A stretch of DNA of 64,000 nucleotides, from contig NZ_CP108393.1 in NCBI RefSeq assembly GCF_035961655.1, forward strand, positions 1,054,001-1,118,000, given 5' to 3'. Shown here in pieces: positions 1 through 64,000 of this stretch. A program made the position numbers and the translations under genes. The notes under the pieces were generated by a model. That model saw only the letters and a program-made list of their open reading frames with translations. It searched no databases and was not told the DNA's origin. Within the stretch, counting starts at the first letter, position 1; each line of letters starts with the position of its first letter. The stretch comes from Streptomyces sp. NBC_01317 (lineage in GTDB: Bacteria > Actinomycetota > Actinomycetes > Streptomycetales > Streptomycetaceae).

Positions 1-86
1 GCGGCCGTCTCGGCCGCGCCGGACAGGTCGTCCGCAAGGGCGAGCACCGGGCGGGGCGCGCCTTCGCCGGCGGGCGTGGGGGACAC
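1..86 (-). CDS. Four-carbon acid sugar kinase family protein (DUF1537), N-terminal part only
   Basis: Reading leftward from GTG at 84-86, the frame stays open to the window edge. A strong GGAGGAGG (complement of 92-99) sits 5-6 nt upstream of the start. About 20 residues in, the peptide reads VLALADDLSGAAETA, which matches the N-terminal nucleotide-site motif (LADDLTGA) of the OtnK/DtnK-type four-carbon acid sugar kinases that phosphorylate C4 sugar acids. Only 28 codons are present, so the call rests on this motif and on context: it is divergent from an operon that includes an HpcH/HpaI-type aldolase. The family is likely; the substrate cannot be judged. Confidence 0.6.
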   Translation of the reverse strand, partial: MSPTPAGEGAPRPVLALADDLSGAAETA

Positions 87-303
87 GGATACCTCCTCCG
101 GGCGGCCCGGGGCGGGCTGCCTCGGTGCCCGATGATGACACATGTTGCGCGAACTGCGCGAGACCTCTTGCGCGAAACACGCAAGCCATGCCACCTTGTG
201 CGGCGCGACACCTGTTGGTGCCGGAGAGCCGGAGTACAGCGCCGGACGAACCGGACGCCGTCTGCTTGAGCCGGTCGCCTCCCAGAACCCGAGAAGGTCG
301 ACG
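87..303. promoter_or_regulatory. Divergent promoter region with repeated TTGCGCGAA elements
   Basis: This 217-bp gap separates the leftward kinase-like gene from the rightward transporter operon and must hold both promoters. TTGCGCGAA occurs twice in direct orientation, at 145-153 and 168-176 (23 bp apart). The second copy is half of an inverted repeat, TTGCG (168-172) and CGCAA (180-184), with a 7-bp spacer. This is a plausible operator for a local repressor that senses the imported substrate. No regulator gene is visible next to it in this window. Promoter -10/-35 elements were not assigned. Confidence 0.35.
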
Positions 304-1917
304 ATGACCCTTACTCCTCAGAGCGCTCCCCCGGACGCTCCACCGCGTGAACCGCTCACGCGGGAGCCACTCAGCCGCCGTACCCTGCTGCGCTGGGGCG
401 CACTCGGCGGCGCGGGCGTGGCTCTCGCCCCCCTGACCGCCTGCGCGGGCCCCACGGGCGCTCCCGGCCCCGGCACGCTCACCCTGGGGCTGAACCGCTC
501 CCTGGTGAGCCTGGACAACAAGCTGAACCAGTTCGACGCGGCGGTGACCGTGCAGCGCGCGGTACGGCAGGCGCTGACCCGGATCGGCCCCGGCATGAAA
601 CCGTCACTGGTCCTCGCCGACCGGTTCGAGATGGCGGAACCCACCGCGTGGACGGTGCGGCTGCGGGAGGGCGTGCGCTACTCCGACGGCAGCCCGGTCA
701 CCGTCGAGGACGTGGCCACGGCGCTCCGCATGTACGGCAAGGTCAACGGTTCCTTCCTCCTCGGTCTCTTCCCCGAGCTGCCCACCGTCGAGAAGACGGG
801 CCCCCGCACCTTCCTGCTGCACACACAGAAGCCGGTGCCGGTGCTCGACCGGCTGATGGCCAACATCCACATCACGCCGGCCGCCGCCAACCGGCCCGAG
901 GAGTTGCAGAACGGACTCGGCTCGGGCCCGTACCAGGTGCTGCGGGCGAACTCCGGCGCCGGCGAGTACACCCTCGGCCGCAATCCGCGGTACTGGGGAC
1001 CGAAGCCGTCGATCGAAACGGTGCGGGTACGGTTCGTACCGGAGGAGTCCAGCCGGGTCGTCGCGCTGCGCAGCGGCGAGATCCACGTGGTCGACACCCT
1101 GACCCCGGACTCCGCGGACCAGCTCACGGGCCTGCCCGGGGTCGAGGTCGAGGAGACCTCGGGCGTCCGGATGTGCCAGCTCTTCTACAACTTCCGCAAA
1201 CCGGAGGGCCACCCCCTCGCCGATCCCCGGGTACGGCGCGCGCTGACCTACGCGATCGACGGCGACGCCCTCGTCCAGGACGTGCTGAACGGCGCGGCGG
1301 AGGAGGCGGGCGGCGTGGTGCCCCTCGCGCTCGAAGGCGCCGCGCGGACCGGCTCGTACAGCTACGACCCCACCAAGGCCCGCGCACTCCTCACCTCCCT
1401 GGGCGCCACTGATCTGCGGATCAAGGTGATCTGGGAGTCCGGCGAGTTCGCGGCCGACACCTCCGTGATGGAGGCCGTCCTCGACATGCTGAAGTCCGTC
1501 GGCGTCCGCGCCTCGCTCCAGCAGTTCGAGCCCGGCGGGGACATCCTCACCTGGCGCCAGGGGCGGGCCGGCGACTGGGACGTCATCGGCAACGGCTACG
1601 GCAGCCCCACCGGCCAGGCCCTCACCACACTCCAGGGCATGTACGGCGGGACGGCCGCGAAGGAACGGACCCGCGACGCTTTCATGGGATACGTCGTGCC
1701 CCAGGTCGAACGGCAGCTCTCGGCCGCCGCCACCGAGGTGGACGACGCCACGCGGACCAGCAAACTCGCCGTGGTGCAGCAGGCGATCTGGGAGACCTGG
1801 CCGAGCCTGTGGGCCTTCGCCCCGAAGACGCTCCTCGCCCGCAGGACCCGGGTGCGGGGAATGACCCTGCTCCCCATCAACTCCTACGACCTGTCCGCCG
1901 TGCGGCTGGAGGGCTGA
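304..1917 (+). CDS. Peptide/nickel-type ABC transporter substrate-binding lipoprotein (SBP_bac_5)
   Basis: This 537-aa extracytoplasmic binding protein is the first gene of a five-gene importer operon. The N-terminus carries a twin-arginine signal (SRRTLLRWGA) followed by a hydrophobic stretch and a lipobox ending LTAC, so it is a Tat-exported lipoprotein. The body is a family 5 solute-binding protein, with typical pieces such as ADRFEMAEPTAWTVRLREGV and PRYWGPKPS. ATG 304 was chosen because AGAAGG lies just upstream and the signal peptide starts here; further-upstream in-frame starts would add non-signal sequence. Family 5 proteins bind di/oligopeptides but also sugars and other solutes. The neighbouring aldolase and sialidase suggest a carbohydrate-related ligand here (inference). 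Confidence 0.9.
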   Translation: MTLTPQSAPPDAPPREPLTREPLSRRTLLRWGALGGAGVALAPLTACAGPTGAPGPGTLTLGLNRSLVSLDNKLNQFDAAVTVQRAVRQALTRIGPGMKPSLVLADRFEMAEPTAWTVRLREGVRYSDGSPVTVEDVATALRMYGKVNGSFLLGLFPELPTVEKTGPRTFLLHTQKPVPVLDRLMANIHITPAAANRPEELQNGLGSGPYQVLRANSGAGEYTLGRNPRYWGPKPSIETVRVRFVPEESSRVVALRSGEIHVVDTLTPDSADQLTGLPGVEVEETSGVRMCQLFYNFRKPEGHPLADPRVRRALTYAIDGDALVQDVLNGAAEEAGGVVPLALEGAARTGSYSYDPTKARALLTSLGATDLRIKVIWESGEFAADTSVMEAVLDMLKSVGVRASLQQFEPGGDILTWRQGRAGDWDVIGNGYGSPTGQALTTLQGMYGGTAAKERTRDAFMGYVVPQVERQLSAAATEVDDATRTSKLAVVQQAIWETWPSLWAFAPKTLLARRTRVRGMTLLPINSYDLSAVRLEG

Positions 1918-1920
1918 GCC

Positions 1921-2850
1921 GTGCCGACGTACCTCGCCCGCCGGCTCGGTCAGAGCCTGCTCACCGTCTTCCTCACCCTCACCACCGTCTTCCTGCTGGT
2001 ACGGCTCGCTCCCGGCGACCCGGCGGCCGCCTACGCGGGTCCCACCGCCACGACCGCCGATCTCGCCAGGATCCGGAGCCAGTTCGGACTGGACCGGTCA
2101 CTGGTCGAGCAGTACGGGATCTTCCTGCGTGACCTGTTCACGGGAGACCTCGGCACCAGCTACTCGTTCCGCGCCCCGGCCCTCGACGTGGTCCTGGACC
2201 GGATGCCGTACACCATCACCCTGGCCGTCTCCGCGATCGCCGTCACCGCCGTCGTCGCGGTGCCGCTGGGGGTGTGGATGGCCCGGCGCGCCGACTCCAA
2301 GCGCGAACTCGGCGCCAACGTCCTCACCATCGGCGGGCAGTCCATGCCGGACTTCTGGACCGGGGTGATGCTGCTGACCGTCTTCGCCGTGCTGCTGCCG
2401 GTGCTGCCCGCCTCCGGATTCACGTCCTGGAGCGGTCTGGTCCTGCCCACGGTCACCGTCGCCATCCTCCAACTGGCGCTCATATCAAGGCTGGTACGGC
2501 GGGAGATGACCACCGCACTCGCCTCCCCCTACATCACCGTCGCCCGCTCCCGGGGCTTCTCCGAACGCGCCCTGACCTGGCGGTACGCCCTCGGCAACTC
2601 CGGGGTGCCGCTGATCACCGCCATCGGGACCCGGTTCGCCGCCCTGCTCAACGGAGTGGTCGTGGTCGAGGTCGTCTTCGGCTGGCCGGGGGTCGGCTCG
2701 CTCGTCGTCCGCGCCCTGGAGACCCGCGACTACCCGCTCATCCAGGCCACCGTCCTGGTCACCGCGACCCTCGCGATCCTCGTCCAACTCCTCGTCGACC
2801 TCGCCTACCCGCTGCTCGACCCGCGGGTGCGCCTCGGAAAGGCGGCCTGA
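1921..2850 (+). CDS. ABC transporter permease (DppB-type)
   Basis: A 309-aa integral membrane permease starting with GTG three bases after the binding-protein stop. It has the DppB hallmarks: an N-terminal membrane segment beginning YLARRLGQSLLTVF, the RLAPGDPA segment, a GDLGTSY turn, and the EAA-type cytoplasmic loop (ITVARSRGFSERALTWRYAL) that docks on the ATPase. Five to six transmembrane segments are expected. It pairs with the next gene to form the transmembrane channel of the importer. Confidence 0.92.
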   Translation: MPTYLARRLGQSLLTVFLTLTTVFLLVRLAPGDPAAAYAGPTATTADLARIRSQFGLDRSLVEQYGIFLRDLFTGDLGTSYSFRAPALDVVLDRMPYTITLAVSAIAVTAVVAVPLGVWMARRADSKRELGANVLTIGGQSMPDFWTGVMLLTVFAVLLPVLPASGFTSWSGLVLPTVTVAILQLALISRLVRREMTTALASPYITVARSRGFSERALTWRYALGNSGVPLITAIGTRFAALLNGVVVVEVVFGWPGVGSLVVRALETRDYPLIQATVLVTATLAILVQLLVDLAYPLLDPRVRLGKAA

Positions 2851-2852
2851 CC

Positions 2853-3812
2853 ATGACCACCGCCCTGCGTACCGCCGACACCTCCGGCGCCCCGTCCTCC
2901 GGCGGCGGCCCGAGCGCCGTCACGGCCCGCGACCTCGCCCGCTCCACCGCCGCCCGGCAGCGGCGCGGCGCCCGGTTCAAGCTCTGGGCCGGGACGGTCT
3001 GCACCGCGCTCGTCGTCCTGCCGGTCGCCCTCGCCGCGCTCCTGCCGCTGCCCGGCGCCGACGCCCAGGACCTGTCGAAGCGCCGGCTGCCGCCGCTGAG
3101 CGACGGTCATCTCTTCGGCACCGACCAGCTCGGCCGCGATCTGCTCTCCCGTATCCTCCACGGCGGCCAGGTCTCCCTGACCGTCGGTCTCCTGGCGGTC
3201 CTCGTCTCCGGGGTCATCGGTATCGCGGCGGGCGCGGCGGCCGGATTCTTCGGCGGGTGGGTCGACACGGTCGTCTCCCGGCTGCTGGAGGCGCAGCTCG
3301 CCCTTCCGCTGCTCATGATGCTGCTGCTCGTGGTGGCCCTGTTCGGGCCCTCGGTGACCGTCATCACCTGTGTGATCGCGGTCGCGCAGTGGCCGGAGGT
3401 GGCGCGGCTGACCCGCTCCCTCGTCCTCGTGGAACGCGAGAAACCGTATGTCGCGGCGGCCCGGGTCCTCGGGCTGCGCGGCTGGTCCGTCCTCGGCCGC
3501 CATGTCATCCCCAACGTGGTCCGCCCGGCGAGCCTGGTCGTCCTGCTGCTGCTCGCGCAGGCGGTGCTGCTGGAGAGCGCGCTGAGCTTCCTCGGCGCCG
3601 GTCCGCAGCGGCCGTTCGCCACCTGGGGCCGGATCATCTCCGACGGCCAGAACTACATCACCACCTCGTGGTGGCTGGTCACGCTGCCGGGCCTCGTCAT
3701 CGCCCTGCTGGTGGTCGGTGTCAACCTGATCGGCGACGGGCTGCGCGACCGTACGCGTACGGTCCGAGCACCGCGCGGCGCCCGGGTGCCCCGCGGCAAG
3801 AAGGGAGTCTGA
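2853..3812 (+). CDS. ABC transporter permease (DppC-type)
   Basis: The 319-aa second permease of the importer starts two bases after the preceding stop. The N-terminal 45 residues are cytoplasmic and basic, then a first membrane segment. The DppC signature FGTDQLGRDLLSRILHGGQV and the EAA loop (VAAARVLGLRGWSVLGRHVI) are both present. The C-terminus is basic (RTRTVRAPRGARVPRGKK). It acts as a heterodimer with the upstream permease. Confidence 0.92.
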   Translation: MTTALRTADTSGAPSSGGGPSAVTARDLARSTAARQRRGARFKLWAGTVCTALVVLPVALAALLPLPGADAQDLSKRRLPPLSDGHLFGTDQLGRDLLSRILHGGQVSLTVGLLAVLVSGVIGIAAGAAAGFFGGWVDTVVSRLLEAQLALPLLMMLLLVVALFGPSVTVITCVIAVAQWPEVARLTRSLVLVEREKPYVAAARVLGLRGWSVLGRHVIPNVVRPASLVVLLLLAQAVLLESALSFLGAGPQRPFATWGRIISDGQNYITTSWWLVTLPGLVIALLVVGVNLIGDGLRDRTRTVRAPRGARVPRGKKGV

Positions 3813-3815
3813 GCC

Positions 3816-4685
3816 ATGACCGCACACGTTTCCCCGCAGGACGCGGGCGTCCCGCTGCTGGACGTCTCGAACCTTCAGGTCGAGCTGATGACGGCGCGCG
3901 GAGTGGTCCGCGCCGTGGACGGCGTGAGCTTCACGGTCGGTGAGGGGGAGACCGTGACCCTCATCGGCGAGTCGGGCTCGGGGAAGTCGACCACCGCGAT
4001 GGGGGTGCTGCGGCTGCTCCCCGAAGGGCTCGCCGTGCTCTCGGGGTCCGTACGGATCGCCGGCCAGGACATCATCGCCGACCCGGAGGCCGCCCGCGCC
4101 CTGCGCGGCCGGACCGTGTCGCTGATCCCGCAGGATCCGATGACGGCGCTCAGCCCCGTCCACACCGTCGGCCGCCAGCTCGGTGACGCGCTGCGGCTGC
4201 GCCATCCGGGCCTCTCCCGGGCCGAGGCCAGGGAGAAGGGGACCGACCTGCTCGCCCAGGTCCGTATCCCGAAGCCGGAGACCCGCTGGAAGGCGTATCC
4301 GCACCAGTTCTCCGGCGGCATGCTGCAACGGATCCTCATCGCCGTGGCGCTCGCCGCCGGGCCCCGGCTGCTGGTCGCCGACGAGCCGACCTCGGCGCTG
4401 GACGCCACCGTGCAGGCGGGCGTCCTCGATCTGCTGATGGAGCTACAGGAAGTCGAGGGGATCGGAATGCTGATGATCACCCATGATCTGGGGGTGGCAC
4501 GCGTCGTGTCCGACCGTATCCATGTGATGAAGGAGGGCCGGTTCGTGGAGTCGGGTCCCGCCGAGCGGATCGTCGAGCGCCCGGCCGAGCCGTACACCCG
4601 CTCCCTGCTCGCCGCCGTCCCACGCCTCGGCGGCTGGGACGAGGACGCCCTGACCGGAACCGCGCCCCGGGGCGTGACCGGATGA
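3816..4685 (+). CDS. ABC transporter ATP-binding protein (DppD-type)
   Basis: A 289-aa cytoplasmic ATPase. Walker A is GESGSGKST, the signature region is HQFSGGMLQRI, Walker B is LLVADEPTSALD, and the switch histidine lies in MITHDLGV. It is shorter than most DppD proteins because the C-terminal cysteine-containing oligopeptide-transporter domain is reduced. It overlaps the next ATPase by an ATGA, so translation of the two is probably coupled. Confidence 0.92.
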   Translation: MTAHVSPQDAGVPLLDVSNLQVELMTARGVVRAVDGVSFTVGEGETVTLIGESGSGKSTTAMGVLRLLPEGLAVLSGSVRIAGQDIIADPEAARALRGRTVSLIPQDPMTALSPVHTVGRQLGDALRLRHPGLSRAEAREKGTDLLAQVRIPKPETRWKAYPHQFSGGMLQRILIAVALAAGPRLLVADEPTSALDATVQAGVLDLLMELQEVEGIGMLMITHDLGVARVVSDRIHVMKEGRFVESGPAERIVERPAEPYTRSLLAAVPRLGGWDEDALTGTAPRGVTG

Positions 4686-5620
4686 GCGCCGGCGCGGAGA
4701 ACACTCCGTGGTACGACACCGGGGCGGGCGGTCCTGAGACGGGGCCCGCCGGCGGCCCGGCGGCCGACCGGACGAGGGATCAGGTGACAGGGCCACCGCT
4801 GCTGCGGGTCGAGGACCTCGTGGTCGAGTACCCCACCGCACGGGGCCCGTTCCGGGCCGTCGACGGAGTCAGCCTCGACCTCCCGCGTGGCGGTTCGCTC
4901 GCCGTCGTCGGCGAGTCGGGATGCGGCAAGTCGACACTGGCGCGCGCCCTGGTCCGGCTGCTGAAGCCCACCTCGGGTCATATCCATCTCGACGGCACGG
5001 ACATCGCGGCGCTGCCGGAGCGGCGGCTGCGCCCGCTGCGCCGGCGGATCCAGATGGTCTTCCAGGACCCGTACGGTTCGCTCGACACGCACCTGACCGC
5101 CCAGCAGATCGTGGCCGAGCCGCTGCGCCTCGCGGGCGTCCGCGACCCGGCGGAGCGGGCCCGGCAGGCGGCCGGGCTGATCGACCGCGTCGGACTGCCG
5201 TCCTCCGCCCTGCACCGGCGTCCGCCGGAGTTCTCCGGCGGCCAGCGCCAGCGGATCGGCATCGCCCGCGCGCTCGCGTCACGTCCCGACGTCCTGGTGT
5301 GCGACGAGGCGACCTCGGCCCTCGACGTCTCGGTCCAGGCGCAGGTGCTGGATCTGCTGCGCCAACTCCAGGCGGAGACCGGCATCGCGTATCTCTTCAT
5401 CGCCCACAATCTCGCCGTGGTCCGTGAGATCAGCACCGAGGTCGTGGTGATGAACGCCGGCCGTGTCGTCGAGACCGGACCGACCGCGGCCGTACTCGCC
5501 TCACCGGCCGAGCCGTACACCCGCGCGCTGCGCCGCGCGGCGCTCGACCCCACCAGGATCCGGGGCGTCAAGCCGCGGCACCTGCTCACCACCACCGCAC
5601 CGGAAGGCACCCGCCTGTGA
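4682..5620 (+). CDS. ABC transporter ATP-binding protein (DppF-type)
   Basis: This 312-aa second ATPase partners with the DppD-type protein. After about 40 low-complexity residues the nucleotide domain has Walker A GESGCGKST, signature EFSGGQRQRIG, Walker B VLVCDEATSALDV and switch histidine in IAHNLAVV. The last codons overlap the GTG start of the aldo/keto reductase, so the transporter and the catabolic genes form one transcript. Confidence 0.92.
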   Translation: MSAGAENTPWYDTGAGGPETGPAGGPAADRTRDQVTGPPLLRVEDLVVEYPTARGPFRAVDGVSLDLPRGGSLAVVGESGCGKSTLARALVRLLKPTSGHIHLDGTDIAALPERRLRPLRRRIQMVFQDPYGSLDTHLTAQQIVAEPLRLAGVRDPAERARQAAGLIDRVGLPSSALHRRPPEFSGGQRQRIGIARALASRPDVLVCDEATSALDVSVQAQVLDLLRQLQAETGIAYLFIAHNLAVVREISTEVVVMNAGRVVETGPTAAVLASPAEPYTRALRRAALDPTRIRGVKPRHLLTTTAPEGTRL

Positions 5621-6597
5621 TCACCGGCATCGACCTGCCGCATCTGCCCGTCCCGCTGTCGCGTCTCGTCCTCGGCACCATGACCTTCGGCGACACCGTC
5701 GACCGGGCGGGCGCCGCCACCATGGTGGACACGGCACTCGACGCGGGCATCACCGGAATCGACACGGCGAACGGCTACGCGGGCGGGGAGAGCGAGCGCA
5801 TCCTCGCGGACCTGCTCCCCGGCCGCCGCGACCGGATCGTCCTGGCGACCAAGGCCGGTATCCCGCACCCCGACCAGGGCGGGCACGCCCCGCTCTCGGC
5901 GGCCGGCCTGCGGGCCGCGCTGGAAGGCAGCCTGACCCGGCTCGGGACCGACAGGGTCGAGCTGTTCTATCTGCACCAGCCGGACCGGGCCACACCGCTC
6001 GCCGAGACTCTCACGGCCGTCGCCCAGCTGATGGCCCAGGGGAAGATCCTCGCCCTGGGGGTCTCCAACCACGCGGCCTGGCAGATCGCCGAACTCGTCC
6101 GCACCGCCGGGGAGGTGGGCGTGCCCGGTCCGGTCGTCGCCCAGCAGCTCCACAACCTCCTCGCGCGCCGGCTGGAGGAGGAGTACGTCGAGTACGCGCG
6201 GGTCACCGGCCTGCGCACCCTCGTCTACAACCCGCTCGGGGGTGGGCTCCTCACCGGTCGCCACCACTTCGGACAGACCCCGGAATCCGGCCGGTTCGGG
6301 GACTCGAAGCTCGCCGCGATGTACCGGGAACGCTACTGGGACGAGCGTATGTTCGACGCCGTCGAGGAGCTGACCCGTATCGCCGGTGAGGCGGGCATCG
6401 CCCTCACGGATCTCGCGCTGCGGTGGCTGCTCGACCGGCCGTCGACCGACGCGCTCCTCCTCGGCGGCTCACGGACCGAGCAGCTCAGGGCCAACATCGC
6501 CGCCGCCCAGGCCGGTCCGCTGCCCGCCGACGTGACGGCGGCGTGTGACGCGGTCGGCGCCCGGCTGCGCGGTCCGATGCCCGCGTACAACCGCTGA
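5617..6597 (+). CDS. Aldo/keto reductase
   Basis: A 326-aa soluble NADPH-dependent carbonyl reductase of the aldo/keto reductase superfamily. The catalytic tetrad is visible in order: Asp in GIDTANGY, Tyr in the same motif, Lys in LATKAG and His in FYLHQPD. The C-terminal cofactor region (LLLGGSRTEQLRANI) is typical. The start is GTG 5617, overlapping the DppF stop. It probably reduces a sugar-derived aldehyde or ketone delivered by the importer. This is inferred from operon position only. Confidence 0.88.
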   Translation: MITGIDLPHLPVPLSRLVLGTMTFGDTVDRAGAATMVDTALDAGITGIDTANGYAGGESERILADLLPGRRDRIVLATKAGIPHPDQGGHAPLSAAGLRAALEGSLTRLGTDRVELFYLHQPDRATPLAETLTAVAQLMAQGKILALGVSNHAAWQIAELVRTAGEVGVPGPVVAQQLHNLLARRLEEEYVEYARVTGLRTLVYNPLGGGLLTGRHHFGQTPESGRFGDSKLAAMYRERYWDERMFDAVEELTRIAGEAGIALTDLALRWLLDRPSTDALLLGGSRTEQLRANIAAAQAGPLPADVTAACDAVGARLRGPMPAYNR

Positions 6598-6675
6598 GGC
6601 CCCCGCCCGCCGGAACCGCACCCGCGCTCTCCCGCCCCACCGCACCCATCGCTCTCCTCTCTCAAGGAGCCCCTC

Positions 6676-7473
6676 ATGACCCGAGACCGGTCCGGCACGC
6701 CCGGCGCCTTCGCCTCCGCGCTGCGCGCCCGCGAACAGCTCATCGGCTACTGGTCCGTCCTCGACTCCCCGGTCTCCACCGAGCGCATCGCGCGGCTCGG
6801 ATACGACTATGTGGCGCTCGACGCGCAGCACGGTCTGATCGCGTACTCCGGTGTGCTCGCGTCCCTCACGGCCATCGACACCAGGGGGAGCACCGCCGTC
6901 GGGCTGGTGCGGGTCGAGGCCAACGACCCGGGGCCGATCGGCCGGGCGCTCGACGCGGGGGCGGCGGGGGTCATCGTGCCGCTCGTGGACACCCCGGGGG
7001 ACGCGGCCGACGCGGTGGCCGCCGTACGCTACCCGCCGCTCGGCCGGCGCTCGTACGGCCCGATGCGCTCGGCCCTGCGGATCGGACCCGACCCGGTCGA
7101 CGCGCACGCGCAGACCGTCGTTCTCGCGATGATCGAGACGGCGGAGGGGCTGGCGCGCGTCGCCGGGATCTGTGCCACCGAGGGCCTGGACGGGATCTAT
7201 GTGGGCCCCTCCGACCTGCGGCTCGGCATCGGGGGTGCCACCACCCGCGATCCGGAGGTCGAGGACCGCTTCGAAGCGGCGCTGGCCACGATCCGCGAGG
7301 CCGCGGCGGCGGCCGGGATCGCCGCGGGCATCCACACCGCCGACGGGGCGAGCGCCGCCCGCCGGCTGGCCGAGGGGTTCACCTTCGCGACCGTCTCCAG
7401 CGATCTGGTCCACCTCGAACAGGCCGCGGGCAGCCATCTCGCCGCCGCCCGGGGCGCCGGGGACGCACGGTGA
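6676..7473 (+). CDS. HpcH/HpaI-type class II aldolase
   Basis: A 265-aa aldolase/citrate lyase-family (TIM-barrel) protein. The substrate-binding loop reads YDYVALDAQHG. Metal-ligand positions appear as Glu in MIETAEGLARV and Asp in YVGPSDLRLG, and the mobile loop is PPLGRRSYGP. Members cleave 2-keto-3-deoxy sugar acids or hydroxy-keto acids to pyruvate plus an aldehyde. AAGGAG stands about 9 nt before ATG 6676. With the DUF1537-type kinase across the promoter and the importer upstream, sugar-acid catabolism is the likely role; the exact substrate is unknown. Confidence 0.85.
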   Translation: MTRDRSGTPGAFASALRAREQLIGYWSVLDSPVSTERIARLGYDYVALDAQHGLIAYSGVLASLTAIDTRGSTAVGLVRVEANDPGPIGRALDAGAAGVIVPLVDTPGDAADAVAAVRYPPLGRRSYGPMRSALRIGPDPVDAHAQTVVLAMIETAEGLARVAGICATEGLDGIYVGPSDLRLGIGGATTRDPEVEDRFEAALATIREAAAAAGIAAGIHTADGASAARRLAEGFTFATVSSDLVHLEQAAGSHLAAARGAGDAR

Positions 7474-8780
7474 CCTCGGCAGACTCCCCCGCCGGCGCCC
7501 CCGCGGACGGCGTGGTGCGCCCGCACCCCACCGAGCCGGGCCGCGCCGAGGCCCGGCTGACCGCGCCGGCCGTCCAGAACCACGCCGCGAATCTGGCGGT
7601 CCTCCCCGGCGGGGACCTGGGGTGCGTCTGGTTCGCCGGTACGCAGGAGGGCGTCGCGGACATCTCCGTGTGGTTCTCCCGGCTGGCGCCGGACGGGGAG
7701 CGGTGGAGCACGCCGGTCCGGCTCTCCGACGACTCCGCGCGCTCGGAGCAGAACCCGGTCCTCTTCCCCACCCCGGAGGGCGCGCTCTGGCTGCTGCACA
7801 CGGCCCAGCGCGCCGGGCACCAGGACACCTCCGGGGTACGGCTCCGGATCAGCGAGGACGGGGGGAAGTCCTGGGGCCCGGCCCGGGTGCTGTTCCCGGC
7901 GGACTCGCGCGGCGGGATCTATGTGCGCCAGCCGGTCGCCGTCCTCCCGTCGGGGCGGTGGCTGCTGCCGGTTTTCCGCTGTGTCACCGCGGCGGGGCGG
8001 CCCTGGTCGGGTGGTGACGACACCAGCTCGGTCATGGTCAGCGACGACGCGGGACGGAGCTGGGAGGAGCGGCCGGTGCCCGGCTCCACCGGGCTCGTGC
8101 ACATGAACGCGCATCCGCTGCCGGACGGTTCCCTGCTCGCGCTGTTCCGTAGCCGCCGGGCCGATGCCGTACACCGCTCCACGTCGGACGACGGCGGATG
8201 GACATGGACGGTGCCCGAACCACTCACCGTCCCCAACAACAACTCGTCCCTCCAGTACGTGCCGTGGGACGACGGACGGCTCGCCCTGGTCCACAACCAC
8301 AGCAGCGCCGCCGACGCCACCGCACGCCGGGTATCGCTGTACGACGAGATCGACGACGAGGGCCTGAGCGACGAGGACCAGGGCAAGGATGAGGGGACCG
8401 GCGACGCGGCGGACGCTGAGGCGACCGAAACGGACGCTGAGGCGACCGAAAGTGACCCACCGACCGGTGCGGCCTTCTGGGGCGCGCCCCGCGCTCCGCT
8501 CACCCTGTCGGTCTCGTCGGACGGCGGCCGGAGCTGGCCGGTCCGCCACGACCTGGCGACCGGTGACGGGTACTGCCTGACCAACAACTCCCGTGACGGC
8601 CTCAACCGCGAACTGTCCTATCCGTCGGTCGTACGGACCGGGGACGGCGCCCTGCACATCGCCTTCACGCACCACCGGCGCACTCTCACCTACCTGCGGC
8701 TGGACCCGGTGTGGACGGGCGCGGCAGGGGACGGAGCCGGTGTGAACGGGGGCAGTGTGAACGGAGAACGTACGGAGTAG
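7470..8780 (+). CDS. Sialidase-fold (BNR/Asp-box) glycosidase-like protein
   Basis: A 436-aa protein with a six-bladed sialidase-type propeller. Asp-box motifs of the S-x-D-x-G-x-x-W type occur at least four times: SEDGGKSWG, SDDAGRSWEE, SDDGGWTW and SSDGGRSWP. An early VWFAGTQ and a NRELSYPSVV near the end resemble the bacterial family of predicted exo-sialidases. No signal peptide is seen, so it is probably cytoplasmic and would act on imported oligosaccharide. GTG 7470 overlaps the aldolase stop. Oddity: a strongly acidic, low-complexity insert of about 45 residues (DDEGLSDEDQGKDEGTGDAA, then repeated DAEATE) interrupts the last third. Confidence 0.8.
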   Translation: MTSADSPAGAPADGVVRPHPTEPGRAEARLTAPAVQNHAANLAVLPGGDLGCVWFAGTQEGVADISVWFSRLAPDGERWSTPVRLSDDSARSEQNPVLFPTPEGALWLLHTAQRAGHQDTSGVRLRISEDGGKSWGPARVLFPADSRGGIYVRQPVAVLPSGRWLLPVFRCVTAAGRPWSGGDDTSSVMVSDDAGRSWEERPVPGSTGLVHMNAHPLPDGSLLALFRSRRADAVHRSTSDDGGWTWTVPEPLTVPNNNSSLQYVPWDDGRLALVHNHSSAADATARRVSLYDEIDDEGLSDEDQGKDEGTGDAADAEATETDAEATESDPPTGAAFWGAPRAPLTLSVSSDGGRSWPVRHDLATGDGYCLTNNSRDGLNRELSYPSVVRTGDGALHIAFTHHRRTLTYLRLDPVWTGAAGDGAGVNGGSVNGERTE

Positions 8781-8785
8781 CAGGC

Positions 8786-8807
8786 GGCGGCCCTGGTCGG
8801 GGCCGCC
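8786..8807. terminator. Hairpin between convergent genes
   Basis: GGCGGCCC (8786-8793) pairs with GGGCCGCC (8800-8807) across a 6-nt loop. It lies just after the sialidase-fold gene and before the end of the leftward secreted-protein gene, so it is a plausible bidirectional terminator. Confidence 0.5.
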
Positions 8808-8854
8808 CCTGCCACCCCTGCCCGGTGGTCACCGCCCCGGGCAGCGGAGCAGCA

Positions 8855-9118
8855 CTAGTCGGCGTAGACCTGTCCGCCCCAGAGACCGCCGCTCGAGACA
8901 CACCTGTAGTTGTAGACGTTCGAGGCGGCCATGAAGTACGACCTCCGGGCGTCGCAGGAGGACTTCGCGGAGTAGTACTCGCCGGTCCACTGCCAGGTCG
9001 CGGCCGCGACCGGTGCCGTCTTGGCAGGCGCCGCGGGGGCTGCCTGTGCGGTGGCGGCGCCACCCACAAGGACGGTGGCTCCCAGAGCTATGCCGGTGAG
9101 CAACTGACGTACACGCAT
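8855..9118 (-). CDS. Small secreted protein of unknown function
   Basis: An 87-aa precursor. ATG 9118 was chosen because AAGGAG lies 6 nt upstream and a classic Sec signal starts there (MRVRQLLTGIALGATVLVGG), with predicted cleavage after AQA. The mature peptide is about 60 residues, begins with an Ala/Pro-rich linker and contains two cysteines that could form one disulfide (SSCDARRSYF and NYRCVSSGG). It is rich in Trp and Tyr. I do not recognise the family. It has its own leader gap and sits back-to-back with the AraC regulator gene downstream in the same orientation. Confidence 0.7.
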   Translation of the reverse strand: MRVRQLLTGIALGATVLVGGAATAQAAPAAPAKTAPVAAATWQWTGEYYSAKSSCDARRSYFMAASNVYNYRCVSSGGLWGGQVYAD

Positions 9119-9191
9119 GTGTTTCTCCTTCTTGCACTTGGAAGAGGACCCGCTGCTTGCTGCGGGGGGCCTCAAGCATGTCCAGAGGCGG

Positions 9192-10208
9192 TCACGATGT
9201 CCTTGTCCAGCCGCGTACCGTAGTTGTCTGTCCCCGCACGTCGGGCAGCGTCAGCGCTCGGTACTCCCTGGGCGACATGCCGTAGGTCCTGCGGAAGGTG
9301 CGGCTGAAGTGGGGGGCGTCGGTGAAACCCCACCGGGCTGCGAGGGCGTGGATGGGTATGGACCGGAGGTGGGGGTCTGCCAGGTCGCGGTGGCAGCGTT
9401 CGAGGCGGCGTCCGCGGATCCAGCTGGCAACGGCGAGGCCCTGCTCCTGGAAGAGACTTTGCAGGTGCCGGGCGGATATGTGGTGGGCAGCCGCGATGGT
9501 GTCGGGAGAAAGCATCGGATCACCGAGCCTTCGCTGAATGAAGTCGTACAACTGCACCTGCAACGCCGTTCTGCGTGTTTCCGGAGGGAGTGACCGTACG
9601 GCTTCAAGATGGTGGGCGCACAGCGCGGCGAGGAGGTCCAGCGTGATGCTGGTGAGGCGTGCGGCGTCGGCCGGCGTGTAGTCACAGGCGTTTTCCTGTA
9701 TCTCGATGAGGTGGCGGGCGAGCAGGGCACCCATTCCCCGCTGCCCGGGTAATCGCACGGCGGTGATCTGGTCCAGAGCGTCCGTGGAGACCGGGAACAG
9801 CGTTCTCGGGAACTGGAGAACGAGATGAGAAACGGTGGATTGCTCCGCGGTTGCCTGGCCGCGGAAGGGCCGGGAGGAGTCGCAGAGCATCAGGTCCCGA
9901 GGCTCGGTGACCGTCTCGCGACCCGCTTGCTCCAGCGCGAACGTTCCGCGCAGGGCCAGTGACAGCTGATACAGCTCCGGATCGGACTGCCGAATCATTT
10001 TCGGAGTCCTGGTCAGTCTCAACGGGTTGTAGGTCACAGTGGACACCTGGGCGGCGCCGAGATCGACCAGACGCACGTTCCCGTGAAAGTCGTCGCGACT
10101 TTGGGAGGACAGCTCACTGGTCATGAATTCACGCGAGGCCATGTCGTACCAGGCTGCCCAGCGGTCGGCTTTGGGCAGAGTTTCGGTGCTGAACACGGAT
10201 TCGATCAT
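9192..10208 (-). CDS. AraC-family transcriptional regulator
   Basis: A 338-aa regulator. The N-terminal two thirds is an AraC-binding-like (cupin-type) sensor domain that starts near FSTETLPKADRWAAWYDMAS. The C-terminal region holds two helix-turn-helix motifs: DTIAAAHHISARHLQSLFQE, then the conserved second one ALAARWGFTDAPHFSRTFRR followed by YGMSPREYR. ATG 10208 has GGAGG 5-6 nt upstream. It overlaps the stop codon of a 32-codon upstream ORF by ATGA, suggesting coupled translation. The ligand is unknown; candidate targets are the secreted-protein gene below it and itself. Confidence 0.9.
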   Translation of the reverse strand: MIESVFSTETLPKADRWAAWYDMASREFMTSELSSQSRDDFHGNVRLVDLGAAQVSTVTYNPLRLTRTPKMIRQSDPELYQLSLALRGTFALEQAGRETVTEPRDLMLCDSSRPFRGQATAEQSTVSHLVLQFPRTLFPVSTDALDQITAVRLPGQRGMGALLARHLIEIQENACDYTPADAARLTSITLDLLAALCAHHLEAVRSLPPETRRTALQVQLYDFIQRRLGDPMLSPDTIAAAHHISARHLQSLFQEQGLAVASWIRGRRLERCHRDLADPHLRSIPIHALAARWGFTDAPHFSRTFRRTYGMSPREYRALTLPDVRGQTTTVRGWTRTS

Positions 10209-10303
10209 TGTCGCCTCCTTCGGTGTGCCAGACACCTACGAACCGCGCGGCACGATGCGGCAGCTGCCACAGCGACTGCCGACACAGCAAGGCGTTTGCA
10301 CAT
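10205..10303 (-). CDS. 32-aa leader ORF overlapping the AraC gene
   Basis: The minus strand carries AGGAG immediately before two consecutive ATG codons (10306 and 10303). The resulting short peptide is Ala/Val-rich and then strongly arginine-rich at the end (LAHRRRRQ, with three cysteines in total). Its TGA overlaps the AraC ATG. Its ribosome site is stronger than needed for noise, and the overlap means that the regulator's translation could depend on reading this leader. It may be a regulatory leader peptide or the relic of a longer gene. No homology is recognised. Confidence 0.45.
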   Translation of the reverse strand: MCKRLAVSAVAVAAAASCRAVRRCLAHRRRRQ

Positions 10304-10422
10304 CATTTCTCCTGAAGGTGTTACAGGGGGAGGTTCGGCTCTTGAGCCGGCAAGGGTCCTACCTCGCAACGGAGGAGCGCGAGTGCGGCTGACCCTATTG
10401 ATCTCGGCTCTCTGTAATCCAA

Positions 10423-10444
10423 CCTTTGCCTCTGGAGGCAAAGG
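10423..10444. repeat. Perfect 22-bp palindrome (10-bp arms)
   Basis: CCTTTGCCTC (10423-10432) is followed by TG and then GAGGCAAAGG (10435-10444). It lies between the AraC leader and the left end of the IS5-type element, in a stretch (10304-10496) where I see no gene. It could be an operator or a terminator stem left by an earlier gene order. Confidence 0.5.
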
Positions 10445-10496
10445 CCGCGGTCCCGTGATCACCGATCGCTCGTTGAGCCGGCTTTACACCTGGCTC

Positions 10497-10518
10497 AGAA
10501 CTCCTAACGGAATGACCT
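10497..10518 (+). repeat. Left terminal inverted repeat of the IS element
   Basis: Starts AGAACTCCTAACGGAATGAC; it pairs with the right repeat at 11755-11776 with three mismatches in 22 bases. Confidence 0.65.
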
Positions 10519-10558
10519 CGCTAGGTTTGCCGGTGAGCGCGGTTGGCACTGTCCGGCC

Positions 10559-10894
10559 GTGACTCTGACGGACCTTCGAGACGGATTTCGCGACGCTGAG
10601 CAGCGGCAGTGTGTTCAGGCGATGATCGCCAGTCGCCTGGCGGATGATCGCGAGCCGCAGGAGTGCCGGTATCTCATGCGCTTCTGGTGGCAGCTGAGCA
10701 TGCCGTATCGGGAGGTATCGGTTGCGGAACTGCGCCTGAACGTCGGCCAGCAGAAGCTGGACGTCGTCATGGAACTGGTCAGCGCCATCAGGTCGTCCCA
10801 CGAAGAGATCGACGCATGGCTGTCCGGCGCAGTGCAGACGTTCCCGGTGCTTCAGGACCACGGCTTCAGCGCCACCTTGGACAGCCGCGATTGA
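10559..10894 (+). CDS. Hypothetical protein, passenger inside the IS element
   Basis: A 111-aa soluble, charged protein starting with GTG. It lies within the inverted repeats but convergent to the transposase, two bases from its stop. The sequence (MTLTDLRDGFRDAEQRQCVQ, then FWWQLSMPYREVSVAELRLN) is predicted mostly helical, has no signal or membrane segment, and is not recognised. Ordinary IS5 elements carry only the transposase, so this may be cargo acquired by the element, or a host gene trapped between two related ends. No good ribosome site is visible. Confidence 0.5.
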   Translation: MTLTDLRDGFRDAEQRQCVQAMIASRLADDREPQECRYLMRFWWQLSMPYREVSVAELRLNVGQQKLDVVMELVSAIRSSHEEIDAWLSGAVQTFPVLQDHGFSATLDSRD

Positions 10895-10896
10895 GA

Positions 10897-11729
10897 CTAG
10901 AGCTTCGTCAGGCGTCGCCAGCAGATCAGTGCGCATCCGAGGGTGAGGAAGGCTTCGTGGATGTCGTCGCGGATCTCCCAGCGGATTCGTAGGCGACGGA
11001 ACCAGTGCAGATGCGCGAAAGCACGCTCCACGACCCAGCGTTGAGCGCCCAGCCCTGAGCCGTGCTCGGTGCCCCGGCGAGCGATGACTGGCTTCACGCC
11101 GAGGGCCCAGACGAGGCGGCGGTACTTGTCATGGTCGTAGCCGCGGTCGCCCAGCACGATGTCCGGGCGGCGCCGAGGCCGGCCCCGCTTGCCCCGCACG
11201 GGCGGCACCGCTTGGAGGAGTGGGATGAGCTGGGTGACGTCGTTGCGGTTGCCGCCGGTCAGCGTGGCGGCGAGCGGGATGCCAGTGGCATCAGTGATCA
11301 GATGATGCTTGCTGCCGGTTCTGCCCCTGTCAACAGGGCTTCGTCCCGTTTTGTGACCCCCTTTAGCGCCCGGATGTGGGAGCCGTCGACGGCCGTCCGG
11401 GAGAGGTCCAGCGCGTCCGCGCCGCGGAGTCTGGCCAGGAGCACCTGGTGCAGTCGGGGCCACACCCCGGCTTCGGTCCACGCAGCCAGACGGCGCCAGC
11501 AGGTCATGCCAGAGCCGAAGCCGAGTTCCTGCGGCAGGTGTTCCCAAGCGATCCCGGTGTGTAGCACGAACAGGATGCCCTGGAAGACCAGCCGGTCCGG
11601 ATGCCGCTTCCGCCCCGGATGTCGGACCCGCCGCTCCACCTTCGGCAGCAGCGGCTCGACCACCGCCCACAGCTCGTTATCGACATCCCACGGCTTCGGC
11701 CGAGCCACCCCACACCCCCGGATCATCAC
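10897..11729 (-). CDS. IS5-family transposase in two overlapping frames (-1 frameshift)
   Basis: The first frame (from 11729) encodes the DUF4096-like N-terminal domain (LWAVVEPLLPKVERRVRHPG, then WRRLAAWTEAGVW) and the first catalytic Asp in AVDGSH. It then needs a -1 shift at the run A-AAG-GGG-G (minus strand, 11364-11357) to continue as GGHKTGRSPVDRGRTGSKHH. The second frame has the other catalytic residues, Asp in LGDRGYD and Glu in RWVVERAFAHL. All DDE residues are intact, and a slippery run at the junction is normal for this IS group, so programmed frameshifting is likelier than decay. Starts at 11726 or a nearby GTG are also possible. Confidence 0.85.
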
Positions 11730-11754
11730 TCCCGGAGTGATCCAACCACCTCGA

Positions 11755-11776
11755 AGATCATTTCGCTAGGAGTTCT
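11755..11776 (-). repeat. Right terminal inverted repeat of the IS element
   Basis: On the minus strand it starts AGAACTCCTAGCGAAATGAT, complementary in orientation to the left end at 10497. Confidence 0.65.
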
Positions 11777-11846
11777 AAAGCGTCCAGGAAACACAATGAA
11801 CCCCGCCCTGCGCGGCCTGGAACTCAAAACCCCAAGAACGACGGAA

Positions 11847-11874
11847 GGCGGTACCGGATTTCTCCGATACCGCC
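11847..11874. terminator. Hairpin in the gap between the IS and the biosynthetic cluster
   Basis: Twelve-base arms (GGCGGTACCGGA at 11847-11858 and TCCGATACCGCC at 11863-11874) pair with one mismatch around a TTTC loop. The gap 11777-12054 otherwise shows no gene that I can support. Confidence 0.45.
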
Positions 11875-12000
11875 TGCGATGGTCCAGGACACTTCGCGCC
11901 GCTGACCGGCGGACAGATGATGCCACCGACGTACTGCGTGTTCATGGCGGCCGCGGTGAAGTCACGACCGGTCAGGCCCGCCATACCGGGTGGACGCACC

Positions 12001-12034
12001 GGAGGGGGCGGCCGAAACTGCTGCCGCCCCCTCC
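12001..12034 (-). terminator. Strong terminator downstream of the desaturase gene
   Basis: A perfect 12-bp stem, GGAGGGGGCGGC (12001-12012) with its complement at 12023-12034, has a 10-nt loop. It lies 20 bp beyond the stop of the leftward desaturase gene and marks the left end of the biosynthetic cluster's transcript. Confidence 0.75.
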
Positions 12035-12054
12035 TGGTGTGTCCACCGGACGCC

Positions 12055-13026
12055 TCAGGCGGCCGAGGTCATTCTCTTCGTACGGGCCGCCCTGATGCCC
12101 TCCCGGCGGTCGGTGAACGAGCTCGCCTTCTTGTCCAGCAGGGCGACGAACGACGCGAGTTCCTCCCGCGCCGCCTCCCCCCGCGCACCGAAGCCATCCC
12201 GCTCGAAGACCCGCAGCTTGCGCAGGATGGGCATGATGACGCTGTCGTGGTGCAGACGCAGGTCGTAGATGCCGGCGATGGCGATCTCCGCGGACTTGCG
12301 GCCGAAGTCCTTGATGGTCGAGCCGGGCATCTCGAAGCCGACGACCACATCTCGGACCACCTGCATGGCGGTGTCGGGCGCCAGCTCGAACGCGGCCTCG
12401 ACCAGGTTGCGGTAGAAGACCATGTGGAGGTTCTCGTCCGCGGCGATCCGCGCGAGCAGCGCCTCACAGCGAGGGTCGTTGGTAGCCGTCCCCGTGTTGC
12501 GGTGCGAGATACGGGTGGCGAGCTCCTGGAACGAGGCGTACGCGATCGCGTGCAGCGCGCTGTAGCCGTCGGGGCGGTCGTAGCCGCCCGACATGTGCTC
12601 CATCCGGGCTCTTTCCAGGGCCCTGGGGTCGACGGCGCGAGTGGCCAAAAGGTAGTCGCGCAGCGCGATTCCGTGTCTGGCCTCCTCAGCGGTCCAGCGG
12701 TCGACCCAGGTTCCCCACGCGCCGTCCCTGCCGAACTCGGCCACCGCCCTGTGATAGCCGGGCAGGTTGTCCTCCGTCAGCAGGTTGACGACAAGGGACG
12801 TCCGCGCGACCTCGGGCAGCGTGGCCTCGTCCTCGGTCCACGCCTCCCCGCCGAGTGGACCGTCGAAGGTACGGCCCTCGCTCCACGGGATGTACTCGTG
12901 GGGGAACCACTCCTTGGCGACTCCCAGGTGACGGTGGAGGTTGGTCTCCACCACCGGTTGCAGTTCCGCCAGCAAGGAGTGTTCTGCGCTCGCGACCGAG
13001 CGATCGGATCGATCGATGGGGGGCAT
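12055..13026 (-). CDS. Acyl-ACP desaturase-type diiron protein
   Basis: A 323-aa member of the soluble stearoyl-ACP desaturase/DesA family, which inserts a double bond or otherwise oxidises an ACP-bound acyl chain using O2 and a reduced ferredoxin. Iron ligands are all visible: Glu85 (NLLTEDN), Glu115 and His118 (TAEEARHG), Glu168 (SFQELATR), Glu198 and His201 (ADENLHM). The motif WTAEEARHGIALRDYLLATR is close to mycobacterial DesA proteins. It is the last gene of the leftward half of the cluster. It could create the alkene of a fatty-chain product or serve membrane lipid synthesis. The start is ATG 13026 with a weak GAGAG upstream. Confidence 0.85.
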   Translation of the reverse strand: MPPIDRSDRSVASAEHSLLAELQPVVETNLHRHLGVAKEWFPHEYIPWSEGRTFDGPLGGEAWTEDEATLPEVARTSLVVNLLTEDNLPGYHRAVAEFGRDGAWGTWVDRWTAEEARHGIALRDYLLATRAVDPRALERARMEHMSGGYDRPDGYSALHAIAYASFQELATRISHRNTGTATNDPRCEALLARIAADENLHMVFYRNLVEAAFELAPDTAMQVVRDVVVGFEMPGSTIKDFGRKSAEIAIAGIYDLRLHHDSVIMPILRKLRVFERDGFGARGEAAREELASFVALLDKKASSFTDRREGIRAARTKRMTSAA

Positions 13027-13083
13027 CGTGCTCTCTCTTCACATCGTGGCGGGAGCCGTGGGCTACCACCGCAGATCTGACGG

Positions 13084-14523
13084 TTACGTGTTCTGTACCG
13101 ACCGGGACCGGATCGCGGGCGCCGCGACGGCGGCTGCTGCGGCCCCGATGGCACAGGCCAGGAACACCTGCAGATAGCCCTCGTCGTCGAGGACGCTGTG
13201 GCGTTCGAGAATGGCCGCGAGGGCGGCGATGCCGAGGGCACCACCGATCTGACGGGTAGTCATGAGCAGGCCGGTGCCGGAGGCGAAGCGCTCCGGCGGC
13301 AGCGAGGCCGTGGCCGCGTTGGAGATCGCGGTCAGCGCCGCGCCGATGCCGATGCCGGCGAGGATGCCGATGGGCAGCCAGACAGCCGCGTACTGCTTCT
13401 CGGTGTCGAGCAGCAGGTACATGGCGGCGCAGGAGGCACCGAAGAGCGCGGAGCCGACGGCGACCGCGGCCCACTGGGAGGCCGGACCGACCCGGCGCCC
13501 CACGATCGTGGCCCCGACGGCGGCGGCGAAGGCACCCGGCGTCACCGCGAGGCCCGCCTTCAGTTCGGAGTAGCCCCATACCGCGTTGAGGAACAGCAGG
13601 GAGCTGAGGAGGTAGGAGTACATGGCGGCGCCGAAGAGCAGCGAGGTGACGTTGGTGGCCGCGAAGGCCCGGCTGCGCCACAGGTCCAGTTCGAGGGCGG
13701 GCGCGGAGTGCCGCTTGGAGAGCAGCAGGGCCACCGCGAAGAGCACGGCACCGCCGATCAGCAGGCCGAGCACGCGTCCACTGCCCCAGCCCCACTCCGT
13801 CCCCTGGGTCACTCCGAAGACGACACCGCCGACGCCGAGCGCCAGGATGAGGGTGCCGACGGGGTCGGGCAGCTTGCGCCCGCTCGGCGCGTCAGCGGTG
13901 AGCTTGGCCGCACCGGCCACGATGGCGAGCCCGATCGGCAGGTTGATCAGGAAGACGCTGCGCCAGCTCCAGACGTCCACCAGCAGGCCGCCGAGGCTGG
14001 GGCCCACGGCGGCGGCCATGCTGCCGACGGCTCCCCAGATGCCGATGGCCACCTGGCGGCGGGCCGCGGGCGTGTGCTGGAGAACCAGTCCGAGCGCCGA
14101 CGGAATGAGCCCCGCGGCTCCCACGCCCTGCAGCGCGCGGGAGGCGATCAGCATGGGCACACCCGTGGCGACCCCGCTCAGCAGCGAGGCGACGATGAAC
14201 ACGCCCGTGGACCACAGGAACAGCTTCTTGCGGCCGATGACGTCGGCGACCCGGCCGGCCACGGCGAGCAGCGCCGCGAAGACGACGGTGTACGACGTGA
14301 CGACCCAGGTCAGCTGGGACAGCGAGGCATCGGGGAAGTCGGCGCGGAGGTCGGAGAAGGCGATGTTCACGACCGTGGTGTCGAGCACGGCCAGGAACGT
14401 CGCGCCCGACGCGACGAGGAGGGCGAGCTTGGCCGCGGCGGACGGCTGCTCCCGCCCGGTCTCCTTCTGCTGTTCCGTCCCGGCCGGGACGGGGCCCGTC
14501 GGGTGGGCTGAGGCGGTCGTCAT
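13084..14523 (-). CDS. MFS multidrug exporter, DHA2/EmrB-QacA type
   Basis: A 479-aa integral membrane proton-drug antiporter with about 14 membrane segments. The DHA2 helix-1 motif is clear (LAVLDTTVVNIAFSDLRADF), followed by the motif-A loop (VAGRVADVIGRKKLFL) and motif C (GPSLGGLLVDVWSWR). ATG 14523 is supported by AAGGGA 9 nt upstream. A TetR-type operator lies about 70 bp upstream (14592-14612), the same operator found at other promoters of this cluster. It is the obvious export/self-protection gene for the cluster product. Confidence 0.92.
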   Translation of the reverse strand: MTTASAHPTGPVPAGTEQQKETGREQPSAAAKLALLVASGATFLAVLDTTVVNIAFSDLRADFPDASLSQLTWVVTSYTVVFAALLAVAGRVADVIGRKKLFLWSTGVFIVASLLSGVATGVPMLIASRALQGVGAAGLIPSALGLVLQHTPAARRQVAIGIWGAVGSMAAAVGPSLGGLLVDVWSWRSVFLINLPIGLAIVAGAAKLTADAPSGRKLPDPVGTLILALGVGGVVFGVTQGTEWGWGSGRVLGLLIGGAVLFAVALLLSKRHSAPALELDLWRSRAFAATNVTSLLFGAAMYSYLLSSLLFLNAVWGYSELKAGLAVTPGAFAAAVGATIVGRRVGPASQWAAVAVGSALFGASCAAMYLLLDTEKQYAAVWLPIGILAGIGIGAALTAISNAATASLPPERFASGTGLLMTTRQIGGALGIAALAAILERHSVLDDEGYLQVFLACAIGAAAAAVAAPAIRSRSVQNT

Positions 14524-14591
14524 GTGAGGTGGTCCCTTCATCTGAGGCGCCGCCGTCGCCCGGTCCGCAGCGGCAGTACCCACTCCACAAA

Positions 14592-14612
14592 CTAAACGAC
14601 CGTACGTGCATT
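14592..14612. promoter_or_regulatory. Cluster TetR operator upstream of the exporter
   Basis: CTAAACGACCGTACGTGCAT is a version of the repeated operator ACGACCGTGCG seen at 28.1, 31.3, 45.4, 47.9 and 48.9 kb. The core ACGACCGTACGT is at 14596-14607. The rest of the 14524-14885 gap has no gene; GC-rich complementary blocks near 14821-14850 may form a terminator for the lyase gene. Confidence 0.6.
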
Positions 14613-14885
14613 TAGAAGAGGAACCCGCCGATTCCAGCGGGACGGGAACCTTCCCGCCAGCGACGGCCGCCGAGCCCGTACACGTTCCCGGACCAGGACC
14701 TTTCATCGCTTCTGTAATGAAGCGTCCGTACCGGTGCGCCGGCGTTCGCGGCATCGCACGTCCGAAGGGCCCGGATCGGCTCGAACGGGCGGTGTCCCGC
14801 GGTGCCGGAAGTCACACCGCGGCCCGGCCCCCCGGCCCCGGTTCGGGTCGGGCCCGCCGGAGAATGGCCGAAATCACCTCCCCCG

Positions 14886-16319
14886 TCAGCCTGGCCCCAC
14901 CAGGCTCGAGCCGGCCTGCCGCCCGGCGCCCAGCACCCGTCCTGTCAGTTCCTCCGCCGCGCCCGTGTACGCGGCCGGGTCGAGCAGGGCCTCCAGGTCC
15001 CCGGCACCGAAACGTCCGGCGAGTTCGGGCTGGGCCGCCAGGACCGTGGAGAGCGGGCAGGCGGTGGTCGCGCTCTCGGCGGAGGCACGGCTCACCACGT
15101 CCTTGGCCGCGGCCTTGCCGAGGGCCGAGGAGAGGACGGCCGCGAGCCGCTCGGAGACGATCAGGCCGCCGGTGAGTTCCAGGTTGGCCCGCATGCGCTC
15201 GGGAGACACCACCAGACCGGACACCAGCTCGCACGCGGTGTGCGCGGCCCCGCCGGCCAGCCGCAGGCATTCGCGCAGCGGCTGCCACTCGGCGTGCCAG
15301 GCACCCGCCGAGCGCTCGTCCTCGGAGAGCATCGTGTGGCTCAGCACACTCGCGTACGCGGGAACCTGGAGGGCGGCCGAACGGATCAGCGTGGCCAGCG
15401 CCGGGTTGCGCTTCTGCGGCATCGCCGAGGAGACACCCCTCCCGGCCGCGGCCGGCTCGGCCACTTCGCCGGTCTCCGTGCGGGCCAGCGACTGCACGTC
15501 CACGGCGATCTTCCCCAGCACCCCGGTGGCCAGGGCGAGTTCGGCCGCCAGTACGGCGATCGGTGCCCGGTGGCTGTGCCAGGGGAGGAGCGGGGCGCAC
15601 AGGCCCGTCTCCTCGGCGAACCGCTCCGTCAGCCGGCGGGCGTACGCGTCGGTCGGCGGTTCCCCCCGCTCCTCCCGGTGCAGCCGCTCGTACTCGAAGT
15701 ACCCCGCCAGCGTGCCCGCCGCGCCGCCGAGTTGGACGACGAGTCCCTCGGCACGCAGCCGCCGCAGCCGGTCCGCCGCCCCGTTCACCGCCACCAGCCA
15801 GCCGGCGGCCTTGAGACCGAACGTCGTCGGTACGGCGTGCAGTGCGAGAGTCCGCCCCGCCATGAGCGTCCCGGTGTGCTCGCCGGCCAACGTGTGCAGC
15901 GAGCCCGCCAAGTCGTCCAGGTCGCCCAGCAGGAGATCGAGGGTGTGGGCCGCCACGAGCATCAGAGCGGTGTCGAAGATGTCCTGGCTCGTGGAACCCC
16001 TGTGCACGTAGTCCGCCGCGTCCGGGTCCTTGGCCGCCACCAGTGAGGTGAACGCCTGCACCACCGCCACCACCGGGTTGGCCGCTCCCCTGCTGAGCAC
16101 GGCCAGCGCCCGCAGGTCCAGATCCTCGGCACGGGCCAGCCCGGTGATCGTCCGGGCCGCGTCCTCGGGCACGTTGCCCAGCCCCGCCTGGGCGCGCACC
16201 AGCGCCGCCTCGGCGTCGAGCATCGCCTGGAGCCAGGCCAGGTCGGACGTGGCCGTCTCGGCCGGGGTACCGGCCCGTACCGGACTCAGCAGCCCGGCGT
16301 CGAGCGTCATACCGTTCAT
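14886..16319 (-). CDS. creD: CreD-like nitrosuccinate lyase (aspartase/fumarase superfamily)
   Basis: A 477-aa lyase of the adenylosuccinate/argininosuccinate/carboxymuconate-cycloisomerase superfamily. Signature blocks are present: GAANPVVAVVQAFTSLVA, then VHRGSTSQDIFDTALMLV (catalytic region), and the mobile signature loop SSAMPQKRNPAL. Alone it could be annotated PcaB. However, it is translationally coupled (ATGA, 16316-16319) to a CreE-like flavoprotein, and that pair is the aspartate-nitrosuccinate pathway. In that pathway the lyase splits nitrosuccinate into fumarate and nitrous acid. ATG 16319 is preferred over ATG 16310 because of the coupling and GGAGAG upstream. Probable role: supplying nitrite for N-N bond formation or diazotisation. 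Confidence 0.78.
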   Translation of the reverse strand: MNGMTLDAGLLSPVRAGTPAETATSDLAWLQAMLDAEAALVRAQAGLGNVPEDAARTITGLARAEDLDLRALAVLSRGAANPVVAVVQAFTSLVAAKDPDAADYVHRGSTSQDIFDTALMLVAAHTLDLLLGDLDDLAGSLHTLAGEHTGTLMAGRTLALHAVPTTFGLKAAGWLVAVNGAADRLRRLRAEGLVVQLGGAAGTLAGYFEYERLHREERGEPPTDAYARRLTERFAEETGLCAPLLPWHSHRAPIAVLAAELALATGVLGKIAVDVQSLARTETGEVAEPAAAGRGVSSAMPQKRNPALATLIRSAALQVPAYASVLSHTMLSEDERSAGAWHAEWQPLRECLRLAGGAAHTACELVSGLVVSPERMRANLELTGGLIVSERLAAVLSSALGKAAAKDVVSRASAESATTACPLSTVLAAQPELAGRFGAGDLEALLDPAAYTGAAEELTGRVLGAGRQAGSSLVGPG

Positions 16320-18274
16320 CCCGTCAGCTCTCCGATCATCTTGTCGTCCGGCCGCCGGTCCCTCGCGCCCGTCGAGAGCACCGCACGCGCTATGGCGTCC
16401 GAGTCCTGCAGCGTCACGGAGTTGACCCCGGGACGTATCCCGGCCGCCGTCGCCCAGTGCACGGCCTCCGTGGGCACGCCGAAGGCGAAGCGACGCGGGT
16501 GCGTCCGGCCCTCGGCGTCGATCAGCCGGAACGGCTCGTCGGTGACGGCGAGGCCGCCCGACTCGTACGGGGTTCCCTCGGGGTCGGCTATGCGGTGCGG
16601 GCGGCACTGGCCGGACATCAGGAGGTGGCGCAGCAGGGGGTCGGCGGTGGTGCGCAGGTCGATCTCCGGCAGCCTGGCCTCGATCAGCGCGGTGGCCGTG
16701 AGCCGGGAGCCCGGCACCGCGGAGGACTCGACCGCGAAGACGCCTGCCGCCTCGTCCGCCGTGGCCCGAGTGTCGGGGCCGATCACGTGCAGCACTCCCG
16801 CGGCGATCAGCGCGATCGCCTCCTCGATCCGGCTGGCGGGCGGGCCGATGGACAGGAACGCGTTCAGGGGCGTGTACCAGGCGTCGAGGTGCTGCCGGTG
16901 CGAGCTGCCGGTGAGGCCGCCGTGGTCGACGATCATCCGCAGTTCGTTGCGCAGGTCGCGCAGGACGTCGAGCGCCGCCTTGACGGGACCGTCCACGTTC
17001 CCGTTGCGCGCCGCCTCCAGGTCCGCGCGCAGATGGGCGGTCAGCCAGTCACGGAAGTCCTCCGGCGAGGCGAAGTCGCGTCCCTTGTACGGCCGGGCGA
17101 TCCGGCTCCAGTCCCAGCGCTCGGCCGGGGCGACGCCGAACTCGTCCAGGAGCTCCTGTTCCCGGGGGCTGCCCGGCGGCACGGCGAGGTAGGCGTCTCG
17201 CAGCCGGCGCGCGTCGCCCGGGCGGTCGGCGGCGGTGAGGAGCGCGGTGTAGTAGACGGTCCTGACCTCCTTGGAGACCAGCGGCCACACGGTCTCGCGG
17301 AAGTCGATCCCGCCCCGTCGCCGGGCCTGCTCGCGCAGCTCCGCGATCACTTCGACGGTCAGCACGGCCGGTTCGTGCCGCCCGTGCGCCCCCTTCTGGT
17401 TCTCACCCCGGGCGTGGAAGGGCAGACCCCGGCGGGAACCCGCGACCATCCGGGGTTCGAGGCCGGACGGCAGGTACACGAGCCGTCCGTCCTGCCGTTC
17501 GAACCGGCCGCCGCGACCCAGGGTGAGGAGGGCCATGTAGTCGAAGAAGTTGAGGCCGAGCCCGATCAGCGCGACCGTCTCGTCGGGCGCCACCTTCGTC
17601 AGGTCCACGTCGGCCGGGTTGGCGGGCAGGACGTAACCGAGCCCGTGGGCCGCGGCGAAGTCGCCGAACTCGTCCTGGCGCCGGGAGCTCCGCACCGGCA
17701 GATGGCCCTGGGCGAGGACGACGACGTCGAGGCCCTCCAGAACCGTGGCGTCGTCGAGCCGCACGCGCTGGGTGCCGTCCTCCTCGTCGTCGAGCTCGAC
17801 CGCGCGGGCGCGGTGCACGACCGTGGTCAGGCCGGCCGGCGCCGTCTCCGTGACCCGCTGGAACACCCACTCCAGGTAGTTCCCGTAGAAGGAGCGGGTG
17901 GGGTAGGAGTCGGGCCCGAGCGCGCGTGCCTCGCTCAGAACCCGTTCTTCGTACTCCCGCCCGTCCACAGGACCGATGAGGGTGAGGAAGCGCGCCCATT
18001 CGTACAGGCTCGGTCCGGGGACGAGCGCGCCGTCGATGAGCACGCTCTCGTCGGTGAACATCGTGACCTGTGAGGCCACCGTGTTCATCAGCAGGTGCGC
18101 GGACTGGTCGGGGCGCCAGACCTGCCCGGCGCCCGGCGGATAGGGATCGACGACGTGGACGGTGATCGATACGCCGTCCGCGTCCGACGCAGCGTTCGCA
18201 CACAGCCGTTCGAGGACCGATAGCCCGCGGGGCCCGGCACCGATCACGCAGACGTCGAGCCGTCGGCTGGTCAT
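16316..18274 (-). CDS. creE: CreE-like FAD-dependent monooxygenase (aspartate to nitrosuccinate)
   Basis: A 652-aa protein with an N-terminal FAD-binding Rossmann motif (VCVIGAGPRGLSVLERL, NAD_binding_9 type). A second nucleotide-binding motif is recognisable around VALIGLGLNFFDYMALL, and the C-terminal region is long and helical. The family includes CreE, which oxidises the amine of aspartate to nitro with NADPH and O2. Gene order CreE-CreD with an ATGA overlap strongly supports this reading. ATG 18274 has GGAGAGAG upstream. Other members of the fold are lysine/ornithine-type N-hydroxylases, so a different amine substrate is the main alternative. Confidence 0.78.
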   Translation of the reverse strand: MTSRRLDVCVIGAGPRGLSVLERLCANAASDADGVSITVHVVDPYPPGAGQVWRPDQSAHLLMNTVASQVTMFTDESVLIDGALVPGPSLYEWARFLTLIGPVDGREYEERVLSEARALGPDSYPTRSFYGNYLEWVFQRVTETAPAGLTTVVHRARAVELDDEEDGTQRVRLDDATVLEGLDVVVLAQGHLPVRSSRRQDEFGDFAAAHGLGYVLPANPADVDLTKVAPDETVALIGLGLNFFDYMALLTLGRGGRFERQDGRLVYLPSGLEPRMVAGSRRGLPFHARGENQKGAHGRHEPAVLTVEVIAELREQARRRGGIDFRETVWPLVSKEVRTVYYTALLTAADRPGDARRLRDAYLAVPPGSPREQELLDEFGVAPAERWDWSRIARPYKGRDFASPEDFRDWLTAHLRADLEAARNGNVDGPVKAALDVLRDLRNELRMIVDHGGLTGSSHRQHLDAWYTPLNAFLSIGPPASRIEEAIALIAAGVLHVIGPDTRATADEAAGVFAVESSAVPGSRLTATALIEARLPEIDLRTTADPLLRHLLMSGQCRPHRIADPEGTPYESGGLAVTDEPFRLIDAEGRTHPRRFAFGVPTEAVHWATAAGIRPGVNSVTLQDSDAIARAVLSTGARDRRPDDKMIGELTG

Positions 18275-18334
18275 AGTCGCTCTCTCCACAGGGTCGCAAT
18301 TTGTCGTGAGCACGGTTTGCCGCCGGAAAGGTGT

Positions 18335-18360
18335 CGGCGGGGGCTCCGGTGCCCCCGCCG
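18335..18360 (-). terminator. Hairpin between pdh and the creE-like gene
   Basis: CGGCGGGGGC (18335-18344) pairs perfectly with GCCCCCGCCG (18351-18360), with a 6-nt loop. It lies just after the prephenate dehydrogenase stop. This implies that transcripts from the 20-kb side end or attenuate here and that the creE-creD pair may have its own promoter in 18275-18334. Confidence 0.7.
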
Positions 18361-18365
18361 ATGTC

Positions 18366-19271
18366 TCATGCCCCCACTGCCATACCGCTCGGGCCACCGG
18401 GGGCCCCCTCCTGGATCAGTCCGCGTCCTCGCGCACCGCGGACCAGCACGTCCTTGAGGTGGGACAGGCCGGCCAGGCCGGGTTCCGACGGGTTTTTCGC
18501 CAGTTCCCGCAGGGCGTCCACGGCCGCGTCCAGGTCCAGGACCAGATCCGTCAGCACCTCGGCGACCGCGGCCGCGTTCGAGCTGAGGATGTCGGTCCAC
18601 AGGTCGGCGTCACCTCCCGCGATCCGGGTGGCGTCCCGCAGTCCCTGCCCGGCGAGCTGCAGATGGGAGTCCTCGCCGCGCAGCAGCCGCCCCGAGAGGA
18701 TGCTCGCGATCAGGTGCGGGGTGTGCGAGACGAGGGCCACCGCCCGATCGTGCTGGGCGGCGTCCATCACCACCGGGCGCGCTCCGCAGAGTTCGGCGAG
18801 TGCCCGGGTCCGGCCAACCGCCCGGTCACCGGTGGTCTCGGTCGGGGTCAGCACCCAGGGTCTGCCCCGGAAGAGGTCGACCTGTGCCGCCAGCGGGCCG
18901 GACCTCTCCCGGCCCGCCATCGGATGACCGCCCACGAACCGGACCAGGTCGCAGCCCAGCTCCGCCGCCTCCTCCTGCGGCCGGACCTTGACGCTCGAGA
19001 CGTCGGTGAAGTCGTGGGCCAGTCTCCCCGACTGGTGCTTGCGCAGGGAGGCGGCGACGCGTTGCGGAGGTACGGCGATGACGGCCAGGTCCACGGGGAC
19101 ACGAGGCCGCCCGACCACTCCCGCGCCGAGGCCGGCCGCGGTACGGGCGGCCTCCGGGTTCGCGTCGATGAGATAGGGGGTGATGCCTTGGTCCTGCAGC
19201 GCCAGGGCGATCGACGTACCGATCAGGCCGGTTCCGACCACCGCGGCGCTGCGTATCAGCTGCTGCGCCAC
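18366..19271 (-). CDS. pdh: Prephenate dehydrogenase
   Basis: A 301-aa NAD(P)-dependent dehydrogenase that converts prephenate to 4-hydroxyphenylpyruvate, the entry point of hydroxyphenylglycine synthesis. The N-terminal Rossmann motif is VVGTGLIGTSIALAL. Catalytic-region motifs are FTDVSSVKVRPQ, FVGGHPMAGRERSG and LVSHTPHLIAS (active-site His). GTG 19271 was taken because no in-frame ATG precedes the Rossmann fold; its ribosome site is poor. It overlaps the end of the dioxygenase gene by 16 bp. Dedicated pdh copies occur with hmaS, hmo and hpgT in glycopeptide clusters. Confidence 0.9.
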   Translation of the reverse strand: MAQQLIRSAAVVGTGLIGTSIALALQDQGITPYLIDANPEAARTAAGLGAGVVGRPRVPVDLAVIAVPPQRVAASLRKHQSGRLAHDFTDVSSVKVRPQEEAAELGCDLVRFVGGHPMAGRERSGPLAAQVDLFRGRPWVLTPTETTGDRAVGRTRALAELCGARPVVMDAAQHDRAVALVSHTPHLIASILSGRLLRGEDSHLQLAGQGLRDATRIAGGDADLWTDILSSNAAAVAEVLTDLVLDLDAAVDALRELAKNPSEPGLAGLSHLKDVLVRGARGRGLIQEGAPGGPSGMAVGA

Positions 19272-20173
19272 AGCACGGGGAGGAACTCGGGGTCGCTGTA
19301 GTCCGGCGTCCCCTGAGCCGTCTTGCGCACCAGGACGTCGTGGTTGTACGCGACCTGGGTGCCGTCGGAACGGCGGAAGTCGCGGTAGCGGTTCTCACCG
19401 TCCTGGAGGTGGAAGGAGATGGCACGGCGCGGGCGGTCGCTCACGTTGGCCCCGCTGCCGTGGTAGGTGCGGCAGTGGTGGAAGCTGACGTGCCCCTTCG
19501 GGATCACCATCGCGACCTTGCGCACCTCGGCACCGTTGTACGCGGCGTTCTCCTCCAGCATCCGGTCGAGTTCGCTGCGGTCGCGCTCGGCGAAGTGCAG
19601 GGAGGTCGTGTCCTGGGCGGCCGTCTCCTTCCACTTGTGGCTGCCGTCCACCATGGTGATCGTGCCCATCTCCTCACCGCAGTGGTGAAAGGGGATGAAC
19701 GCGGTCAGCATCCGCTCGGAGAGGGAGGTGGCCCAGTAGTGCCGGTCAAAGTGCCAGGGAACGATGTTCGATTGCTCGCCGGCCGCCGGCGGCTTGTAGA
19801 TCAGGGTGGACTGGAAGGCCCGTATCTCCTCGGCCTCGGCGAGCCTCGCGGCCACCGCGCCGAGCAGCGGCTTGCGCAGGATGCCACCGATGGTGTCGTC
19901 CTCGTAGTGGATGTAGTCGTTGTGCCGCTGAACGGGGCCGTGCTCGGGCTTCCAGTAGGCGAGCTTGGCCGGGTGCACCGGCAGGGTCCGGTCGCGGTGA
20001 CCGCCGTAGAAGCGTTCGCTCGCCGACTCCAGGAGGTCGATCTCCTCGTCGGTGAAGAGCTTCTTGGACAGGTACCAGCCGTGCTCGATGTAGAAGTCGA
20101 CGTCCTCGTCGGTGGGCAGGAGCGTGCGCTCCTCGTCGGTCAGTACGAACGGTGTGGCGTTCTGAACAGTCAC
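19256..20173 (-). CDS. Phytanoyl-CoA dioxygenase family Fe(II)/2-oxoglutarate oxygenase
   Basis: A 305-aa member of the PhyH family. The facial triad is intact: His and Asp in PWHFDRHYW, the distal His in HCRTYHGSGAN, and the 2-oxoglutarate Arg in RPRRAISFHL. GTG 20173 has GAGGAAG upstream. PhyH enzymes hydroxylate, halogenate or desaturate small or carrier-bound substrates. Its position between pdh and hmaS suggests that it acts on a hydroxyphenylglycine-derived or ACP-bound intermediate, but the reaction cannot be deduced. Confidence 0.85.
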   Translation of the reverse strand: MTVQNATPFVLTDEERTLLPTDEDVDFYIEHGWYLSKKLFTDEEIDLLESASERFYGGHRDRTLPVHPAKLAYWKPEHGPVQRHNDYIHYEDDTIGGILRKPLLGAVAARLAEAEEIRAFQSTLIYKPPAAGEQSNIVPWHFDRHYWATSLSERMLTAFIPFHHCGEEMGTITMVDGSHKWKETAAQDTTSLHFAERDRSELDRMLEENAAYNGAEVRKVAMVIPKGHVSFHHCRTYHGSGANVSDRPRRAISFHLQDGENRYRDFRRSDGTQVAYNHDVLVRKTAQGTPDYSDPEFLPVLWRSS

Positions 20174-20247
20174 GGTCTTCCTCGAGTGGTGCGATGCGGG
20201 CAGACGAGATAGGGGGGGTGCGAAGGCGTCCGGTGCCGGCGGCAGCG

Positions 20248-21318
20248 TCAGGCCGTCGCCTTCTCACGGGCCACGGCCTCGTAGAGGGCCTTGATGTTGC
20301 CGCTGCCGAAGGTGCGTGCGCCGTGCCGGTCGATGACCTCCCAGAAGAAGGTCTTCCGCACGTGCATCGACTGCGTGAAGATCTGGAAGACCTGGCCCCA
20401 GTGGTCCTGGTCGACCAGGACGCTGGTGCGTTGCAGGTCCTCCATGCGCAGGTCGGGCTTGCCCAGGCGCTCCGACAGTTCGTCGTAGTAGGCGCCGGGC
20501 GTCTGCAGGAAGGCGACGCCGCGGTCCTGCAGGGCCGGGACGGTGGTGATGATGTCGTCGGTGAGCAGGGCGAGGTGCTGCACCCCCGCGCCGCCGTGGC
20601 TGGCCAGGAAGGTGTCGATCTGGCCGGGCTGACGGTCGGTCACAGGCTCGATGATCGTGAAGGTGACCTTGCCGGACGGGCTCTGCACCACCTTGGAGTC
20701 CATGGCCTGCTCGCCGACCTCGATGAACTCCTCGAAGATCTGGCTGAACCCGAAGACCTTCTCGTAGAAGGCGACCGTCGACCCCAGCTCGCCCGCCGGC
20801 ACACAGATCGCCGCGTGGTCCACGGTGCGCAGCGGCTGCTCGCTCTCGTTCACGTCGGGGTCGACGGCGAAGATCTCCATCGTGCCGGGCAGGAAGTCGT
20901 CCGGGTCACCGGTCCGCTGCGTGAACCGGTGCGCGACGTCTCCGAAGCCGAGCACGGCCGCGGTGACGACCTCGGTGCCGCGCCCGCTGTGCACGACGGG
21001 CTCCTCGACCGGGGTCGCTCCCCGCTCGACCGCCGTCTCGAACGCCTTGGCGGCGTCAGTGACCTCGAACGCGATGTTGGCCACCCCGTCGCCGTGCCGG
21101 GAGACGTACTGCGCCGCCGGGTGGTCCGGGGTCAGCGCCGAGGTCAGCACGATGTCGATACCACCCTGCCTCAGCAGCAGGGACCGGCTGTCCTTCCGGC
21201 CCGTCTCAGGACCGGCGTGACCGCGCAGCCGGAAGCCGAACGCGGTGCACAGGTAGAACGCCGACTGCTGGGCATCGCCCACGTAGAACTCGACGTGATC
21301 CACGGCTCCGATGTTCAT
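20248..21318 (-). CDS. hmaS: 4-Hydroxymandelate synthase (HmaS)
   Basis: A 356-aa two-domain vicinal-oxygen-chelate dioxygenase that turns 4-hydroxyphenylpyruvate into 4-hydroxymandelate. Iron ligands are His168, His248 and Glu327. The segment VVQSPSGKVTFTIIEP carries IIEP where homogentisate-forming 4-hydroxyphenylpyruvate dioxygenases have a conserved NEP motif. The C-terminal run TFGSGNIKALYEAV matches the actinobacterial HmaS pattern that I recall from glycopeptide clusters. The gene context (pdh, hmo, hpgT) agrees. It overlaps the ketosynthase stop by ATGA. Confidence 0.88.
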   Translation of the reverse strand: MNIGAVDHVEFYVGDAQQSAFYLCTAFGFRLRGHAGPETGRKDSRSLLLRQGGIDIVLTSALTPDHPAAQYVSRHGDGVANIAFEVTDAAKAFETAVERGATPVEEPVVHSGRGTEVVTAAVLGFGDVAHRFTQRTGDPDDFLPGTMEIFAVDPDVNESEQPLRTVDHAAICVPAGELGSTVAFYEKVFGFSQIFEEFIEVGEQAMDSKVVQSPSGKVTFTIIEPVTDRQPGQIDTFLASHGGAGVQHLALLTDDIITTVPALQDRGVAFLQTPGAYYDELSERLGKPDLRMEDLQRTSVLVDQDHWGQVFQIFTQSMHVRKTFFWEVIDRHGARTFGSGNIKALYEAVAREKATA

Positions 21319-22598
21319 GCGCGTTCGTCCTCTTTCTGTCGCTTGATGCGGGTGCTGGCGGTGCCGAAGAGAAGACTGACGTTGTGACCGCCGAAGGCGA
21401 ACGAGTTGGAGAGGGCGGCCTGGACCGGCCCGCGCCGAGCCGAGCCCCGGACGTGGTCCAGGTCGCAGGCCGGGTCCACCTCGTCGAGGTTGTGCGTGGG
21501 TGGCAGCGTTCCGCGTGAGATCGCGAGGGCGCAGACGGCCGCCTCCACGGCACCGGAGCCACCGAGCAGATGCCCGGTCATCGACTTGGTGCTGCTCACG
21601 GCCGGGGAGCGGTCCCCGAAGACGGCCCGGACGGCCTTGGTCTCGGCGACGTCGCCCAGCCTGGTGGCGGTGCCGTGCGCGTTGATGTAGCCGACGTCGT
21701 CAGGTGTCAGACCGCCTGTCCTGAGCGCCCCGCGCATGGCCTGCGCGGCTCCCGCACCGTCCGGGCGCGGCGCGGTGGGCTTGAAGGCGTCGGTCGTGGC
21801 ACCCCACCCGAGGAGGTCGGCGTAGCCCCCGGCGCCGCGGGCGTCCGCGTGCTCGGCGCGCTCGATCACCAGTACTCCGGCACCCTCCGCGAGGACGAAC
21901 CCGTTGCGGCGGCGGTCGAAGGGGCGGCTGGCCGCCTCGGGGTCGTCGTCCCAGCCGTTCGCCAGCGCCCGCGCGTGGGCGAACGCCAGCGCGGAGGTCG
22001 CGTTGAGCGGAGCCTCGGCGCCGCCGCAGACCACTACGTCGGCCTCGCCGTACCGGATCAGCCGGGCGGCCTCCGCCACCGCGTGGGCACCGGCGGCACA
22101 GGCCGTGGCGATGGCCGAACTCCAGCCGCGGATGCCGTACTTGATGGCGATCCGGGCGGCCGCCATGTTCGGCAGCATGCCCGGCAGCAGGTAAGGGCTG
22201 ACCGACGTGGGGCCGCGCTGGACCCGCTCGTGGGCCTGCGCCTCGTACGTGGTCAGGCCGCCGGCACCGCTGGAGACGACCACCGCGACCCGGTCCGGGT
22301 CGGCGTTCTCGCCGACCACGATCCCGGAGTCGGCGAGGGCGTCGTCGGCCGCGGCGAGGGCCATCAGGGCGAAGCGGTCGACGAGCCGTCCCTCACTGGG
22401 CGGCAGTACCTCCCGTGCCTCGATGTCCGGGGCGATGCCGGCGACACCCACGGTGCCATCGAGGAGATGCCCCACCGGCGGCCGGCGCAGGCCGGACTTG
22501 CTGTGGCACAGGGCGTCGAAGACGTCGGCGGCGCCGCGGCCGAGCGGGGTGAAGGTTCCGAGGCCCGTGACGACGGCATTGGACTGTGTGGCGGTCAT
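21315..22598 (-). CDS. Beta-ketoacyl-ACP synthase II (FabF-type)
   Basis: A 427-aa discrete ketosynthase with all catalytic residues: Cys167 (ATACAAG), His308 (NAHGTAT), Lys338 (SSTKSMTGH) and His405 (FGGHNVS). ATG 22598 is chosen because it overlaps the ligase stop by ATGA. No chain-length-factor partner is present, so it is FabF-like rather than a type II aromatic PKS pair. It would elongate an ACP-bound acyl or aroyl unit with malonyl-ACP. It sits between hmaS and a ligase gene in one coupled transcript. Confidence 0.92.
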   Translation of the reverse strand: MTATQSNAVVTGLGTFTPLGRGAADVFDALCHSKSGLRRPPVGHLLDGTVGVAGIAPDIEAREVLPPSEGRLVDRFALMALAAADDALADSGIVVGENADPDRVAVVVSSGAGGLTTYEAQAHERVQRGPTSVSPYLLPGMLPNMAAARIAIKYGIRGWSSAIATACAAGAHAVAEAARLIRYGEADVVVCGGAEAPLNATSALAFAHARALANGWDDDPEAASRPFDRRRNGFVLAEGAGVLVIERAEHADARGAGGYADLLGWGATTDAFKPTAPRPDGAGAAQAMRGALRTGGLTPDDVGYINAHGTATRLGDVAETKAVRAVFGDRSPAVSSTKSMTGHLLGGSGAVEAAVCALAISRGTLPPTHNLDEVDPACDLDHVRGSARRGPVQAALSNSFAFGGHNVSLLFGTASTRIKRQKEDERA

Positions 22599-24244
22599 AC
22601 GGTCACCTGCTTCGCGGGGGACTCGTGGGCGAGCAGCTCGCCGTCGAGGAACCGCTGGCGGAGCAGGAACTTGCGGACCTTGCCGGTCGCGCCGAGCGGG
22701 ATGCGGTCCGGGTTGACCACGACCACGCGCTCGACGGTGCGGGCCACACGCGGATCCAGCGCGGCAAGCACCTCCGCGGTCCGGTCGGCCTCGTGGTCCG
22801 CCTCCGCGTCCAGCATGAGCAGGACGGAGGTGACGACCTTGCCGTGGGTCGGTACGGCCACGACCGTGCACTCCAGCACGTCGGCGCAGTCCGCCAGCAC
22901 CCGTTCCTCGCACAGCATGGTGTAGAGGCGGTGACCGTCGTCGAGGTTCACCGCGTCCACGGCGCGGTCGACGTGGTAGTAGTAGCCGTCCGTGTCCCGG
23001 TAGACGAGGTCGCCGGTGAGGAAGTAGCCGTCCCGGCGGGTCTGATAGGTGGTCACCGAGTCGTTCCAGTAACCCAGCGACAGCGTGGGCGCGCTGACGG
23101 CGAGCTGGCCGACCTCGTCGGCACCCAGCTTCTCGCCGTTGTCGTCGACGACCGCCACGTCGGAGAAGGCGTGCGGCTTGCCGATGCACCGGCCGTAGCG
23201 GTTGGTGTCGAGGGTGTGGGTGATGTGGAACTGGGAGTGCCCCATCTCCGAGGAGCCCAGACCGTCCACGAAGTGCGAACCGGGGGTCCGCACCCGCCCC
23301 TGCGCGGTGACGGACTCACGCGTGCCGGTGGCGATGAGCTTGCGGATGTGCGCCTCGTGCGCGCAGTCACCGGTGTTCCACCAGGTGCGCACGGACTCCA
23401 TGTCGCGCTTCGACAGGTCCTCGCTCGCGAGCTCCGACCAGGTGGCGGCGAAGCCGAGGACACTGGCCGGCTTCCACGCCTCGATGGTGTCGAGCACGAC
23501 GGAACCGGTCTGCTGGGACATCACGGCCAGTTGGGCCCGGTTGGTGAGAGCGAGGTTCACGGCGATGACGGTGGCCGCGTGCGCCGACGGCAGCGCGCCC
23601 AGCATCCGGTCCAGTCCCTGGCCCTTGGGCAGCGACAGCCGGTGGCGGATGGCCGCGAACAGGCTGTGGTGGGAGTGGATGACCGCCTTGGGCAGGCCGG
23701 TCGTCCCGGAGGAGTGGGTGATGACGACGGGCTCGTTGCCGTGGTGCCGGTACGGTTTCGGAGCCGTGCCGGGGTCGCCCTTGTCCAGGTCGGCCGGGTC
23801 CGCGAGCAGCGGTGTGGTGTTGCCCGCCGAGGACAGCCCGTCCCAGTGCGGGGTATCGGCGATGACCCCGACGGCACGCAGCCGCTTGATGTACTCGGCC
23901 ACCTGTTCGGCCGGCACTCTGCCGTTGATGAGCGCGGGGATCGCACCCAGACGGGCCAGCGCCAGGTAGCTGAGGACCTGGTCGGCGCCGTCCGTCACCC
24001 AGACGGCGACGACGTCCCGGGGCTTGACGCCGAGGGCGTGCAGTGTGGAGGCACGGGCGGTGACGACCTCCCCGAGCTGGGCCAGGGTGAGGGCCTGCCA
24101 GGCCGGGTAGCCGTGCACCTCGGTGTCGAAGGTCAGGGTCAAGGTGTCGAGGCCGGCGCCCCGTTCGATCAGTGTGGTCAGCACGTTGCCCACGCCGAGC
24201 CGCTGATCGGCGGCGAGTTCCGCGCGCTCGTTCTTCGGGTTCAT
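22595..24244 (-). CDS. Adenylate-forming ligase with divergent motifs (candidate CreM/Tri17-like)
   Basis: A 549-aa ANL-superfamily enzyme. The P-loop is VVITHSSGTTGLPKAVIH and the A10 lysine is in LGATGKVRKF. Two core motifs deviate from normal acyl-CoA synthetases: the A5 region reads DGLGSSEMGHSQFH instead of YGxTE, and the hinge region reads YYYHVDRAVDAVNLDDG instead of GRxDDxIKxxG. In clusters with the creD/creE nitrite pathway a divergent member of this superfamily activates nitrite or the amine partner with ATP. This gene is the best candidate here, but an acyl or aryl carrier-loading ligase is equally compatible. It is coupled to the ketosynthase gene and separated from the ACP gene by a hairpin. 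Confidence 0.75.
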   Translation of the reverse strand: MNPKNERAELAADQRLGVGNVLTTLIERGAGLDTLTLTFDTEVHGYPAWQALTLAQLGEVVTARASTLHALGVKPRDVVAVWVTDGADQVLSYLALARLGAIPALINGRVPAEQVAEYIKRLRAVGVIADTPHWDGLSSAGNTTPLLADPADLDKGDPGTAPKPYRHHGNEPVVITHSSGTTGLPKAVIHSHHSLFAAIRHRLSLPKGQGLDRMLGALPSAHAATVIAVNLALTNRAQLAVMSQQTGSVVLDTIEAWKPASVLGFAATWSELASEDLSKRDMESVRTWWNTGDCAHEAHIRKLIATGTRESVTAQGRVRTPGSHFVDGLGSSEMGHSQFHITHTLDTNRYGRCIGKPHAFSDVAVVDDNGEKLGADEVGQLAVSAPTLSLGYWNDSVTTYQTRRDGYFLTGDLVYRDTDGYYYHVDRAVDAVNLDDGHRLYTMLCEERVLADCADVLECTVVAVPTHGKVVTSVLLMLDAEADHEADRTAEVLAALDPRVARTVERVVVVNPDRIPLGATGKVRKFLLRQRFLDGELLAHESPAKQVTV

Positions 24245-24306
24245 TCCCGGAGTCCCTACTTGTCGGGCTGTGTGTTTCGGTCGTCACATACGGTTCGCTG
24301 CGGCTC

Positions 24307-24338
24307 CTCCGATCCGGCGCCTTGGCGCCGGATCGGAG
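24307..24338. terminator. 15-bp perfect hairpin between the ACP and ligase genes
   Basis: CTCCGATCCGGCGCC (24307-24321), TT, then the exact complement at 24324-24338. It lies in the 132-bp gap downstream of the ACP gene and upstream of the ligase/ketosynthase/hmaS genes. It could terminate the abundant short ACP transcript and let only a fraction read on. Confidence 0.7.
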
Positions 24339-24376
24339 AGAGGCGCATGCGTGTCAGGCCGTCTTCGGCCACGCAT

Positions 24377-24640
24377 TCACCGGGTCGCCGCAGCGGCGGA
24401 GGCCCGGTTGACTATCTCCTTGACGAGGCCGGCGACGGTGAAGAGCGCGACGGACTCCATCTCGTCCTCCTCGAACTTCACTCCGTACGTGTCCTCGACC
24501 TGGATCGCGATCTCGGCGACCGAGAGCGACTCCAGGTCCAGGCCGGCGGGGCCGAGCGGGGTGTCGCCGGTTACCTCGGACACGTCGTAGTTCATGTTTG
24601 CCAACGCCTCGATGACGAACTTCTCGACTTCACTGGTCAT
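24377..24640 (-). CDS. Acyl carrier protein
   Basis: An 87-aa acidic ACP. The 4'-phosphopantetheine attachment serine is in GPAGLDLESLSVAE, preceded by the usual helix I (VEKFVIEALANMNYDVSEVT). ATG 24640 has AGGAG 8 nt upstream. It is divergent from a phosphopantetheinyl transferase gene with only 18 bp between starts, so the two are probably switched on together. Confidence 0.93.
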   Translation of the reverse strand: MTSEVEKFVIEALANMNYDVSEVTGDTPLGPAGLDLESLSVAEIAIQVEDTYGVKFEEDEMESVALFTVAGLVKEIVNRASAAAATR

Positions 24641-24658
24641 TTGGTTAACTCCTGCTTC

Positions 24659-25324
24659 ATGGATAGGCGCCCGGGAATGGACCCGGACACTGTGACGGTG
24701 CTGTGGTGCACCACGGACGGGGGAGAGCGCCGGAAGGCGCGCACCCTGTTGCTGCGGAACGCGGCCGACAGGCTCGGCGTCCCGGAGTCCGAGATATGGG
24801 TGGAACACGAACCCGGCGGCCGTCCGTTTCTCGGCGGGGCCGGTGCGGGTGTGCGCGTGAGCGTTGCCCACACGCGCGGAGCTCTGGCCATCGCTCTGAC
24901 CGGCGGAGCTCAGATCGGGGTGGATGTGGAAGGGGTACGGAGGCTGCGCGCCGAGTCGATGGCCCGAGCGTGGCTCCATCCCGTGGAGACGGCTTGGATC
25001 AGCGGACTGCCGGAGCGGGAACGCTCAATGGCGTTCCTGTGGTTGTGGACTCAGAAGGAGGCGGTGGGCAAGGCACTGGGCCAGGGACTGCGCGGTGGTG
25101 GTATGAGTCGTCGTATGCCGATCGAGGAGCATTGGCCTCCCGGCCCGCACTCGCTTCCGGCTCCGCGCCCGCTGCCCGGCTTCGACGGTCTGGTGTCCTG
25201 TGCGGCCCTGGTGAATGACGGCCGCCATGTCATCGGCGTCGCACTGCACGGTGACGCCGCGGGTGGTTCAGACGATGGCGGTGTCGGTGTCCAGGTGCGC
25301 CGGATTTCCGGCACGCCGGACTGA
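24659..25324 (+). CDS. 4'-Phosphopantetheinyl transferase, Sfp type
   Basis: A 221-aa cytoplasmic enzyme that loads CoA-derived phosphopantetheine onto carrier proteins. Magnesium-site motif GVDVEGV and the motif WLWTQKEAVGKALGQGL are clear. The start could be ATG 24659 or ATG 24677; neither has a good ribosome site. The last 57 bp overlap the end of the convergent ligase gene. It is the only plus-strand gene in 12-28 kb and presumably serves the adjacent ACP. Confidence 0.88.
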   Translation: MDRRPGMDPDTVTVLWCTTDGGERRKARTLLLRNAADRLGVPESEIWVEHEPGGRPFLGGAGAGVRVSVAHTRGALAIALTGGAQIGVDVEGVRRLRAESMARAWLHPVETAWISGLPERERSMAFLWLWTQKEAVGKALGQGLRGGGMSRRMPIEEHWPPGPHSLPAPRPLPGFDGLVSCAALVNDGRHVIGVALHGDAAGGSDDGGVGVQVRRISGTPD

Positions 25325-26728
25325 TCTGTTCAGCGCGATGGCGTCACGCAGAATCTCCGCGTTGCGAACCGGCTTTCCGGTGACGGTACGTGGGATCTCC
25401 GACAGGTCGTGCAGCGTGCGGGGCCGTTTGTACGGTGCGAGGCGTGCCGCGAGCTGGGCGCCGAGGCCGTCGAAGACCTCGCGGTCCGTCACGCTCACGA
25501 AGGCCTCGATACCGGTGCCGTGCACGACGACGGCTTCGGTGACCCCCGGCAGGGAAGTGAGGGTTTCCTCGACCTCGGAGAGATCGACCTTCAGTCCGCC
25601 GATGGAGACCTGGGAGTCCAGTCTTCCCTGGACCGTCAGCAGGCCGGTGCTCTCGTCGATGGTGCCCGCGTCCTTGGTGCGCAGCCATCCGTCCACGAAG
25701 CGGGCCGGATCGGCCTTCCCCACGTACGGGTTGGCCGTCAGGCCGAGCAGGATCTGGCCGTCCTCGACGCGCACCCGCATGCCGGGTGCCGGTGCGAGGC
25801 CGGGGCGGGTGGATCCGGTGAGATCGGTGGCGATGACGCCGACTTCGGTCATACCGTACATGACACCCAAATCAGCGTGATAGTTGCGCGTGAACCGCTC
25901 CCATACGTCGGTTCTGACCATTTCGCCGCCGACAATCATCCGGCGCAGCTGGGAAAGGCGCGGTGGATTCTGGGACGCGGTCAGGAGTGCGGCCTGAGAC
26001 GGGACACCGAGCACGGTGGTCGGCGCGTCTCCCGCGGCGATGGCCTTGAGAACTCCCTCGACCGTCTGCGTACTGGCCAGGACGACCTCCGAGCCGGCGG
26101 CGAGTCCCTGGAGCAGGCCGCCGACGAGGCCGAGGACGTGCACGATCGAGGCGAGAACAACGGTGCGTTCGCCGTGGCCGGGAAAGTTGTCGAGCCGGGA
26201 GTACCGGTCGAGTTCCTCCAGGAGACTGCCGACGGTGCGGCCGATCACCTTGGAGGGACCGGTCGAGCCGGAACTCAACTGGAGCAGCGCGTGCTCCGTG
26301 GCGGCCGGCCGCCCGCCACGCAGCGGGGTGATACGGGTAGTGACCTCGAAATATCCGCGGAGCCTGCCAGTGCCTTCCTCGACAGGCTCGACGACCAGCT
26401 GCGGCGAGAGCCGGGCGATCGCCTTACCGACTTCATGGGTCGTGAACCGGTGGTCCAGCAGAGCGACCTGGGCTCCCGCACGCCACCCGGCCAGCATGCC
26501 GACGATGCACGCGAGGGACGGAGGCATGCGCAGGGCGAGAGTTCCCCCGGCTCTGAGGCCGGCGGCTTCAAGGCGATCCTGCTGATCGACGACCAGCCGA
26601 CGTAGTTCCATGAGGCTCACGGGCCGACCCAGATGGAGAGCAGTTCTGCGACTGTCCCCCTTGAGTAATATGTCGTCGATCCAGGCACCCTCGCCGCGAA
26701 CGGACCTTTTCAGCGCCGTTCCCCCCAT
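25268..26728 (-). CDS. Adenylate-forming acyl/aryl ligase
   Basis: A 486-aa ANL enzyme with standard motifs: LLQLSSGSTGPSKVIGRT (P-loop), YGMTEVG (A5), WLRTKDAGTID, the hinge GRLDSQVSIGG and the A10 lysine in PRTVTGKPVRN. ATG 26728 was chosen over the upstream ATG 26866 because the added 46 residues come from AT-rich, non-coding-looking DNA and a GGTGGGG lies upstream. It could load an acid, for example a hydroxyphenyl or fatty acid, onto the ACP at 24.4 kb. The substrate is unknown. Confidence 0.82.
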   Translation of the reverse strand: MGGTALKRSVRGEGAWIDDILLKGDSRRTALHLGRPVSLMELRRLVVDQQDRLEAAGLRAGGTLALRMPPSLACIVGMLAGWRAGAQVALLDHRFTTHEVGKAIARLSPQLVVEPVEEGTGRLRGYFEVTTRITPLRGGRPAATEHALLQLSSGSTGPSKVIGRTVGSLLEELDRYSRLDNFPGHGERTVVLASIVHVLGLVGGLLQGLAAGSEVVLASTQTVEGVLKAIAAGDAPTTVLGVPSQAALLTASQNPPRLSQLRRMIVGGEMVRTDVWERFTRNYHADLGVMYGMTEVGVIATDLTGSTRPGLAPAPGMRVRVEDGQILLGLTANPYVGKADPARFVDGWLRTKDAGTIDESTGLLTVQGRLDSQVSIGGLKVDLSEVEETLTSLPGVTEAVVVHGTGIEAFVSVTDREVFDGLGAQLAARLAPYKRPRTLHDLSEIPRTVTGKPVRNAEILRDAIALNRSVRRAGNPAHLDTDTAIV

Positions 26729-26954
26729 GGTAATCCCCACCAATCGAAGAATATGGGATAGTCCTGCCGCCGATAGCTCCCCTCGGCGGTGATTAACTTT
26801 ATCGTTGCCCACTACCTGCGAGTTGGCAAGTAAATTCTTGGTGATGCCGATTCCGTTTCCGGGCACGCCGAGAACTGCATTCGCCCCGGCTGGGGCATGT
26901 TAAATGCAGATGAATCGCTGACCAAGAAGGGCAATTTTCAGGAGTAAAAGGGAG
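26729..26954 (-). promoter_or_regulatory. AT-rich gap upstream of the ligase gene
   Basis: These 226 bp are strikingly AT-rich for this genome (for example TTAACTTTATCG near 26790 and AAGTAAATTCTTGG near 26830). They hold no gene that I can support. They follow the hydroxymandelate oxidase stop and precede the ligase start, both leftward, so a promoter for the ligase is likely here. No cluster TetR operator was found in it. Confidence 0.4.
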
Positions 26955-28034
26955 TCACTTCCGAGTGATGCCCGCAGGTCCGAAATGCGGAACACGGGGT
27001 GCCCCCATCAGGGCCATGACTTCCTCGAACTCCTCGGTCAGCAACCGGAGTACGGCGGACGCGCCGGCGCTTCCGGAGTGTGCCAACCCCCAGAGGACGG
27101 GCCGTCCGACAAAAACGGAATCCGCACCCAAACAGAGGGCTTTGGCAATGTCGGCGCCATGTCTGATCGCCCCGTCCAGGATAACCGGACAACGGCCGGA
27201 GACAACTTCGGCAATCTCCACGAGTGCCTCCGCCGCAGGTTGCGCGAAATCGAGCTGCCTACCCCCGTGATTGGATACGATGATTCCGTCGACCTCGCAT
27301 TTGAGGGCGAGTTCGGCATCCTCTCCGGTGAGTAAGCCTTTCAGTACCAGAGGCAGGCTTGTGAGCTCCCGCAGCCAGGCCAGATCCTCCCAGGTGATGG
27401 AGGCGTCGAACCGTTCCCGGGAATGCCGCGCGAGGGCGGACTCGCCCGGTGTGTTGACATGGGACGCGGACATGACCGAGGGGTCGACGTTCACCGCGCG
27501 GACATCCTCCGGCACGCTGAAGCCGTTGCGCGCGTCCCGCGGACGGCGGGCGACTCTCGGCGCGTCGACGGTCAGTACCAGCGCACCGTACCCGGCGGCC
27601 TCCGCCCGTCGCACAAGATCGACCAGGAGTTCGCGTCGCTTCAGCCAGTAGAGCTGAAGCCACAGCGGTCCCGTGGCCTCCGCGGCGATGTCCTCGAGCG
27701 TATGGCTCGCGAACATGCTGACCGTGAAGAGCACACCCGCCTCCCCGGCGGCGCGAGCGGTGGCGAGTTCCCCTTCGGGGTGGACGAGCCGATGGTAGGC
27801 CATCGGAGCGATCCCCAACGGTGCCGCGAGGTTCGCACCCAGCACCGAGGTGCCGGGATCGCAGTCCGACACGTCGACCAGACAGCGTGGCCGCAGCCGG
27901 ATCCGGTCGAGGGCCTCCCGGCCGGCCGACACCATCGACTCGGTCCCGCTCCCACCCGACAGGAAGTCCCAAACCGGTCCCGACAGCTGCTTTCGGGCAG
28001 CCGTCTCGTACTCATGAAGCGTCAACAACGCCAC
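26955..28034 (-). CDS. hmo: 4-Hydroxymandelate oxidase (FMN-dependent alpha-hydroxy acid oxidase)
   Basis: A 359-aa FMN enzyme oxidising 4-hydroxymandelate to 4-hydroxyphenylglyoxylate. Motifs in order: ARKQLSGPVWDFLSGGSGTE, APLGIAPMAYHRLVHPEGE, LWLQLYW, the catalytic segment IIVSNHGGRQLD (His and Arg), and GADSVFVGRPVLWGL near the end. GTG 28034 is preferred because it places the conserved first helix (LHEYETAARKQL) right after the start, with GGGGG upstream. GTG 28097 would give a 380-aa form but falls inside a TetR operator. It completes the Hpg route with pdh, hmaS and hpgT. Confidence 0.87.
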   Translation of the reverse strand: MALLTLHEYETAARKQLSGPVWDFLSGGSGTESMVSAGREALDRIRLRPRCLVDVSDCDPGTSVLGANLAAPLGIAPMAYHRLVHPEGELATARAAGEAGVLFTVSMFASHTLEDIAAEATGPLWLQLYWLKRRELLVDLVRRAEAAGYGALVLTVDAPRVARRPRDARNGFSVPEDVRAVNVDPSVMSASHVNTPGESALARHSRERFDASITWEDLAWLRELTSLPLVLKGLLTGEDAELALKCEVDGIIVSNHGGRQLDFAQPAAEALVEIAEVVSGRCPVILDGAIRHGADIAKALCLGADSVFVGRPVLWGLAHSGSAGASAVLRLLTEEFEEVMALMGAPRVPHFGPAGITRK

Positions 28035-28093
28035 TGTGGAGCCCCCGTGTTCATCACTCGTTGCTATGTGTCCAACCGTCTTCTCAGCTAACC

Positions 28094-28142
28094 GCACGGG
28101 CGTACGCTAATTGAACTCTCCCACATGTCCGCACGGTCGTCC
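28094..28142. promoter_or_regulatory. Two TetR operators between hmo and the first TetR gene
   Basis: GCACGGTCGTCC at 28131-28142 and the weaker GCACGGGCGTAC at 28094-28105 (followed by GCTAAT as at other sites) lie 37 bp apart in the divergent gap 28035-28211. They match the GCACG-N2-CGTGC operator of the cluster. They probably mediate autoregulation of the TetR gene and control of hmo. Confidence 0.6.
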
Positions 28143-28211
28143 ACATAATGTTGTCACCGGCGTGCCGCGACGGCGCACGCCCCCCCAGGGAAGACATCGA
28201 GGAGGCACTCC

Positions 28212-28892
28212 TTGGCAAGGTCAGGTACGGACGCACGGATCGAACGAGGCAATCAGACTCGTCGCACGATCCTCCATCGAGCCGTCGGGATCGCCTCCGT
28301 CGAAGGCCTCGAGGGCCTGTCGCTCGGCCGCCTGGCGAGCGAGCTCAACCTCAGCAAGAGCGGCGTGTTCGACCTGTTCGGGTCGAAGGAGGAGCTGCAG
28401 CTCGCCACCGTGCGCGCAGCCGTCAAGGTCTTCATCGAGCATGTGGTGCAGCCCGCCCGGGACGCTCCCGCCGGCCTCGGCCGGCTGGAGCGCCTGTGCC
28501 ACAACTGGCTCGTCTACTCGGCGCAGCGCGTCTTCCCCGGCGGGTGCTTCTTCTACTCGGTCACGGCGGAGTACGACGCCCGCCAGGGCAAGGTGCACGA
28601 CGCCGTGGCGAGCGCGCACGGCAACTGGTTCTCCCTGGTCGAACAGATGGTTGACCAGGCCAAAGAGACGGGTGAGGTCCGCACCGCCACGGACTCCCCC
28701 CAACTCGCCTTCGAGCTCGTCGCACTCCTGGAGATGGCCAACGCCGAATCCGTACTGCACGGGAACTTCAGCTGCTACGCCAGAGCCGCCGACGGCATCA
28801 TCAGCCGGCTGCGCAGCGTCGCGACGGACCCGTCCGCGCTGCCCGACACCCTCGAACTCGAACCACCCGTGCCCGCGGATCCGCGGGCCTGA
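28212..28892 (+). CDS. TetR-family regulator 1
   Basis: A 226-aa repressor-type protein. The N-terminal helix-turn-helix covers GLSLGRLASELNLSKSGVFD LFGSKEELQ (about residues 35-65), and the ligand domain contains VFPGGCFFYSVTAEYDAR. The start is TTG 28212 with GGAGG 7 nt upstream; no ATG fits. It is closely related over its whole length to the TetR at 47.2 kb, and both have copies of the same operator at their promoters. Its ligand may be the cluster product or an acyl intermediate (inference). Confidence 0.9.
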   Translation: MARSGTDARIERGNQTRRTILHRAVGIASVEGLEGLSLGRLASELNLSKSGVFDLFGSKEELQLATVRAAVKVFIEHVVQPARDAPAGLGRLERLCHNWLVYSAQRVFPGGCFFYSVTAEYDARQGKVHDAVASAHGNWFSLVEQMVDQAKETGEVRTATDSPQLAFELVALLEMANAESVLHGNFSCYARAADGIISRLRSVATDPSALPDTLELEPPVPADPRA

Positions 28893-28905
28893 ATCCGGAG
28901 ACACC

Positions 28906-29856
28906 ATGCCATTCGATCCGCAGTTCCAGAGCATGTACGACCGCCGGGCGGCGCAAGACGTCCAACCGCTGTACACGATGACGCTGGAGGAGGCGAGGGC
29001 CGCGGACCTCGCCTCCATCCAGGCCGGGGCCGGCACACCCGAGCAGGTGGACCAAGTGGTCGATCTCACGTTCCCCGGACCCGGCGGCCCCCTCCCCGTG
29101 CGTGTGTACCGGCCGGCGGGCCGGGGCCCGCTGCCCGTGCTCGTCTACTTCTTCGGCGGGGGCTGGACCCTGGGCTCCCTGGACACCGGTGACGCGCTCT
29201 GCCGGAGCCTGGCCAACTCCGTCGGCTGCCTCACCGTCGCCGTCGGCTACCGCCTGGCCCCCGAGCACACGTTCCCGGCAGCCCCTCAGGACTGTTTCGC
29301 CGGTGTACGGTGGGCCGCCGAGCACGCCGGGGCGTTCGGCGGGGACGCGAGCCGTCTGGCGGTCGCGGGTGACAGTGCCGGCGGCAACCTCGCCGCCGCC
29401 GTGACCCTCATGGCCCGTGACGCGGGCGGTCCGGACATCCTGGCCCAGCTGCTCGTCTACCCGAACACCGACTACCTGGCGGACACCCCGTCACGCCGGG
29501 AGAACACCGACCCGCTGCTCTTCAACGACAAGTCGGTGCGGTGGTACTGGGACAACTACCTCGCCACCCCCGAGGACGGGATCGACCCCCTGGCCTCCCC
29601 GCTGCGCGCCCCCGACCACTCCGGTCTGCCGCCCGCACTGGTGATCACCGCCGAGTACGATCCGCTGCGCGACGAGGGCGAGAGCTATGCCCAGCGGCTC
29701 AGGGAGAGCGGGGTGCCCGTCGAGTCGACCCGCTACCCCGGGACGGCCCACGGCTTCTTCACCATGTCCGGCACGCTCGACGCGGCCGGCCGGGCCGTGG
29801 AGCAGTTCGCGGCCTACCTGCGCAGCGCTTTCGCCGACGCGACCACGAAGGACTGA
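28906..29856 (+). CDS. Alpha/beta hydrolase, hormone-sensitive lipase family
   Basis: A 316-aa esterase-like protein. Nucleophile Ser in GDSAGGN, acid Asp in AEYDPLRDEG and His in GTAHGFF form a complete triad. The oxyanion motif is unusual: LVYFFGGGWTLG has Phe where the family's HGGG has His. It starts 14 bp after the TetR gene and ends 3 bp before hpgT, so the three are one operon. It may hydrolyse an ester or thioester intermediate, or prune mis-primed carriers. Confidence 0.87.
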   Translation: MPFDPQFQSMYDRRAAQDVQPLYTMTLEEARAADLASIQAGAGTPEQVDQVVDLTFPGPGGPLPVRVYRPAGRGPLPVLVYFFGGGWTLGSLDTGDALCRSLANSVGCLTVAVGYRLAPEHTFPAAPQDCFAGVRWAAEHAGAFGGDASRLAVAGDSAGGNLAAAVTLMARDAGGPDILAQLLVYPNTDYLADTPSRRENTDPLLFNDKSVRWYWDNYLATPEDGIDPLASPLRAPDHSGLPPALVITAEYDPLRDEGESYAQRLRESGVPVESTRYPGTAHGFFTMSGTLDAAGRAVEQFAAYLRSAFADATTKD

Positions 29857-29859
29857 TCC

Positions 29860-31200
29860 GTGACGGACACCGCCGCCTCTCCGGCGCTCGCTCTTCAGGA
29901 CCTGCACTCCTCCCTCACCGACCCGGTGCTCGACGCGATGAACTTCCTCAACGAGGTCGTCGCCCGTTTCCCCGAAGCCCTGTCCTTCGCCCCCGGCAGG
30001 CCGGCGGAGGGGACGTTCGAGACGGACGACATCGCACGCCACCTGCGTTCCTACACCGACCACTTGGAGCAGGGCCTCGGCTGGTCCAGGGACCAGGTGC
30101 GCACCCACCTCTTCCAGTACGGACGCACCAAAGGCGTCATTCACGACCTCATCGCCCGCACCCTGGCCAACGACGAGCAGATCCACGTACCGCCGGAGTC
30201 GATCGTCGTGACGACCGGCTGCCAGGAGGCCATGCTGCTCACCCTGCGCGCGCTGTTCGCCGGGCCCCAGGACACGCTCCTGGTCAGCTCGCCCTGTTAC
30301 GTCGGCATCACCGGCGCCGCCCGGCTGCTCGACATCGCGACCCACCCGGTGCCGGAGAACTCCGACGGCCCCGACCCCGAGGCGTTCCTGGCCGCCGCGC
30401 GACGGTTGCGCCGGGCCGGCAAACGGCCGCGAGCGATATACGTGGTCCCTGACTTCGCCAACCCCTCGGGCACCAGCATGACCGTGGCCGCCCGCGAACG
30501 GCTGCTCCAGGTCGCCGCGGAGGAGGACCTGCTGATCCTGGAGGACAATCCCTACGGGTTCTTCGTCCGGGCCGGATCCGCCCGCCCCACGCTGAAGTCG
30601 ATGGACCGCGAACGGCGGGTCCTCCACCTGGGATCGTTCGCCAAGACCGCGATGCCCGGCGCGCGCGTCGGCTATGTCGTCGCCGACCAGGAGGTCATCG
30701 GCCCCGACGGCCGGCGTTCCCTGCTCGCCGACGAGCTGTCGAAGATCAAGAGCATGACGACGGTCAACACCTCGGCCATCAGCCAGGCCGTCGTGGGTGG
30801 ACTGCTCGTGGAGTGCGACTGCCGGCTGCGCGAGGCCAACGCGGGAGCCATCGCCCACTACACCGCCAACCTGACCACACTCCTCGGTGAGCTGGAGCGG
30901 CACTTTCCCGAGAAGCGCCGTCGCGCGCTGGGCCTGAGCTGGAACGAGCCCACGGGTGGCTTCTTCCTCGTCGTCGATGTCCCGTTCGTCGCCGACGTCA
31001 AGGCCCTGGAGCACTCCGCGCGGGCCTTCGGTGTGCTGTGGACACCGATGAGCGACTTCTACACGGAGGGCGGCGGGGAGCGACGCCTCCGGCTCTCCTG
31101 CAGCGCCCTGACCGTCGACCAGATCGTCGAGGGCGTGCGGAGGCTGGCCCGGTTCGTCGAGTCCCGGGCAGCCGATGCCGGGACGGCGGAAGGCCTCTGA
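29860..31200 (+). CDS. hpgT: 4-Hydroxyphenylglycine transaminase (HpgT-like), PLP class I/II
   Basis: A 446-aa PLP aminotransferase. It opens with the HpgT/PglE-like segment PEALSFAPGRPAEGTFETDD. The PLP-binding Asp/Asn region is VPDFANPSGTSM, the Schiff-base lysine is in LGSFAKTAMPGARVGY, and the C-terminal arginine is in RLRLSCSA. It converts 4-hydroxyphenylglyoxylate to 4-hydroxyphenylglycine, often using tyrosine as donor. GTG 29860 follows the hydrolase stop. Placing hpgT on the other half of the cluster from hmaS/hmo/pdh suggests one joined pathway. A general aromatic aminotransferase is the alternative. Confidence 0.82.
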   Translation: MTDTAASPALALQDLHSSLTDPVLDAMNFLNEVVARFPEALSFAPGRPAEGTFETDDIARHLRSYTDHLEQGLGWSRDQVRTHLFQYGRTKGVIHDLIARTLANDEQIHVPPESIVVTTGCQEAMLLTLRALFAGPQDTLLVSSPCYVGITGAARLLDIATHPVPENSDGPDPEAFLAAARRLRRAGKRPRAIYVVPDFANPSGTSMTVAARERLLQVAAEEDLLILEDNPYGFFVRAGSARPTLKSMDRERRVLHLGSFAKTAMPGARVGYVVADQEVIGPDGRRSLLADELSKIKSMTTVNTSAISQAVVGGLLVECDCRLREANAGAIAHYTANLTTLLGELERHFPEKRRRALGLSWNEPTGGFFLVVDVPFVADVKALEHSARAFGVLWTPMSDFYTEGGGERRLRLSCSALTVDQIVEGVRRLARFVESRAADAGTAEGL

Positions 31201-31206
31201 CCGAGC

Positions 31207-31257
31207 GGAACGAGAAAGAGGGCCCGGCGACACCAGCCGGGCCCTCTTTCTCGTTCC
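31207..31257 (+). terminator. Very strong intrinsic terminator after hpgT
   Basis: Perfect 22-bp arms at 31207-31228 and 31236-31257 enclose a 7-nt loop (GACACCA). The stem begins GGAACGAGAAAGAGG. It ends the TetR-hydrolase-hpgT transcript and insulates the next operon. Confidence 0.9.
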
Positions 31258-31275
31258 ATGACTCTAAAAATGAAC

Positions 31276-31287
31276 GCACGGTCGTGC
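31276..31287. promoter_or_regulatory. Cluster TetR operator before the 31.3-35.6 kb operon
   Basis: GCACGGTCGTGC is a perfect copy of GCACG-N2-CGTGC, with flanks TGAAC and TAATG shared with other sites. It lies 41 bp before the first start of the operon, in a position to overlap its promoter. Confidence 0.7.
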
Positions 31288-31327
31288 TAATGTCTCGGTT
31301 CGGATCGTCATTCGTGAAGGGGCTCGC

Positions 31328-31930
31328 ATGGAAATCCGGAAGCTCGACCGGACAGCTGTGTCGGAGACCGTGCGTCTGGTGGAACAGGCCGCCCCGCGCG
31401 ACTGGGACCTGCCGACGCCCTGTGAGGGCTGGACACTCCGCGATCTCGTGGCCCACATGACGGGCCAGCACCACGGATTCGCGGCCGCCGCTTCCGGGGG
31501 CGGCGACGACCTCGCCGTGTGGCAGCCGGGTGTGCTCGGTGACGACCCGGCGGCGACGTACCGTGCCGCGGCCCGGACCGCCATCGACGCCTTCGCCCAA
31601 CAGGGCTCGTTCACCCGGGAGTTCATCCTTCCCGAGATCAGCACCACCAGACGCTTCCCCGCCACGATCGCGATCGGGTTCCATTTCCTCGACCACGTGG
31701 TCCACGGCTGGGACCTGGCCCGCACACTCGGCGTTCCGCTGGACCTCGACGACGAGGTCGCCGACGCCGCCCTCACGTTCGCCCTGCGTGTACCGGACGA
31801 CGCGCGCAGGCTCGTACCCGAACCCCTTTTCCGTCCTGCCGTACCCGCGGCGCCCGGCGCGAGCTCTCTCGACCTCGCCCTGGCAGCGCTCGGCAGGTCG
31901 CCCGACTGGTCCGCCGCGACGCTCCGGTAG
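31328..31930 (+). CDS. TIGR03086-type metal-binding protein (DinB/mycothiol maleylpyruvate isomerase-like)
   Basis: A 200-aa four-helix protein. The metal-site histidines are in LVAHMTGQHHG and in FHFLDHVVHGWDLA, and the family pattern PCEGWTLRDLVAHM is clear. Members use mycothiol or bind a divalent metal; many are of unknown role in actinobacterial secondary metabolism. It is the first gene of the operator-controlled operon. It may be a thiol-dependent isomerase/transferase or a resistance protein. Confidence 0.82.
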   Translation: MEIRKLDRTAVSETVRLVEQAAPRDWDLPTPCEGWTLRDLVAHMTGQHHGFAAAASGGGDDLAVWQPGVLGDDPAATYRAAARTAIDAFAQQGSFTREFILPEISTTRRFPATIAIGFHFLDHVVHGWDLARTLGVPLDLDDEVADAALTFALRVPDDARRLVPEPLFRPAVPAAPGASSLDLALAALGRSPDWSAATLR

Positions 31931-31993
31931 TCACGGCGGCCTCCGGTCCGTCCGCTCTTCATGTACCGAGTCCGACACGCACGGGGAGACACC

Positions 31994-32254
31994 TTGATAG
32001 CCGAACTCAAGCAACATGTCGCACGGCGCCTCGATCTGACGGAGGAGGAGGTGTTCGCCGGACAGCCGTTGTCGGAGGTCCTCGTCGCCTCACCGAACGC
32101 GGTCAACTCCATCGATCTGCTCGACGCGTTCGCGGGCGCGCTCGCGGACACCGGCTTCGACGAGGACGTCGAACTCCCGACGATGACCCTCCAGCACTCC
32201 GCGGAGGACATCGTCCAGGCCCTCGGCAAGCAACTCGCACCCAGCTCCTCCTGA
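31994..32254 (+). CDS. Acyl carrier protein (second)
   Basis: An 86-aa ACP. The phosphopantetheine serine is in SPNAVNSIDLLDAFAGAL, with helix I (LIAELKQHVARRLDL) before it. TTG 31994 with GGGGAGAC just upstream is chosen; an upstream ATG would add non-ACP residues. Sequence around the serine (NSIDLLD) differs from the 24.4-kb ACP, suggesting a distinct partner set: the FAAL, AcpS, thioesterase and diiron genes that follow. Confidence 0.85.
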   Translation: MIAELKQHVARRLDLTEEEVFAGQPLSEVLVASPNAVNSIDLLDAFAGALADTGFDEDVELPTMTLQHSAEDIVQALGKQLAPSSS

Positions 32255-32287
32255 ACGGCAGTCCCTCCCGAACGGAAGGCGAGACAC

Positions 32288-33265
32288 ATGCTGATCATGA
32301 CCGACATCGTCAAGGAACTTCGCGCAGGGGCGACCCTCACCGACGTGTTGCGCGCCCAGCACAGCTACCACGAGCAGCGCCGCTGGTCGTCCGACGAGAT
32401 CTTCGGCAGGCGCCGCCTCACGAACGCGGGCCAGACCGACAAGGCCGCGCTGTGGCACGCCGCCCGCGCCGAGCTCACCACCCAGCCGGCCGGCATCCGG
32501 CTCGCCGTGGACGGCGTCAAGCTCGCCAACGAGATCCGCGAGTCCAACCCCCTGGGCAGTGACGTCCTGCACATCGCCGCCGCCTGGTCGGCCCGCTACT
32601 GGCTGGAGGAGGAGGCTCACCACGAGATCTCCTTCGGGCGGCTGATGGAGATGACGGGCATCGAGGCGATCGAACAGGAGGAGGTCGTCGAATGCCGCGG
32701 TCCCCTCCCCGTCGACAACTACGCCCGGGTCTGCATCCTCCAGGCCTGCGTGGAGATCGAGGCCTGTGTTTCCTACCAGCACGCGGCACGCACGAGCAAG
32801 GACGAACTCGTGCACGACGTCTTCCACACGGTCATGAAGGACGAGGTGCAGCACCGGCAGTACTTCGCCGCCTTCGCCAAGGCCCTGCTGGATTCCGGCG
32901 TCTACCCCGTCAAGGACGTCCTGTCGATGGCGTACACCTGGATCCGCCCCGACGGCGGCGAGACCTTCGGGTCGACCCGCGAGGCCCAGACCGACCGCAA
33001 GGGCTTCGTCAACTGGTGGGAGCGGGTCCGCACCGACGAGGAGGACGAGTTCCGCCTCGCGGACGACGCGCTGCACGAGGGCTCGGTGCACGCACGCAAG
33101 CTGAGCAGCGTGTTCGCTCTGGTGCGGGAAGTCACCGGTATCGAGACCCGATCCTACGAGGACCTGAAGCGTGCCTACTTCGCCAGCCTACGTACGAACG
33201 ATGTCGACCGGATTCGATCTGCAGTCAGTCGCGGAACTCGCTCAGAAGCCGCACTTGCGGGATAG
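32288..33265 (+). CDS. Diiron oxygenase/desaturase-like protein (second)
   Basis: A 325-aa ferritin-like protein. Candidate iron ligands are Glu and His in WLEEEAHHE (108-112), Glu156 in ACVEIEAC, and Glu186/His189 in MKDEVQHRQ. The spacing resembles soluble acyl-ACP desaturases and AurF-like oxygenases rather than true ferritins. It is adjacent to an ACP, so the substrate is probably a carrier-bound acyl chain or amine. Its last 65 bp overlap the AcpS-like gene in another frame. Confidence 0.78.
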   Translation: MLIMTDIVKELRAGATLTDVLRAQHSYHEQRRWSSDEIFGRRRLTNAGQTDKAALWHAARAELTTQPAGIRLAVDGVKLANEIRESNPLGSDVLHIAAAWSARYWLEEEAHHEISFGRLMEMTGIEAIEQEEVVECRGPLPVDNYARVCILQACVEIEACVSYQHAARTSKDELVHDVFHTVMKDEVQHRQYFAAFAKALLDSGVYPVKDVLSMAYTWIRPDGGETFGSTREAQTDRKGFVNWWERVRTDEEDEFRLADDALHEGSVHARKLSSVFALVREVTGIETRSYEDLKRAYFASLRTNDVDRIRSAVSRGTRSEAALAG

Positions 33266-33629
33266 CGGGGCCGTGTTCACGGAGCGGGAGCGGGCACACT
33301 GCCGCTCCCGCCCCGACCCGGACGCCTCACTGACGGGGCTGTTGTCGGCCAAGGAGGCCTTCATCAAGGCCCTCAGCTCGATGGGCGGTGCGCCGGCGTG
33401 CACCTTCCCGGAGATCGAGGTCGGCCACGGCCCCGCCGGGCAGCCCCGGCTGCGACTGCACGGACAGATCGCCCGCTGGTGCCAGGAGTGGAATATCGCG
33501 GCGGAGTTGTCGATCAGCCACACCGGCGGCATGGCCGGCGCCGTGGTCGTCCTCCTGGCCGGGCCGACGACGAGCGGGACGACGAGCGGGACGACGAGCG
33601 GGACGACGAGCGGAGAGCACCCCTCATGA
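33201..33629 (+). CDS. Holo-ACP synthase (AcpS-type) phosphopantetheinyl transferase
   Basis: A 142-aa small AcpS-family enzyme. The N-terminal metal motif reads TGFDLQSVAEL (Asp for Mg), and the second motif is GLLSAKEAFIKALSS (Lys-Glu). It starts inside the diiron gene. The C-terminus ends in a TTSG tetrapeptide repeated four times, encoded by a 12-bp tandem repeat and outside the catalytic fold. It presumably primes the ACP two genes upstream. It overlaps the thioesterase start by ATGA. Confidence 0.83.
   Translation: MSTGFDLQSVAELAQKPHLRDSGAVFTERERAHCRSRPDPDASLTGLLSAKEAFIKALSSMGGAPACTFPEIEVGHGPAGQPRLRLHGQIARWCQEWNIAAELSISHTGGMAGAVVVLLAGPTTSGTTSGTTSGTTSGEHPS
33567..33613 (+). repeat. Four tandem copies of a 12-bp unit
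   Basis: ACGACGAGCGGG repeats four times (last copy ends GGA), in frame within the AcpS-type gene, adding TTSG units to its tail. Copy number is a whole-codon variable, so it may expand or contract without frameshift. Confidence 0.9.
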
Positions 33630-34051
33630 CAACCGTCACACCACCGGTGCTGGAACACACCTGTGAAGTCGGCCTGCGCGCCAACGACTTCGACTGGGCG
33701 GGGCACCTGAACAACAGCGTCTACCCGCAGCTTCTGGAGACCGGCCGCTGGGAGTGGGGGCTCGCCCACGGTGCCGACGCGCGCGGGGGCACGCAGGTCG
33801 CCGTGGTCCTCCAGCTCCACCTGGACTACCTGCAGGCGGTCGACTGGGATCCGGTGGGCCGCCTCGTCGTCCGCACGTCCCTCGTGGACCGGACCGCCTA
33901 CAGCTTCACCCTCGCCCAGGACGTTGAACTGCCCGACGGCACCAAGGTGGCCAGGGGCCGGGTCCGTCTCGGCCTCATGGACCGGGACACCAAGCGCGTC
34001 CACCGGGTCGACCTGAGTGCCATGCTCGCCGGTGCCGGGGACACGGCATGA
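33626..34051 (+). CDS. Acyl-ACP/CoA thioesterase, 4HBT hotdog fold
   Basis: A 141-aa hotdog protein with the active-site segment ANDFDWAGHLNNSVYPQLLE (Asp plus GHLNN), typical of 4-hydroxybenzoyl-CoA/FcoT-like thioesterases. It is coupled on both sides by ATGA overlaps, to AcpS and to the FAAL ligase. It probably releases acyl chains from the 32.0-kb ACP or edits it. Confidence 0.87.
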   Translation: MTTVTPPVLEHTCEVGLRANDFDWAGHLNNSVYPQLLETGRWEWGLAHGADARGGTQVAVVLQLHLDYLQAVDWDPVGRLVVRTSLVDRTAYSFTLAQDVELPDGTKVARGRVRLGLMDRDTKRVHRVDLSAMLAGAGDTA

Positions 34052-35610
34052 CCGACAACACCGCGGAAACCGCCGGAGACACCCTTTCCCGGGTCCTCGT
34101 CCCCCGGGCCGACCGCGCGGGCGCGACCGTCACCTTCGGCACCTCGGCCCGGCGGGAGCGGCTGACGCACTCGGAGTTCGCCGCGCAGGCCGCGGCGGCG
34201 GCCGGCGGATTCGCCGACCAGGGCGTACGTCCCGGGGACCGGGTGCTGCTCCGCCTCGGCAGCTCCCGCGAGAGCCTCCTGGCGCTGCTCGGACTGATAC
34301 ATCTGGGCGCGGTCCCGGTCTCCGTGAAGCCACGCGTGCCCGGGACGGTCGTCGAGGAGTACCTCGCCACCGTGGCGCGGCAGATGGGCACGAGGTACGC
34401 CTTCCGGATCTCCGGACCCGGCCTGAGCGAACTCGGGCTGGAACTGTTCCCGAGCGTGTCCCCCGAACCGGCACCGGGACAACCGGAGGACCTCGCGTTC
34501 GTCCAGTACACGAGCGGTTCCACCGGCATGCCCCGCCCCATCCGGCTCAGCCACCGCGCGGTACTCGGCAACATCGAGGCCCTCCGCGACGTCTCAGGCA
34601 TGAAGCCCGGCCACGCCGGCATCATCGCCCTGCCGCTCCACCACGACATGGGCCTGATCGGCGTACTGACCGGACTCGTCCAGGGCGCCGACGTGGTCCT
34701 GGAGGAACCGGGCACCTTTCTGCGCAGGCCTCTGGCGGCCCTGCGTCTCGTGCGGGACGCCGAGCGCGTCCACAGCGCCTTCCCCGACTTCATGCTGCGC
34801 TACCTGGCGAAACGGATCTCGGAGGCGGCGGAGCGGAAGGAACTCGATCCGGGGCTGTTCCGGGCCTGGAGCACCGTCTTCTGCGGGGCGGAACCCATCC
34901 GCAGGGAATCGGTGCGCACCTTCCTCGACGCCGCCGGGCCCTGGGGGTTCGACCCGTCGGCGCTGGTCTTCTGCTACGGCCTGGCCGAAGCGGTCCTGAT
35001 GGCCACCTCGCACCGCCTCACGGACCCGGCCACCGCGTTCCGCACCCGGGGCCCGGTCTCCACCGCGTGTCTGGGCACCCCGATCCCCGGCCTCGGTCTG
35101 CGGATCGTGGACGACGCGGGACACGAGTGCCCGGAGACGGGCACGGGCCGCGTACAGCTGCGCGGGGACACCCTGTTCGACGGTTACGACGGCACCACCG
35201 ACCACAGCACGACCTGGTTCGACACGGGAGACCTGGGCTACCTGGACGGGGGCCTGCTGTATCTCAGCGGCCGGCGTTCCGACCGGGTCTCCGTGAACGG
35301 AGCGAACATCTTCGCCATGGACGTCGAACAGGTCGCGGCGACGGAGCCGGGGGTCGCCGAGTGCGTCGTCCTCCCCCACGGAGCCTCGTACGCCGTGGTG
35401 GTCGTGGCGGAGCGCGGACAGCACGTGGACACCGACCGGGTCGCGGCCCGTATCACCGCGGACTTCGCCGTCGCTCCGGAAGCGGTCCTCCAGGTGACGC
35501 ACAGCGCCGTCGTCCGCACGGCGAGCGGCAAGCCCGCGCGCGCGTTGATGACGGCACGACTCGAAGAAGAGGGACTGCTCCCTCAGGCGGCGACGGCCGC
35601 CCCCGCCTGA
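34048..35610 (+). CDS. Fatty acyl-AMP ligase (FAAL-like)
   Basis: A 520-aa ANL ligase with FAAL-type signatures: FVQYTSGSTGMPRPIRLSH (P-loop), LPLHHDMGLIGVL (the HDMGLIG motif of FAAL/FadD32 proteins), FCYGLAEAVL and the FDTGDLGYLDGG block. FAALs activate fatty acids as acyl-AMP and transfer them directly to an ACP rather than to CoA. With ACP and AcpS in the same operon this is the likely chain-entry step of the fatty amine branch. It is the last gene of the operon. Confidence 0.88.
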   Translation: MTDNTAETAGDTLSRVLVPRADRAGATVTFGTSARRERLTHSEFAAQAAAAAGGFADQGVRPGDRVLLRLGSSRESLLALLGLIHLGAVPVSVKPRVPGTVVEEYLATVARQMGTRYAFRISGPGLSELGLELFPSVSPEPAPGQPEDLAFVQYTSGSTGMPRPIRLSHRAVLGNIEALRDVSGMKPGHAGIIALPLHHDMGLIGVLTGLVQGADVVLEEPGTFLRRPLAALRLVRDAERVHSAFPDFMLRYLAKRISEAAERKELDPGLFRAWSTVFCGAEPIRRESVRTFLDAAGPWGFDPSALVFCYGLAEAVLMATSHRLTDPATAFRTRGPVSTACLGTPIPGLGLRIVDDAGHECPETGTGRVQLRGDTLFDGYDGTTDHSTTWFDTGDLGYLDGGLLYLSGRRSDRVSVNGANIFAMDVEQVAATEPGVAECVVLPHGASYAVVVVAERGQHVDTDRVAARITADFAVAPEAVLQVTHSAVVRTASGKPARALMTARLEEEGLLPQAATAAPA

Positions 35611-35709
35611 GACGGCCCTCCCGTCGTGTGAACCGTCGGGCAGACGCGGACCGGCCGCCACGGCGGCGTCCGCCGCGGGTCCGGCCGTCGTACCGCCTGT
35701 CGCCGCGGA

Positions 35710-35739
35710 CGCCCCCGACCTGACGGCGGATCGGGGGCG
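35710..35739. terminator. Convergent hairpin after the FAAL gene
   Basis: CGCCCCCGA (35710-35718) pairs with TCGGGGGCG (35731-35739). It separates the rightward operon from the leftward block 35.8-45.3 kb; the rest of 35611-35770 holds no gene. Confidence 0.65.
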
Positions 35740-35770
35740 GGCCCGCACACCTACGTCGTCCGCAGGGCCC

Positions 35771-36250
35771 TCACGGGCCGACGACCGCGGTGTCCCGGTA
35801 GGCGCTCGTGAGCTCGATGTCCTCTCCCAGCAGACCACGCAGGATGAGCCCGATGCTGTCGATGAGGGCACGCATGGCGACCGGGTTGATGATCGGCTCC
35901 AGACTGGGGATGCCCATGTCGAACTCGCAGGAGAACAGCACCACCGCGTCGTCGCCGGTCTGCCGGACGTCCCAGGTCCCGACGAACCGGGCGAAGTCCC
36001 CGGTGAGCTGTTCGAAGGTGATGGTCCGGGCGGGGGCGTCGATGACGTCCCGTTCGGTCCAGCGCAGGACGCCGCCGCGGAAGTTCACCGCCCAGGCGGA
36101 ATCGACGGTGCCGACGTCGTCGGCGGTCACCGTGACCCCGCGCACGGTGTCGGTGTGGTCGGCGTATCGCTCGAAGTCGCGCACGCGGTCGAAGACCTCG
36201 TCCGCGTCCCGATCGCTGAGCAGTCCCTCGACATCAATGAAGCAGGGCAA
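35771..36250 (-). CDS. SRPBCC (START/polyketide cyclase-like) protein
   Basis: A 159-aa helix-grip protein, recognisable from VFDRVRDFERYADHTDTVRG and FRGGVLRWTERDVID. TTG 36250 is used because GGAAGGAACC precedes it directly and no ATG fits. These proteins bind hydrophobic ligands and act as cyclases, aromatases or carriers. It is at the downstream end of the amine/azoxide block. No catalytic residues can be assigned. Confidence 0.75.
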   Translation of the reverse strand: MPCFIDVEGLLSDRDADEVFDRVRDFERYADHTDTVRGVTVTADDVGTVDSAWAVNFRGGVLRWTERDVIDAPARTITFEQLTGDFARFVGTWDVRQTGDDAVVLFSCEFDMGIPSLEPIINPVAMRALIDSIGLILRGLLGEDIELTSAYRDTAVVGP

Positions 36251-36302
36251 GGCAGGTTCCTTCCTGAGTGGAACATCATGGGCCCGGCCGATGCCGGCCG
36301 GG

Positions 36303-37433
36303 TCAGCCGAGGACCAACGGTCCGCCGGCGAAGGCCGTGCACAGCGCCTGGCTGGACCAGGCACGCGACGGCGGGTGGAACTTCAAGGCAGCCGCGCACG
36401 CGGCCAGATATGACGTCTCGTCACTGGAGACGTACGACATGCCGCCGAGCGACTCCAGACAGCGCGGCACCACCCGGTCGATCGTGTCCTGCACCGAGAA
36501 CCGGACCACCAGCGACTGCAGCAACTCCGGCTGCCCCACGGGACCGTCGCCGTCCAACACCGACGCGGCTCCCACGACGGCACCCATCGCGGCCTCCAGC
36601 TCCACCAGGATCCGGGCCCGCTCGACGACGTCCGTACGCTCCCGGGCGAGCACCCGTTCCGCCAGCGCGCCGGCCATGCCCAGGTACGAGGCCGCCATCA
36701 TCAACTCGAACCAGATGAAGCCGACGCTCTGGACCGTGTCCAGACTGCCGTCCTCGCTCAACTCGGTGCGGACCACCATGTCCGCCGGCACCCGGACGTC
36801 CTCCAGCCGCACCTCGTCGCTCTCGGCACCCGCCAGCACGCTGGTGCCCCAGAACGGGTGTACCGAGATGCCGGGGGTCGAGGCCGGGACCAGCGCCACG
36901 GCGAGCTGCGGGCCGTTGCCGGTTTCCAGCGTCACCGACGCGGTCAGCAGATCCATCGACGCGGACAGGCTGCAGGGCTTCTTGGCCCCGTTGAGAACGA
37001 TGTCGTCGCCGTCCTGCCTGGCCGTGATGGAGGACGCGAGGATCGACTGTCCCGACCTGCCCTCGGCGAACCCGGAGGCCATCAGCAGCTTCTGGTCGGC
37101 GACCGCCTGGAGCAGCATCCACTCCAGGCCCTTGGTGGCCTCGTACGCCTGGATCAGCCCCGCGACCGAGAAGTGGTGCATGGTGGTGGCCACCGCCAGG
37201 GACGGACTGCGCGAGGCCACGGCACGCTGCAGGCGTACGGCCTGCACGGCGCTCGCCCCCAGGCCACCGTGTTCCGAGGGCACCAGGAGGCCGGGGCCAC
37301 CCGCCTCCTTGAACAGGGTCAGTGCGGGACCCTGCGGCCGTTCCCGTTCCTTCAGCGGGAGGGAGGCCAGCCGGTCGTCCAGTCCGGGCAGGAACATTTC
37401 CAGAGTCTCGCGCTCCGGCTCAAGAAACCGCAT
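36303..37433 (-). CDS. Acyl-CoA dehydrogenase-fold flavoprotein, candidate amine N-hydroxylase (VlmH-like)
   Basis: A 376-aa protein of the acyl-CoA dehydrogenase superfamily (LVPSEHGGLGASAVQAVRLQ, FAEGRSGQSILASS). The Tyr-Glu-Gly catalytic-base motif of true dehydrogenases is missing; the corresponding region reads CLESLGGMSYVSSDETSYLA. Members without the base include flavin-dependent amine N-oxygenases such as the isobutylamine N-hydroxylase VlmH. Beside VlmA/VlmB-like genes and an amine-forming pair, hydroxylation of a fatty amine is the best guess. No flavin reductase partner is visible in the window. Confidence 0.72.
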   Translation of the reverse strand: MRFLEPERETLEMFLPGLDDRLASLPLKERERPQGPALTLFKEAGGPGLLVPSEHGGLGASAVQAVRLQRAVASRSPSLAVATTMHHFSVAGLIQAYEATKGLEWMLLQAVADQKLLMASGFAEGRSGQSILASSITARQDGDDIVLNGAKKPCSLSASMDLLTASVTLETGNGPQLAVALVPASTPGISVHPFWGTSVLAGAESDEVRLEDVRVPADMVVRTELSEDGSLDTVQSVGFIWFELMMAASYLGMAGALAERVLARERTDVVERARILVELEAAMGAVVGAASVLDGDGPVGQPELLQSLVVRFSVQDTIDRVVPRCLESLGGMSYVSSDETSYLAACAAALKFHPPSRAWSSQALCTAFAGGPLVLG

Positions 37434-38334
37434 TGTCGTCTCCTACGGGTCCGGGCCAGGGTTCGCCCGCGAGCGTGCTGTCCATCCATCTGCCGATCTC
37501 CCTGGCGATCGGCTCGGGCCGGTTGGCCCATGCGGTGTGGCTGAGTCGTCCGGCGTGGTGCCAGCGGGACACCTCGGCGCCCGGCAGCAGCCGGCAGAGC
37601 GCGTCCACCGCGCCGGCCGGGGCCAGCAGGTCGCCTCCGACCGACACCGCCAGCACCGGCAGGCGCAGGCCCGCCATCAGCTGCTCGTAGTCGACGTCGG
37701 CGCCGACCGGTCGGTAGCGGCCTGTACGGGCCGTCCGAGCCCAGTCGCCGACCAGCACCCGGGACTGACGGCCCGCGAAGCGCAGCATGTCGCCCGGCCA
37801 GTAGCCGCGGAGCCGGGCGATCGCCGCGACGGTGTGGGTGCCGAGGAGCGGAATCAGCCCGGTCAGTCCCGGATAGCTGCGGAAGTACGGCGTGCCCGCC
37901 GCTACCAGCAGTACGCCGTCCACCGCGGACGGATTCCTGGCCGCGTACATCAGGCCGATCTGCCCGCCGATGCTGTGTCCCAGCAGGAACACCGGGCTGC
38001 CCGGCGCCCGTTCGCGGAGGGCGCCGACCACGGCGGGGTAGTCCACCGTGGCGAGTTCGTGGTAGCCGTACCGGGCCGAGGAGTCCGGCCGGGGCCGGCT
38101 GTCGCCCTGCCCGCGCAGATCGACGACCGCCACGCCCAGGCCGTGCGCCGCCAGTGCGGCGGCGAAACGCCGGTAGAACCGAGCCCGTACACCGAGTGCG
38201 GGCCACACGGTCACCAGCGGGGCGCCCACCTGCCCCGGCCAGTGGAGCACCGCCAGTTCGGCTCCGTCCGGCAGCGGCACCGTCAGCCGGTCGGCCCCGG
38301 TGTCCGCTGCCGGACGCCCGTACCGATCACTCAC
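37420..38334 (-). CDS. Alpha/beta hydrolase (serine aminopeptidase S33-like)
   Basis: A 304-aa hydrolase. Nucleophile in LLGHSIGGQIG, oxyanion/first-strand region VTVWPALGVRARFYRRFAAA, and His in GRLSHTAWANRPEP. GTG 38334 overlaps the stop of the upstream diiron gene by GTGA; its end overlaps the next gene by 14 bp. A role in releasing an acyl chain or hydrolysing the aminoacyl ester intermediate of azoxide synthesis is possible, but not shown. Confidence 0.82.
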   Translation of the reverse strand: MSDRYGRPAADTGADRLTVPLPDGAELAVLHWPGQVGAPLVTVWPALGVRARFYRRFAAALAAHGLGVAVVDLRGQGDSRPRPDSSARYGYHELATVDYPAVVGALRERAPGSPVFLLGHSIGGQIGLMYAARNPSAVDGVLLVAAGTPYFRSYPGLTGLIPLLGTHTVAAIARLRGYWPGDMLRFAGRQSRVLVGDWARTARTGRYRPVGADVDYEQLMAGLRLPVLAVSVGGDLLAPAGAVDALCRLLPGAEVSRWHHAGRLSHTAWANRPEPIAREIGRWMDSTLAGEPWPGPVGDDNAVS

Positions 38335-39281
38335 TCGCTCATCCCCATGTACGCCAGACGGGCGGTCTGGGTCTCGACGGACCACCGCAGAGCGGTGCCG
38401 ATCCGTTCGTCCGGAGTGGTGTCGAGCAGCCGGCGGCCCGCCCAGATCTCGCGGTCGCCGATGACGTCGGCGAGCTGCCGGATGCCCTCCTGGAACAGTT
38501 CCTCCCGGCGTTGCAGCACCGCGAGCACCGGTAGCTCGGCCCACAGCTCGTTGCCGCGCCGGACCACGTCCGCCAAGTGCCCCTTGAGTGACGGGTCACG
38601 CTCCAGGTGCCGCTTGACGATCTCGCTGCCGACGGTCAGGTGCCGGATCTCGTCGATGCCCGCTCCGCGCTCCACGCTCGCCGCCGCCGGGTCGACGAAC
38701 TTCCACTTGTGCTCGCTGAGTTCACCGGTGGGCGCCAGCACTCCCTCGACGAGGATGGTGAGAACCGCGACGCCGGAGACGAAGGCGTGCGGCCCGTTCA
38801 TCACCGACAGGCCGAACTCCTCCAGCGGGTCCAGGACATTGCGCCGGTGCTCGCCCGCGTACTCCTCGATGACCTGGTCGAGTTCCACCTGCGGGACACC
38901 GACCTCCACCATGTGCGCCCGGAATGCCTGGGCATGCCTCGCCTCGTCGAGGAGCTGGGTGGCGAAGAACTCCATGGACTTCACGTCCGGAGCGTTCTGC
39001 ACCAACGAGGTGATGGCGCGTGCGGCCTTGTCCTCGGCGATGGAGCGGAAGGAGAACTCGAGGAGGAGCGCGTCACGCAGCGGGCCGGGCTTGAGCATGT
39101 GGTCGGGCGTCACGGCCTCCGGGCGGTGACCGTTGACCAGCCCGACGAGCGTGCCCTGGGCGACGTTGGCCAGCCAGTAGTCCAGGTCGCACTGCTCGGG
39201 GCTGAGGGTGAGTTCCCTGGCTCCGGCCAGCACGTCCGGAGCCAGGTCCCAGTCCGTCTCGGGCGCGATGTTCTTCGTCAT
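38331..39281 (-). CDS. vlmB: VlmB-like nonheme diiron N-oxygenase
   Basis: A 316-aa ferritin-like diiron protein. The ligand set can be read as Glu83 (SIAEDKA), Glu113 and His116 (LLDEARHAQ), Glu179 (ILVEGVL), Glu211 and His214 (GIDEIRHL). The overall pattern is that of VlmB-type proteins found in azoxy clusters (valanimycin type), which take part in oxidising an N-N intermediate to the azoxy group. Neighbours on both sides fit that system. The assignment is from recalled family resemblance, not alignment. Confidence 0.7.
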   Translation of the reverse strand: MTKNIAPETDWDLAPDVLAGARELTLSPEQCDLDYWLANVAQGTLVGLVNGHRPEAVTPDHMLKPGPLRDALLLEFSFRSIAEDKAARAITSLVQNAPDVKSMEFFATQLLDEARHAQAFRAHMVEVGVPQVELDQVIEEYAGEHRRNVLDPLEEFGLSVMNGPHAFVSGVAVLTILVEGVLAPTGELSEHKWKFVDPAAASVERGAGIDEIRHLTVGSEIVKRHLERDPSLKGHLADVVRRGNELWAELPVLAVLQRREELFQEGIRQLADVIGDREIWAGRRLLDTTPDERIGTALRWSVETQTARLAYMGMSE

Positions 39282-39304
39282 CTCGGGGTCCTCGGGGTTG
39301 TCGG

Positions 39305-40282
39305 TCAGATGGCGTTGGTGATGCGGAAGAGCTGCCAGAGGGAGGAGGGCCGGGGTCCGCCCCTGAAGGCCACGTACTCGGGTTCGATCACCTGCGGCGC
39401 CCATTTCAGTTTGAACGCCTGCTGGGACCTGGCCGGGTAGACGAACGTGCCCCGCTCGGCGATCTGCCGGACCATGCGGCTGAGCACCGGGCTGGCGTTG
39501 GCGGGCTCGTCGCCCAGCCCGGCGAACGGGGTGAGTCCCAGATGGAGCCACTCGCTTCCCTCCTCGGTGAACGTCCGCAGGGCGGCATGGTTGATCAGTT
39601 CGACCGTGCCGACCGATGCCTGCGGCGTGCGCCGAGTCAGGTCGTACAGCCAGCCGGGACGGCTGCCGTACACCGGCGAGTAGGAGACATAACCGATCAC
39701 GCTCCCGCCCCGCTCGGCCACGAACAGCCGCCGGTACGGGGTGCCCCGGCCGGTGCGTTCGCCGACCAGGAAGGTCATCCGCTTGACGTGCCGGCCCTTG
39801 TCGCGCAACCAGCTGCGGTCGATCTCGTCCAGTTCGGGCGGCGGGTCGGCGGCCGGCACCTCACGGACCGACACGTTCTCGCGCCTCGCCCGGGCCGTGT
39901 TCTGACGGATCTTGGCCAGCGCCTTGCCCTTGAGCGAGAAGCGTGTCAGGTCGATGCTGTACGAACTGCCCAGCTGGTTGACCGTCCAGTCGGGGCCCGC
40001 CAACACGTCCAGGTCCGCGGCCCGGACCTGGACGGCCACCAGCTGCTGCCGACCGCCGACCACCCGCTCCTGGAACTCGGCGAGGAGCGCGCCGCGGTGC
40101 TCGGCGGGCGCGAACGGTCCGCCGAAGACGAACACGGTCGCGCCGCGCCGCCGGTAGGAGATGACACCTGGTACCGACGCGGAGGTGAAGTGCTCCACGC
40201 CGTCGTTGTAGGCGAGGAATCCGCTGGGGTGATCGGCGTACGTGCTGATGTTCTCCAGGGCGTCCGGCTGTGCGGCCGTCAT
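39305..40282 (-). CDS. vlmA: Aminoacyl-tRNA-dependent transferase (DUF2156/MprF C-terminal, VlmA-like)
   Basis: A 325-aa GNAT-fold protein. Matches to the MprF/LPG-synthase domain include KIRQNTARARRENVSVREV, PGWLYDLTRRTPQASVGTVE, WLHLGLTPFAG and, near the end, AFKLKWAPQVIEPEYVAFRG. MprF itself has a membrane flippase domain, absent here. The stand-alone form in azoxy clusters (VlmA) moves an aminoacyl group from aminoacyl-tRNA (serine in valanimycin) to an alkylhydroxylamine oxygen. It overlaps the membrane-protein gene by ATGA. No dedicated seryl-tRNA synthetase is seen in the window. Confidence 0.78.
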   Translation of the reverse strand: MTAAQPDALENISTYADHPSGFLAYNDGVEHFTSASVPGVISYRRRGATVFVFGGPFAPAEHRGALLAEFQERVVGGRQQLVAVQVRAADLDVLAGPDWTVNQLGSSYSIDLTRFSLKGKALAKIRQNTARARRENVSVREVPAADPPPELDEIDRSWLRDKGRHVKRMTFLVGERTGRGTPYRRLFVAERGGSVIGYVSYSPVYGSRPGWLYDLTRRTPQASVGTVELINHAALRTFTEEGSEWLHLGLTPFAGLGDEPANASPVLSRMVRQIAERGTFVYPARSQQAFKLKWAPQVIEPEYVAFRGGPRPSSLWQLFRITNAI

Positions 40283-40734
40283 AGGGATCGCACCTGCGCC
40301 CGCTGCGCGGCGTGGAAGGCTTTCTGACGGCCGGTCTCGAAGTGCTCGAACGGCTCGGCGATCGGCTTGGCGTAGTTGCCCAGCAGGCCGCGGTCGCCGA
40401 ACAGGTGCAGGGGGACGACCAGCAGAGCCCACTCCGGGCCCACCAGCCAGACCCACAGCAGGATCACCGCGCCGGCGGACAGCCAGGTGTGCATGACGTT
40501 GTAGAGGATGTGGAACACCGGGTGGATCCGCCCGTCCTCGGACAGGGTGTAGGCGATCAGGCCCGGGATGTAGCCGATGATGTCGATGTAGGCGAACAGC
40601 AGGATCGCCGGGCCCCAGCGCACCTCGTCGACGTGCCACAGGAAGGCGACGGCGGCCACGGCGAGGACGCCGAGGTACTCCGCCCGCGTGGTGCGGTAGT
40701 TCTGCGGGTGCCCGAAGGCTTGCTCCGCGCTCAT
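40279..40734 (-). CDS. Small His-rich integral membrane protein, candidate N-N bond-forming partner
   Basis: A 151-aa protein with three to four membrane segments (about residues 20-33, 41-62, 78-96, 98-110) and conserved-looking histidines and acids at segment ends: His34 (FLWHVDE), His71 and His75 (IHPVFH), His82 and His110 (PLHLFGD). I do not recognise a Pfam domain. Coupled translation with the VlmA-like gene suggests that it is the membrane component (VlmO position) of azoxide clusters thought to convert the O-aminoacyl hydroxylamine to a hydrazine. Function is inferred from position only. Confidence 0.62.
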   Translation of the reverse strand: MSAEQAFGHPQNYRTTRAEYLGVLAVAAVAFLWHVDEVRWGPAILLFAYIDIIGYIPGLIAYTLSEDGRIHPVFHILYNVMHTWLSAGAVILLWVWLVGPEWALLVVPLHLFGDRGLLGNYAKPIAEPFEHFETGRQKAFHAAQRAQVRSL

Positions 40735-40758
40735 GGTTTCCTTCCCCCGTCTGGGCGG

Positions 40759-41805
40759 TCAAGCCGTGGCGTAGACCTTGTACCGGCTCTGGATCATGTG
40801 GCGGATGGATGCCCGCCATGCGTTCTCGCTGGCCTTGCCGTCCGCCGCGGACTCGCAGCCGGGGATCTCGGTCAGCGAACTGGGGATCGGGTGCTTGTGG
40901 AAGAGCACGGCGCTCATGTCCAGCAGCCGGTCGAGCCGTGTCTTCGCCGCGTCGGGTACCACGTCGAAGAACGCGGGGCGCACCAGGCGTTCCACGATGT
41001 CCGGGGAGAGGACCCGCAGGGGGTTGACCGTGATACCCCGGGCGGCCGCCTCTTCGATGATCACTTCGGTCAGCCGGTACGTGGTCAGGGCGTGGACCCC
41101 GCTGCTGAGCCAGTACTCCCCGTCCCGCACGTCCCTGTCCAGCAGCGTCACGACGGCCCGTGCCACCACATCCTGGGGGACGAAGTCGACGTAGCCCGCG
41201 GGATCGCTGGGTACGAAGGGCAGCCGGTTGCGCATGACGTTGTGGGCGAAGGTGTGCAGCCCTTGCGCCTCGGAGATCTCACCGGTGACGGAGTCACCGA
41301 TGATGATCGACGGACGTACGATCACGGCCTGGGCGCCGCTGTCCCGGACGGCCTTCTCGCCGGCGAGTTTGGAGGTCACGTACAGCGAGGGACTGCTGCC
41401 GGCCCGGCCGGCCTGGTCTCCACCCGCTGCCCGGATCTCCTCCGCGCGCGCTACGTACGCCGTGCTGACGTGGATGAGGGGTGCGCCGGCGTCGACGGCG
41501 AACTGCGACATGCCGCGGGCGCCCTGCACGTTGAGGGTGTCCATCTCCTCCGCGGTGCTGCTGAACTTCACCATGCCCGCGGCGTGGATCACGACGTCCA
41601 CCTCGGCGCAGAGCTCGTGGTAGGTGGCGGCGTCGAGACCCAGCAAGGGCCGGGAGACGTCCGCGGGCACCACCCGGTGGCAGCCGGAGGGCTTGTTTCG
41701 ATGGGCCAGGGCGATCACGCGGTGGTGCCGCAGCCGCGGTATGAGTGCGGTGCCGAGCACTCCGGAGCCGCCGGTGAGCAGAACGGTCTTGTTCGGCGTT
41801 GCCAT
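40759..41805 (-). CDS. NAD(P)-dependent acyl-thioester reductase (extended SDR, NAD_binding_4)
   Basis: A 348-aa extended short-chain dehydrogenase. Cofactor motif LLTGGSGVLGTALIPRL, Ser/Thr in HVSTAYVAR and catalytic Tyr/Lys in SLYVTSKLAGE are present, and the fold resembles thioester reductase (male-sterility) domains. It would reduce an acyl-ACP to the aldehyde that the next gene aminates. The two genes (42 bp apart) form a classic carrier-to-amine pair. Confidence 0.82.
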   Translation of the reverse strand: MATPNKTVLLTGGSGVLGTALIPRLRHHRVIALAHRNKPSGCHRVVPADVSRPLLGLDAATYHELCAEVDVVIHAAGMVKFSSTAEEMDTLNVQGARGMSQFAVDAGAPLIHVSTAYVARAEEIRAAGGDQAGRAGSSPSLYVTSKLAGEKAVRDSGAQAVIVRPSIIIGDSVTGEISEAQGLHTFAHNVMRNRLPFVPSDPAGYVDFVPQDVVARAVVTLLDRDVRDGEYWLSSGVHALTTYRLTEVIIEEAAARGITVNPLRVLSPDIVERLVRPAFFDVVPDAAKTRLDRLLDMSAVLFHKHPIPSSLTEIPGCESAADGKASENAWRASIRHMIQSRYKVYATA

Positions 41806-41847
41806 GTCGTGATCTCTCGCAGGCGTCGGATGGACTGGGTGGAGGTC

Positions 41848-43107
41848 TCAGAACTTCTTCGCCATGGCGGCCAGCGCCCCGTCCACCGCTTCCAGCAGCT
41901 GGATCTCCTCGTCGGGGGTGATGACGGCGGGCGGGGTGATGCGTACGACGGGGTGCGCGTTGAGCGAGTGATTGACCACCACGTGGCGGTCGACCAGCTC
42001 CAGCAGCAGTTCCCCGGCCTGGCTCGCGTCGACGAGTTCGAGGCCGATGAGCAGGCCGGCACCGCGCACCTCCAGGACCAGGTGGGGGGCCCGGTCGGCG
42101 GCTATGGCGCGCAGGCCGGCCAGCAGCCGGGCGCCCGCCCTGTCGGCCCGGTCGACCAGTTCCTCGTCGCGGATCACCTCGATGGTGGCGCGTGCCGCGG
42201 CCATCGCGATGGGCGCCCCGGAGTAGGTGGATGTGTGCAGGAAGGGATCGGCGTCGAAGGGAGCGAACACCTCCGGGGTGGCCAGCGCCGCCGCTACCGG
42301 AACCACTCCCCCGGACAGGGCCTTGCCGATCAGCAGGATGTCCGGCCGTACCTCCGCGAGATCGCAGCCCCACCAAGCGCCCAGCCGTCCCAGTCCGGTC
42401 ATCACCTCGTCGACCACCAGGAAGGCGTTGTGCTCGCGGCACAGGGCAGCCACTTCCTTGAGGTAACCGGGGGGCGGCATGATCACGCCGGCCTCGCTCT
42501 GTACCGGTTCGACCACGACGCAGGCGTCGCCGCCGCCCGCCACGAGGGCTGTGGCCAACGCCTTCGTGTCACCGAAAGGGACGTGCTGCACGTACGGCAG
42601 CAGCGGCCGGAACGGATCCTGGTAGAAGGAGTTCGCCGTCAGGGACAGGGCTCCGACGGTCTTGCCGTGATAGCCGTTCTCCATCGAGATCAGCCGGCGC
42701 TTTCCGTGGGCCCGTGCCAGTTTGATGGCCGTCTCCGTGGCCTCGGTACCGGATCCGGAGAAGTGGACCCGGTCGAGCCCGGCCGGTGCGACGGAGGTCA
42801 GCGCCTGGGCGGCGAGTCCGACGACGGGGTCGAGGAAGAGACGAGTGGAGAGGGCCTGCGTCTGCGCCTGCTGTTGTACGGCCGCGACGATGTGCGGGTG
42901 CCCGGCTCCGGTGAAGAAGACGCCGTAGCCGCCGCAGTTGAGGAATTCCTGGCCATCGGTGGTGGTGACGCGGGCGCCGGACGCGGACTGCTCGACGAGG
43001 TTGCCGAACATCGCCGCGAGTTGGCTGCGGCCTCGGCTCAGGTGCGCACGGTGAAGGGCGATCGCGTCATCGGCCGATATACCGCCGGACCGTTCGGATG
43101 TGTTCAT
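41848..43107 (-). CDS. Class III PLP aminotransferase
   Basis: A 419-aa omega-type aminotransferase. PLP motifs: SGSGTEATETAIKLAR, ENGYHGKTVGALSL, the Asp in FLVVDEVMTGLG, and the Schiff-base lysine in LLIGKALSGGVVP. It probably converts the fatty aldehyde from the neighbouring reductase to the primary amine. ATG 43107 is chosen by homology length; the nearest GGAGA is 15 nt upstream. Confidence 0.88.
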   Translation of the reverse strand: MNTSERSGGISADDAIALHRAHLSRGRSQLAAMFGNLVEQSASGARVTTTDGQEFLNCGGYGVFFTGAGHPHIVAAVQQQAQTQALSTRLFLDPVVGLAAQALTSVAPAGLDRVHFSGSGTEATETAIKLARAHGKRRLISMENGYHGKTVGALSLTANSFYQDPFRPLLPYVQHVPFGDTKALATALVAGGGDACVVVEPVQSEAGVIMPPPGYLKEVAALCREHNAFLVVDEVMTGLGRLGAWWGCDLAEVRPDILLIGKALSGGVVPVAAALATPEVFAPFDADPFLHTSTYSGAPIAMAAARATIEVIRDEELVDRADRAGARLLAGLRAIAADRAPHLVLEVRGAGLLIGLELVDASQAGELLLELVDRHVVVNHSLNAHPVVRITPPAVITPDEEIQLLEAVDGALAAMAKKF

Positions 43108-43178
43108 TCCGGTGTTCGTCTCCAGAGAGGTGGTGCATTGTTCACAGCGGCAGTTGACAACGGCGCGCGGACAAGGCT

Positions 43179-43658
43179 TCAAGCTCTCTCCGCCACCGCC
43201 CTGAGCCTGCTCAGCGTGGCGCGCATGCCTTCCCGGTTGACCTCTGTGCGGCGCTTCGCCGCGGTGCCCGTGAAGACCAGACCGAGGAGTTTGGCGACCG
43301 GGGCGCTGCGACCGGTTCGCAGGTCTTCCCAGTACTCCGTCACCAGGCAGCCGGAGTCCCGGTCCTCGAAGCGGTAGCCCCACAGTGCGACCGGCATCCC
43401 GAACGTATGAACTGTGAAGGCGAAGTCGCGTGGGCATTCGGCGCGCACGACGGTGCACGAGGTGAACCAGAACCACAGGCGCTTGCGGTTCCACCCGATG
43501 AACCGTGTTCCCGGCTCGAACCGTCGGCTGCGGGACCAGGCACCCACGCACTCCGGGCTCCACTCACCCATGCGCCGGACGTCGCTCACCGCACGGTAGA
43601 CGGACTCGGCGGAAGCCCTGACTAAGATTCCCTCCTCGACCCGCGCTGCGTGATTCAT
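43179..43658 (-). CDS. SRPBCC family protein (second)
   Basis: A 159-aa helix-grip protein with VEEGILVRASAESVYRAVSD and MGEWSPECVGAW near the start, and a Trp/Phe-rich middle (RLWFWFTSC). GGAG lies 5-8 nt upstream of ATG 43658. It is only distantly like the SRPBCC protein at 35.8 kb. Ligand unknown; it is likely a hydrophobic-chain binder or cyclase-like protein. Confidence 0.75.
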   Translation of the reverse strand: MNHAARVEEGILVRASAESVYRAVSDVRRMGEWSPECVGAWSRSRRFEPGTRFIGWNRKRLWFWFTSCTVVRAECPRDFAFTVHTFGMPVALWGYRFEDRDSGCLVTEYWEDLRTGRSAPVAKLLGLVFTGTAAKRRTEVNREGMRATLSRLRAVAERA

Positions 43659-43853
43659 CAATGCTCCAAACGCATACGGAAGATGCTGATCTGGAATTGA
43701 CTCGAAGTTCCACCGGCGTACGGCTCGGCGCCCGGGGGACAGGCCCGTCAGGAGACCCGCGGCACAGCCCGGGCCGGCTCCGCGAGAGCGGCGCAGGTCC
43801 GCACGGGGTGCGCGCGGCTTCGCCCGGCACATCCCGGGCCGGCCGGTCGCAGG

Positions 43854-44204
43854 TCAGGGAGAGTCGACACGGAGGGCCTCTTCTCCCTTGAGCATCTGCC
43901 ACTTGTCCGGTCGTCCGACCCAGTCCTCGGCGTCGGCGAGCGGCGCGACATCGGTGGTGGCCAGCGGCAACTGGAGTGCGAGCCGGGCGTTCCACTCAAG
44001 GGCCGGTTCGAGCTCGGGCGGCAGTTCGCCCTCCGGGTAGATGGCGTCGGCCGGGCACGCCTCGACGCAGTTGCCGCAGTCGATGCACTCCTCGGGATCG
44101 ATCACGAGGAACGTGCCCGCCTCGCGGAAGCAAGCGACCGGGCAGTAGGTGATGCACTCGGCGAACTTGCAGTGCACGCACTGTTCGGTGACGACGTGAG
44201 TCAC
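43854..44204 (-). CDS. Ferredoxin, 7Fe/8Fe FdxA-type
   Basis: A 116-aa electron carrier. Cysteines 9, 12, 17 and 21 (ends in YCPV) and 40, 43, 46 and 50 (CIDCGNCVEACP) form two iron-sulfur sites. The GTG start overlaps the patatin-like gene stop by GTGA, with AGGAGG upstream. It is a natural electron donor for the cluster's diiron enzymes. The preceding gap 43659-43853 shows no gene or clear hairpin. Confidence 0.92.
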   Translation of the reverse strand: MTHVVTEQCVHCKFAECITYCPVACFREAGTFLVIDPEECIDCGNCVEACPADAIYPEGELPPELEPALEWNARLALQLPLATTDVAPLADAEDWVGRPDKWQMLKGEEALRVDSP

Positions 44205-45145
44205 GCGACGCCCTCCTGATACGCGGTCGGTACCGCTGCCAACTCCGGGTGTGCGTCGACGAATCGGTGGCCGTCGGCAAGTCCGATGCCGTACGCCTTG
44301 GTGAGTCCTTCGGCGCTGGCGACGGCGTAGTCCACGCCCAGGTCCTTGAGGTCGTGGTCCGGCTTGACAACGAGGACGCGCGCCCCGTCGAGCTCGGATC
44401 CGTCGACGATCTCCTCGGAGGCGTAGAGGTCACGGAAGAGCGGGAACGGGTCGGAGCCGATCGCGATCAGCACGCCCACGTCCCGGGCGGCGACCTCACG
44501 CGCCGGACAGGAGCAGGTGTACGAGGCGTCGATGTAGGCCTCCCCGTCGACCTCGGCGGGGATCGCCCAGGCGTGCAGCATGCGTGTCGAGGCGTAGGCG
44601 ACCGCGTCGTGGTTCTCCGGCGTCAGGCGCGGCCGGCCGGTGCCGGGCTCGCCCTGTGTGGAGAACACGGCGGGGGCCAGGTTCTGCTCGACCCAACTCC
44701 GGTCCCCGGTGAAGATGTTGCGCAGCAGTTGCCTGCCGAGGGCCTTGGCACCGGGACCCTGGGTGACCTCGGCGGCGGCCTCGTCGGTGACCTTGCTGGT
44801 GGCCAGCAGGAACTCCGGGGCGCCGGGCCGGAAGAGCCCCTCGCGCAGAGTGGGACCGTACTCCATGATGCTGTCGAGGGCCACGGTGCTCATGCCCTTG
44901 TCGACGGCGCCCGCGGCGGCGCCCAGCCAGTAGTCCACACCGACCGCACGTGCCCGGCCGATCGCGGCCAGGCCACCGGACAGCCCCGACGACGAGGCCG
45001 TGCCGTACACGTCGGCGCGCAGTCCGCGCTCCTCGAAGGCGGAGAGCACGCCGTGCCCGTAGACCCCCTTGAGCATGCCGGAGGCGACCGCGATGCCGAG
45101 GCGCGCCCATGGCGCGCTCCCGCTCGTGGTTCCCGTGTCGGTCAC
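44201..45145 (-). CDS. Patatin-like phospholipase/acyl hydrolase homologue
   Basis: A 314-aa protein with a patatin-like N-terminus (LGIAVASGMLKGVYGHGVLSAF) and nucleophile elbow YGTASSSGLSGG, in which the first Gly of GxSxG is Ala. The catalytic Asp region is AYIDASYTCSCPA. The start GTG 45145 overlaps the stop of a 57-aa ORF, with GGGAG upstream. It may act on an acyl-ACP or lipid; the changed elbow leaves activity uncertain. Confidence 0.72.
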   Translation of the reverse strand: MTDTGTTSGSAPWARLGIAVASGMLKGVYGHGVLSAFEERGLRADVYGTASSSGLSGGLAAIGRARAVGVDYWLGAAAGAVDKGMSTVALDSIMEYGPTLREGLFRPGAPEFLLATSKVTDEAAAEVTQGPGAKALGRQLLRNIFTGDRSWVEQNLAPAVFSTQGEPGTGRPRLTPENHDAVAYASTRMLHAWAIPAEVDGEAYIDASYTCSCPAREVAARDVGVLIAIGSDPFPLFRDLYASEEIVDGSELDGARVLVVKPDHDLKDLGVDYAVASAEGLTKAYGIGLADGHRFVDAHPELAAVPTAYQEGVA

Positions 45146-45315
45146 GACCTGGCTCCCTTCTCGGGATGCGCCGTGCCGGCGCTCTCCGTGGGCCGACCCC
45201 TGAGGAGCTTGGCGTCTATCTCCGCGTTCAGAAAGTCCTTGAACCGCTGGTTGGGACCGGCGGGCCGATCCTCCGCCGTCTCGGGACGGAGAAGTACGTG
45301 ATACGCGAGCGTCAT
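45142..45315 (-). CDS. 57-aa small protein, first gene of the leftward operon
   Basis: ATG 45315 has a strong GGAGG 6 nt upstream, and the ORF ends with TGA overlapping the GTG of the patatin-like gene. The peptide is hydrophilic (MTLAYHVLLRPETAEDRPAG at the start; FKDFLNAEIDAKLL in the middle) and has no signal or Cys. It is directly downstream of a cluster TetR operator. I do not recognise it. A small scaffold protein, or a peptide needed for coupling translation, are possibilities. Confidence 0.65.
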   Translation of the reverse strand: MTLAYHVLLRPETAEDRPAGPNQRFKDFLNAEIDAKLLRGRPTESAGTAHPEKGARS

Positions 45316-45353
45316 GACGTCCTCCAGAAGGGAGTGCTGACATCAACACAGTA

Positions 45354-45365
45354 GCACGACCGTGC
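45354..45365. promoter_or_regulatory. Cluster TetR operator, leftward promoter
   Basis: GCACGACCGTGC, a perfect GCACG-N2-CGTGC site, stands 39 bp upstream of the 57-aa gene that heads the leftward transcript towards the ferredoxin and azoxide genes. Confidence 0.72.
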
Positions 45366-45410
45366 GTTTACTTTCTTGGTCCGACGCTGCGATCTTCCAT
45401 AAATATGAGC

Positions 45411-45422
45411 GAACGGTCGTGC
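45411..45422. promoter_or_regulatory. Cluster TetR operator, rightward promoter
   Basis: GAACGGTCGTGC, flanked by ATGAGC and TAGTAT, lies 41 bp before the rightward hydrolase-FabI operon. It is 57 bp from the preceding operator in opposite orientation, so both divergent promoters are probably repressed together. Confidence 0.68.
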
Positions 45423-45462
45423 TAGTATTTTACTTCCTCAAAACGACCTGGAGACGCTTGCC

Positions 45463-46326
45463 ATGGATCTCGTGACGTCGGCCGTCGACCCGGCCCCGAG
45501 CCCCGAAGGGCAGAAGCTGTTCGACCTCTTCCGCCGACCCCAAGGACGCTCTCGGCCACGGCCCGTGGAACGGGCCGCCATCGAGAGCGCGCGGACCGAC
45601 GAGCTGACCGTCGGCGGCACGACGGTCGTCACCTACGCCTGGGGCGACGGTGAGCGTCCGGTGCTGCTGGTGCACGGCTGGGAGTCGCGCGCGTCGCGTT
45701 ACGCCAAACTCGTCGCCCGGCTGGTCAAGGTCGGTTACAGCCCGGTGTCCTTCGACGCGGCGGGTCACGGGGAGTCCGGCGGTGACGGCACGACCCTCCT
45801 CGAATACTGCGCCGTCATCATGGAACTGCACCGCTCGCACGGAGACTTCGCGGCCGTCGTGGGCCACTCCTTCGGCGCCCTGGCCACCTTTCTGTCACTG
45901 CCGCAGGGGCTGCGCACGGAGCGGCTCGTAGCCATCAGCGCCGTACCCGACTTCGACTACCTGGTCGAATCGTTCTGCAGCAAGGCGGGAGTGGGGCCGC
46001 GGATGGAGGACGAGGTCCGCCACCGTCTGGAGCGTGAGCTCTACCCCGGTGAGGACATGTGGACACGATTCTCGGTCGTGCACCACGCCCCCCTCGTGAA
46101 CGTCCCGCTCCTCCTGATCCATGACGAGAACGACGAGGCCGTCGGCGTGGAGCAGGCGGAGCGCATCGCCGGGGTCTTCGGTGACCGCGCGCGCCTGGTC
46201 ACCACCCACAGGTTCGGACACCAGCGGATCCTCGGGTCCCCCCATGTCGTCGACGAGATCGTCCGGTTCGTCACCGGCGAGGAATCCACCGCCGCCCGCC
46301 GGCAGACAGAGGTGACAACACGATGA
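45463..46326 (+). CDS. Alpha/beta hydrolase A (paralogue of the 48-kb hydrolase)
   Basis: A 287-aa hydrolase. Nucleophile in VVGHSFGALA, strand motif PVLLVHGWESRASRYA, acid in IHDENDEAV and His in HRFGHQRILG. It is similar along its length to the protein at 47.9-48.8 kb (shared HGW-SRASR, FDYLVE-FC and GH-RILG blocks). ATG 45463 has GGAG upstream. It is coupled by ATGA to the FabI gene. It may be a type II thioesterase-like or ester hydrolase. Confidence 0.87.
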   Translation: MDLVTSAVDPAPSPEGQKLFDLFRRPQGRSRPRPVERAAIESARTDELTVGGTTVVTYAWGDGERPVLLVHGWESRASRYAKLVARLVKVGYSPVSFDAAGHGESGGDGTTLLEYCAVIMELHRSHGDFAAVVGHSFGALATFLSLPQGLRTERLVAISAVPDFDYLVESFCSKAGVGPRMEDEVRHRLERELYPGEDMWTRFSVVHHAPLVNVPLLLIHDENDEAVGVEQAERIAGVFGDRARLVTTHRFGHQRILGSPHVVDEIVRFVTGEESTAARRQTEVTTR

Positions 46327-47102
46327 GCGGTCTTCTCGCGGGCAAGCGTGTCCTGGTGACGGGCGTCCTGATGGAATCCTCGATCGCCTTCCACACCGCC
46401 CGGCTCGCCCAGGAGCAGGGCGCCGAGGTGATCCTCACCGGTTACGGCCGGATCAGCCTCGTCGAGCGCATCGCCAAGCGACTGCCGGAGCCGGCTCCTG
46501 TCATCGAGCTCGACGTCCAGAACGAGGAACACCTGGAGAGCCTCGCCGACCGCGTCCGTGAGCTGGCGGGCAAGGACGCGCGCCTCGACGGCGTCGTGCA
46601 CTCCATAGCCTTCGCCCCGCAGGACGCGCTGGGAGGCAACTTCCTGGCCACCGGCTGGGAGTCGGTGGCGACCGCCGTCGAGGTGTCCGCCTACTCCCTC
46701 AAGTCGCTCGCCATGGCGTGCCTGCCGCTCATGAAGGAGGACGGCGGGGCGATCGTGGGTCTCGACTTCGACGCGAGCACGGCCTGGCCCGGGTACGACT
46801 GGATGGGGGTGGCGAAAGCGGCGCTCGAGGCCACCTCGCGCTATGTCGCCCGTGATCTCGGGCCGCTCGGCATCCGCTGCAACCTGGTGGCCGCGGGACC
46901 GATCAAGACCATGGCGGCCCGGAACATACCGGGGTTCGAGACCTTCCGCGAGGTGTGGGAGACCCGTGCCCCCCTGGGCTGGGACCTCTCCGACCCCGAA
47001 CCGGCGGCGCGCGGCGTCGTGACCCTGTTGTCCGACTGGTTCCCCCGGACCACGGGCGAGATCGTGCATGTCGACGGTGGTGTGCACGCGATCGGTGCGT
47101 GA
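46323..47102 (+). CDS. fabI: Enoyl-ACP reductase, FabI/InhA family, with G-to-A at the drug-contact site
   Basis: A 259-aa NADH-dependent enoyl-ACP reductase. N-terminal GLLAGKRVLVTGVLMESSIA, catalytic Tyr and Lys in YDWMGVAKAALEA, and AAGPIKTMAARNIPGF are all FabI/InhA features. The segment VHSIAFAP has Ala96 where E. coli FabI has Gly93 and InhA has Gly96, the residue altered in diazaborine- and triclosan-resistant FabI. It may therefore be a drug-insensitive copy for self-protection, or a chain-building enzyme for the pathway. It is under a cluster operator and coupled to hydrolase A. Confidence 0.92.
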   Translation: MSGLLAGKRVLVTGVLMESSIAFHTARLAQEQGAEVILTGYGRISLVERIAKRLPEPAPVIELDVQNEEHLESLADRVRELAGKDARLDGVVHSIAFAPQDALGGNFLATGWESVATAVEVSAYSLKSLAMACLPLMKEDGGAIVGLDFDASTAWPGYDWMGVAKAALEATSRYVARDLGPLGIRCNLVAAGPIKTMAARNIPGFETFREVWETRAPLGWDLSDPEPAARGVVTLLSDWFPRTTGEIVHVDGGVHAIGA

Positions 47103-47115
47103 CGGAACGACGCGG

Positions 47116-47147
47116 GCGGCGGCCCGTCCGGATGACCGGGCCGCCGC
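47116..47147. terminator. Convergent hairpin between fabI and TetR 2
   Basis: GCGGCGGCCCG (47116-47126) pairs perfectly with its complement at 47137-47147, with a 10-nt loop. Confidence 0.7.
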
Positions 47148-47172
47148 TCCGGCCGTGGCCCGTGGTGGGGCG

Positions 47173-47823
47173 TCAGGCGGCGGCAGGCAACACCGACGTA
47201 TCGGTGGCCACCGCGCGCAGGCGGGACAGCACGGCCTTGTCAGCCTTGTCGTAGCACGTGAAGTCGTTGTGCAGGACGGACTCGGCGTTCGCCATCTCCA
47301 GGAACGCCACGAGTTCGAAGACGAGCTGGGGGATGTCGGCGTCCTCCGCGAGCTCGCCCACCCGCTGGGCTTCCCGCGCGACCTGCTCCATGTAGGAGAG
47401 CCAGTTGGTGCGGGCGGCGGCGACCGTGTCGTGCACCTTTCCCTCGCGGGCGTCGTACTCGGCGGTGACCGAGTAGAAGAAGCAGCCGCCGGGGAAGACG
47501 CGTTCACGGGAGTACGTGAGCCACCCCGTGCACAGCCGCCACAGCCGGCCGATGCCCGGAGGCAGATCGCGAGCGGGCTGGACCACGTGCTCCAGATACA
47601 CCGTGATCGCCGCGCGGATCGTGGCGAGCTGGAGATCCTCCTTGGACCCGAACAGCGCGAACACACCACTCTTGCTCAGGTTCAGCTCACTCGCGAGTTG
47701 CCCCATGGACAGCGCCGCGAGGCCCTCCACCGACGCGATCTCCACCGCACGGCCGAGGATCAGTTGACGGGTCTGGTTGCCGCGCGCGACCCGGCCGTCG
47801 GATTGTGTCCCTGCTACACCCAT
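47173..47823 (-). CDS. TetR-family regulator 2
   Basis: A 216-aa repressor closely related to TetR 1 at 28.2 kb: both share ASELNLSKSGVF in the helix-turn-helix and RVFPGGCFFYSVTAEYDARE in the ligand domain. ATG 47823 is chosen, with AGG 6 nt upstream; GTG 47829 is possible. An operator of the cluster type lies about 70 bp upstream, so it is probably autoregulated. The two regulators probably recognise the same DNA site, perhaps with different ligands. Confidence 0.9.
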   Translation of the reverse strand: MGVAGTQSDGRVARGNQTRQLILGRAVEIASVEGLAALSMGQLASELNLSKSGVFALFGSKEDLQLATIRAAITVYLEHVVQPARDLPPGIGRLWRLCTGWLTYSRERVFPGGCFFYSVTAEYDAREGKVHDTVAAARTNWLSYMEQVAREAQRVGELAEDADIPQLVFELVAFLEMANAESVLHNDFTCYDKADKAVLSRLRAVATDTSVLPAAA

Positions 47824-47891
47824 GTGCACCTACTCTCCGGAAGCCCGGCTTTCTCGACTCCACTGAGGTGGCAGAAATATAGCAAATGAGC

Positions 47892-47903
47892 GGACGGTCG
47901 TGC
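47892..47903. promoter_or_regulatory. Cluster TetR operator upstream of TetR 2
   Basis: GGACGGTCGTGC, flanked by ATGAGC and CCTAAT, lies directly after the stop of hydrolase B and upstream of the TetR 2 start. Confidence 0.65.
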
Positions 47904-47904
47904 C

Positions 47905-48825
47905 CTAATCGGCCAGGGAAGCGGAACCGCCCAGTCCTTCACGGTCGTGCGCATCCCTCCCCCCGGCAGGACCGGGGCCCTCGGCGACGAAGTCCAGCAC
48001 GGTGCGCACGACCTCCGCGTCGCCGAGGATACGACGGTGCCCGAGACCGTTCGTGACGACCAGCCGCGCCTGCTCACCGAAGGCCGCCGCGAGGCGACGG
48101 CCCTGTGTCACCTTGATCCGGGTGTCGTCCTCGTCGTGGATCACCAGCAGCGGTGCGCGCAGGCTCCCGGTGATGTCCGTGATCGAGTAGGGCACCTCTT
48201 CGAGAGGCATGTCGGGGAAGAGGTTCGTACGGATCTCGTCGTGCAGCCGCGCCTTGAGCCGGTCGCGCAGCTTGAGCTCGGCACAGAACTCCTCCACCAG
48301 GTAGTCGAAGTCGCAGACCCCGCTGATGGTGACGATCTTCTGCGCCTTCACCCCGTGCTTCAGCCCGTAGGACGACCCCAGCACCCCCATGGAATGGGCG
48401 ATCAGACACTCGAACGTGCCGTACTGGTCGTGCAGCGCGGAAACGATGTCCCGGTAGTCCAGGATGGTGGTGCTGCGACCGCCCGCGCCACCGTGACCCG
48501 GCGCGTCGAAGGCGACGACACTGCGGCCGCTGTCGAGCAGCCCCGGAATGAAAGCGGACAACCGGGAGGCCCGTGACTGCCAGCCGTGCACCAGCAGCAC
48601 GGGACGGCTGCCGTCACCCCAGCGGTAGGTCACCGCGCGCTTGCCGTCCCCCACGTCCACGTGGGAGACCTCGGCCTTCTCGAACAGCTCACGCTCGGAG
48701 GACCGCAGCTCGCTCCGCACGAGCGGCATGTGGAACAGGGCGAAAGTCCCCTTGCCCGCCAGACGCCCCGAGATCAGGGCGGCGGCGTTGAGGACGGCGC
48801 TCGCGACTGCCTCAACTGGTTTCAT
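47905..48825 (-). CDS. Alpha/beta hydrolase B
   Basis: A 306-aa hydrolase, paralogue of hydrolase A. First-strand motif RPVLLVHGWQSRASRLS, nucleophile elbow LIAHSMGVLG (Ala instead of the first Gly), acid in IHDEDDTRI and His in NGLGHRRILG. ATG 48825 has a GAGGAG 10 nt upstream. It is divergent from the 48.9-kb gene, and a variant cluster operator sits between them. Confidence 0.86.
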   Translation of the reverse strand: MKPVEAVASAVLNAAALISGRLAGKGTFALFHMPLVRSELRSSERELFEKAEVSHVDVGDGKRAVTYRWGDGSRPVLLVHGWQSRASRLSAFIPGLLDSGRSVVAFDAPGHGGAGGRSTTILDYRDIVSALHDQYGTFECLIAHSMGVLGSSYGLKHGVKAQKIVTISGVCDFDYLVEEFCAELKLRDRLKARLHDEIRTNLFPDMPLEEVPYSITDITGSLRAPLLVIHDEDDTRIKVTQGRRLAAAFGEQARLVVTNGLGHRRILGDAEVVRTVLDFVAEGPGPAGGRDAHDREGLGGSASLAD

Positions 48826-48866
48826 CTCTCGGGCTCCTCGGTAAGGCATCGGGATCCGCTATATTA

Positions 48867-48882
48867 GCACGATCGACCGTGC
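48867..48882. promoter_or_regulatory. Variant cluster TetR operator with expanded spacer
   Basis: GCACGATCGACCGTGC keeps both half-sites (GCACG and CGTGC) but has a 6-bp rather than 2-bp spacer. The flank TATTAGCACGA matches the other sites. It lies between divergent hydrolase B and the 142-aa gene. Confidence 0.5.
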
Positions 48883-48917
48883 ACTTTTGTGACGATTCCT
48901 ATCGACGAGGAGATTCC

Positions 48918-49346
48918 ATGCCGGCCACCATCTGGTTCGCCCCGTGGAAGTCCGGCCCTGCGGAGCACACCGGCGAGCCGGGCGGTGCGGCCGTCGTGAG
49001 CGTCACGGACTTCGCGCCGCACCGTCCGTGGACCTCGGTCGGCATCAACATCGCCGGCGCCGCCCTGCGGCACACCTGGGGCGACGTCGAGGGCGCGGTC
49101 GGCCTCTGGCTGTGGAGCGTCCCCGGCCTGTTGCGCTCCCGGTCGGGATCGGTCTCCGTATGGCGCGACGAGCGGCACCTGAGGGACTTCGTGGCACGAC
49201 ACGACCACGTACGGATCATGAACACCTACCGGAACCGCGGCGACCTGCGCTCGGCGACCTGGCAGACGGAGCACTTCGACAAGGACGCGACCCAGGAGAC
49301 GGCGCGCTCCCTCATCGAGGAGTGGCGCGCACAGCCGGTCCGATAA
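48918..49346 (+). CDS. Conserved hypothetical protein (monooxygenase-like/DUF3291-like)
   Basis: A 142-aa cytoplasmic protein, with GAGGAG 6 nt before ATG 48918. It contains aromatic and charged blocks (WFAPWKSGPAEH, GSVSVWRDERHLRDFVARHD, RSATWQTEHFDKDA) reminiscent of dimeric alpha-beta barrel proteins related to spheroidene monooxygenase or DUF3291. No catalytic residues can be assigned. It is the rightmost gene with a cluster operator, so it is probably part of the pathway or its detoxification. Confidence 0.65.
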   Translation: MPATIWFAPWKSGPAEHTGEPGGAAVVSVTDFAPHRPWTSVGINIAGAALRHTWGDVEGAVGLWLWSVPGLLRSRSGSVSVWRDERHLRDFVARHDHVRIMNTYRNRGDLRSATWQTEHFDKDATQETARSLIEEWRAQPVR

Positions 49347-49399
49347 GGGGGCTCCCGGGCGGGAATGCGCAGCGACCCCTGATCCGGGCGGTTGGCCGC

Positions 49400-49510
49400 A
49401 CCCGCATGAGGTGCTGCCGGCGGAGCTGCGGGCCGTGGGTCCGCTGGACATGGACGACGCCGCGACCGACGTCTCGCACGTCCGGGCGCTCCGAGGGGGC
49501 TCACGCCGGA
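49400..49510 (+). pseudogene. IS5-family transposase relic
   Basis: A short frame reads HEVLPAELRAVGPLDMDDAA then DVSHVRALRGG. This resembles the central region of IS5-type transposases (LLAELR...DGSHVRALKGG) but with the catalytic Asp-Gly altered and no flanking domains. The 49347-49680 gap contains nothing else that I recognise. It is the same transposase family as the intact element at 10.5-11.8 kb. Confidence 0.5.
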
Positions 49511-49680
49511 CCTTCGCCCGGAAGGGCACCGCGCACGGCTCCCGGCCGGGGAAGACCCGCTGGGTTGCACTGCTCCGACTCGCCTGCCTGATGGGCCCGC
49601 AGAGGGTTCGGAGCCGGAGCTGGTTGACCGTCTGAGGTCTGCTGCGCACGTGTCAGCCGCCACCACGAGGCCAGGTCGCG

Positions 49681-52341
49681 TCAGTTCCCTCGCTGCTCGT
49701 GATTGGCCTTCCGGACCTGGCCGGGCAGGATGAAGGGGTCGACCAGCCAGCCCACTCCCAGGAGACCGACCGTGCACAGGTAGAGCACTCCGCGGCCGGT
49801 CCTTCCCAGGTAGAAGTAGTGCGCGCCGAACAGGCCCAGCAAGAGCCACCAGAGGTAGGCGATCCCGAGCGATGCCCGGCGGTGGCGTATCGGCGTGTCC
49901 GCAGGTGCCACTGCGGGCGTCTGCGCCCGCACCTCCGTCACCGCCCGAGGTGCGGCCAAGACGGTGGTGGCTGTGAATCGCGGCGGTTCGGCCTGCTCAC
50001 CGCGTCGAGCCGGAAGCCGCTCCGCCCCTTCCACTCCCTGCACCTGTCGTGGCGTCGGCATCCGCACCTCAGGTGCCGCCCACGGCTGCGTCCGAGGCTG
50101 CGCCGGTGCCGCTACCGGCGCGGGCTCCGGGAGTACCGTTTCGTTCAGGCCGATGTGGCGGTGGAGCCGCTTGAGCCGGGCCGGGGCCCACCAGTTGGCG
50201 CGGCCCAGCAGCGTCATGACGGCGGGGACGAGGACGCAACGTACGACGGTGGCGTCGATGGCCACAGCCGTCGCCAGGCCGAACCCCAGTTGCTGGACCG
50301 AGCCCATGCGGCCGGTGATGAAACAGCCGAAGACGATGACCATCAGAAGCCCGGCAGAGGTGATGATCCGGCCCGAGTGCTGGAGGCCGCGCCGTACCGC
50401 GACGTCGGTGTCGAGGCCCTCGGCCACGTACTCCTTGATGCGGCCGAGCAGGAACACCTCGTAGTCCATCGAGAGGCCGAACGCGAAGGCGAGGACGCAC
50501 ACGACGGTGAAGGGACTGAAACCGTCGACGGTCAGCAGGCCGAGCGGATCGGCGAGGAAGCCGTGTTGGAAGACCAGGCTCATCAGGCCGAACGCCGCCC
50601 CGAGGGACAGGGTGTTCATGGCGACGGCGGTGAGGGGTACGACGACGGAGCCGGTCATCGCGAAGAGCAGGACGACCATGGCCAAGAGCGTGACCGCGAT
50701 CGCCGGCGGAAGCCGGTCCTCGATCTGCTGGAGTACGTCGTCGAGGCCGGCCGCGTCGCCGGTGACCCACGACCGGCCACCGTCGGGGCGGTCGGCGCGG
50801 ATCGTGTGGACCAGGCCCCGGGCCGTGGCGCCCTCGGGGTCGCCCGTGCTGTCGATGCCGACGGTCGCCAGCCCCGGGCCGGCCTTCTGCGCCGGGTAGA
50901 CGCGGCTGACACCGGGCGTGTCCGTCCAGCGTCGCGCCCACGCGTCCAGGGCGGCGGCATCGGTCTTGGCGACGACCGTGACGGTCGGAACCGTCGGGAG
51001 GTCGAACCGCTCGGCGAGCTGATCGGAGACCCGTACGGACTCCAGAGTCCTGGGGAGCGCTCCGGTGTCGTTGAGGTGCATCGACATCGAGAGCGCGGGA
51101 AGGCTTGCGGCGCCCAGGGCCGCGGCCGTGACCAGCATGGTGGTCAGCGGACGGCGCTGCACGCGGCGAGCGAGCCCCGCGAAGACGCCTGTCTCGGCGG
51201 AGGCCGCACGCTTGTCCGGCCCCGGCGCTTCAGCCACCGCCGACGGCATACGGCGCCCAGCCCCACCACGCCGCGTCCGCACCTTCGCCGGCTTGATCCG
51301 GTTACGCGCGAAGCCGACCAGCGCCGCCGTCAGCGTCAGCGCCACCAGCATCGACGCCAGCGCGATCGCGACACCGGCCGCACCGAGCGCGGCCAACTCG
51401 GGGATGTCGAACATGAGAAGCCCGGTCAATGCCGCGGCCACCGTCAGGGCACTGAAGGCGATGGTGCGCCCCGCCGTCGCCCACGCGCGGCTCAACGCCG
51501 CTTCCGGCGGGAAACCGGCCCCCAGCTCCTCGCGGTAGCGGGCGACGAGCAGCAGCCCGTAGTCGATGGACAGGCCCATCCCGAGGAGCGTCACCACTGT
51601 TACCGCGTCCGAAGTGATCGACGTGAACCGGGTGATGAGCAGCAGAATCGTCATCGAGGACGCGATCGACACGACCGCCCCGAGCACCGGCAGTCCCGCC
51701 GCGATCACACCGCCGAAGATGAAGACCAGCACCACCAGCGTGACCGGCAGCGACAGCGACTCCGCACCGTTCAGGTCCTTGGACGCCTGCTCGGTGAACT
51801 GCTTCTCCATCACCGGTTCGCCACCGACGGTGACCCGGGCGCTGTCCTGGCCGCTGTCCACGAGGGTCGCGGCGAAACCGTGCAGGGTGTCGGTGAGCGC
51901 GTCGACCGCGGTGGCCTCCGCGTCGTCGTCCAGCTTGGACAAGGTGATCTGGACGAGCAGACCTGCCCCGTCCTTGGCCGTCAGCATCGTCCTCTCGGCC
52001 ACGGGCAGCCCCGTGTCGTACGGGGTGACCACCGCGGCCACCCCGTCCACCCGCTTCAGCGCGACCGCGAGCGACCGTACGTCCTGCCGTACCGCCGGCG
52101 CCGCCGTATCGGCGCCGGCGACGACACCGATGACGACGCCGCCCTGATCGCTGCTCTTGTCGAGTACGGCGCCGGCCTGGACCGCCTCCATGGACGACGA
52201 TCCACCGCCACCCGCGATTGCGCTGAACACGGGACCCGCACTCAGGACGCCCACGGCGACCGCAGCCGCCCAGATCAGCAGTACCTGCCAACGGTGCCGG
52301 AAGCACCAGTGCCCCATACGGGCGATACGACCTTCAGCCAT
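49681..52341 (-). CDS. MMPL/RND-type transporter with C-terminal TM2 domain
   Basis: An 886-aa membrane protein. Residues 1-730 or so form an MMPL transporter: first helix HRWQVLLIWAAAVAVGVLSA, a long periplasmic loop, SIDYGLLLVARYREEL and a second repeat with FGLSMDYEVFLLGRIKEY (the two MMPL SxDY motifs). A disordered Pro/Ala/Arg-rich linker follows, and then a C-terminal TM2 domain (LLLGLFGAHYFYLGRTGRG, VDPFILPG). ATG 52341 is taken as start. Substrates are usually lipids or hydrophobic drugs. It has no cluster operator and lies beyond the transposase relic, so membership in the cluster is doubtful. Confidence 0.88.
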   Translation of the reverse strand: MAEGRIARMGHWCFRHRWQVLLIWAAAVAVGVLSAGPVFSAIAGGGGSSSMEAVQAGAVLDKSSDQGGVVIGVVAGADTAAPAVRQDVRSLAVALKRVDGVAAVVTPYDTGLPVAERTMLTAKDGAGLLVQITLSKLDDDAEATAVDALTDTLHGFAATLVDSGQDSARVTVGGEPVMEKQFTEQASKDLNGAESLSLPVTLVVLVFIFGGVIAAGLPVLGAVVSIASSMTILLLITRFTSITSDAVTVVTLLGMGLSIDYGLLLVARYREELGAGFPPEAALSRAWATAGRTIAFSALTVAAALTGLLMFDIPELAALGAAGVAIALASMLVALTLTAALVGFARNRIKPAKVRTRRGGAGRRMPSAVAEAPGPDKRAASAETGVFAGLARRVQRRPLTTMLVTAAALGAASLPALSMSMHLNDTGALPRTLESVRVSDQLAERFDLPTVPTVTVVAKTDAAALDAWARRWTDTPGVSRVYPAQKAGPGLATVGIDSTGDPEGATARGLVHTIRADRPDGGRSWVTGDAAGLDDVLQQIEDRLPPAIAVTLLAMVVLLFAMTGSVVVPLTAVAMNTLSLGAAFGLMSLVFQHGFLADPLGLLTVDGFSPFTVVCVLAFAFGLSMDYEVFLLGRIKEYVAEGLDTDVAVRRGLQHSGRIITSAGLLMVIVFGCFITGRMGSVQQLGFGLATAVAIDATVVRCVLVPAVMTLLGRANWWAPARLKRLHRHIGLNETVLPEPAPVAAPAQPRTQPWAAPEVRMPTPRQVQGVEGAERLPARRGEQAEPPRFTATTVLAAPRAVTEVRAQTPAVAPADTPIRHRRASLGIAYLWWLLLGLFGAHYFYLGRTGRGVLYLCTVGLLGVGWLVDPFILPGQVRKANHEQRGN

Positions 52342-52616
52342 GATGTTTTGACCGTCTCTCACTTGTTCGCGGCGCGACCGGCGGTCTGCTGATCTTGAGC
52401 CGGACAGTGCTGTAGATCTTGCTCCGGGCCGGGCCGACGGACCATGGGAGCACCAGCAGAAGGCGGGGTGGGGATATCCCCCCAGCCGCCTCCCCGGCCG
52501 GCCCCAGCGGGTGACCGAACTACGCGGCAGGAGCCTTCCCGGAGCAACCCGACTTCTGTGACCAGTTGAGGCGACGGCCGGACAGACGACGGACCTACGA
52601 AAGAACGGAGGACGCG

Positions 52617-53130
52617 ATGTCGGTCGGTCTCGCGGGGTTCCGTGGCGTGGTGCTGAGTGGCGTACGTGGGTTCCCGGCCCGGTTTTCTCGTGGCCGTGAG
52701 GTCGTCCGCCGAGAACCCCGCGAAAGGGCGGGCGGCGGCTCTCGGGGCGCGGAGCGGTCTGTGCGTGCACATGCTGTCCGCCGCGCTGGGCCGTGCGTAA
52801 TCGCCGCCCGCTCCCCCTGGTCCACGACGCGATCAAGTTCTGCGGGGCCGCCTGTCTCGTCTGTCCCGGCGTCCGGGCGATCCTCGCCGCCCGGCGCTCC
52901 GCCCGGCTCCGGAGAACAGCCGAGACGGCACGCAAGAGCGCGGCAGATCTTCTTCCTCGGCATCCTCGACGTGCTGATCGGGATCGTCCACTGGTTCGCC
53001 CTGATCCTCGCCGCCACACAGTTGCGCGCCCTGCCGGCCCGTCCGACCGTACGCCACCGCTGGGAGCTGACCACCGGATGGCTGTGCGTCGCCGTCGGCG
53101 TCGCGGTGGCCGCGTTCGCCTGGCCGGACG
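52617..53130 (+). pseudogene. LysE-family exporter pseudogene with multiple frameshifts
   Basis: A strong GGAGGACGCG precedes ATG 52617 (MSVGLAGFRGVVL). LysE/RhtB-like sequence then continues in three different frames. From 52681: GFLVAVRSSAENPAKG then GLCVHMLSAALG, ended by TAA at 52798. From 52805: PLPLVHDAIKFCGAA and GVRAILAARR. From about 52941: FFLGILDVLIG, HWFALILAATQL and a final membrane segment TGWLCVAVGVAVAAFAW. The pieces are collinear with a normal exporter of about 200 aa, so this is a decayed gene. The 52342-52616 gap before it would contain the divergent MMPL promoter. Confidence 0.7.
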
Positions 53131-53162
53131 GGGTCAGGATGCGTTCGCCCCGGGTCCGATCG

Positions 53163-54383
53163 CTACTTCCGGTCGGCGGCGCAGAGTTCCTGGTCCATCA
53201 GGGTGCGTTGTGCATGTTCGGTCGAGAGGTCGGCCGCGCCGTCGCCGGTTGTCTCCAGTACGACGACGCGTCGGCCGTCGGCACTGATGCCGTCGCGGGT
53301 GGTGTAGCCGGGGAGGTCGCCTCCGTGACCGTAGTAGGCGCCGCCGCAGGACAACGAGATCCTCATCAGGCCCAGTCCGTAGCTCGCGTCAGGCCCCAGG
53401 ACGTCCAGGTCAGGGGCCCGTACGGTCTTCTTCATCTCGGCCAGCTCCGCAGGGCGCAGCACCTTGCCTCCCAGGAGCGCGCTGTAGAACCTGGTCAGAT
53501 CGGCGGTCGTGCTGATCATGTTTCCGGCGGCGTCGGCCGCGGAGGGGTTGAGGCTGGTGACGTCGATGGTGGGGCCGGTTTTGTAGAAGTTAGAGTAGCC
53601 GTGCAAGTGGGCGCCGGGGATGCGGGGGTCGGTCGTCGGGACGACGGTGTGGCTCAGGTGGAGGGGCTGGAGGATGCGCCGGGTTACTTCTTGCTGCCAG
53701 GTGTGTCCGGTGGCCTTCTCGATGATCATGCCCGCGAGAACGTAGTTGGTGTTGGAGTACTCCCAGCCGGCGCCTGGTGCGAAGTCCGGCTTGTGGCGCA
53801 TCGCTATCGCGACGAGTTGCCCGGGTGTCCAGGTGGTGTGGCGGTCGGCCTGGTATCCGTCCACGCTGCTGACCTCGGGGAAGTCGCCCAGGTAGTCGAA
53901 GAGTCCGCTGGTGTGCTGCAGCAGCTGTCGTACGGTGATTTTCGTGCCGTCGTTACCGTTTCCGGAGACCACTGCGGGCAGCCAGTGGTCGACGGTGTCG
54001 TCCAGCGACAGGCGCCCCTCGCCGACGAGTTGCAGTATCACGGTGGCGACGTAGGTCTTGGTGGCGCTGCCGATCCGGAAACGGTCGTTGGGATTCACGG
54101 CGGTTCCGGTGGCTTTGTTGGCTGTGCCGGCGGTGGCGTAGCGGGTTCCGTGCGGCCCCGTCGACTGGGCCAGCACTCCGACCGACCCGGTCCGCAGGAT
54201 CGTGTTCACGTTGTCCTGCAGTGTGTTGTGACTCGTCTTCGAGGCGACCACGATTCGGTTCGAGGCGTCCGCACGTGCCTGCTGCGTGGTACCGGCGGCC
54301 TGCGTCGCAAGCCCTACGCCGGTCAGTGAGGCCACCAGTGTCGCGGCGGCGATGCGGGAGATGGTCCTGGTGCTGCGCATCAT
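53163..54383 (-). CDS. Secreted serine hydrolase, class C beta-lactamase/DD-carboxypeptidase family
   Basis: A 406-aa exported protein: N-terminal Sec signal (ISRIAAATLVASLTGVGLA) and penicillin-binding motifs SATK (in RIGSATKTYV), YSN (EYSNTNYVLAG) and HGG (YYGHGGDLPG). It is similar to Streptomyces R61-type DD-peptidases and esterases. ATG 54383 or 54380 with AAGGA about 10 nt upstream. It is monocistronic and lies outside the biosynthetic regulon. Actual beta-lactamase activity cannot be told from sequence. Confidence 0.9.
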   Translation of the reverse strand: MMRSTRTISRIAAATLVASLTGVGLATQAAGTTQQARADASNRIVVASKTSHNTLQDNVNTILRTGSVGVLAQSTGPHGTRYATAGTANKATGTAVNPNDRFRIGSATKTYVATVILQLVGEGRLSLDDTVDHWLPAVVSGNGNDGTKITVRQLLQHTSGLFDYLGDFPEVSSVDGYQADRHTTWTPGQLVAIAMRHKPDFAPGAGWEYSNTNYVLAGMIIEKATGHTWQQEVTRRILQPLHLSHTVVPTTDPRIPGAHLHGYSNFYKTGPTIDVTSLNPSAADAAGNMISTTADLTRFYSALLGGKVLRPAELAEMKKTVRAPDLDVLGPDASYGLGLMRISLSCGGAYYGHGGDLPGYTTRDGISADGRRVVVLETTGDGAADLSTEHAQRTLMDQELCAADRK

Positions 54384-54572
54384 GGGGAGCGAATTCCTTA
54401 AGCGGTGGGGGTATTCGGGTTCTGGAACCGCTGTTGCGGGGTGCTGATCACATTAGGAGCAAGTGATCGCGGCCCACCATGAGGTCTACGGGTCGGTCCT
54501 GGGTGGTGCTACCCCCCGGACGCGTGTGCGGCGGTCCCCACAACCGAGCTCGGACACGTCCGCATCACCCAG

Positions 54573-55046
54573 GTGCCGGGGATGCTGCTGATGGGTGTCA
54601 CGGCCGGTGTGCTGCCGCTGCTTGCCTACGCCTACGGCAAGGGAGACCGGCGGCGCCTCTCGGCGGCGTTGCGCGGCTCCTTCCTCACGGTCGGCGGCGT
54701 CGCTCCGGTCTTCGCGGTGGGCCTGTTCGTCTTTCGCGAGCAGGTGTTCTCCGCGTTCTCCGCAGACCCGTCGGCTCTCGCCGTCGGCACCAAAATCCTC
54801 GCCGCCCAACTCCTGGGCATGATCGCGACCGGGTTCGCGAACCTGTTCACCTCGCTGTTCCAAGCGGCAGGCCGGGCGGTGGCCGCCACCGTGACGTCGG
54901 CGGCCCGGGGAATCGCCTTCGTCCCGATCGCGATCCTCAGCAACCAATGGTGGGGACTGGACGGGCTCATCTCGGCACTGCCGGCCTCCGAAGGGCTGGT
55001 GCTTCTCGTCGGCGTCGCCCTATGGCTCGCCTCCCGGCATGCCTGA
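54573..55046 (+). pseudogene. MATE transporter C-terminal fragment
   Basis: About 157 codons from GTG 54573 encode the last third of a MATE efflux protein (LMGVTAGVLPLLAYAYGKGD, then GFANLFTSLFQAAGRAVAAT, FVPIAILSNQWWGLDGL). MATE proteins are about 450 aa; the N-terminal two thirds is missing, and the upstream 54384-54572 contains no continuation. It is a remnant after deletion, probably non-functional. Confidence 0.7.
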
Positions 55047-55082
55047 CACGGTGTACGAGACGGAGTCGTCCCCAACGTGCCG

Positions 55083-55262
55083 CTAGGGCGTGTCCGCAAA
55101 GTGGGGTCGTTCGCCCGAAGGGCGGGGCTCGCGGCGTCTGGTGCGTGCGATCGCAAGGCGGAGGACCGAGCGTGTACTGGATGTACTCGCTCGGTCCGAC
55201 AACGCCGCGAGCGCGCGTGCCAGACGCCGCGAGCCAGACGCCACTTTGCGGACACGCCCTAG
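55083..55262. repeat. MITE-like palindromic element
   Basis: Perfect 22-bp inverted repeats form both ends: CTAGGGCGTGTCCGCAAAGT begins at 55083 and its complement ends at 55262. Both outer ends are CTAG, as expected from IS5/IS427-type target choice. Internal blocks also pair (GGACCGAGCG with CGCTCGGTCC around a 15-nt loop; GCTCGCGGCGTCTGG with a copy near 55225), so the whole 180 bp can fold into one long hairpin. There is no coding capacity. Confidence 0.75.
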
Positions 55263-55595
55263 TGGAGGGGATGCGCGAGACGCCAGGGTCTTCGAGTTCG
55301 CGGGGTGCCCTGCCGCACGGCGGCATCCGGTGCCGTGACCCGGTCCCTGGTGGTGCGGAGCATGCGCGCGGCGGTGTCCGCCGTGTTGTGCCTGCTGCCG
55401 GCCGTCTGAGCACGTCCTGGCCACGGGGTATGACACCGGCGATGTGGGCGCAGGCCGCAGCGGTCGTGCCGGCCGGGCGAGAGCATCCCAGGTAGTCGGC
55501 GCTCACGGCGTCGCCGCTCGGCACACCGAAGCCGAAGATCACGGATGATCACCGGAGCCGACCCCGTCCGGGCGACCAGGGCAGCACTGCTCACG
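55263..55595. other. Stretch without recognisable gene
   Basis: These 333 bp lie between the MITE-like element and the end of the S9 peptidase gene. Frames are open on both strands, as is usual at this GC content, but none has a ribosome site or a recognisable domain. It is probably decayed sequence. Confidence 0.5.
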
Positions 55596-57644
55596 TCAGC
55601 CGGCCTCGGCGTCGCCGGCATATCGTTCGAGCCAGTCGACGATGCGCCGGTTGACGTCGAGGCGGTGCGAGGGCGGGCCGTCGAACGTGAACAGATGCGA
55701 ACCGCCCGGGTAGAGCACCAGCCGGGTCGGCACGCCCTGCTCGCGCAGCGCGGTGTGCCACTGCTGGGCTTGGCCCACCGGGCAGCGAAGGTCCGCCGCG
55801 CCATGGACGATCAGCGTCGGCGTGCGTACCTGATCGACCCGTGTCAGCGGCGACATCGCGGCATAGCGGGCCGGGTCGGCCCACGCCGGCGCGTCGAGTT
55901 CGTAGGCGCTGATGAAGTGCCCCTCGTCCGACGTGCCGACCATGCTGGCCAGGTCGCTGACCAGTCCGCCGGCGACTGCCGCGGCGAAGCGGGTGTCGCG
56001 GCCGGTCAGGTAGCAGGTCATGAACCCGCCGTAGCTGTAGCCGGTCACGGCGAGTCGCTTCGGGTCGGCAATGCCCTCGGCCACGAGCGCGTCAAGCGGT
56101 TCGAGGAAGTCTTTCTCGTCGGCCAGCCCCCAGGCGCCGATCGTCGCGTTGTAGAACCGCTCGCCGTAGCCGTCGCTGCCGCGGGGGTTGAGCAGCAGGA
56201 CCGACCAACCGCGGGCGACGAGATCCTGGTGGTAGAGGTGGACGTCGTCGGCGGCGGCGTTCCAGGCGTTGTGCGGGCCGCCGTGGATGTCCAGCAGCAG
56301 CGGCTGCCGCCCGCCCGAGGCGTCCGGCCTGCGCATCAGCCAGCCCTGGACCACGGCGCCGTCGGAGATCGTGAACTCCCGCTCCACCCGCCGATACATC
56401 CTCGAACCGGCCTGACGCGCGCCGTGGGAAGAACGGACCGCCTCGGCCGTCGAACGGATGTCAACGGTGACGATCTCGCCGAAGGAACCCGGACTGTTCA
56501 CCACGAGCGCCGCCCTCGACCCGCGCGCTGACAGGCCCGACACGTTGCGGCCCTCCCCGCCCAGGATCAGTCGGGGCTTGCCGCCGCCGACGCCCACGGC
56601 ATACAGGTGGGAGCAGCCGCGATCCCGGACACAGAACAGCACCGTGCGCCCGGCGTCGGTCAAAACCGGCAGCGCCCCCGGGTAGGCCGGGGCGCCCGGC
56701 ATGACGTTACGGTCCAGCGGCGCGGCCAGGTCGATCACTTCGTCGATGTCGTCGGCAGGTTCACCTGCGCGGAGTGGGACGCGCAGCAGCCCGGCATGAC
56801 CTACCGGCGCGCCGCGATGGCCGACGACCAGCAGCGCCTTGCCATCCGCCGTCCAGATGAGCGGGCCGGCCACCGAGTCGGCCGGCCCGACCGCGACCGG
56901 CGTGGCGTTCGCCACGCCCAGGTCCAGTACGTGGGCGGGGGTGCGCAGCGTCACGTCGCGGTCCGGGGCCATGCCGGCGGCGAAGGCCAGCCTTGTCCCG
57001 TCCGGTGACCAGGCCGGCTCGCCCGCGTTCCAGTCCCCATCGGTCACCTGACGGCATTGTCGCGTACCGAGATCGAGCACGTGGACGTGTCGGCGGATCG
57101 AGCGCACCAGGCCGGTGCCGTCGGATTGGTAGTCCAACCGGTCGGCGACCACCGGAGCTGTGCCTTGTCCGGCCGCTGTTGCATCGTCCTCACCTGTTCC
57201 GGCGGCCTGGACCGGGTGGGTCGTTCCGACGGGGCCGGTGATGTCGACGGGGGCGGTGAAGGCGAGTTGTGTGCCGGTCGGACTCCACTGCGGCGCGCCG
57301 GCCCCGAGTGGGAGCTTCGTGAGCTGCTCGGGTTCGCCGCCGTCGGTGGGCAGCAGCCACAACTGCCCCGGGTCGTCGGCTTGTGCGCGTACGAAAACCA
57401 ACCGGGTTCCGTCCGGGGACCACTGGGGCGAGGTGTCGTCGGGGCCGCGGGTGAGTTGCCGCGCCGCACCGTCGACCGCCCCGACGAGCCAGAGCCGGCG
57501 AATCGTCCGGTCGTTGTCGACGTCGGCCGACCGCACCACGTAGGCGGTCTGCGTGCCGTCCGGCGACAGCGCCGGCTGTTCGGGAACCTCGATGCCGGTG
57601 AGATCGGCGATGCCGAGCTGCCCCCGGCTTACGCCTGCGGCCAC
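55596..57644 (-). CDS. S9 family acyl-peptide hydrolase/dipeptidyl peptidase-like serine peptidase
   Basis: A 682-aa peptidase. The N-terminal beta-propeller has TolB-like repeats (PALSPDGTQTAYVV, PQWSPDGTRLVFV, PAWSPDGTRLAFA). The C-terminal alpha/beta hydrolase domain has Ser in VTGYSYGGFM, Asp in HGAADLRCPV and His in YPGGSHLF. GTG 57644 is selected because GAGGAGGAG lies 8-9 nt upstream. It probably degrades peptides imported by the oligopeptide transporter encoded just upstream in the same operon. Confidence 0.9.
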   Translation of the reverse strand: MAAGVSRGQLGIADLTGIEVPEQPALSPDGTQTAYVVRSADVDNDRTIRRLWLVGAVDGAARQLTRGPDDTSPQWSPDGTRLVFVRAQADDPGQLWLLPTDGGEPEQLTKLPLGAGAPQWSPTGTQLAFTAPVDITGPVGTTHPVQAAGTGEDDATAAGQGTAPVVADRLDYQSDGTGLVRSIRRHVHVLDLGTRQCRQVTDGDWNAGEPAWSPDGTRLAFAAGMAPDRDVTLRTPAHVLDLGVANATPVAVGPADSVAGPLIWTADGKALLVVGHRGAPVGHAGLLRVPLRAGEPADDIDEVIDLAAPLDRNVMPGAPAYPGALPVLTDAGRTVLFCVRDRGCSHLYAVGVGGGKPRLILGGEGRNVSGLSARGSRAALVVNSPGSFGEIVTVDIRSTAEAVRSSHGARQAGSRMYRRVEREFTISDGAVVQGWLMRRPDASGGRQPLLLDIHGGPHNAWNAAADDVHLYHQDLVARGWSVLLLNPRGSDGYGERFYNATIGAWGLADEKDFLEPLDALVAEGIADPKRLAVTGYSYGGFMTCYLTGRDTRFAAAVAGGLVSDLASMVGTSDEGHFISAYELDAPAWADPARYAAMSPLTRVDQVRTPTLIVHGAADLRCPVGQAQQWHTALREQGVPTRLVLYPGGSHLFTFDGPPSHRLDVNRRIVDWLERYAGDAEAG

Positions 57645-57672
57645 GGCCCGCTCCTCCTCGTCCAAGGTGCCG

Positions 57673-58728
57673 TCATGGGTGGTGTCCTTCAGTAGGGGTG
57701 CGGTCAGGACGGGCCTGGGAGGGAGACGTCCTCGCGGTCGCTCCTGCCAGGTCGGCGGCGAAATGGCAGGCCGCCCGGTTGCTGTGCCGGCTGGTGGGTT
57801 CGACGGTGCGGCAGATGTCGCGGTCGGGACGGGTGAGCGGCCCGATCGGGCACCGTGGGTGGTAGCGGCAGCCTGCGGGCGGGTGGTGCGGGTCGGCCGG
57901 TTCGGCCTGGGCGGCCTCGACCACTGCGGGGTCCTGGTGGTCACCGGGCAGTGGGCCGAGCACCGACAGGCCGGTGTGGCCGGGGTCGGGCAGCGCGGCC
58001 AACAGGTCGCGGGTGTAGGGGTGCTGGGGCTCGTTCAGGACGTCGGCGGTCGGGCCGTGCTCGACTATCCGGCCCAGGTACATGACGGCGATGCTCGTCG
58101 CGACATAGCGCACCACAGCCAGGTTGTGCGAGATGAACAGCATCGAGGTCCCCGTCTCGCGCTGCAGGTCGCGTACGAGGTTGAGCACGGCGCCCTGCAC
58201 CGAGACGTCGAGCGCGGAGGTGATCTCGTCGGCGATCACGACCTCGGGGGCAGCGCCCAGCGCGCGAGCCAGGGCCACTCGCTGACGCTGCCCCCCGGAC
58301 AGTTGTGCGGGATAGTCGTGGGCGCGAGCGGCTTCCAACCCGACCATGTCAAGTAGTCGGGCTGTCTCGCGGCACCGGTCCACCGGCTGGCCGCCGGGTC
58401 GGCGCCGGGGGACGGTCTCGGCGATGGTCGCCCCGACGGTCATGCGCGGGTCGAGCGACGAGTAGGGATCCTGGAAGATCATCTGCACGGGCCGACGGCC
58501 GCCGCCGCGGTGGTGCACCGGTCGGCCGTCGAGCAGTATCCGGCCGCTGTGCAACGGGGTCAGGCCGACCGCGCCTCTGGCCAGGGTGGACTTGCCCGAG
58601 CCGGACTCCCCGACCAGGCCGACGACCTGGCTGTCCGGGATGGTCAGGCTCACCCGGTCCACCGCGGTCACCCCACGCCGGGCCTGGCCGTAGCGGATGG
58701 TGACGTCCTCGAAGCGGAGTTCGCTCAT
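57673..58728 (-). CDS. Oligopeptide ABC transporter ATP-binding protein (OppF-type)
   Basis: A 351-aa ATPase: Walker A GESGSGKST, signature QLSGGQRQRVA, Walker B VVIADEITSALDV, and switch His in ISHNLAVV. The C-terminal oligopeptide-transporter domain includes the cysteine motif CRYHPRCPIG. It overlaps the fusion gene by ATGA. Confidence 0.92.
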   Translation of the reverse strand: MSELRFEDVTIRYGQARRGVTAVDRVSLTIPDSQVVGLVGESGSGKSTLARGAVGLTPLHSGRILLDGRPVHHRGGGRRPVQMIFQDPYSSLDPRMTVGATIAETVPRRRPGGQPVDRCRETARLLDMVGLEAARAHDYPAQLSGGQRQRVALARALGAAPEVVIADEITSALDVSVQGAVLNLVRDLQRETGTSMLFISHNLAVVRYVATSIAVMYLGRIVEHGPTADVLNEPQHPYTRDLLAALPDPGHTGLSVLGPLPGDHQDPAVVEAAQAEPADPHHPPAGCRYHPRCPIGPLTRPDRDICRTVEPTSRHSNRAACHFAADLAGATARTSPSQARPDRTPTEGHHP

Positions 58729-60722
58729 GCCCGGTCTCCTGCCGTGTTGGCGGCGCGCCGACGGTCGGGTCGCTCGTCGCCGTTCCCGCTCGGGATCGGT
58801 TCCCCGGCGTGCCAGCAGGCCACCCGCCGGCCCGCCTCGTCGGTATCCAGGGGCGGGTCGGCCTCGGTGCAGTGTGCGTCGGCCAGCGGGCAGCGCGGCG
58901 CGAACGCGCACCCCTGCGGCACATCGGTCGGTAGTACGGGGCGGCCGGGAATCACCATGAGCGGCCGGTTCAGGTCGGTGTGCATGTCCGGAACGGCCGC
59001 GACAAGGGCACGCGTATAGGGGTGGCGGGCGGCGGTGGTCAGTTCGGCGGCGGGCAGGTCCTCCACGATCCGGCCGGCGTACATGACCATGATTCGGTCG
59101 CACAGCTGGCTGACGACAGTGATGTCGTGGCTGATGAACACGATGGCGGTGTCCTGCGCTGCGCGTACGGATTGCAGCAACTCCAGTACCTGGCGTTGCA
59201 CCGTGACGTCGAGTGCGGTCGTCGGTTCGTCGGCGACGATCAGAGCCGGCCGACCGGTCAACCCCATGCCGATCATCGCGCGCTGGCGCATGCCGCCGGA
59301 GAACTCGTGGGGGTATTGCCGCGCGCGTCGTTCGGCGGCGGGCACCCGCACCGCCCGCAACATGTCCACAGCTCGGGCACTCGCTTGGCGTCTGGTCATG
59401 CCGTGGTGGTGGCGGGCGGCCTCGGCCAACTGCGGCCCGATCCGCTGGGTCGGGTTGAAGGAACTCGTCGGGTCCTGGAACACCATGCCCAGGGAGGTGC
59501 CCAGCAGGTGGCGGTGCGCGCGGACCGTGCCGGTGAGCAGGTCTGCACCCAGGAACCGCAGCCGTTCAGCGTCGACCCGGCCGGGTTCTTCGATGAGCCG
59601 GGTGACGGCAAGTGCGGTCAGAGACTTGCCGGAGCCTGATTCCCCGACCACTCCGACAGCCTCCCCGCGGTGCACGGTGAAGCTCACCCCCCGGACCGGG
59701 CGTACCGGCCCCTGACTGCCGCCGAAGGTCACCGACAGGTCGTGGACGTCGAGCACGACGTCGGGAGTGACCGGTACCGGCTGTGTCGCCGGGTGGGGCC
59801 GCCCGGGCTTCTGTCGGACCGACGGAATGCGGCTGATCGTCGTGTTCAGCCCCATCCCCTTGGCCACTGCCTCGCCGAACAGGTTGAACGCGAGCCCGGC
59901 GACGATGACCGCGATGCCGGGGGCCAGCGCCGCGACGGGTTGTGAGTAGATGCCGGTGAGCCCGTCGTTGAGCAGCTTGCCCCAGTCGTAGTGCGGGTCC
60001 TGCACGCCGAGGCCGAGGAACGACAGGCTGGCGAAGGACAGCAGCGCGCTGCCGGCCCCGATGGTCGCGTTCACGATCAACGGTTCGGCGATGTTGGGCA
60101 GGACGTGCCGATACAACACGCGTAGCCGGCCCACACCGGCCACGCGGGCGGCGGCCACGAAGTCCTGTTCGCTGACGCCGGCCACCAGCGTCTGGACCAG
60201 CCGGGCGAACCACGGTGCCCCGGCGAAGCCGATCGCCAGGACCGCCCCTTTCATGCCGACGCCGAAGATCACGGCGAAGAACAGCGCCAGCAGCAGCGCC
60301 GGGAACGCGACGGCAAGGTTCACCACGGCTGCGAACAGGCCCGCCGTGCGGCGCCCGGCCAGGCTCGGTGCCGCGCCGAGGGCCAGGCCGACCAGGACCG
60401 CTATCGCCGTCGCCAGGACGGCCAGCTCGACGGAGAGCCGGGTGGCGACCAGCACCCGGAAGAACAGGTCGCGCCCCAGGTTGTCGGTGCCCACCCAGTG
60501 TGCGGAGGACGGGCCTTGCAGGATGTTGTTGGTGTCGATCGCGTTCGCCCGGTGCGACCACACGATCGGGGCGATGATCGCGAGAACGAGCACTGCGGCC
60601 AACAACAGGCCCGCACCGGCGGCGACGGGCGTGCGCAGCACGGTCAGCCAGCGCGAGGAGGCATCGCTGCGCGGGCGGCGGAGCCGGCCGGCGGGGGCAC
60701 TGATCGTGGGGGTCGCAGCCAT
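58725..60722 (-). CDS. Fused permease-ATPase of an oligopeptide ABC transporter (OppC-OppD fusion)
   Basis: A 665-aa two-domain protein. Residues 1-305 or so are a DppC/OppC permease (HWVGTDNLGRDLFFRVLVAT; EAA loop VAAARVAGVGRLRVLYRHVL). A linker then leads to an ATPase (Walker A GESGSGKSL, EFSGGMRQRAM, LIVADEPTTALDV, and a C-terminal CAFAPRCPLAD cysteine motif). Such fusions are known in actinobacteria and fix the stoichiometry of channel and motor. No internal stop or start is needed. Confidence 0.92.
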   Translation of the reverse strand: MAATPTISAPAGRLRRPRSDASSRWLTVLRTPVAAGAGLLLAAVLVLAIIAPIVWSHRANAIDTNNILQGPSSAHWVGTDNLGRDLFFRVLVATRLSVELAVLATAIAVLVGLALGAAPSLAGRRTAGLFAAVVNLAVAFPALLLALFFAVIFGVGMKGAVLAIGFAGAPWFARLVQTLVAGVSEQDFVAAARVAGVGRLRVLYRHVLPNIAEPLIVNATIGAGSALLSFASLSFLGLGVQDPHYDWGKLLNDGLTGIYSQPVAALAPGIAVIVAGLAFNLFGEAVAKGMGLNTTISRIPSVRQKPGRPHPATQPVPVTPDVVLDVHDLSVTFGGSQGPVRPVRGVSFTVHRGEAVGVVGESGSGKSLTALAVTRLIEEPGRVDAERLRFLGADLLTGTVRAHRHLLGTSLGMVFQDPTSSFNPTQRIGPQLAEAARHHHGMTRRQASARAVDMLRAVRVPAAERRARQYPHEFSGGMRQRAMIGMGLTGRPALIVADEPTTALDVTVQRQVLELLQSVRAAQDTAIVFISHDITVVSQLCDRIMVMYAGRIVEDLPAAELTTAARHPYTRALVAAVPDMHTDLNRPLMVIPGRPVLPTDVPQGCAFAPRCPLADAHCTEADPPLDTDEAGRRVACWHAGEPIPSGNGDERPDRRRAANTAGDRA

Positions 60723-60725
60723 CGG

Positions 60726-61724
60726 TCAGCTCTCCCGGATTGTCGAGCGCGGGTCGAGCAGCGCCAGCGCCACATCGACGGCCAGGTTCACGGCGAGGAC
60801 GCCGATGCCGTACGCAAGCACGATCGCTTGTACGACCGGGTAGTCCTTGGCCAGGATGGAGTGAACGATCTCGCTGCCCAGCCCGGGCCAGGCGAAGACG
60901 TTCTCGACCAGCACCGTGCCGGCGACGAGGGCGCCGAGCAGCAGTCCGGCCAGGGTGAGCACGGCGGTGAGCGCGTTCGGGAGGGCGTGTCGGAGGTAGA
61001 TGGTGAACGCGGGCAGACGCTTGGCCCGCGCCGTGCGTACGAAGTCGGCCTGCAGCACCCGGACCATCTCCACCCGGAGGATCCGCGACAGGATCGCCGC
61101 GGGACCGATCGCGAGCGAGAGCACCGGCAAGATGAACGAGTCGACGCCGGACTTGCCGGCGACGGGCAGCCAGCCCAGCCGGACACCGAAAACGTAGACG
61201 AGCAGGACGCCGAGCAGGAAATCCGGGATGGCTCCCAGCACGACGCTGGTCGAGGTGAACGCCAGCTCGGTGCGGCGAGAACGGACGCCGCGAGTCAGTA
61301 CGCCTATCACCACTCCGAGCGGCACAGCCACTGCGACAGCGACCAGAAAAGCCAGCACCGCAAGCTCCAGCGTGGCCGGTATCCGCGTATTGATCACCTC
61401 GGAGACGGGCATCTGCAAGGTGATCGACGTGCCGAGGTCGCCGGTGAACACACCGCGCAGGTAGTGCGTGTACTGCAGCCACAACGAATCGTTCAAACCC
61501 AGCGCCTGGCGCCGCGCACTCACGAGGGCGGCCGGGGCTGTCGGGCCGAGCGCCGCCCGCACCGGATCGCCCGGGATCAGATGAATGATCAGGAACGACG
61601 CGGTGATCAGCAGCCACAGCGAGGCGACCAGCCGGCCGGCGCGGCGCGCCGCGAACCTGACCCACGGGTTGTTTATGACGCCCGAGACCGCTCGCGGTGA
61701 TACCGCGGTGACGTTGACTGCCAC
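60726..61724 (-). CDS. Oligopeptide ABC transporter permease (OppB-type)
   Basis: A 332-aa permease starting with GTG 61724 (GGAGAGGA upstream). First helix ASLWLLITASFLIIHLIPGD, then GDLGTSITLQMPVSEV, and the EAA loop VRTARAKRLPAFTIYLRHAL. It pairs with the permease half of the downstream fusion protein. Confidence 0.92.
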   Translation of the reverse strand: MAVNVTAVSPRAVSGVINNPWVRFAARRAGRLVASLWLLITASFLIIHLIPGDPVRAALGPTAPAALVSARRQALGLNDSLWLQYTHYLRGVFTGDLGTSITLQMPVSEVINTRIPATLELAVLAFLVAVAVAVPLGVVIGVLTRGVRSRRTELAFTSTSVVLGAIPDFLLGVLLVYVFGVRLGWLPVAGKSGVDSFILPVLSLAIGPAAILSRILRVEMVRVLQADFVRTARAKRLPAFTIYLRHALPNALTAVLTLAGLLLGALVAGTVLVENVFAWPGLGSEIVHSILAKDYPVVQAIVLAYGIGVLAVNLAVDVALALLDPRSTIRES

Positions 61725-61782
61725 GTGTTCCTCTCCGACTCCTCGGTCTTCGCTGTCCGGCGGGCGGTGCGCGCTTGCGGTG

Positions 61783-63372
61783 TCAGCGGGCGAGCATGCG
61801 GATACTGGTGGGGATCAGCGACAGGCTCTGGCCGAACCTGGCCCCGCTGCCGAAGGTTTTGACGATCTGGTTGGCGAAGGGGATGACATCGGCGGCGCTG
61901 ACCACGTTCGCCTCCGCCTTGAGCCAGTTGGCGCAGCCCGCGGTACCGGAGACAGCCGACGCCTTCGTGACGGCCGAGCTGTAGGCGGCGTTGGTGATGC
62001 CGGCGAAGTTGTTGCCGTTCGGTGGAGTGGGGCCGGAGAGGAAAGGCACGAGCTGATCAGGGCTGCTGACCCCCACCGGCTCCCAGGCGATGTCCCAGTC
62101 GCCGGTGCTGAACAGGGTGGTGCCGATCGCGGTCGAGTCCTGCGGTTTCGCGGTGACCTTCACCCCGAGCCGCTTCCACACGGAGACCGCGAGTTCGGCG
62201 GCGGCCGACCCGGCGGAGCCCGCTGCGGTGTCGTAGACGAAGGTGAGTGACAGGCTTTTTCCGTCCTTCGACCGGACGCCGCCGGAACCCTTCGTCCATC
62301 CGGCTTGATCCAGCAACTGCCCGGCCTTGGCAAGGTCATGGGCCGGGAGTGCGTCCCGGACCGAGTGCCCGGGACAGGCGACCGGCGGGCTCGCCGCGAG
62401 CGTCGTCGCCGGTGCGCCGGTTCCCGCGGTGAGGACCTTCTGGAGTTGGGCCAGATCCAGCGCCTGGGTCAACGCGAGCCGGACCGACCGGTCGGCGGCT
62501 TCGTGGCCCTTGGACTGGTTGAACCACATTTCGCCGATGAGGTTCGTCCGGTCGCTGGAGAACAGATGGGCCGCGCTCAGTCGTTGGGCGTCCGCGCCGT
62601 AGATCGTCGCCGCGTTCAGCCCTCCGGACAGCAGCAGGTTCGCGGCGGTGGTCACGTTCGGGATGATCTTGAAGACGACCTTGGCCGGTAGCCCCCGGGT
62701 CGCGGTGCCGGCGCCGCCGGGACCCCAGGTGTAGCCGCTGCGTTTGGTGTAGGCGTACTGATCGCCGGGCGAGGCTTGGCTGAGCTGGTACGGCCCTGTG
62801 CCCTCGGTTCGGTGAGCGAGCGTGGCGCGGTCTTTCATGCCCGCCGCGCAGACCATCGGGAGGTTGGCCAGTCCGTTGAGCAGGAACGGCGAAGCGGTGG
62901 GCGTGGTCAAGGTGACCGTTGCCGCGCCGGCGTCGGCCGTGGCGTGCGAACCGGTGGGCAAGTAGAGCCCGAGGAACGGGCTCTTGGACTTCGGGTCGGC
63001 GACGTAGTTGATGTTCGACGCGGCGTCGGCGGCGGTGAAGGCGGAGCCGTCGGAGCAGGTGATCGCCTTGTGCAGGGTCAGCACTGCCTGGTTCCCGGTC
63101 ACTTTCCAGCTGCGCGCGAGGCCGGAGACGATCGTACCGGTGGTGGTCTCGTTGACCAGAGGGTCGTAGGCGAACGGGCTGATCTCAGTCACGTTGCCGG
63201 TGAGTGATCCCTGCGGGTCGAGGTTGCCGGGATCGGCTGCCAACGCCGCGGTGAATGTTGCGCCGTCGACCGGCTTCGCGCTTGAGGAGGAACGGTTCTT
63301 GGTGCTGCTGCTGCATCCCGTCAGGACGAGTGCGCCGATACACACGCCGGCGACCGCTGCAATCAGTTTCAT
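61783..63372 (-). CDS. Oligopeptide ABC transporter substrate-binding lipoprotein
   Basis: A 529-aa family 5 solute-binding protein. The Sec lipoprotein signal ends LVLTGCSSS (lipobox LTGC); the body has AALAADPGNLDPQGS and GTGPYQLSQASPG. ATG 63372 has GGGAG upstream and overlaps the stop of the oxidoreductase gene by ATGA. It delivers substrate to the following permease and fusion subunits. Confidence 0.92.
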   Translation of the reverse strand: MKLIAAVAGVCIGALVLTGCSSSTKNRSSSSAKPVDGATFTAALAADPGNLDPQGSLTGNVTEISPFAYDPLVNETTTGTIVSGLARSWKVTGNQAVLTLHKAITCSDGSAFTAADAASNINYVADPKSKSPFLGLYLPTGSHATADAGAATVTLTTPTASPFLLNGLANLPMVCAAGMKDRATLAHRTEGTGPYQLSQASPGDQYAYTKRSGYTWGPGGAGTATRGLPAKVVFKIIPNVTTAANLLLSGGLNAATIYGADAQRLSAAHLFSSDRTNLIGEMWFNQSKGHEAADRSVRLALTQALDLAQLQKVLTAGTGAPATTLAASPPVACPGHSVRDALPAHDLAKAGQLLDQAGWTKGSGGVRSKDGKSLSLTFVYDTAAGSAGSAAAELAVSVWKRLGVKVTAKPQDSTAIGTTLFSTGDWDIAWEPVGVSSPDQLVPFLSGPTPPNGNNFAGITNAAYSSAVTKASAVSGTAGCANWLKAEANVVSAADVIPFANQIVKTFGSGARFGQSLSLIPTSIRMLAR

Positions 63373-64000
63373 GCCGCTCTCCCGTTCGTTGATTGCGTGA
63401 GGTGGAGGCGTGTCGCCGCCAGTTGCTGGTGGTACGTGTCGATGCTGCGCAGCTTGATCGATTCGTAGCCGCGGATGCCGTCGGGCAGGTTCGCGAGCTG
63501 GACGACGAGGTCAGCGTTGCCCGGTCCAAGATGGGTCAGGGCCGCCTCGATGACGTCGCGGTACTCGGTGACGAGTCCGCGCTCGACCCGTCTGACCTCG
63601 GTGTGGCCGAAGGGGTCCAGCCACTTTCCGCGCAGCCGGCGCAAGGTGACGAGGGCGCGGAAAGCGGGGGTGAACCAGGCGCCGAGGCTGAGCTTGTGAC
63701 GCAGACCGAGCGCCCGCAGCAGCGGCGGGTGCAGCCGGTAGGCGACGGCGATGTCCGGGCCGAACTGGGCCGCGAGTGCCTCACGGACATCCGGCGCGAG
63801 ACTGAGCCGGGCGATCTCGTATTCGTCCTTGTAGGCCATCAGCTTGTGCAGATGTCGGGCGACTGCCTCGGCGACAAGGGTGGATCCCGGTGTGTGCTCG
63901 GCCTCGGCTCGTCGGACCCGCTCGACGAACTCCGCGTAGGTCCGGGCGTAGCCGGGGCTCTGGTACGCGACCAGATCCGGAACTCGGACAGTGATCAGCC
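63369..64000 (-). CDS. Indolepyruvate ferredoxin oxidoreductase-like protein, C-terminal part
   Basis: The frame is open from the right window edge to the stop at 63369 (about 210 codons). Sequence such as EAVARHLHKLMAYKDEYEIA and FGHTEVRRVERGLVTEYRD is characteristic of the C-terminal domain (DUF6537-like) of large indolepyruvate/2-oxoacid ferredoxin oxidoreductases, which oxidise aromatic 2-oxoacids to acyl-CoA. The catalytic N-terminal parts lie outside the window. It is translationally coupled to a peptide importer, suggesting joint uptake and catabolism of peptides or amino acids. Confidence 0.82.
   Translation of the reverse strand, partial: LITVRVPDLVAYQSPGYARTYAEFVERVRRAEAEHTPGSTLVAEAVARHLHKLMAYKDEYEIARLSLAPDVREALAAQFGPDIAVAYRLHPPLLRALGLRHKLSLGAWFTPAFRALVTLRRLRGKWLDPFGHTEVRRVERGLVTEYRDVIEAALTHLGPGNADLVVQLANLPDGIRGYESIKLRSIDTYHQQLAATRLHLTQSTNGRAA

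Follow-up and report, generated by a model that had tools for sequence, protein, structure and literature searches.

Hydroxyphenylglycine (Hpg) is an unusual amino acid that resembles tyrosine, and glycopeptide-type clusters carry an Hpg cassette of Pdh, HmaS, Hmo, and HpgT. The avenalumic acid and p-coumaric acid clusters (ava and cma) combine a CreE/CreD nitrite pair with an ATP-dependent diazotase, a ketosynthase, and carriers, according to excerpts from PMC10777205. In azoxy clusters, the flavin reductase VlmR is highly conserved, and PF09924 served as the model for VlmA (PMC9379638); the essential residues of VlmO are listed as D51, H82, H110, and D114 in excerpts from PMC11705231.

We analyzed a 64,000-nucleotide stretch of the soil bacterium Streptomyces sp. 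NBC_01317 (the window), in which the original prediction had placed a single hybrid N–N cluster at 12,055–49,346. These limits match the homology limits of a conserved nitrite–Hpg cluster (12,051–49,340), and the predicted gene identities hold at the family level. The genes of this cluster lie at 12,055–35,610 and 43,854–49,346, and an azoxy cassette occupies 35,725–43,699 in between. We read the region as a composite of the conserved cluster and a self-contained cassette inside it, forming two pathways whatever their control (probability ∼0.83) and most likely yielding two products. As predicted, a Pfam scan of 40 candidate ORFs at ∼12–56.5 kb of the window, including a few spurious ones, found no NRPS or modular PKS domain.

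Nitrite and Hpg-type genes

14886..16319, −, CreD, nitrosuccinate lyase (NCBIfam NF052556, 691 bits, cut-off 650; PDB 5xny, E 2.6e-146)
16316..18274, −, CreE-like, putative aspartate N-hydroxylase (PDB 8cp2, E 1.5e-214; NAD_binding_9)
18366..19271, −, Pdh, prephenate dehydrogenase (Pfam)
19256..20173, −, PhyH-type Fe/2-oxoglutarate oxygenase (Pfam, E 1.6e-23)
20248..21318, −, putative HmaS (hydroxymandelate synthase), or a relative within the HPPD family (best PDB match 2r5v, E 2.9e-97)
26955..28097, −, putative Hmo, hydroxymandelate oxidase (FMN_dh family, E 1.5e-125)
29860..31200, +, HpgT-like class I/II aminotransferase (Pfam; anchor of the 80-locus scan)

The anticipated pair of CreD and a CreE-like protein is present. 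The creE-like gene adjoins creD, whose product exceeds its NCBIfam cut-off, and the CreE-like protein matches PDB 8cp2 with 717 bits. This entry is titled just “FAD-binding protein,” and we take it to be an aspartate N-hydroxylase. The linkage of nitrite and Hpg genes also holds more widely, as creD and creE adjoin Hpg genes in six of the eight related loci with flank examined.

For the proposed full Hpg cassette, Pfam supports Pdh, an HPPD/HmaS protein, an FMN_dh protein, and a class I/II aminotransferase, all four together at the locus at the family level; the names HmaS, Hmo, and HpgT are putative, drawn from family-level matches and gene context. The HmaS candidate passes the curated 4-HPPD model TIGR01263 (388 bits, cut-off 277). 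It shares an Ile with 2r5v (titled PCZA361.1), presumably an HmaS, where HPPD 1t47 has Phe, at a position that we take to distinguish HmaS from HPPD. The best PDB match and this one residue favor HmaS as the probable assignment, which the curated models do not settle. Among the 80 HpgT-anchored loci, the ligase–ketosynthase pair described below occurs in 41, and the PhyH oxygenase accompanies hpgT without this pair in 19.

Acyl, carrier, and ligase genes of the nitrite–Hpg cluster

12055..13026, −, acyl-ACP desaturase-like (FA_desaturase_2; Pfam, E 1.6e-66), left end of the conserved cluster
13084..14754, −, MFS transporter (Pfam)
21315..22598, −, FabF-like ketosynthase (Pfam, NCBIfam)
22595..24244, −, ANL ligase nearest to the AvaA6 diazotase model (NF058622; PDB 8ztz, E 4e-112)
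24377..24640, −, acyl carrier protein 1 (NCBIfam carrier matches below cut-off; sequence)
25268..26866, −, second ANL ligase, putative loader of carrier 1 (Pfam)
28906..29856, +, alpha/beta hydrolase (Abhydrolase_3; Pfam)
31328..31930, +, MDMPI_N-domain protein (Pfam)
31961..32254, +, putative acyl carrier protein 2 (sequence only; no Pfam match)
32288..33265, +, putative ferritin-like diiron enzyme (no Pfam match of its own)
34048..35610, +, fatty-acyl-AMP ligase (FAAL), last gene of the left part (WAC 04229 homology ends at 35,582)
43854..44204, −, ferredoxin (fdx), start of the right part (Pfam; S. parvulus homology resumes at 43,874)
44201..45145, −, patatin-like protein (pat; 94% homologue named patatin-like; no Pfam match)
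45463..46326, +, alpha/beta hydrolase (Pfam)
46323..47102, +, short-chain dehydrogenase (Pfam)
47905..48849, −, alpha/beta hydrolase (Pfam)
48879..49346, +, conserved 155-amino acid protein, right end of the conserved cluster (WAC 04229 homology ends at 49,340)

The carrier-bound acyl genes expected at 12.05–49.35 kb were recovered. The ligase at 22595–24244 is not a member of AvaA6/CmaA6 by NF058622 (485 bits, below the cut-off of 975), which is still its nearest model. Some homologues of the ferritin-like diiron enzyme carry PF02915 and one carries PF03405. No product of a nitrite–Hpg–ligase–ketosynthase cluster was found in print in the open-licence literature, and the cluster is of interest in itself: nitrite and Hpg-type genes accompany a diazotase-like ligase and a ketosynthase, and no NRPS was found there.

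The nine-gene azoxy cassette

35725..43699, strand (.), whole azoxy cassette, nine genes (a single blastn match, 7,979 bp at 91.05%, to genome G155)
35771..36250, −, SRPBCC protein 1 (Pfam; TTG start picked by homology to G155)
36303..37433, −, VlmH-like amine N-hydroxylase (Acyl-CoA_dh_M, E 3.2e-9, weak; 94% in G155)
37420..38334, −, alpha/beta hydrolase (Pfam)
38331..39281, −, VlmB-like diiron hydrazine/azo oxygenase (PDB 6d9f, E 4.7e-101)
39305..40282, −, VlmA-like aminoacyl-tRNA-dependent transferase (PF09924, E 4.2e-53)
40279..40734, −, VlmO-like membrane N–N synthase (D51, H82, H110, D114; no Pfam match)
40759..41805, −, thioester reductase (NAD_binding_4; TIGR01746, 104 bits, under the cut-off of 213)
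41848..43107, −, class III aminotransferase (Aminotran_3, E 7.9e-88; start set by hand)
43179..43658, −, SRPBCC protein 2, first gene of the operon (Pfam)

The VlmA/VlmB/VlmH-like block of the original prediction is confirmed by PF09924, PDB 6d9f, and a weak acyl-CoA-dehydrogenase fold, respectively. Residues 4–316 of the VlmB-like protein align to 6d9f, titled “Putative VlmB homolog.” The VlmH-like call is supported by context: among 15 VlmA loci from other genomes, 6 have vlmO, vlmA, and vlmH side by side. Four items go beyond the prediction: the VlmO-like protein, the thioester reductase, the class III aminotransferase, and the AvaA6-like ligase at 22595–24244. All four essential VlmO residues are found in the window and in genomes G155, G380, and G740. 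Neither a VlmR-like flavin reductase (12–56.5 kb) nor a SerRS was found among the ORFs scanned, and neither a FAAL nor a carrier is encoded within the cassette.

Cluster and cassette occur separately in other genomes

Streptomyces parvulus JCM 4068 and Streptomyces sp. WAC 04229 possess the nitrite–Hpg cluster without the azoxy block. By blastn, they match the window in several pieces at 12,051–35,582 and 43,874–49,340, the S. parvulus homology beginning at 12,051. In both, the des and fdx matches are 97–98 bp apart, so that nothing lies between des and fdx there. No vlm genes were found in the 80 HpgT-anchored loci (at most 10 kb on each side) or, at E ≤ 1e-8, in 15 flanks of related loci.

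Conversely, the cassette is found whole in G155, G380 (S. capitiformicae), and G740, with 9/9 genes at 80–94% identity. Each genome gives a single nucleotide match of 7.96–8.08 kb with nearly the same ends (86–91% identity over the three; 86% in both G380 and G740). The flanks differ among the three (ketosynthase, FabA-like, and AMP-ligase genes; deoxysugar, P450, and SARP genes; RHS and IMP dehydrogenase genes), and Hpg and nitrite genes were not detectable in these neighborhoods. VlmA is patchy, being found at E ≤ 1e-120 in 3 of 392 genomes of the genus, including the strain's own. The cassette apparently moved by gene transfer into a rearranged nitrite–Hpg cluster, and its nesting would then be a recent merger of two N–N chemistries. 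An ancient single cluster that was split in other species would also place the cassette between conserved borders, and Streptomyces sp. NPDC088124 (below) offers a lead in this direction. This origin is nevertheless highly improbable given that in S. parvulus and WAC 04229 the older cluster is compactly ordered and lacks the cassette, and three cassette copies with nearly identical ends in unrelated flanks are not easily explained by loss from one ancestor.

The one hybrid pathway originally proposed fits poorly with each part being found alone, synteny of two independent clusters being among the findings that the prediction itself counted against it. In this scenario, the cassette was captured as its azoxy-alkyl product joins the Hpg/nitrite product or shares its acyl chain, giving an azoxy- and hydroxyphenyl-containing lipid. 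The nested position agrees with this, as does the placement on the same strand behind pat–fdx with an operator-like word upstream. The FAAL, carrier, and desaturase of the older cluster could feed the thioester reductase, and the cassette could depend on this FAAL and carrier; azodyrecin biosynthesis is also proposed to use a desaturase (PMC9379638). However, in 294 other Streptomyces genomes the two gene kinds co-occur no more than expected by chance (3/10 versus 57/284, Fisher p 0.33), lying on different contigs in the three co-occurring genomes. Perhaps a second case of linkage is NPDC088124, for which HDO (80%) and VlmA (81%) homologues are each recorded with a contig of 177,372 bp. Yet, the window VlmA groups with those of G155 and G380 (support 99/98), in which the cassette stands alone, and the NPDC088124 VlmA falls outside this clade. 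We therefore consider a hybrid pathway unlikely and retain the composite of two pathways.

Putative operators and possible shared control

28212..28892, +, TetR-family regulator 1 (Pfam)
31273..31289, +, putative TetR operator before 31328–31930 (core at the same place in loci L003, L005, and L006)
45352..45368, −, putative TetR operator before pat–fdx (exact core not found in L101/L102)
45408..45424, +, putative TetR operator before 45463 (L108 has the core close to its homologous gene)
47173..47829, −, TetR-family regulator 2 (Pfam)
47889..47905, +, putative TetR operator beside TetR 2 (2 mismatches)

The repeated operator-like word ANCGNACGGTCGTGCTA is genuine, with four sites at ≤2 mismatches versus 0.14 expected. 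It occurs in both parts of the nitrite–Hpg cluster, and none was found in the cassette. The exact core was not found in 9 of the 15 related loci scanned, including L101 and L102, and neither S. parvulus nor WAC 04229 showed that of the pat–fdx operator.

Shared control is plausible, at about even odds, because the cassette lies in line behind pat–fdx, and in this strain the pat–fdx promoter bears a putative TetR operator. Of the prediction's fallback, two co-regulated products, the two products fit better than the hybrid, and their co-regulation is putative. Within the composite reading, the two parts might instead be passive neighbors, the cassette having landed with an inversion, silent or under its own promoter, with no regulatory or chemical link. 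The unrelated sites of the cassette elsewhere, one adjoining an IMP dehydrogenase gene, are consistent with this, as are the 195 bp between fdx and the cassette, the end of the sequence common to G155 and G380 at 23–42 bp above the first cassette gene, and the missing pat operator core in L101 and L102. On the other hand, the cassette is co-directional with pat–fdx, all nine reading frames are intact, and no terminator-like site was found at 35.5–45.6 kb by a scan that seeks T-runs, often missing in GC-rich genomes. Passive neighborhood is a serious but less favored option. Because the cassette is nested within the cluster rather than adjoining it, with a broken gene seen at neither inspected junction, selection for the arrangement is possible.

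In a more speculative and rather improbable scenario, the cassette would be a transferable plug-in that nitrite–Hpg clusters captured repeatedly (in the window strain and perhaps in NPDC088124) from different cassette lineages, here wired behind the operator-controlled pat–fdx promoter and fed by the cluster's FAAL and carrier. The outcome would be a single compound, or else two synergistic ones, with two N–N groups from two unrelated chemistries.

Proposed pathways

Judged by its homology to the valanimycin and azodyrecin pathways, the cassette should function by itself. Its thioester reductase and its aminotransferase would together convert a fatty-acyl thioester to an alkylamine, which the VlmH-like enzyme would N-hydroxylate. 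Next, the VlmA-like enzyme would take an amino acid from its aminoacyl-tRNA and attach it to the hydroxylated amine as an ester. The VlmO-like enzyme would rearrange this ester into a hydrazine, whose oxidation to the azoxy group would fall to the VlmB-like enzyme. In the older cluster, CreE and CreD would produce nitrite from aspartate, and prephenate would be converted to Hpg. The AvaA6-like ligase probably nitrosates an amine on an Hpg-derived, carrier-bound unit, and the FAAL, carrier, diiron enzyme, and desaturase may supply the acyl chain.

Comparison with known systems

Pdh and the HmaS-, Hmo-, and HpgT-like proteins are common to the nitrite–Hpg cluster and the glycopeptide-type cassette, but here no NRPS was found and a PhyH oxygenase accompanies the Hpg-type genes. 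CreD, over the curated cut-off, and a CreE-like protein are shared with the cremeomycin ANS pathway. As far as excerpts from PMC10777205 describe ava and cma, a CreE-like protein with CreD, a diazotase-like ligase, a ketosynthase, and carriers are common to both. In contrast to ava and cma, no 3,4-AHBA genes were found among the ORFs scanned, Hpg-type genes standing in their place, and the ligase is far under the curated AvaA6 cut-off.

The cassette unites VlmH, VlmA, VlmO, and VlmB homologues, as do the valanimycin (vlm), azodyrecin (ady/azd), KA57-A, and elaiomycin clusters; direct sequence comparison with vlm/ady/ka genes is limited to PDB 6d9f and the VlmO residues. Its putative route from an acyl chain to an alkylamine, in which a reductase is paired with a PLP transaminase, resembles that proposed for Ady2/Ady4 (PMC9379638; excerpts from PMC11705231). 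Unlike the known azoxy clusters, it packs nine genes into a compact unit, two SRPBCC proteins and an alpha/beta hydrolase being among their products, and it recurs in unrelated neighborhoods. Its nearly constant ends in four genomes and four neighborhoods suggest that everything needed to get from an acyl thioester to the azoxy group moves as a single 8-kb unit; if so, the cassette would be a natural minimal azoxy kit.

Composition of the region

The window is part of an 8.07-Mb single-contig genome. We placed 35 genes between 12.05 and 49.35 kb, using a simple GC-frame script and adjusting starts by hand. The region is best explained as a composite that arose through transfer of a self-contained azoxy cassette, and its parts are arranged as follows.

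12,055–35,610 and 43,854–49,346: host cluster, nitrite and hydroxyphenylglycine (Hpg) genes
35,725–43,699, minus strand: azoxy cassette, nine genes

The original prediction had mainly proposed one hybrid pathway joining nitrite, Hpg, and azoxide chemistry, with two co-regulated products as an alternative. The gene combination that it described is confirmed, and its gene identities hold at the family level (Pfam, NCBIfam, PDB) for CreD, CreE-like, Pdh, the HmaS/HPPD family, Hmo, HpgT, VlmB, VlmA, and a VlmH-like fold. The single pathway itself is unsupported, because host cluster and cassette are each found without the other, and we rejected it as the leading reading on synteny.

CreD exceeds its curated cut-off (NCBIfam). 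The putative “HmaS” exceeds the cut-off of the curated 4-HPPD model, which puts a caveat on this name, and Hmo and HpgT have family-level matches and are named by no curated model. To the cassette we add a thioester reductase, a class III aminotransferase, two SRPBCC proteins, and a VlmO homologue with all four residues that a section of PMC11705231 lists as essential in VlmO. In the host cluster, an AvaA6-like adenylating enzyme adjoins a FabF-like ketosynthase. Streptomyces cinereospinus has homologues of the ferritin-like (98% identical) and patatin-like (94%) proteins; a structural identification of the ferritin-like enzyme (32288–33265) was abandoned, as the predicted structure, based on six close sequences, was uninformative (mean pLDDT 45). 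The cluster desaturase has a paralogue in the same genome (G000:C1:1221402–1222256, ∼155 kb away, 68% nucleotide identity).

The host cluster in other species

An HpgT-anchored scan with one genome per species yielded 138 relatives. We took the best 80 loci forward, each with up to 10 kb on either side. The AvaA6-like ligase (at least 45% identity) and the ketosynthase (at least 55%) occur together in 41 of these best 80 of 138, and in six loci they are joined by the ferritin-like enzyme, the fatty-acyl-AMP ligase (FAAL), and the second carrier. A vlm gene, the thioester reductase, or the cassette SRPBCC genes were detected in none of the 80 at E ≤ 1e-8. The search for the class III aminotransferase covered the 80 loci, 15 flanks, and six genomes; the best identity in loci and flanks was 32%, with matches at 31–32% in L063, L064, and flank L110.

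Left flanks were obtained for eight of the best 80 loci. creD and creE come after phyH and pdh in six (L101–L105, L112); L106 has creE without creD, and L108 (S. buecherae) has neither. In two of the eight, Streptomyces sp. WAC 04229 (L101) and S. parvulus JCM 4068 (L102), creD is followed without interruption by genes for an MFS transporter, desaturase, ferredoxin, patatin-like protein, hydrolase, SDR, TetR 2, and a last hydrolase. L108 has the MFS, desaturase, hydrolase, SDR, TetR, and hydrolase genes and lacks ferredoxin and patatin; this part was not seen in the other five flanks within the stretch covered. In L101 and L102, ferredoxin, patatin, SDR, and the second TetR are part of the old cluster, and we therefore ruled them out as azoxy genes.

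At the nucleotide level, WAC 04229 and S. parvulus match window positions 12,051–35,582 and 43,874–49,340 in several pieces at 78–85% identity. Relative to these two strains, the window's desaturase-to-FAAL block is inverted with respect to ferredoxin–patatin, and the azoxy block occupies the junction. On the far side of FAAL, similarity among the five closest relatives (L003, L004, L005, L012, L054) is limited to a pair of weak protein matches, at 34 and 43%, which suggests that the cluster genuinely ends at FAAL. A Streptacidiphilus locus (L028) contains the same genes in a further arrangement and likewise lacks vlm genes.

Several further observations concern these loci. In 19 of the best 80 of 138, the PhyH oxygenase accompanies hpgT without the ligase–ketosynthase pair (L008–L011, L040, L044, L046, L051, L053, L064, L066–L068, L070, L071, L074–L076, L079); L008 has ATP-grasp amino-acid ligases in its place. 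The oxygenase probably acts on some Hpg-pathway compound. A second, divergent ketosynthase (35–43%), possibly a chain-length-factor partner, occurs in Hpg/ligase/ketosynthase clusters of Kitasatospora, Streptomyces, and Actinokineospora (L016, L018, L020, L025, L032, L049, L065). S. buecherae and S. philanthi (L006 and L014) have a stretch in common at ∼15.3–21.3 kb, with proteins 95–97% identical and a tryptophan-halogenase-like gene ∼4 kb beyond hpgT–mdmpi.

The azoxy cassette in other genomes

Searching 295 Streptomyces genomes (our own counted) for VlmA at E ≤ 1e-30 gave homologues in 61; identity is 92% in G155 and at most 58% in all others. A 392-genome sample adds a second close VlmA (G380, 86%), and a family-wide sample of 307 genomes adds one from another genus (G740, 86%). 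Window positions 35,725/35,766 to 43,680/43,699 align as a single piece with G155 (91.05%), G380 (86.4%), and G740 (86.2%), each of which holds all nine cassette genes at 80–94% protein identity. A search of 60 kb per genome revealed none of the window's nitrite or Hpg genes. The cassette neighbors AMP-ligase, ketosynthase, FabA-like, LuxR, ThiF/nitroreductase-like, and MFS genes in G155; deoxysugar, P450, glycosyltransferase fragment, and SARP/LuxR regulator genes in G380; and RHS, 2-oxoglutarate oxygenase, and IMP dehydrogenase genes in G740. Pairwise common sequence among the three copies stops near the same places, G155 and G380 sharing at most ∼0.4 kb more.

Three genomes with more distant VlmA proteins (G249, G064, G320; 54–57%, tblastn) differ in gene order and show neither nitrite nor Hpg matches within ∼19 kb on each side. 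In a VlmA tree built without G380, the window protein falls in a clade (support 99/98) with G155, S. capitiformicae, two Kitasatospora, and one further sequence; that of Streptomyces sp. NPDC088124 falls outside. VlmA-family proteins are often labeled “bifunctional lysylphosphatidylglycerol flippase/synthetase MprF” in public databases, and azoxy clusters may be hidden under this name.

Origin of the probable composite

The case for transfer rests on unrelated flanks and patchy distribution. Identity is no proof, because the island's identity to G155 (91.05%) is close to that of the rpoB coding stretch alone (91.4%; 88.3% for the rpoB locus with flanks). A plasmid origin was rejected, as VlmA homologues on 13 plasmid records are all below 60% identity. 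An element that we take to be IS5-like lies just left of the cluster (10497–11776; DDE_Tnp_1 transposase, 22-nt inverted ends, 86% complementary). The genome holds no other full-length copy; the shorter matches are a partial one at 67% and an end fragment of 62 bp (G000:C1:941009–941070). With this one element left of the cluster and none seen at the cassette ends, we discarded IS-borne transfer of the cassette; the element may have helped the inversion.

A functional link through genome-wide co-occurrence was also considered. Ten of 15 genomes picked for HpgT had a VlmA match (E ≤ 1e-10), an apparent enrichment that the genus-wide count did not uphold: 11 of the same 295 Streptomyces genomes carry the AvaA6-like ligase at E ≤ 1e-130, and, own genome excluded, VlmA is present in 3/10 genomes with the ligase versus 57/284 without (Fisher p 0.33). 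The three genomes with both (G225, G230, G307) carry ligase and VlmA on different contigs.

Pointing the other way, NPDC088124 has homologues of the ferritin-like protein (80%, P0015) and VlmA (81%, P0116), each listed with a 177,372-bp contig, and the two probably lie on one contig; the patatin-like gene is absent among the matches listed (best 120 of 168). Should this strain link both parts, separate capture is likely. Overlapping samples of 295, 392, 346, 295, and 307 genomes contained no additional VlmA of this kind. Among the open-licence papers listed in our searches, none combines an azoxy gene set with genes for nitrite and Hpg.

Control of the cassette

An operator-like word, ANCGNACGGTCGTGCTA, occurs at four sites in the window with up to two mismatches (0.14 expected), none of them inside the cassette. 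The putative sites are as follows.

Before the MDMPI_N gene: one site
Divergent region between patatin and hydrolase genes: two sites
Beside TetR 2: one site

The exact core ACGGTCGTGC is present in 6 of 15 related loci (before mdmpi in L003, L005, and L006; also in L015, L028, and L108) and absent from nine (L004, L012, L054, L101–L106). Because L101 and L102 contain the patatin promoter without the core, the patatin site cannot be called conserved. This absence from the closest relatives favors the possible, if somewhat doubtful, alternative that the cassette is a passive neighbor. In 60 kb of G155, the single match lies ∼31 kb from the cassette.

All cassette genes lie on the minus strand downstream of patatin–ferredoxin, with 195 bp between the ferredoxin stop and the first cassette start. 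Between 35.5 and 45.6 kb, no terminator-like or sigma-70-like site was detected (2.4 and 0.4 expected by chance), and the predicted folding of the gap is no more stable than that of shuffled sequences (z −0.12). The sequence that the window has in common with G155 and G380 begins just 23–42 bp above the first cassette gene, so a promoter hardly belongs to the shared unit. Given co-directional genes and no terminator-like site, putative read-through from the patatin promoter into the cassette is plausible.

The two cluster TetR genes (28212–28892 and 47173–47829) are paralogues, and their products may therefore bind the same operator; window TetR 2 matches the relatives' TetR 1 position (66–71% protein identity).

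Proposed chemistry

The host cluster would convert aspartate to nitrite and prephenate to Hpg. We infer that the second ligase might load carrier 1, followed by ketosynthase condensation and N-nitrosation through the AvaA6-like ligase, a reaction that is putative only, because this enzyme scores far under the curated AvaA6 cut-off. An α-amino keto or thioester unit could then yield a diazo compound or undergo deamination, the latter as PMC10777205 describes for the ava pathway.

Every cassette step is assigned by homology to valanimycin or azodyrecin. The VlmH-like enzyme would oxidize an amine to the hydroxylamine, which the VlmA-like protein would convert with an aminoacyl-tRNA to the aminoacyl ester; the VlmO-like protein would turn this ester into a hydrazine and the VlmB-like protein the hydrazine into the azoxy group. 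The amine itself would derive from an acyl thioester, through reduction to the aldehyde by the thioester reductase and transamination by the aminotransferase, the same dehydrogenase and transaminase roles that have been proposed for Ady2 and Ady4 in azodyrecin biosynthesis (PMC9379638).
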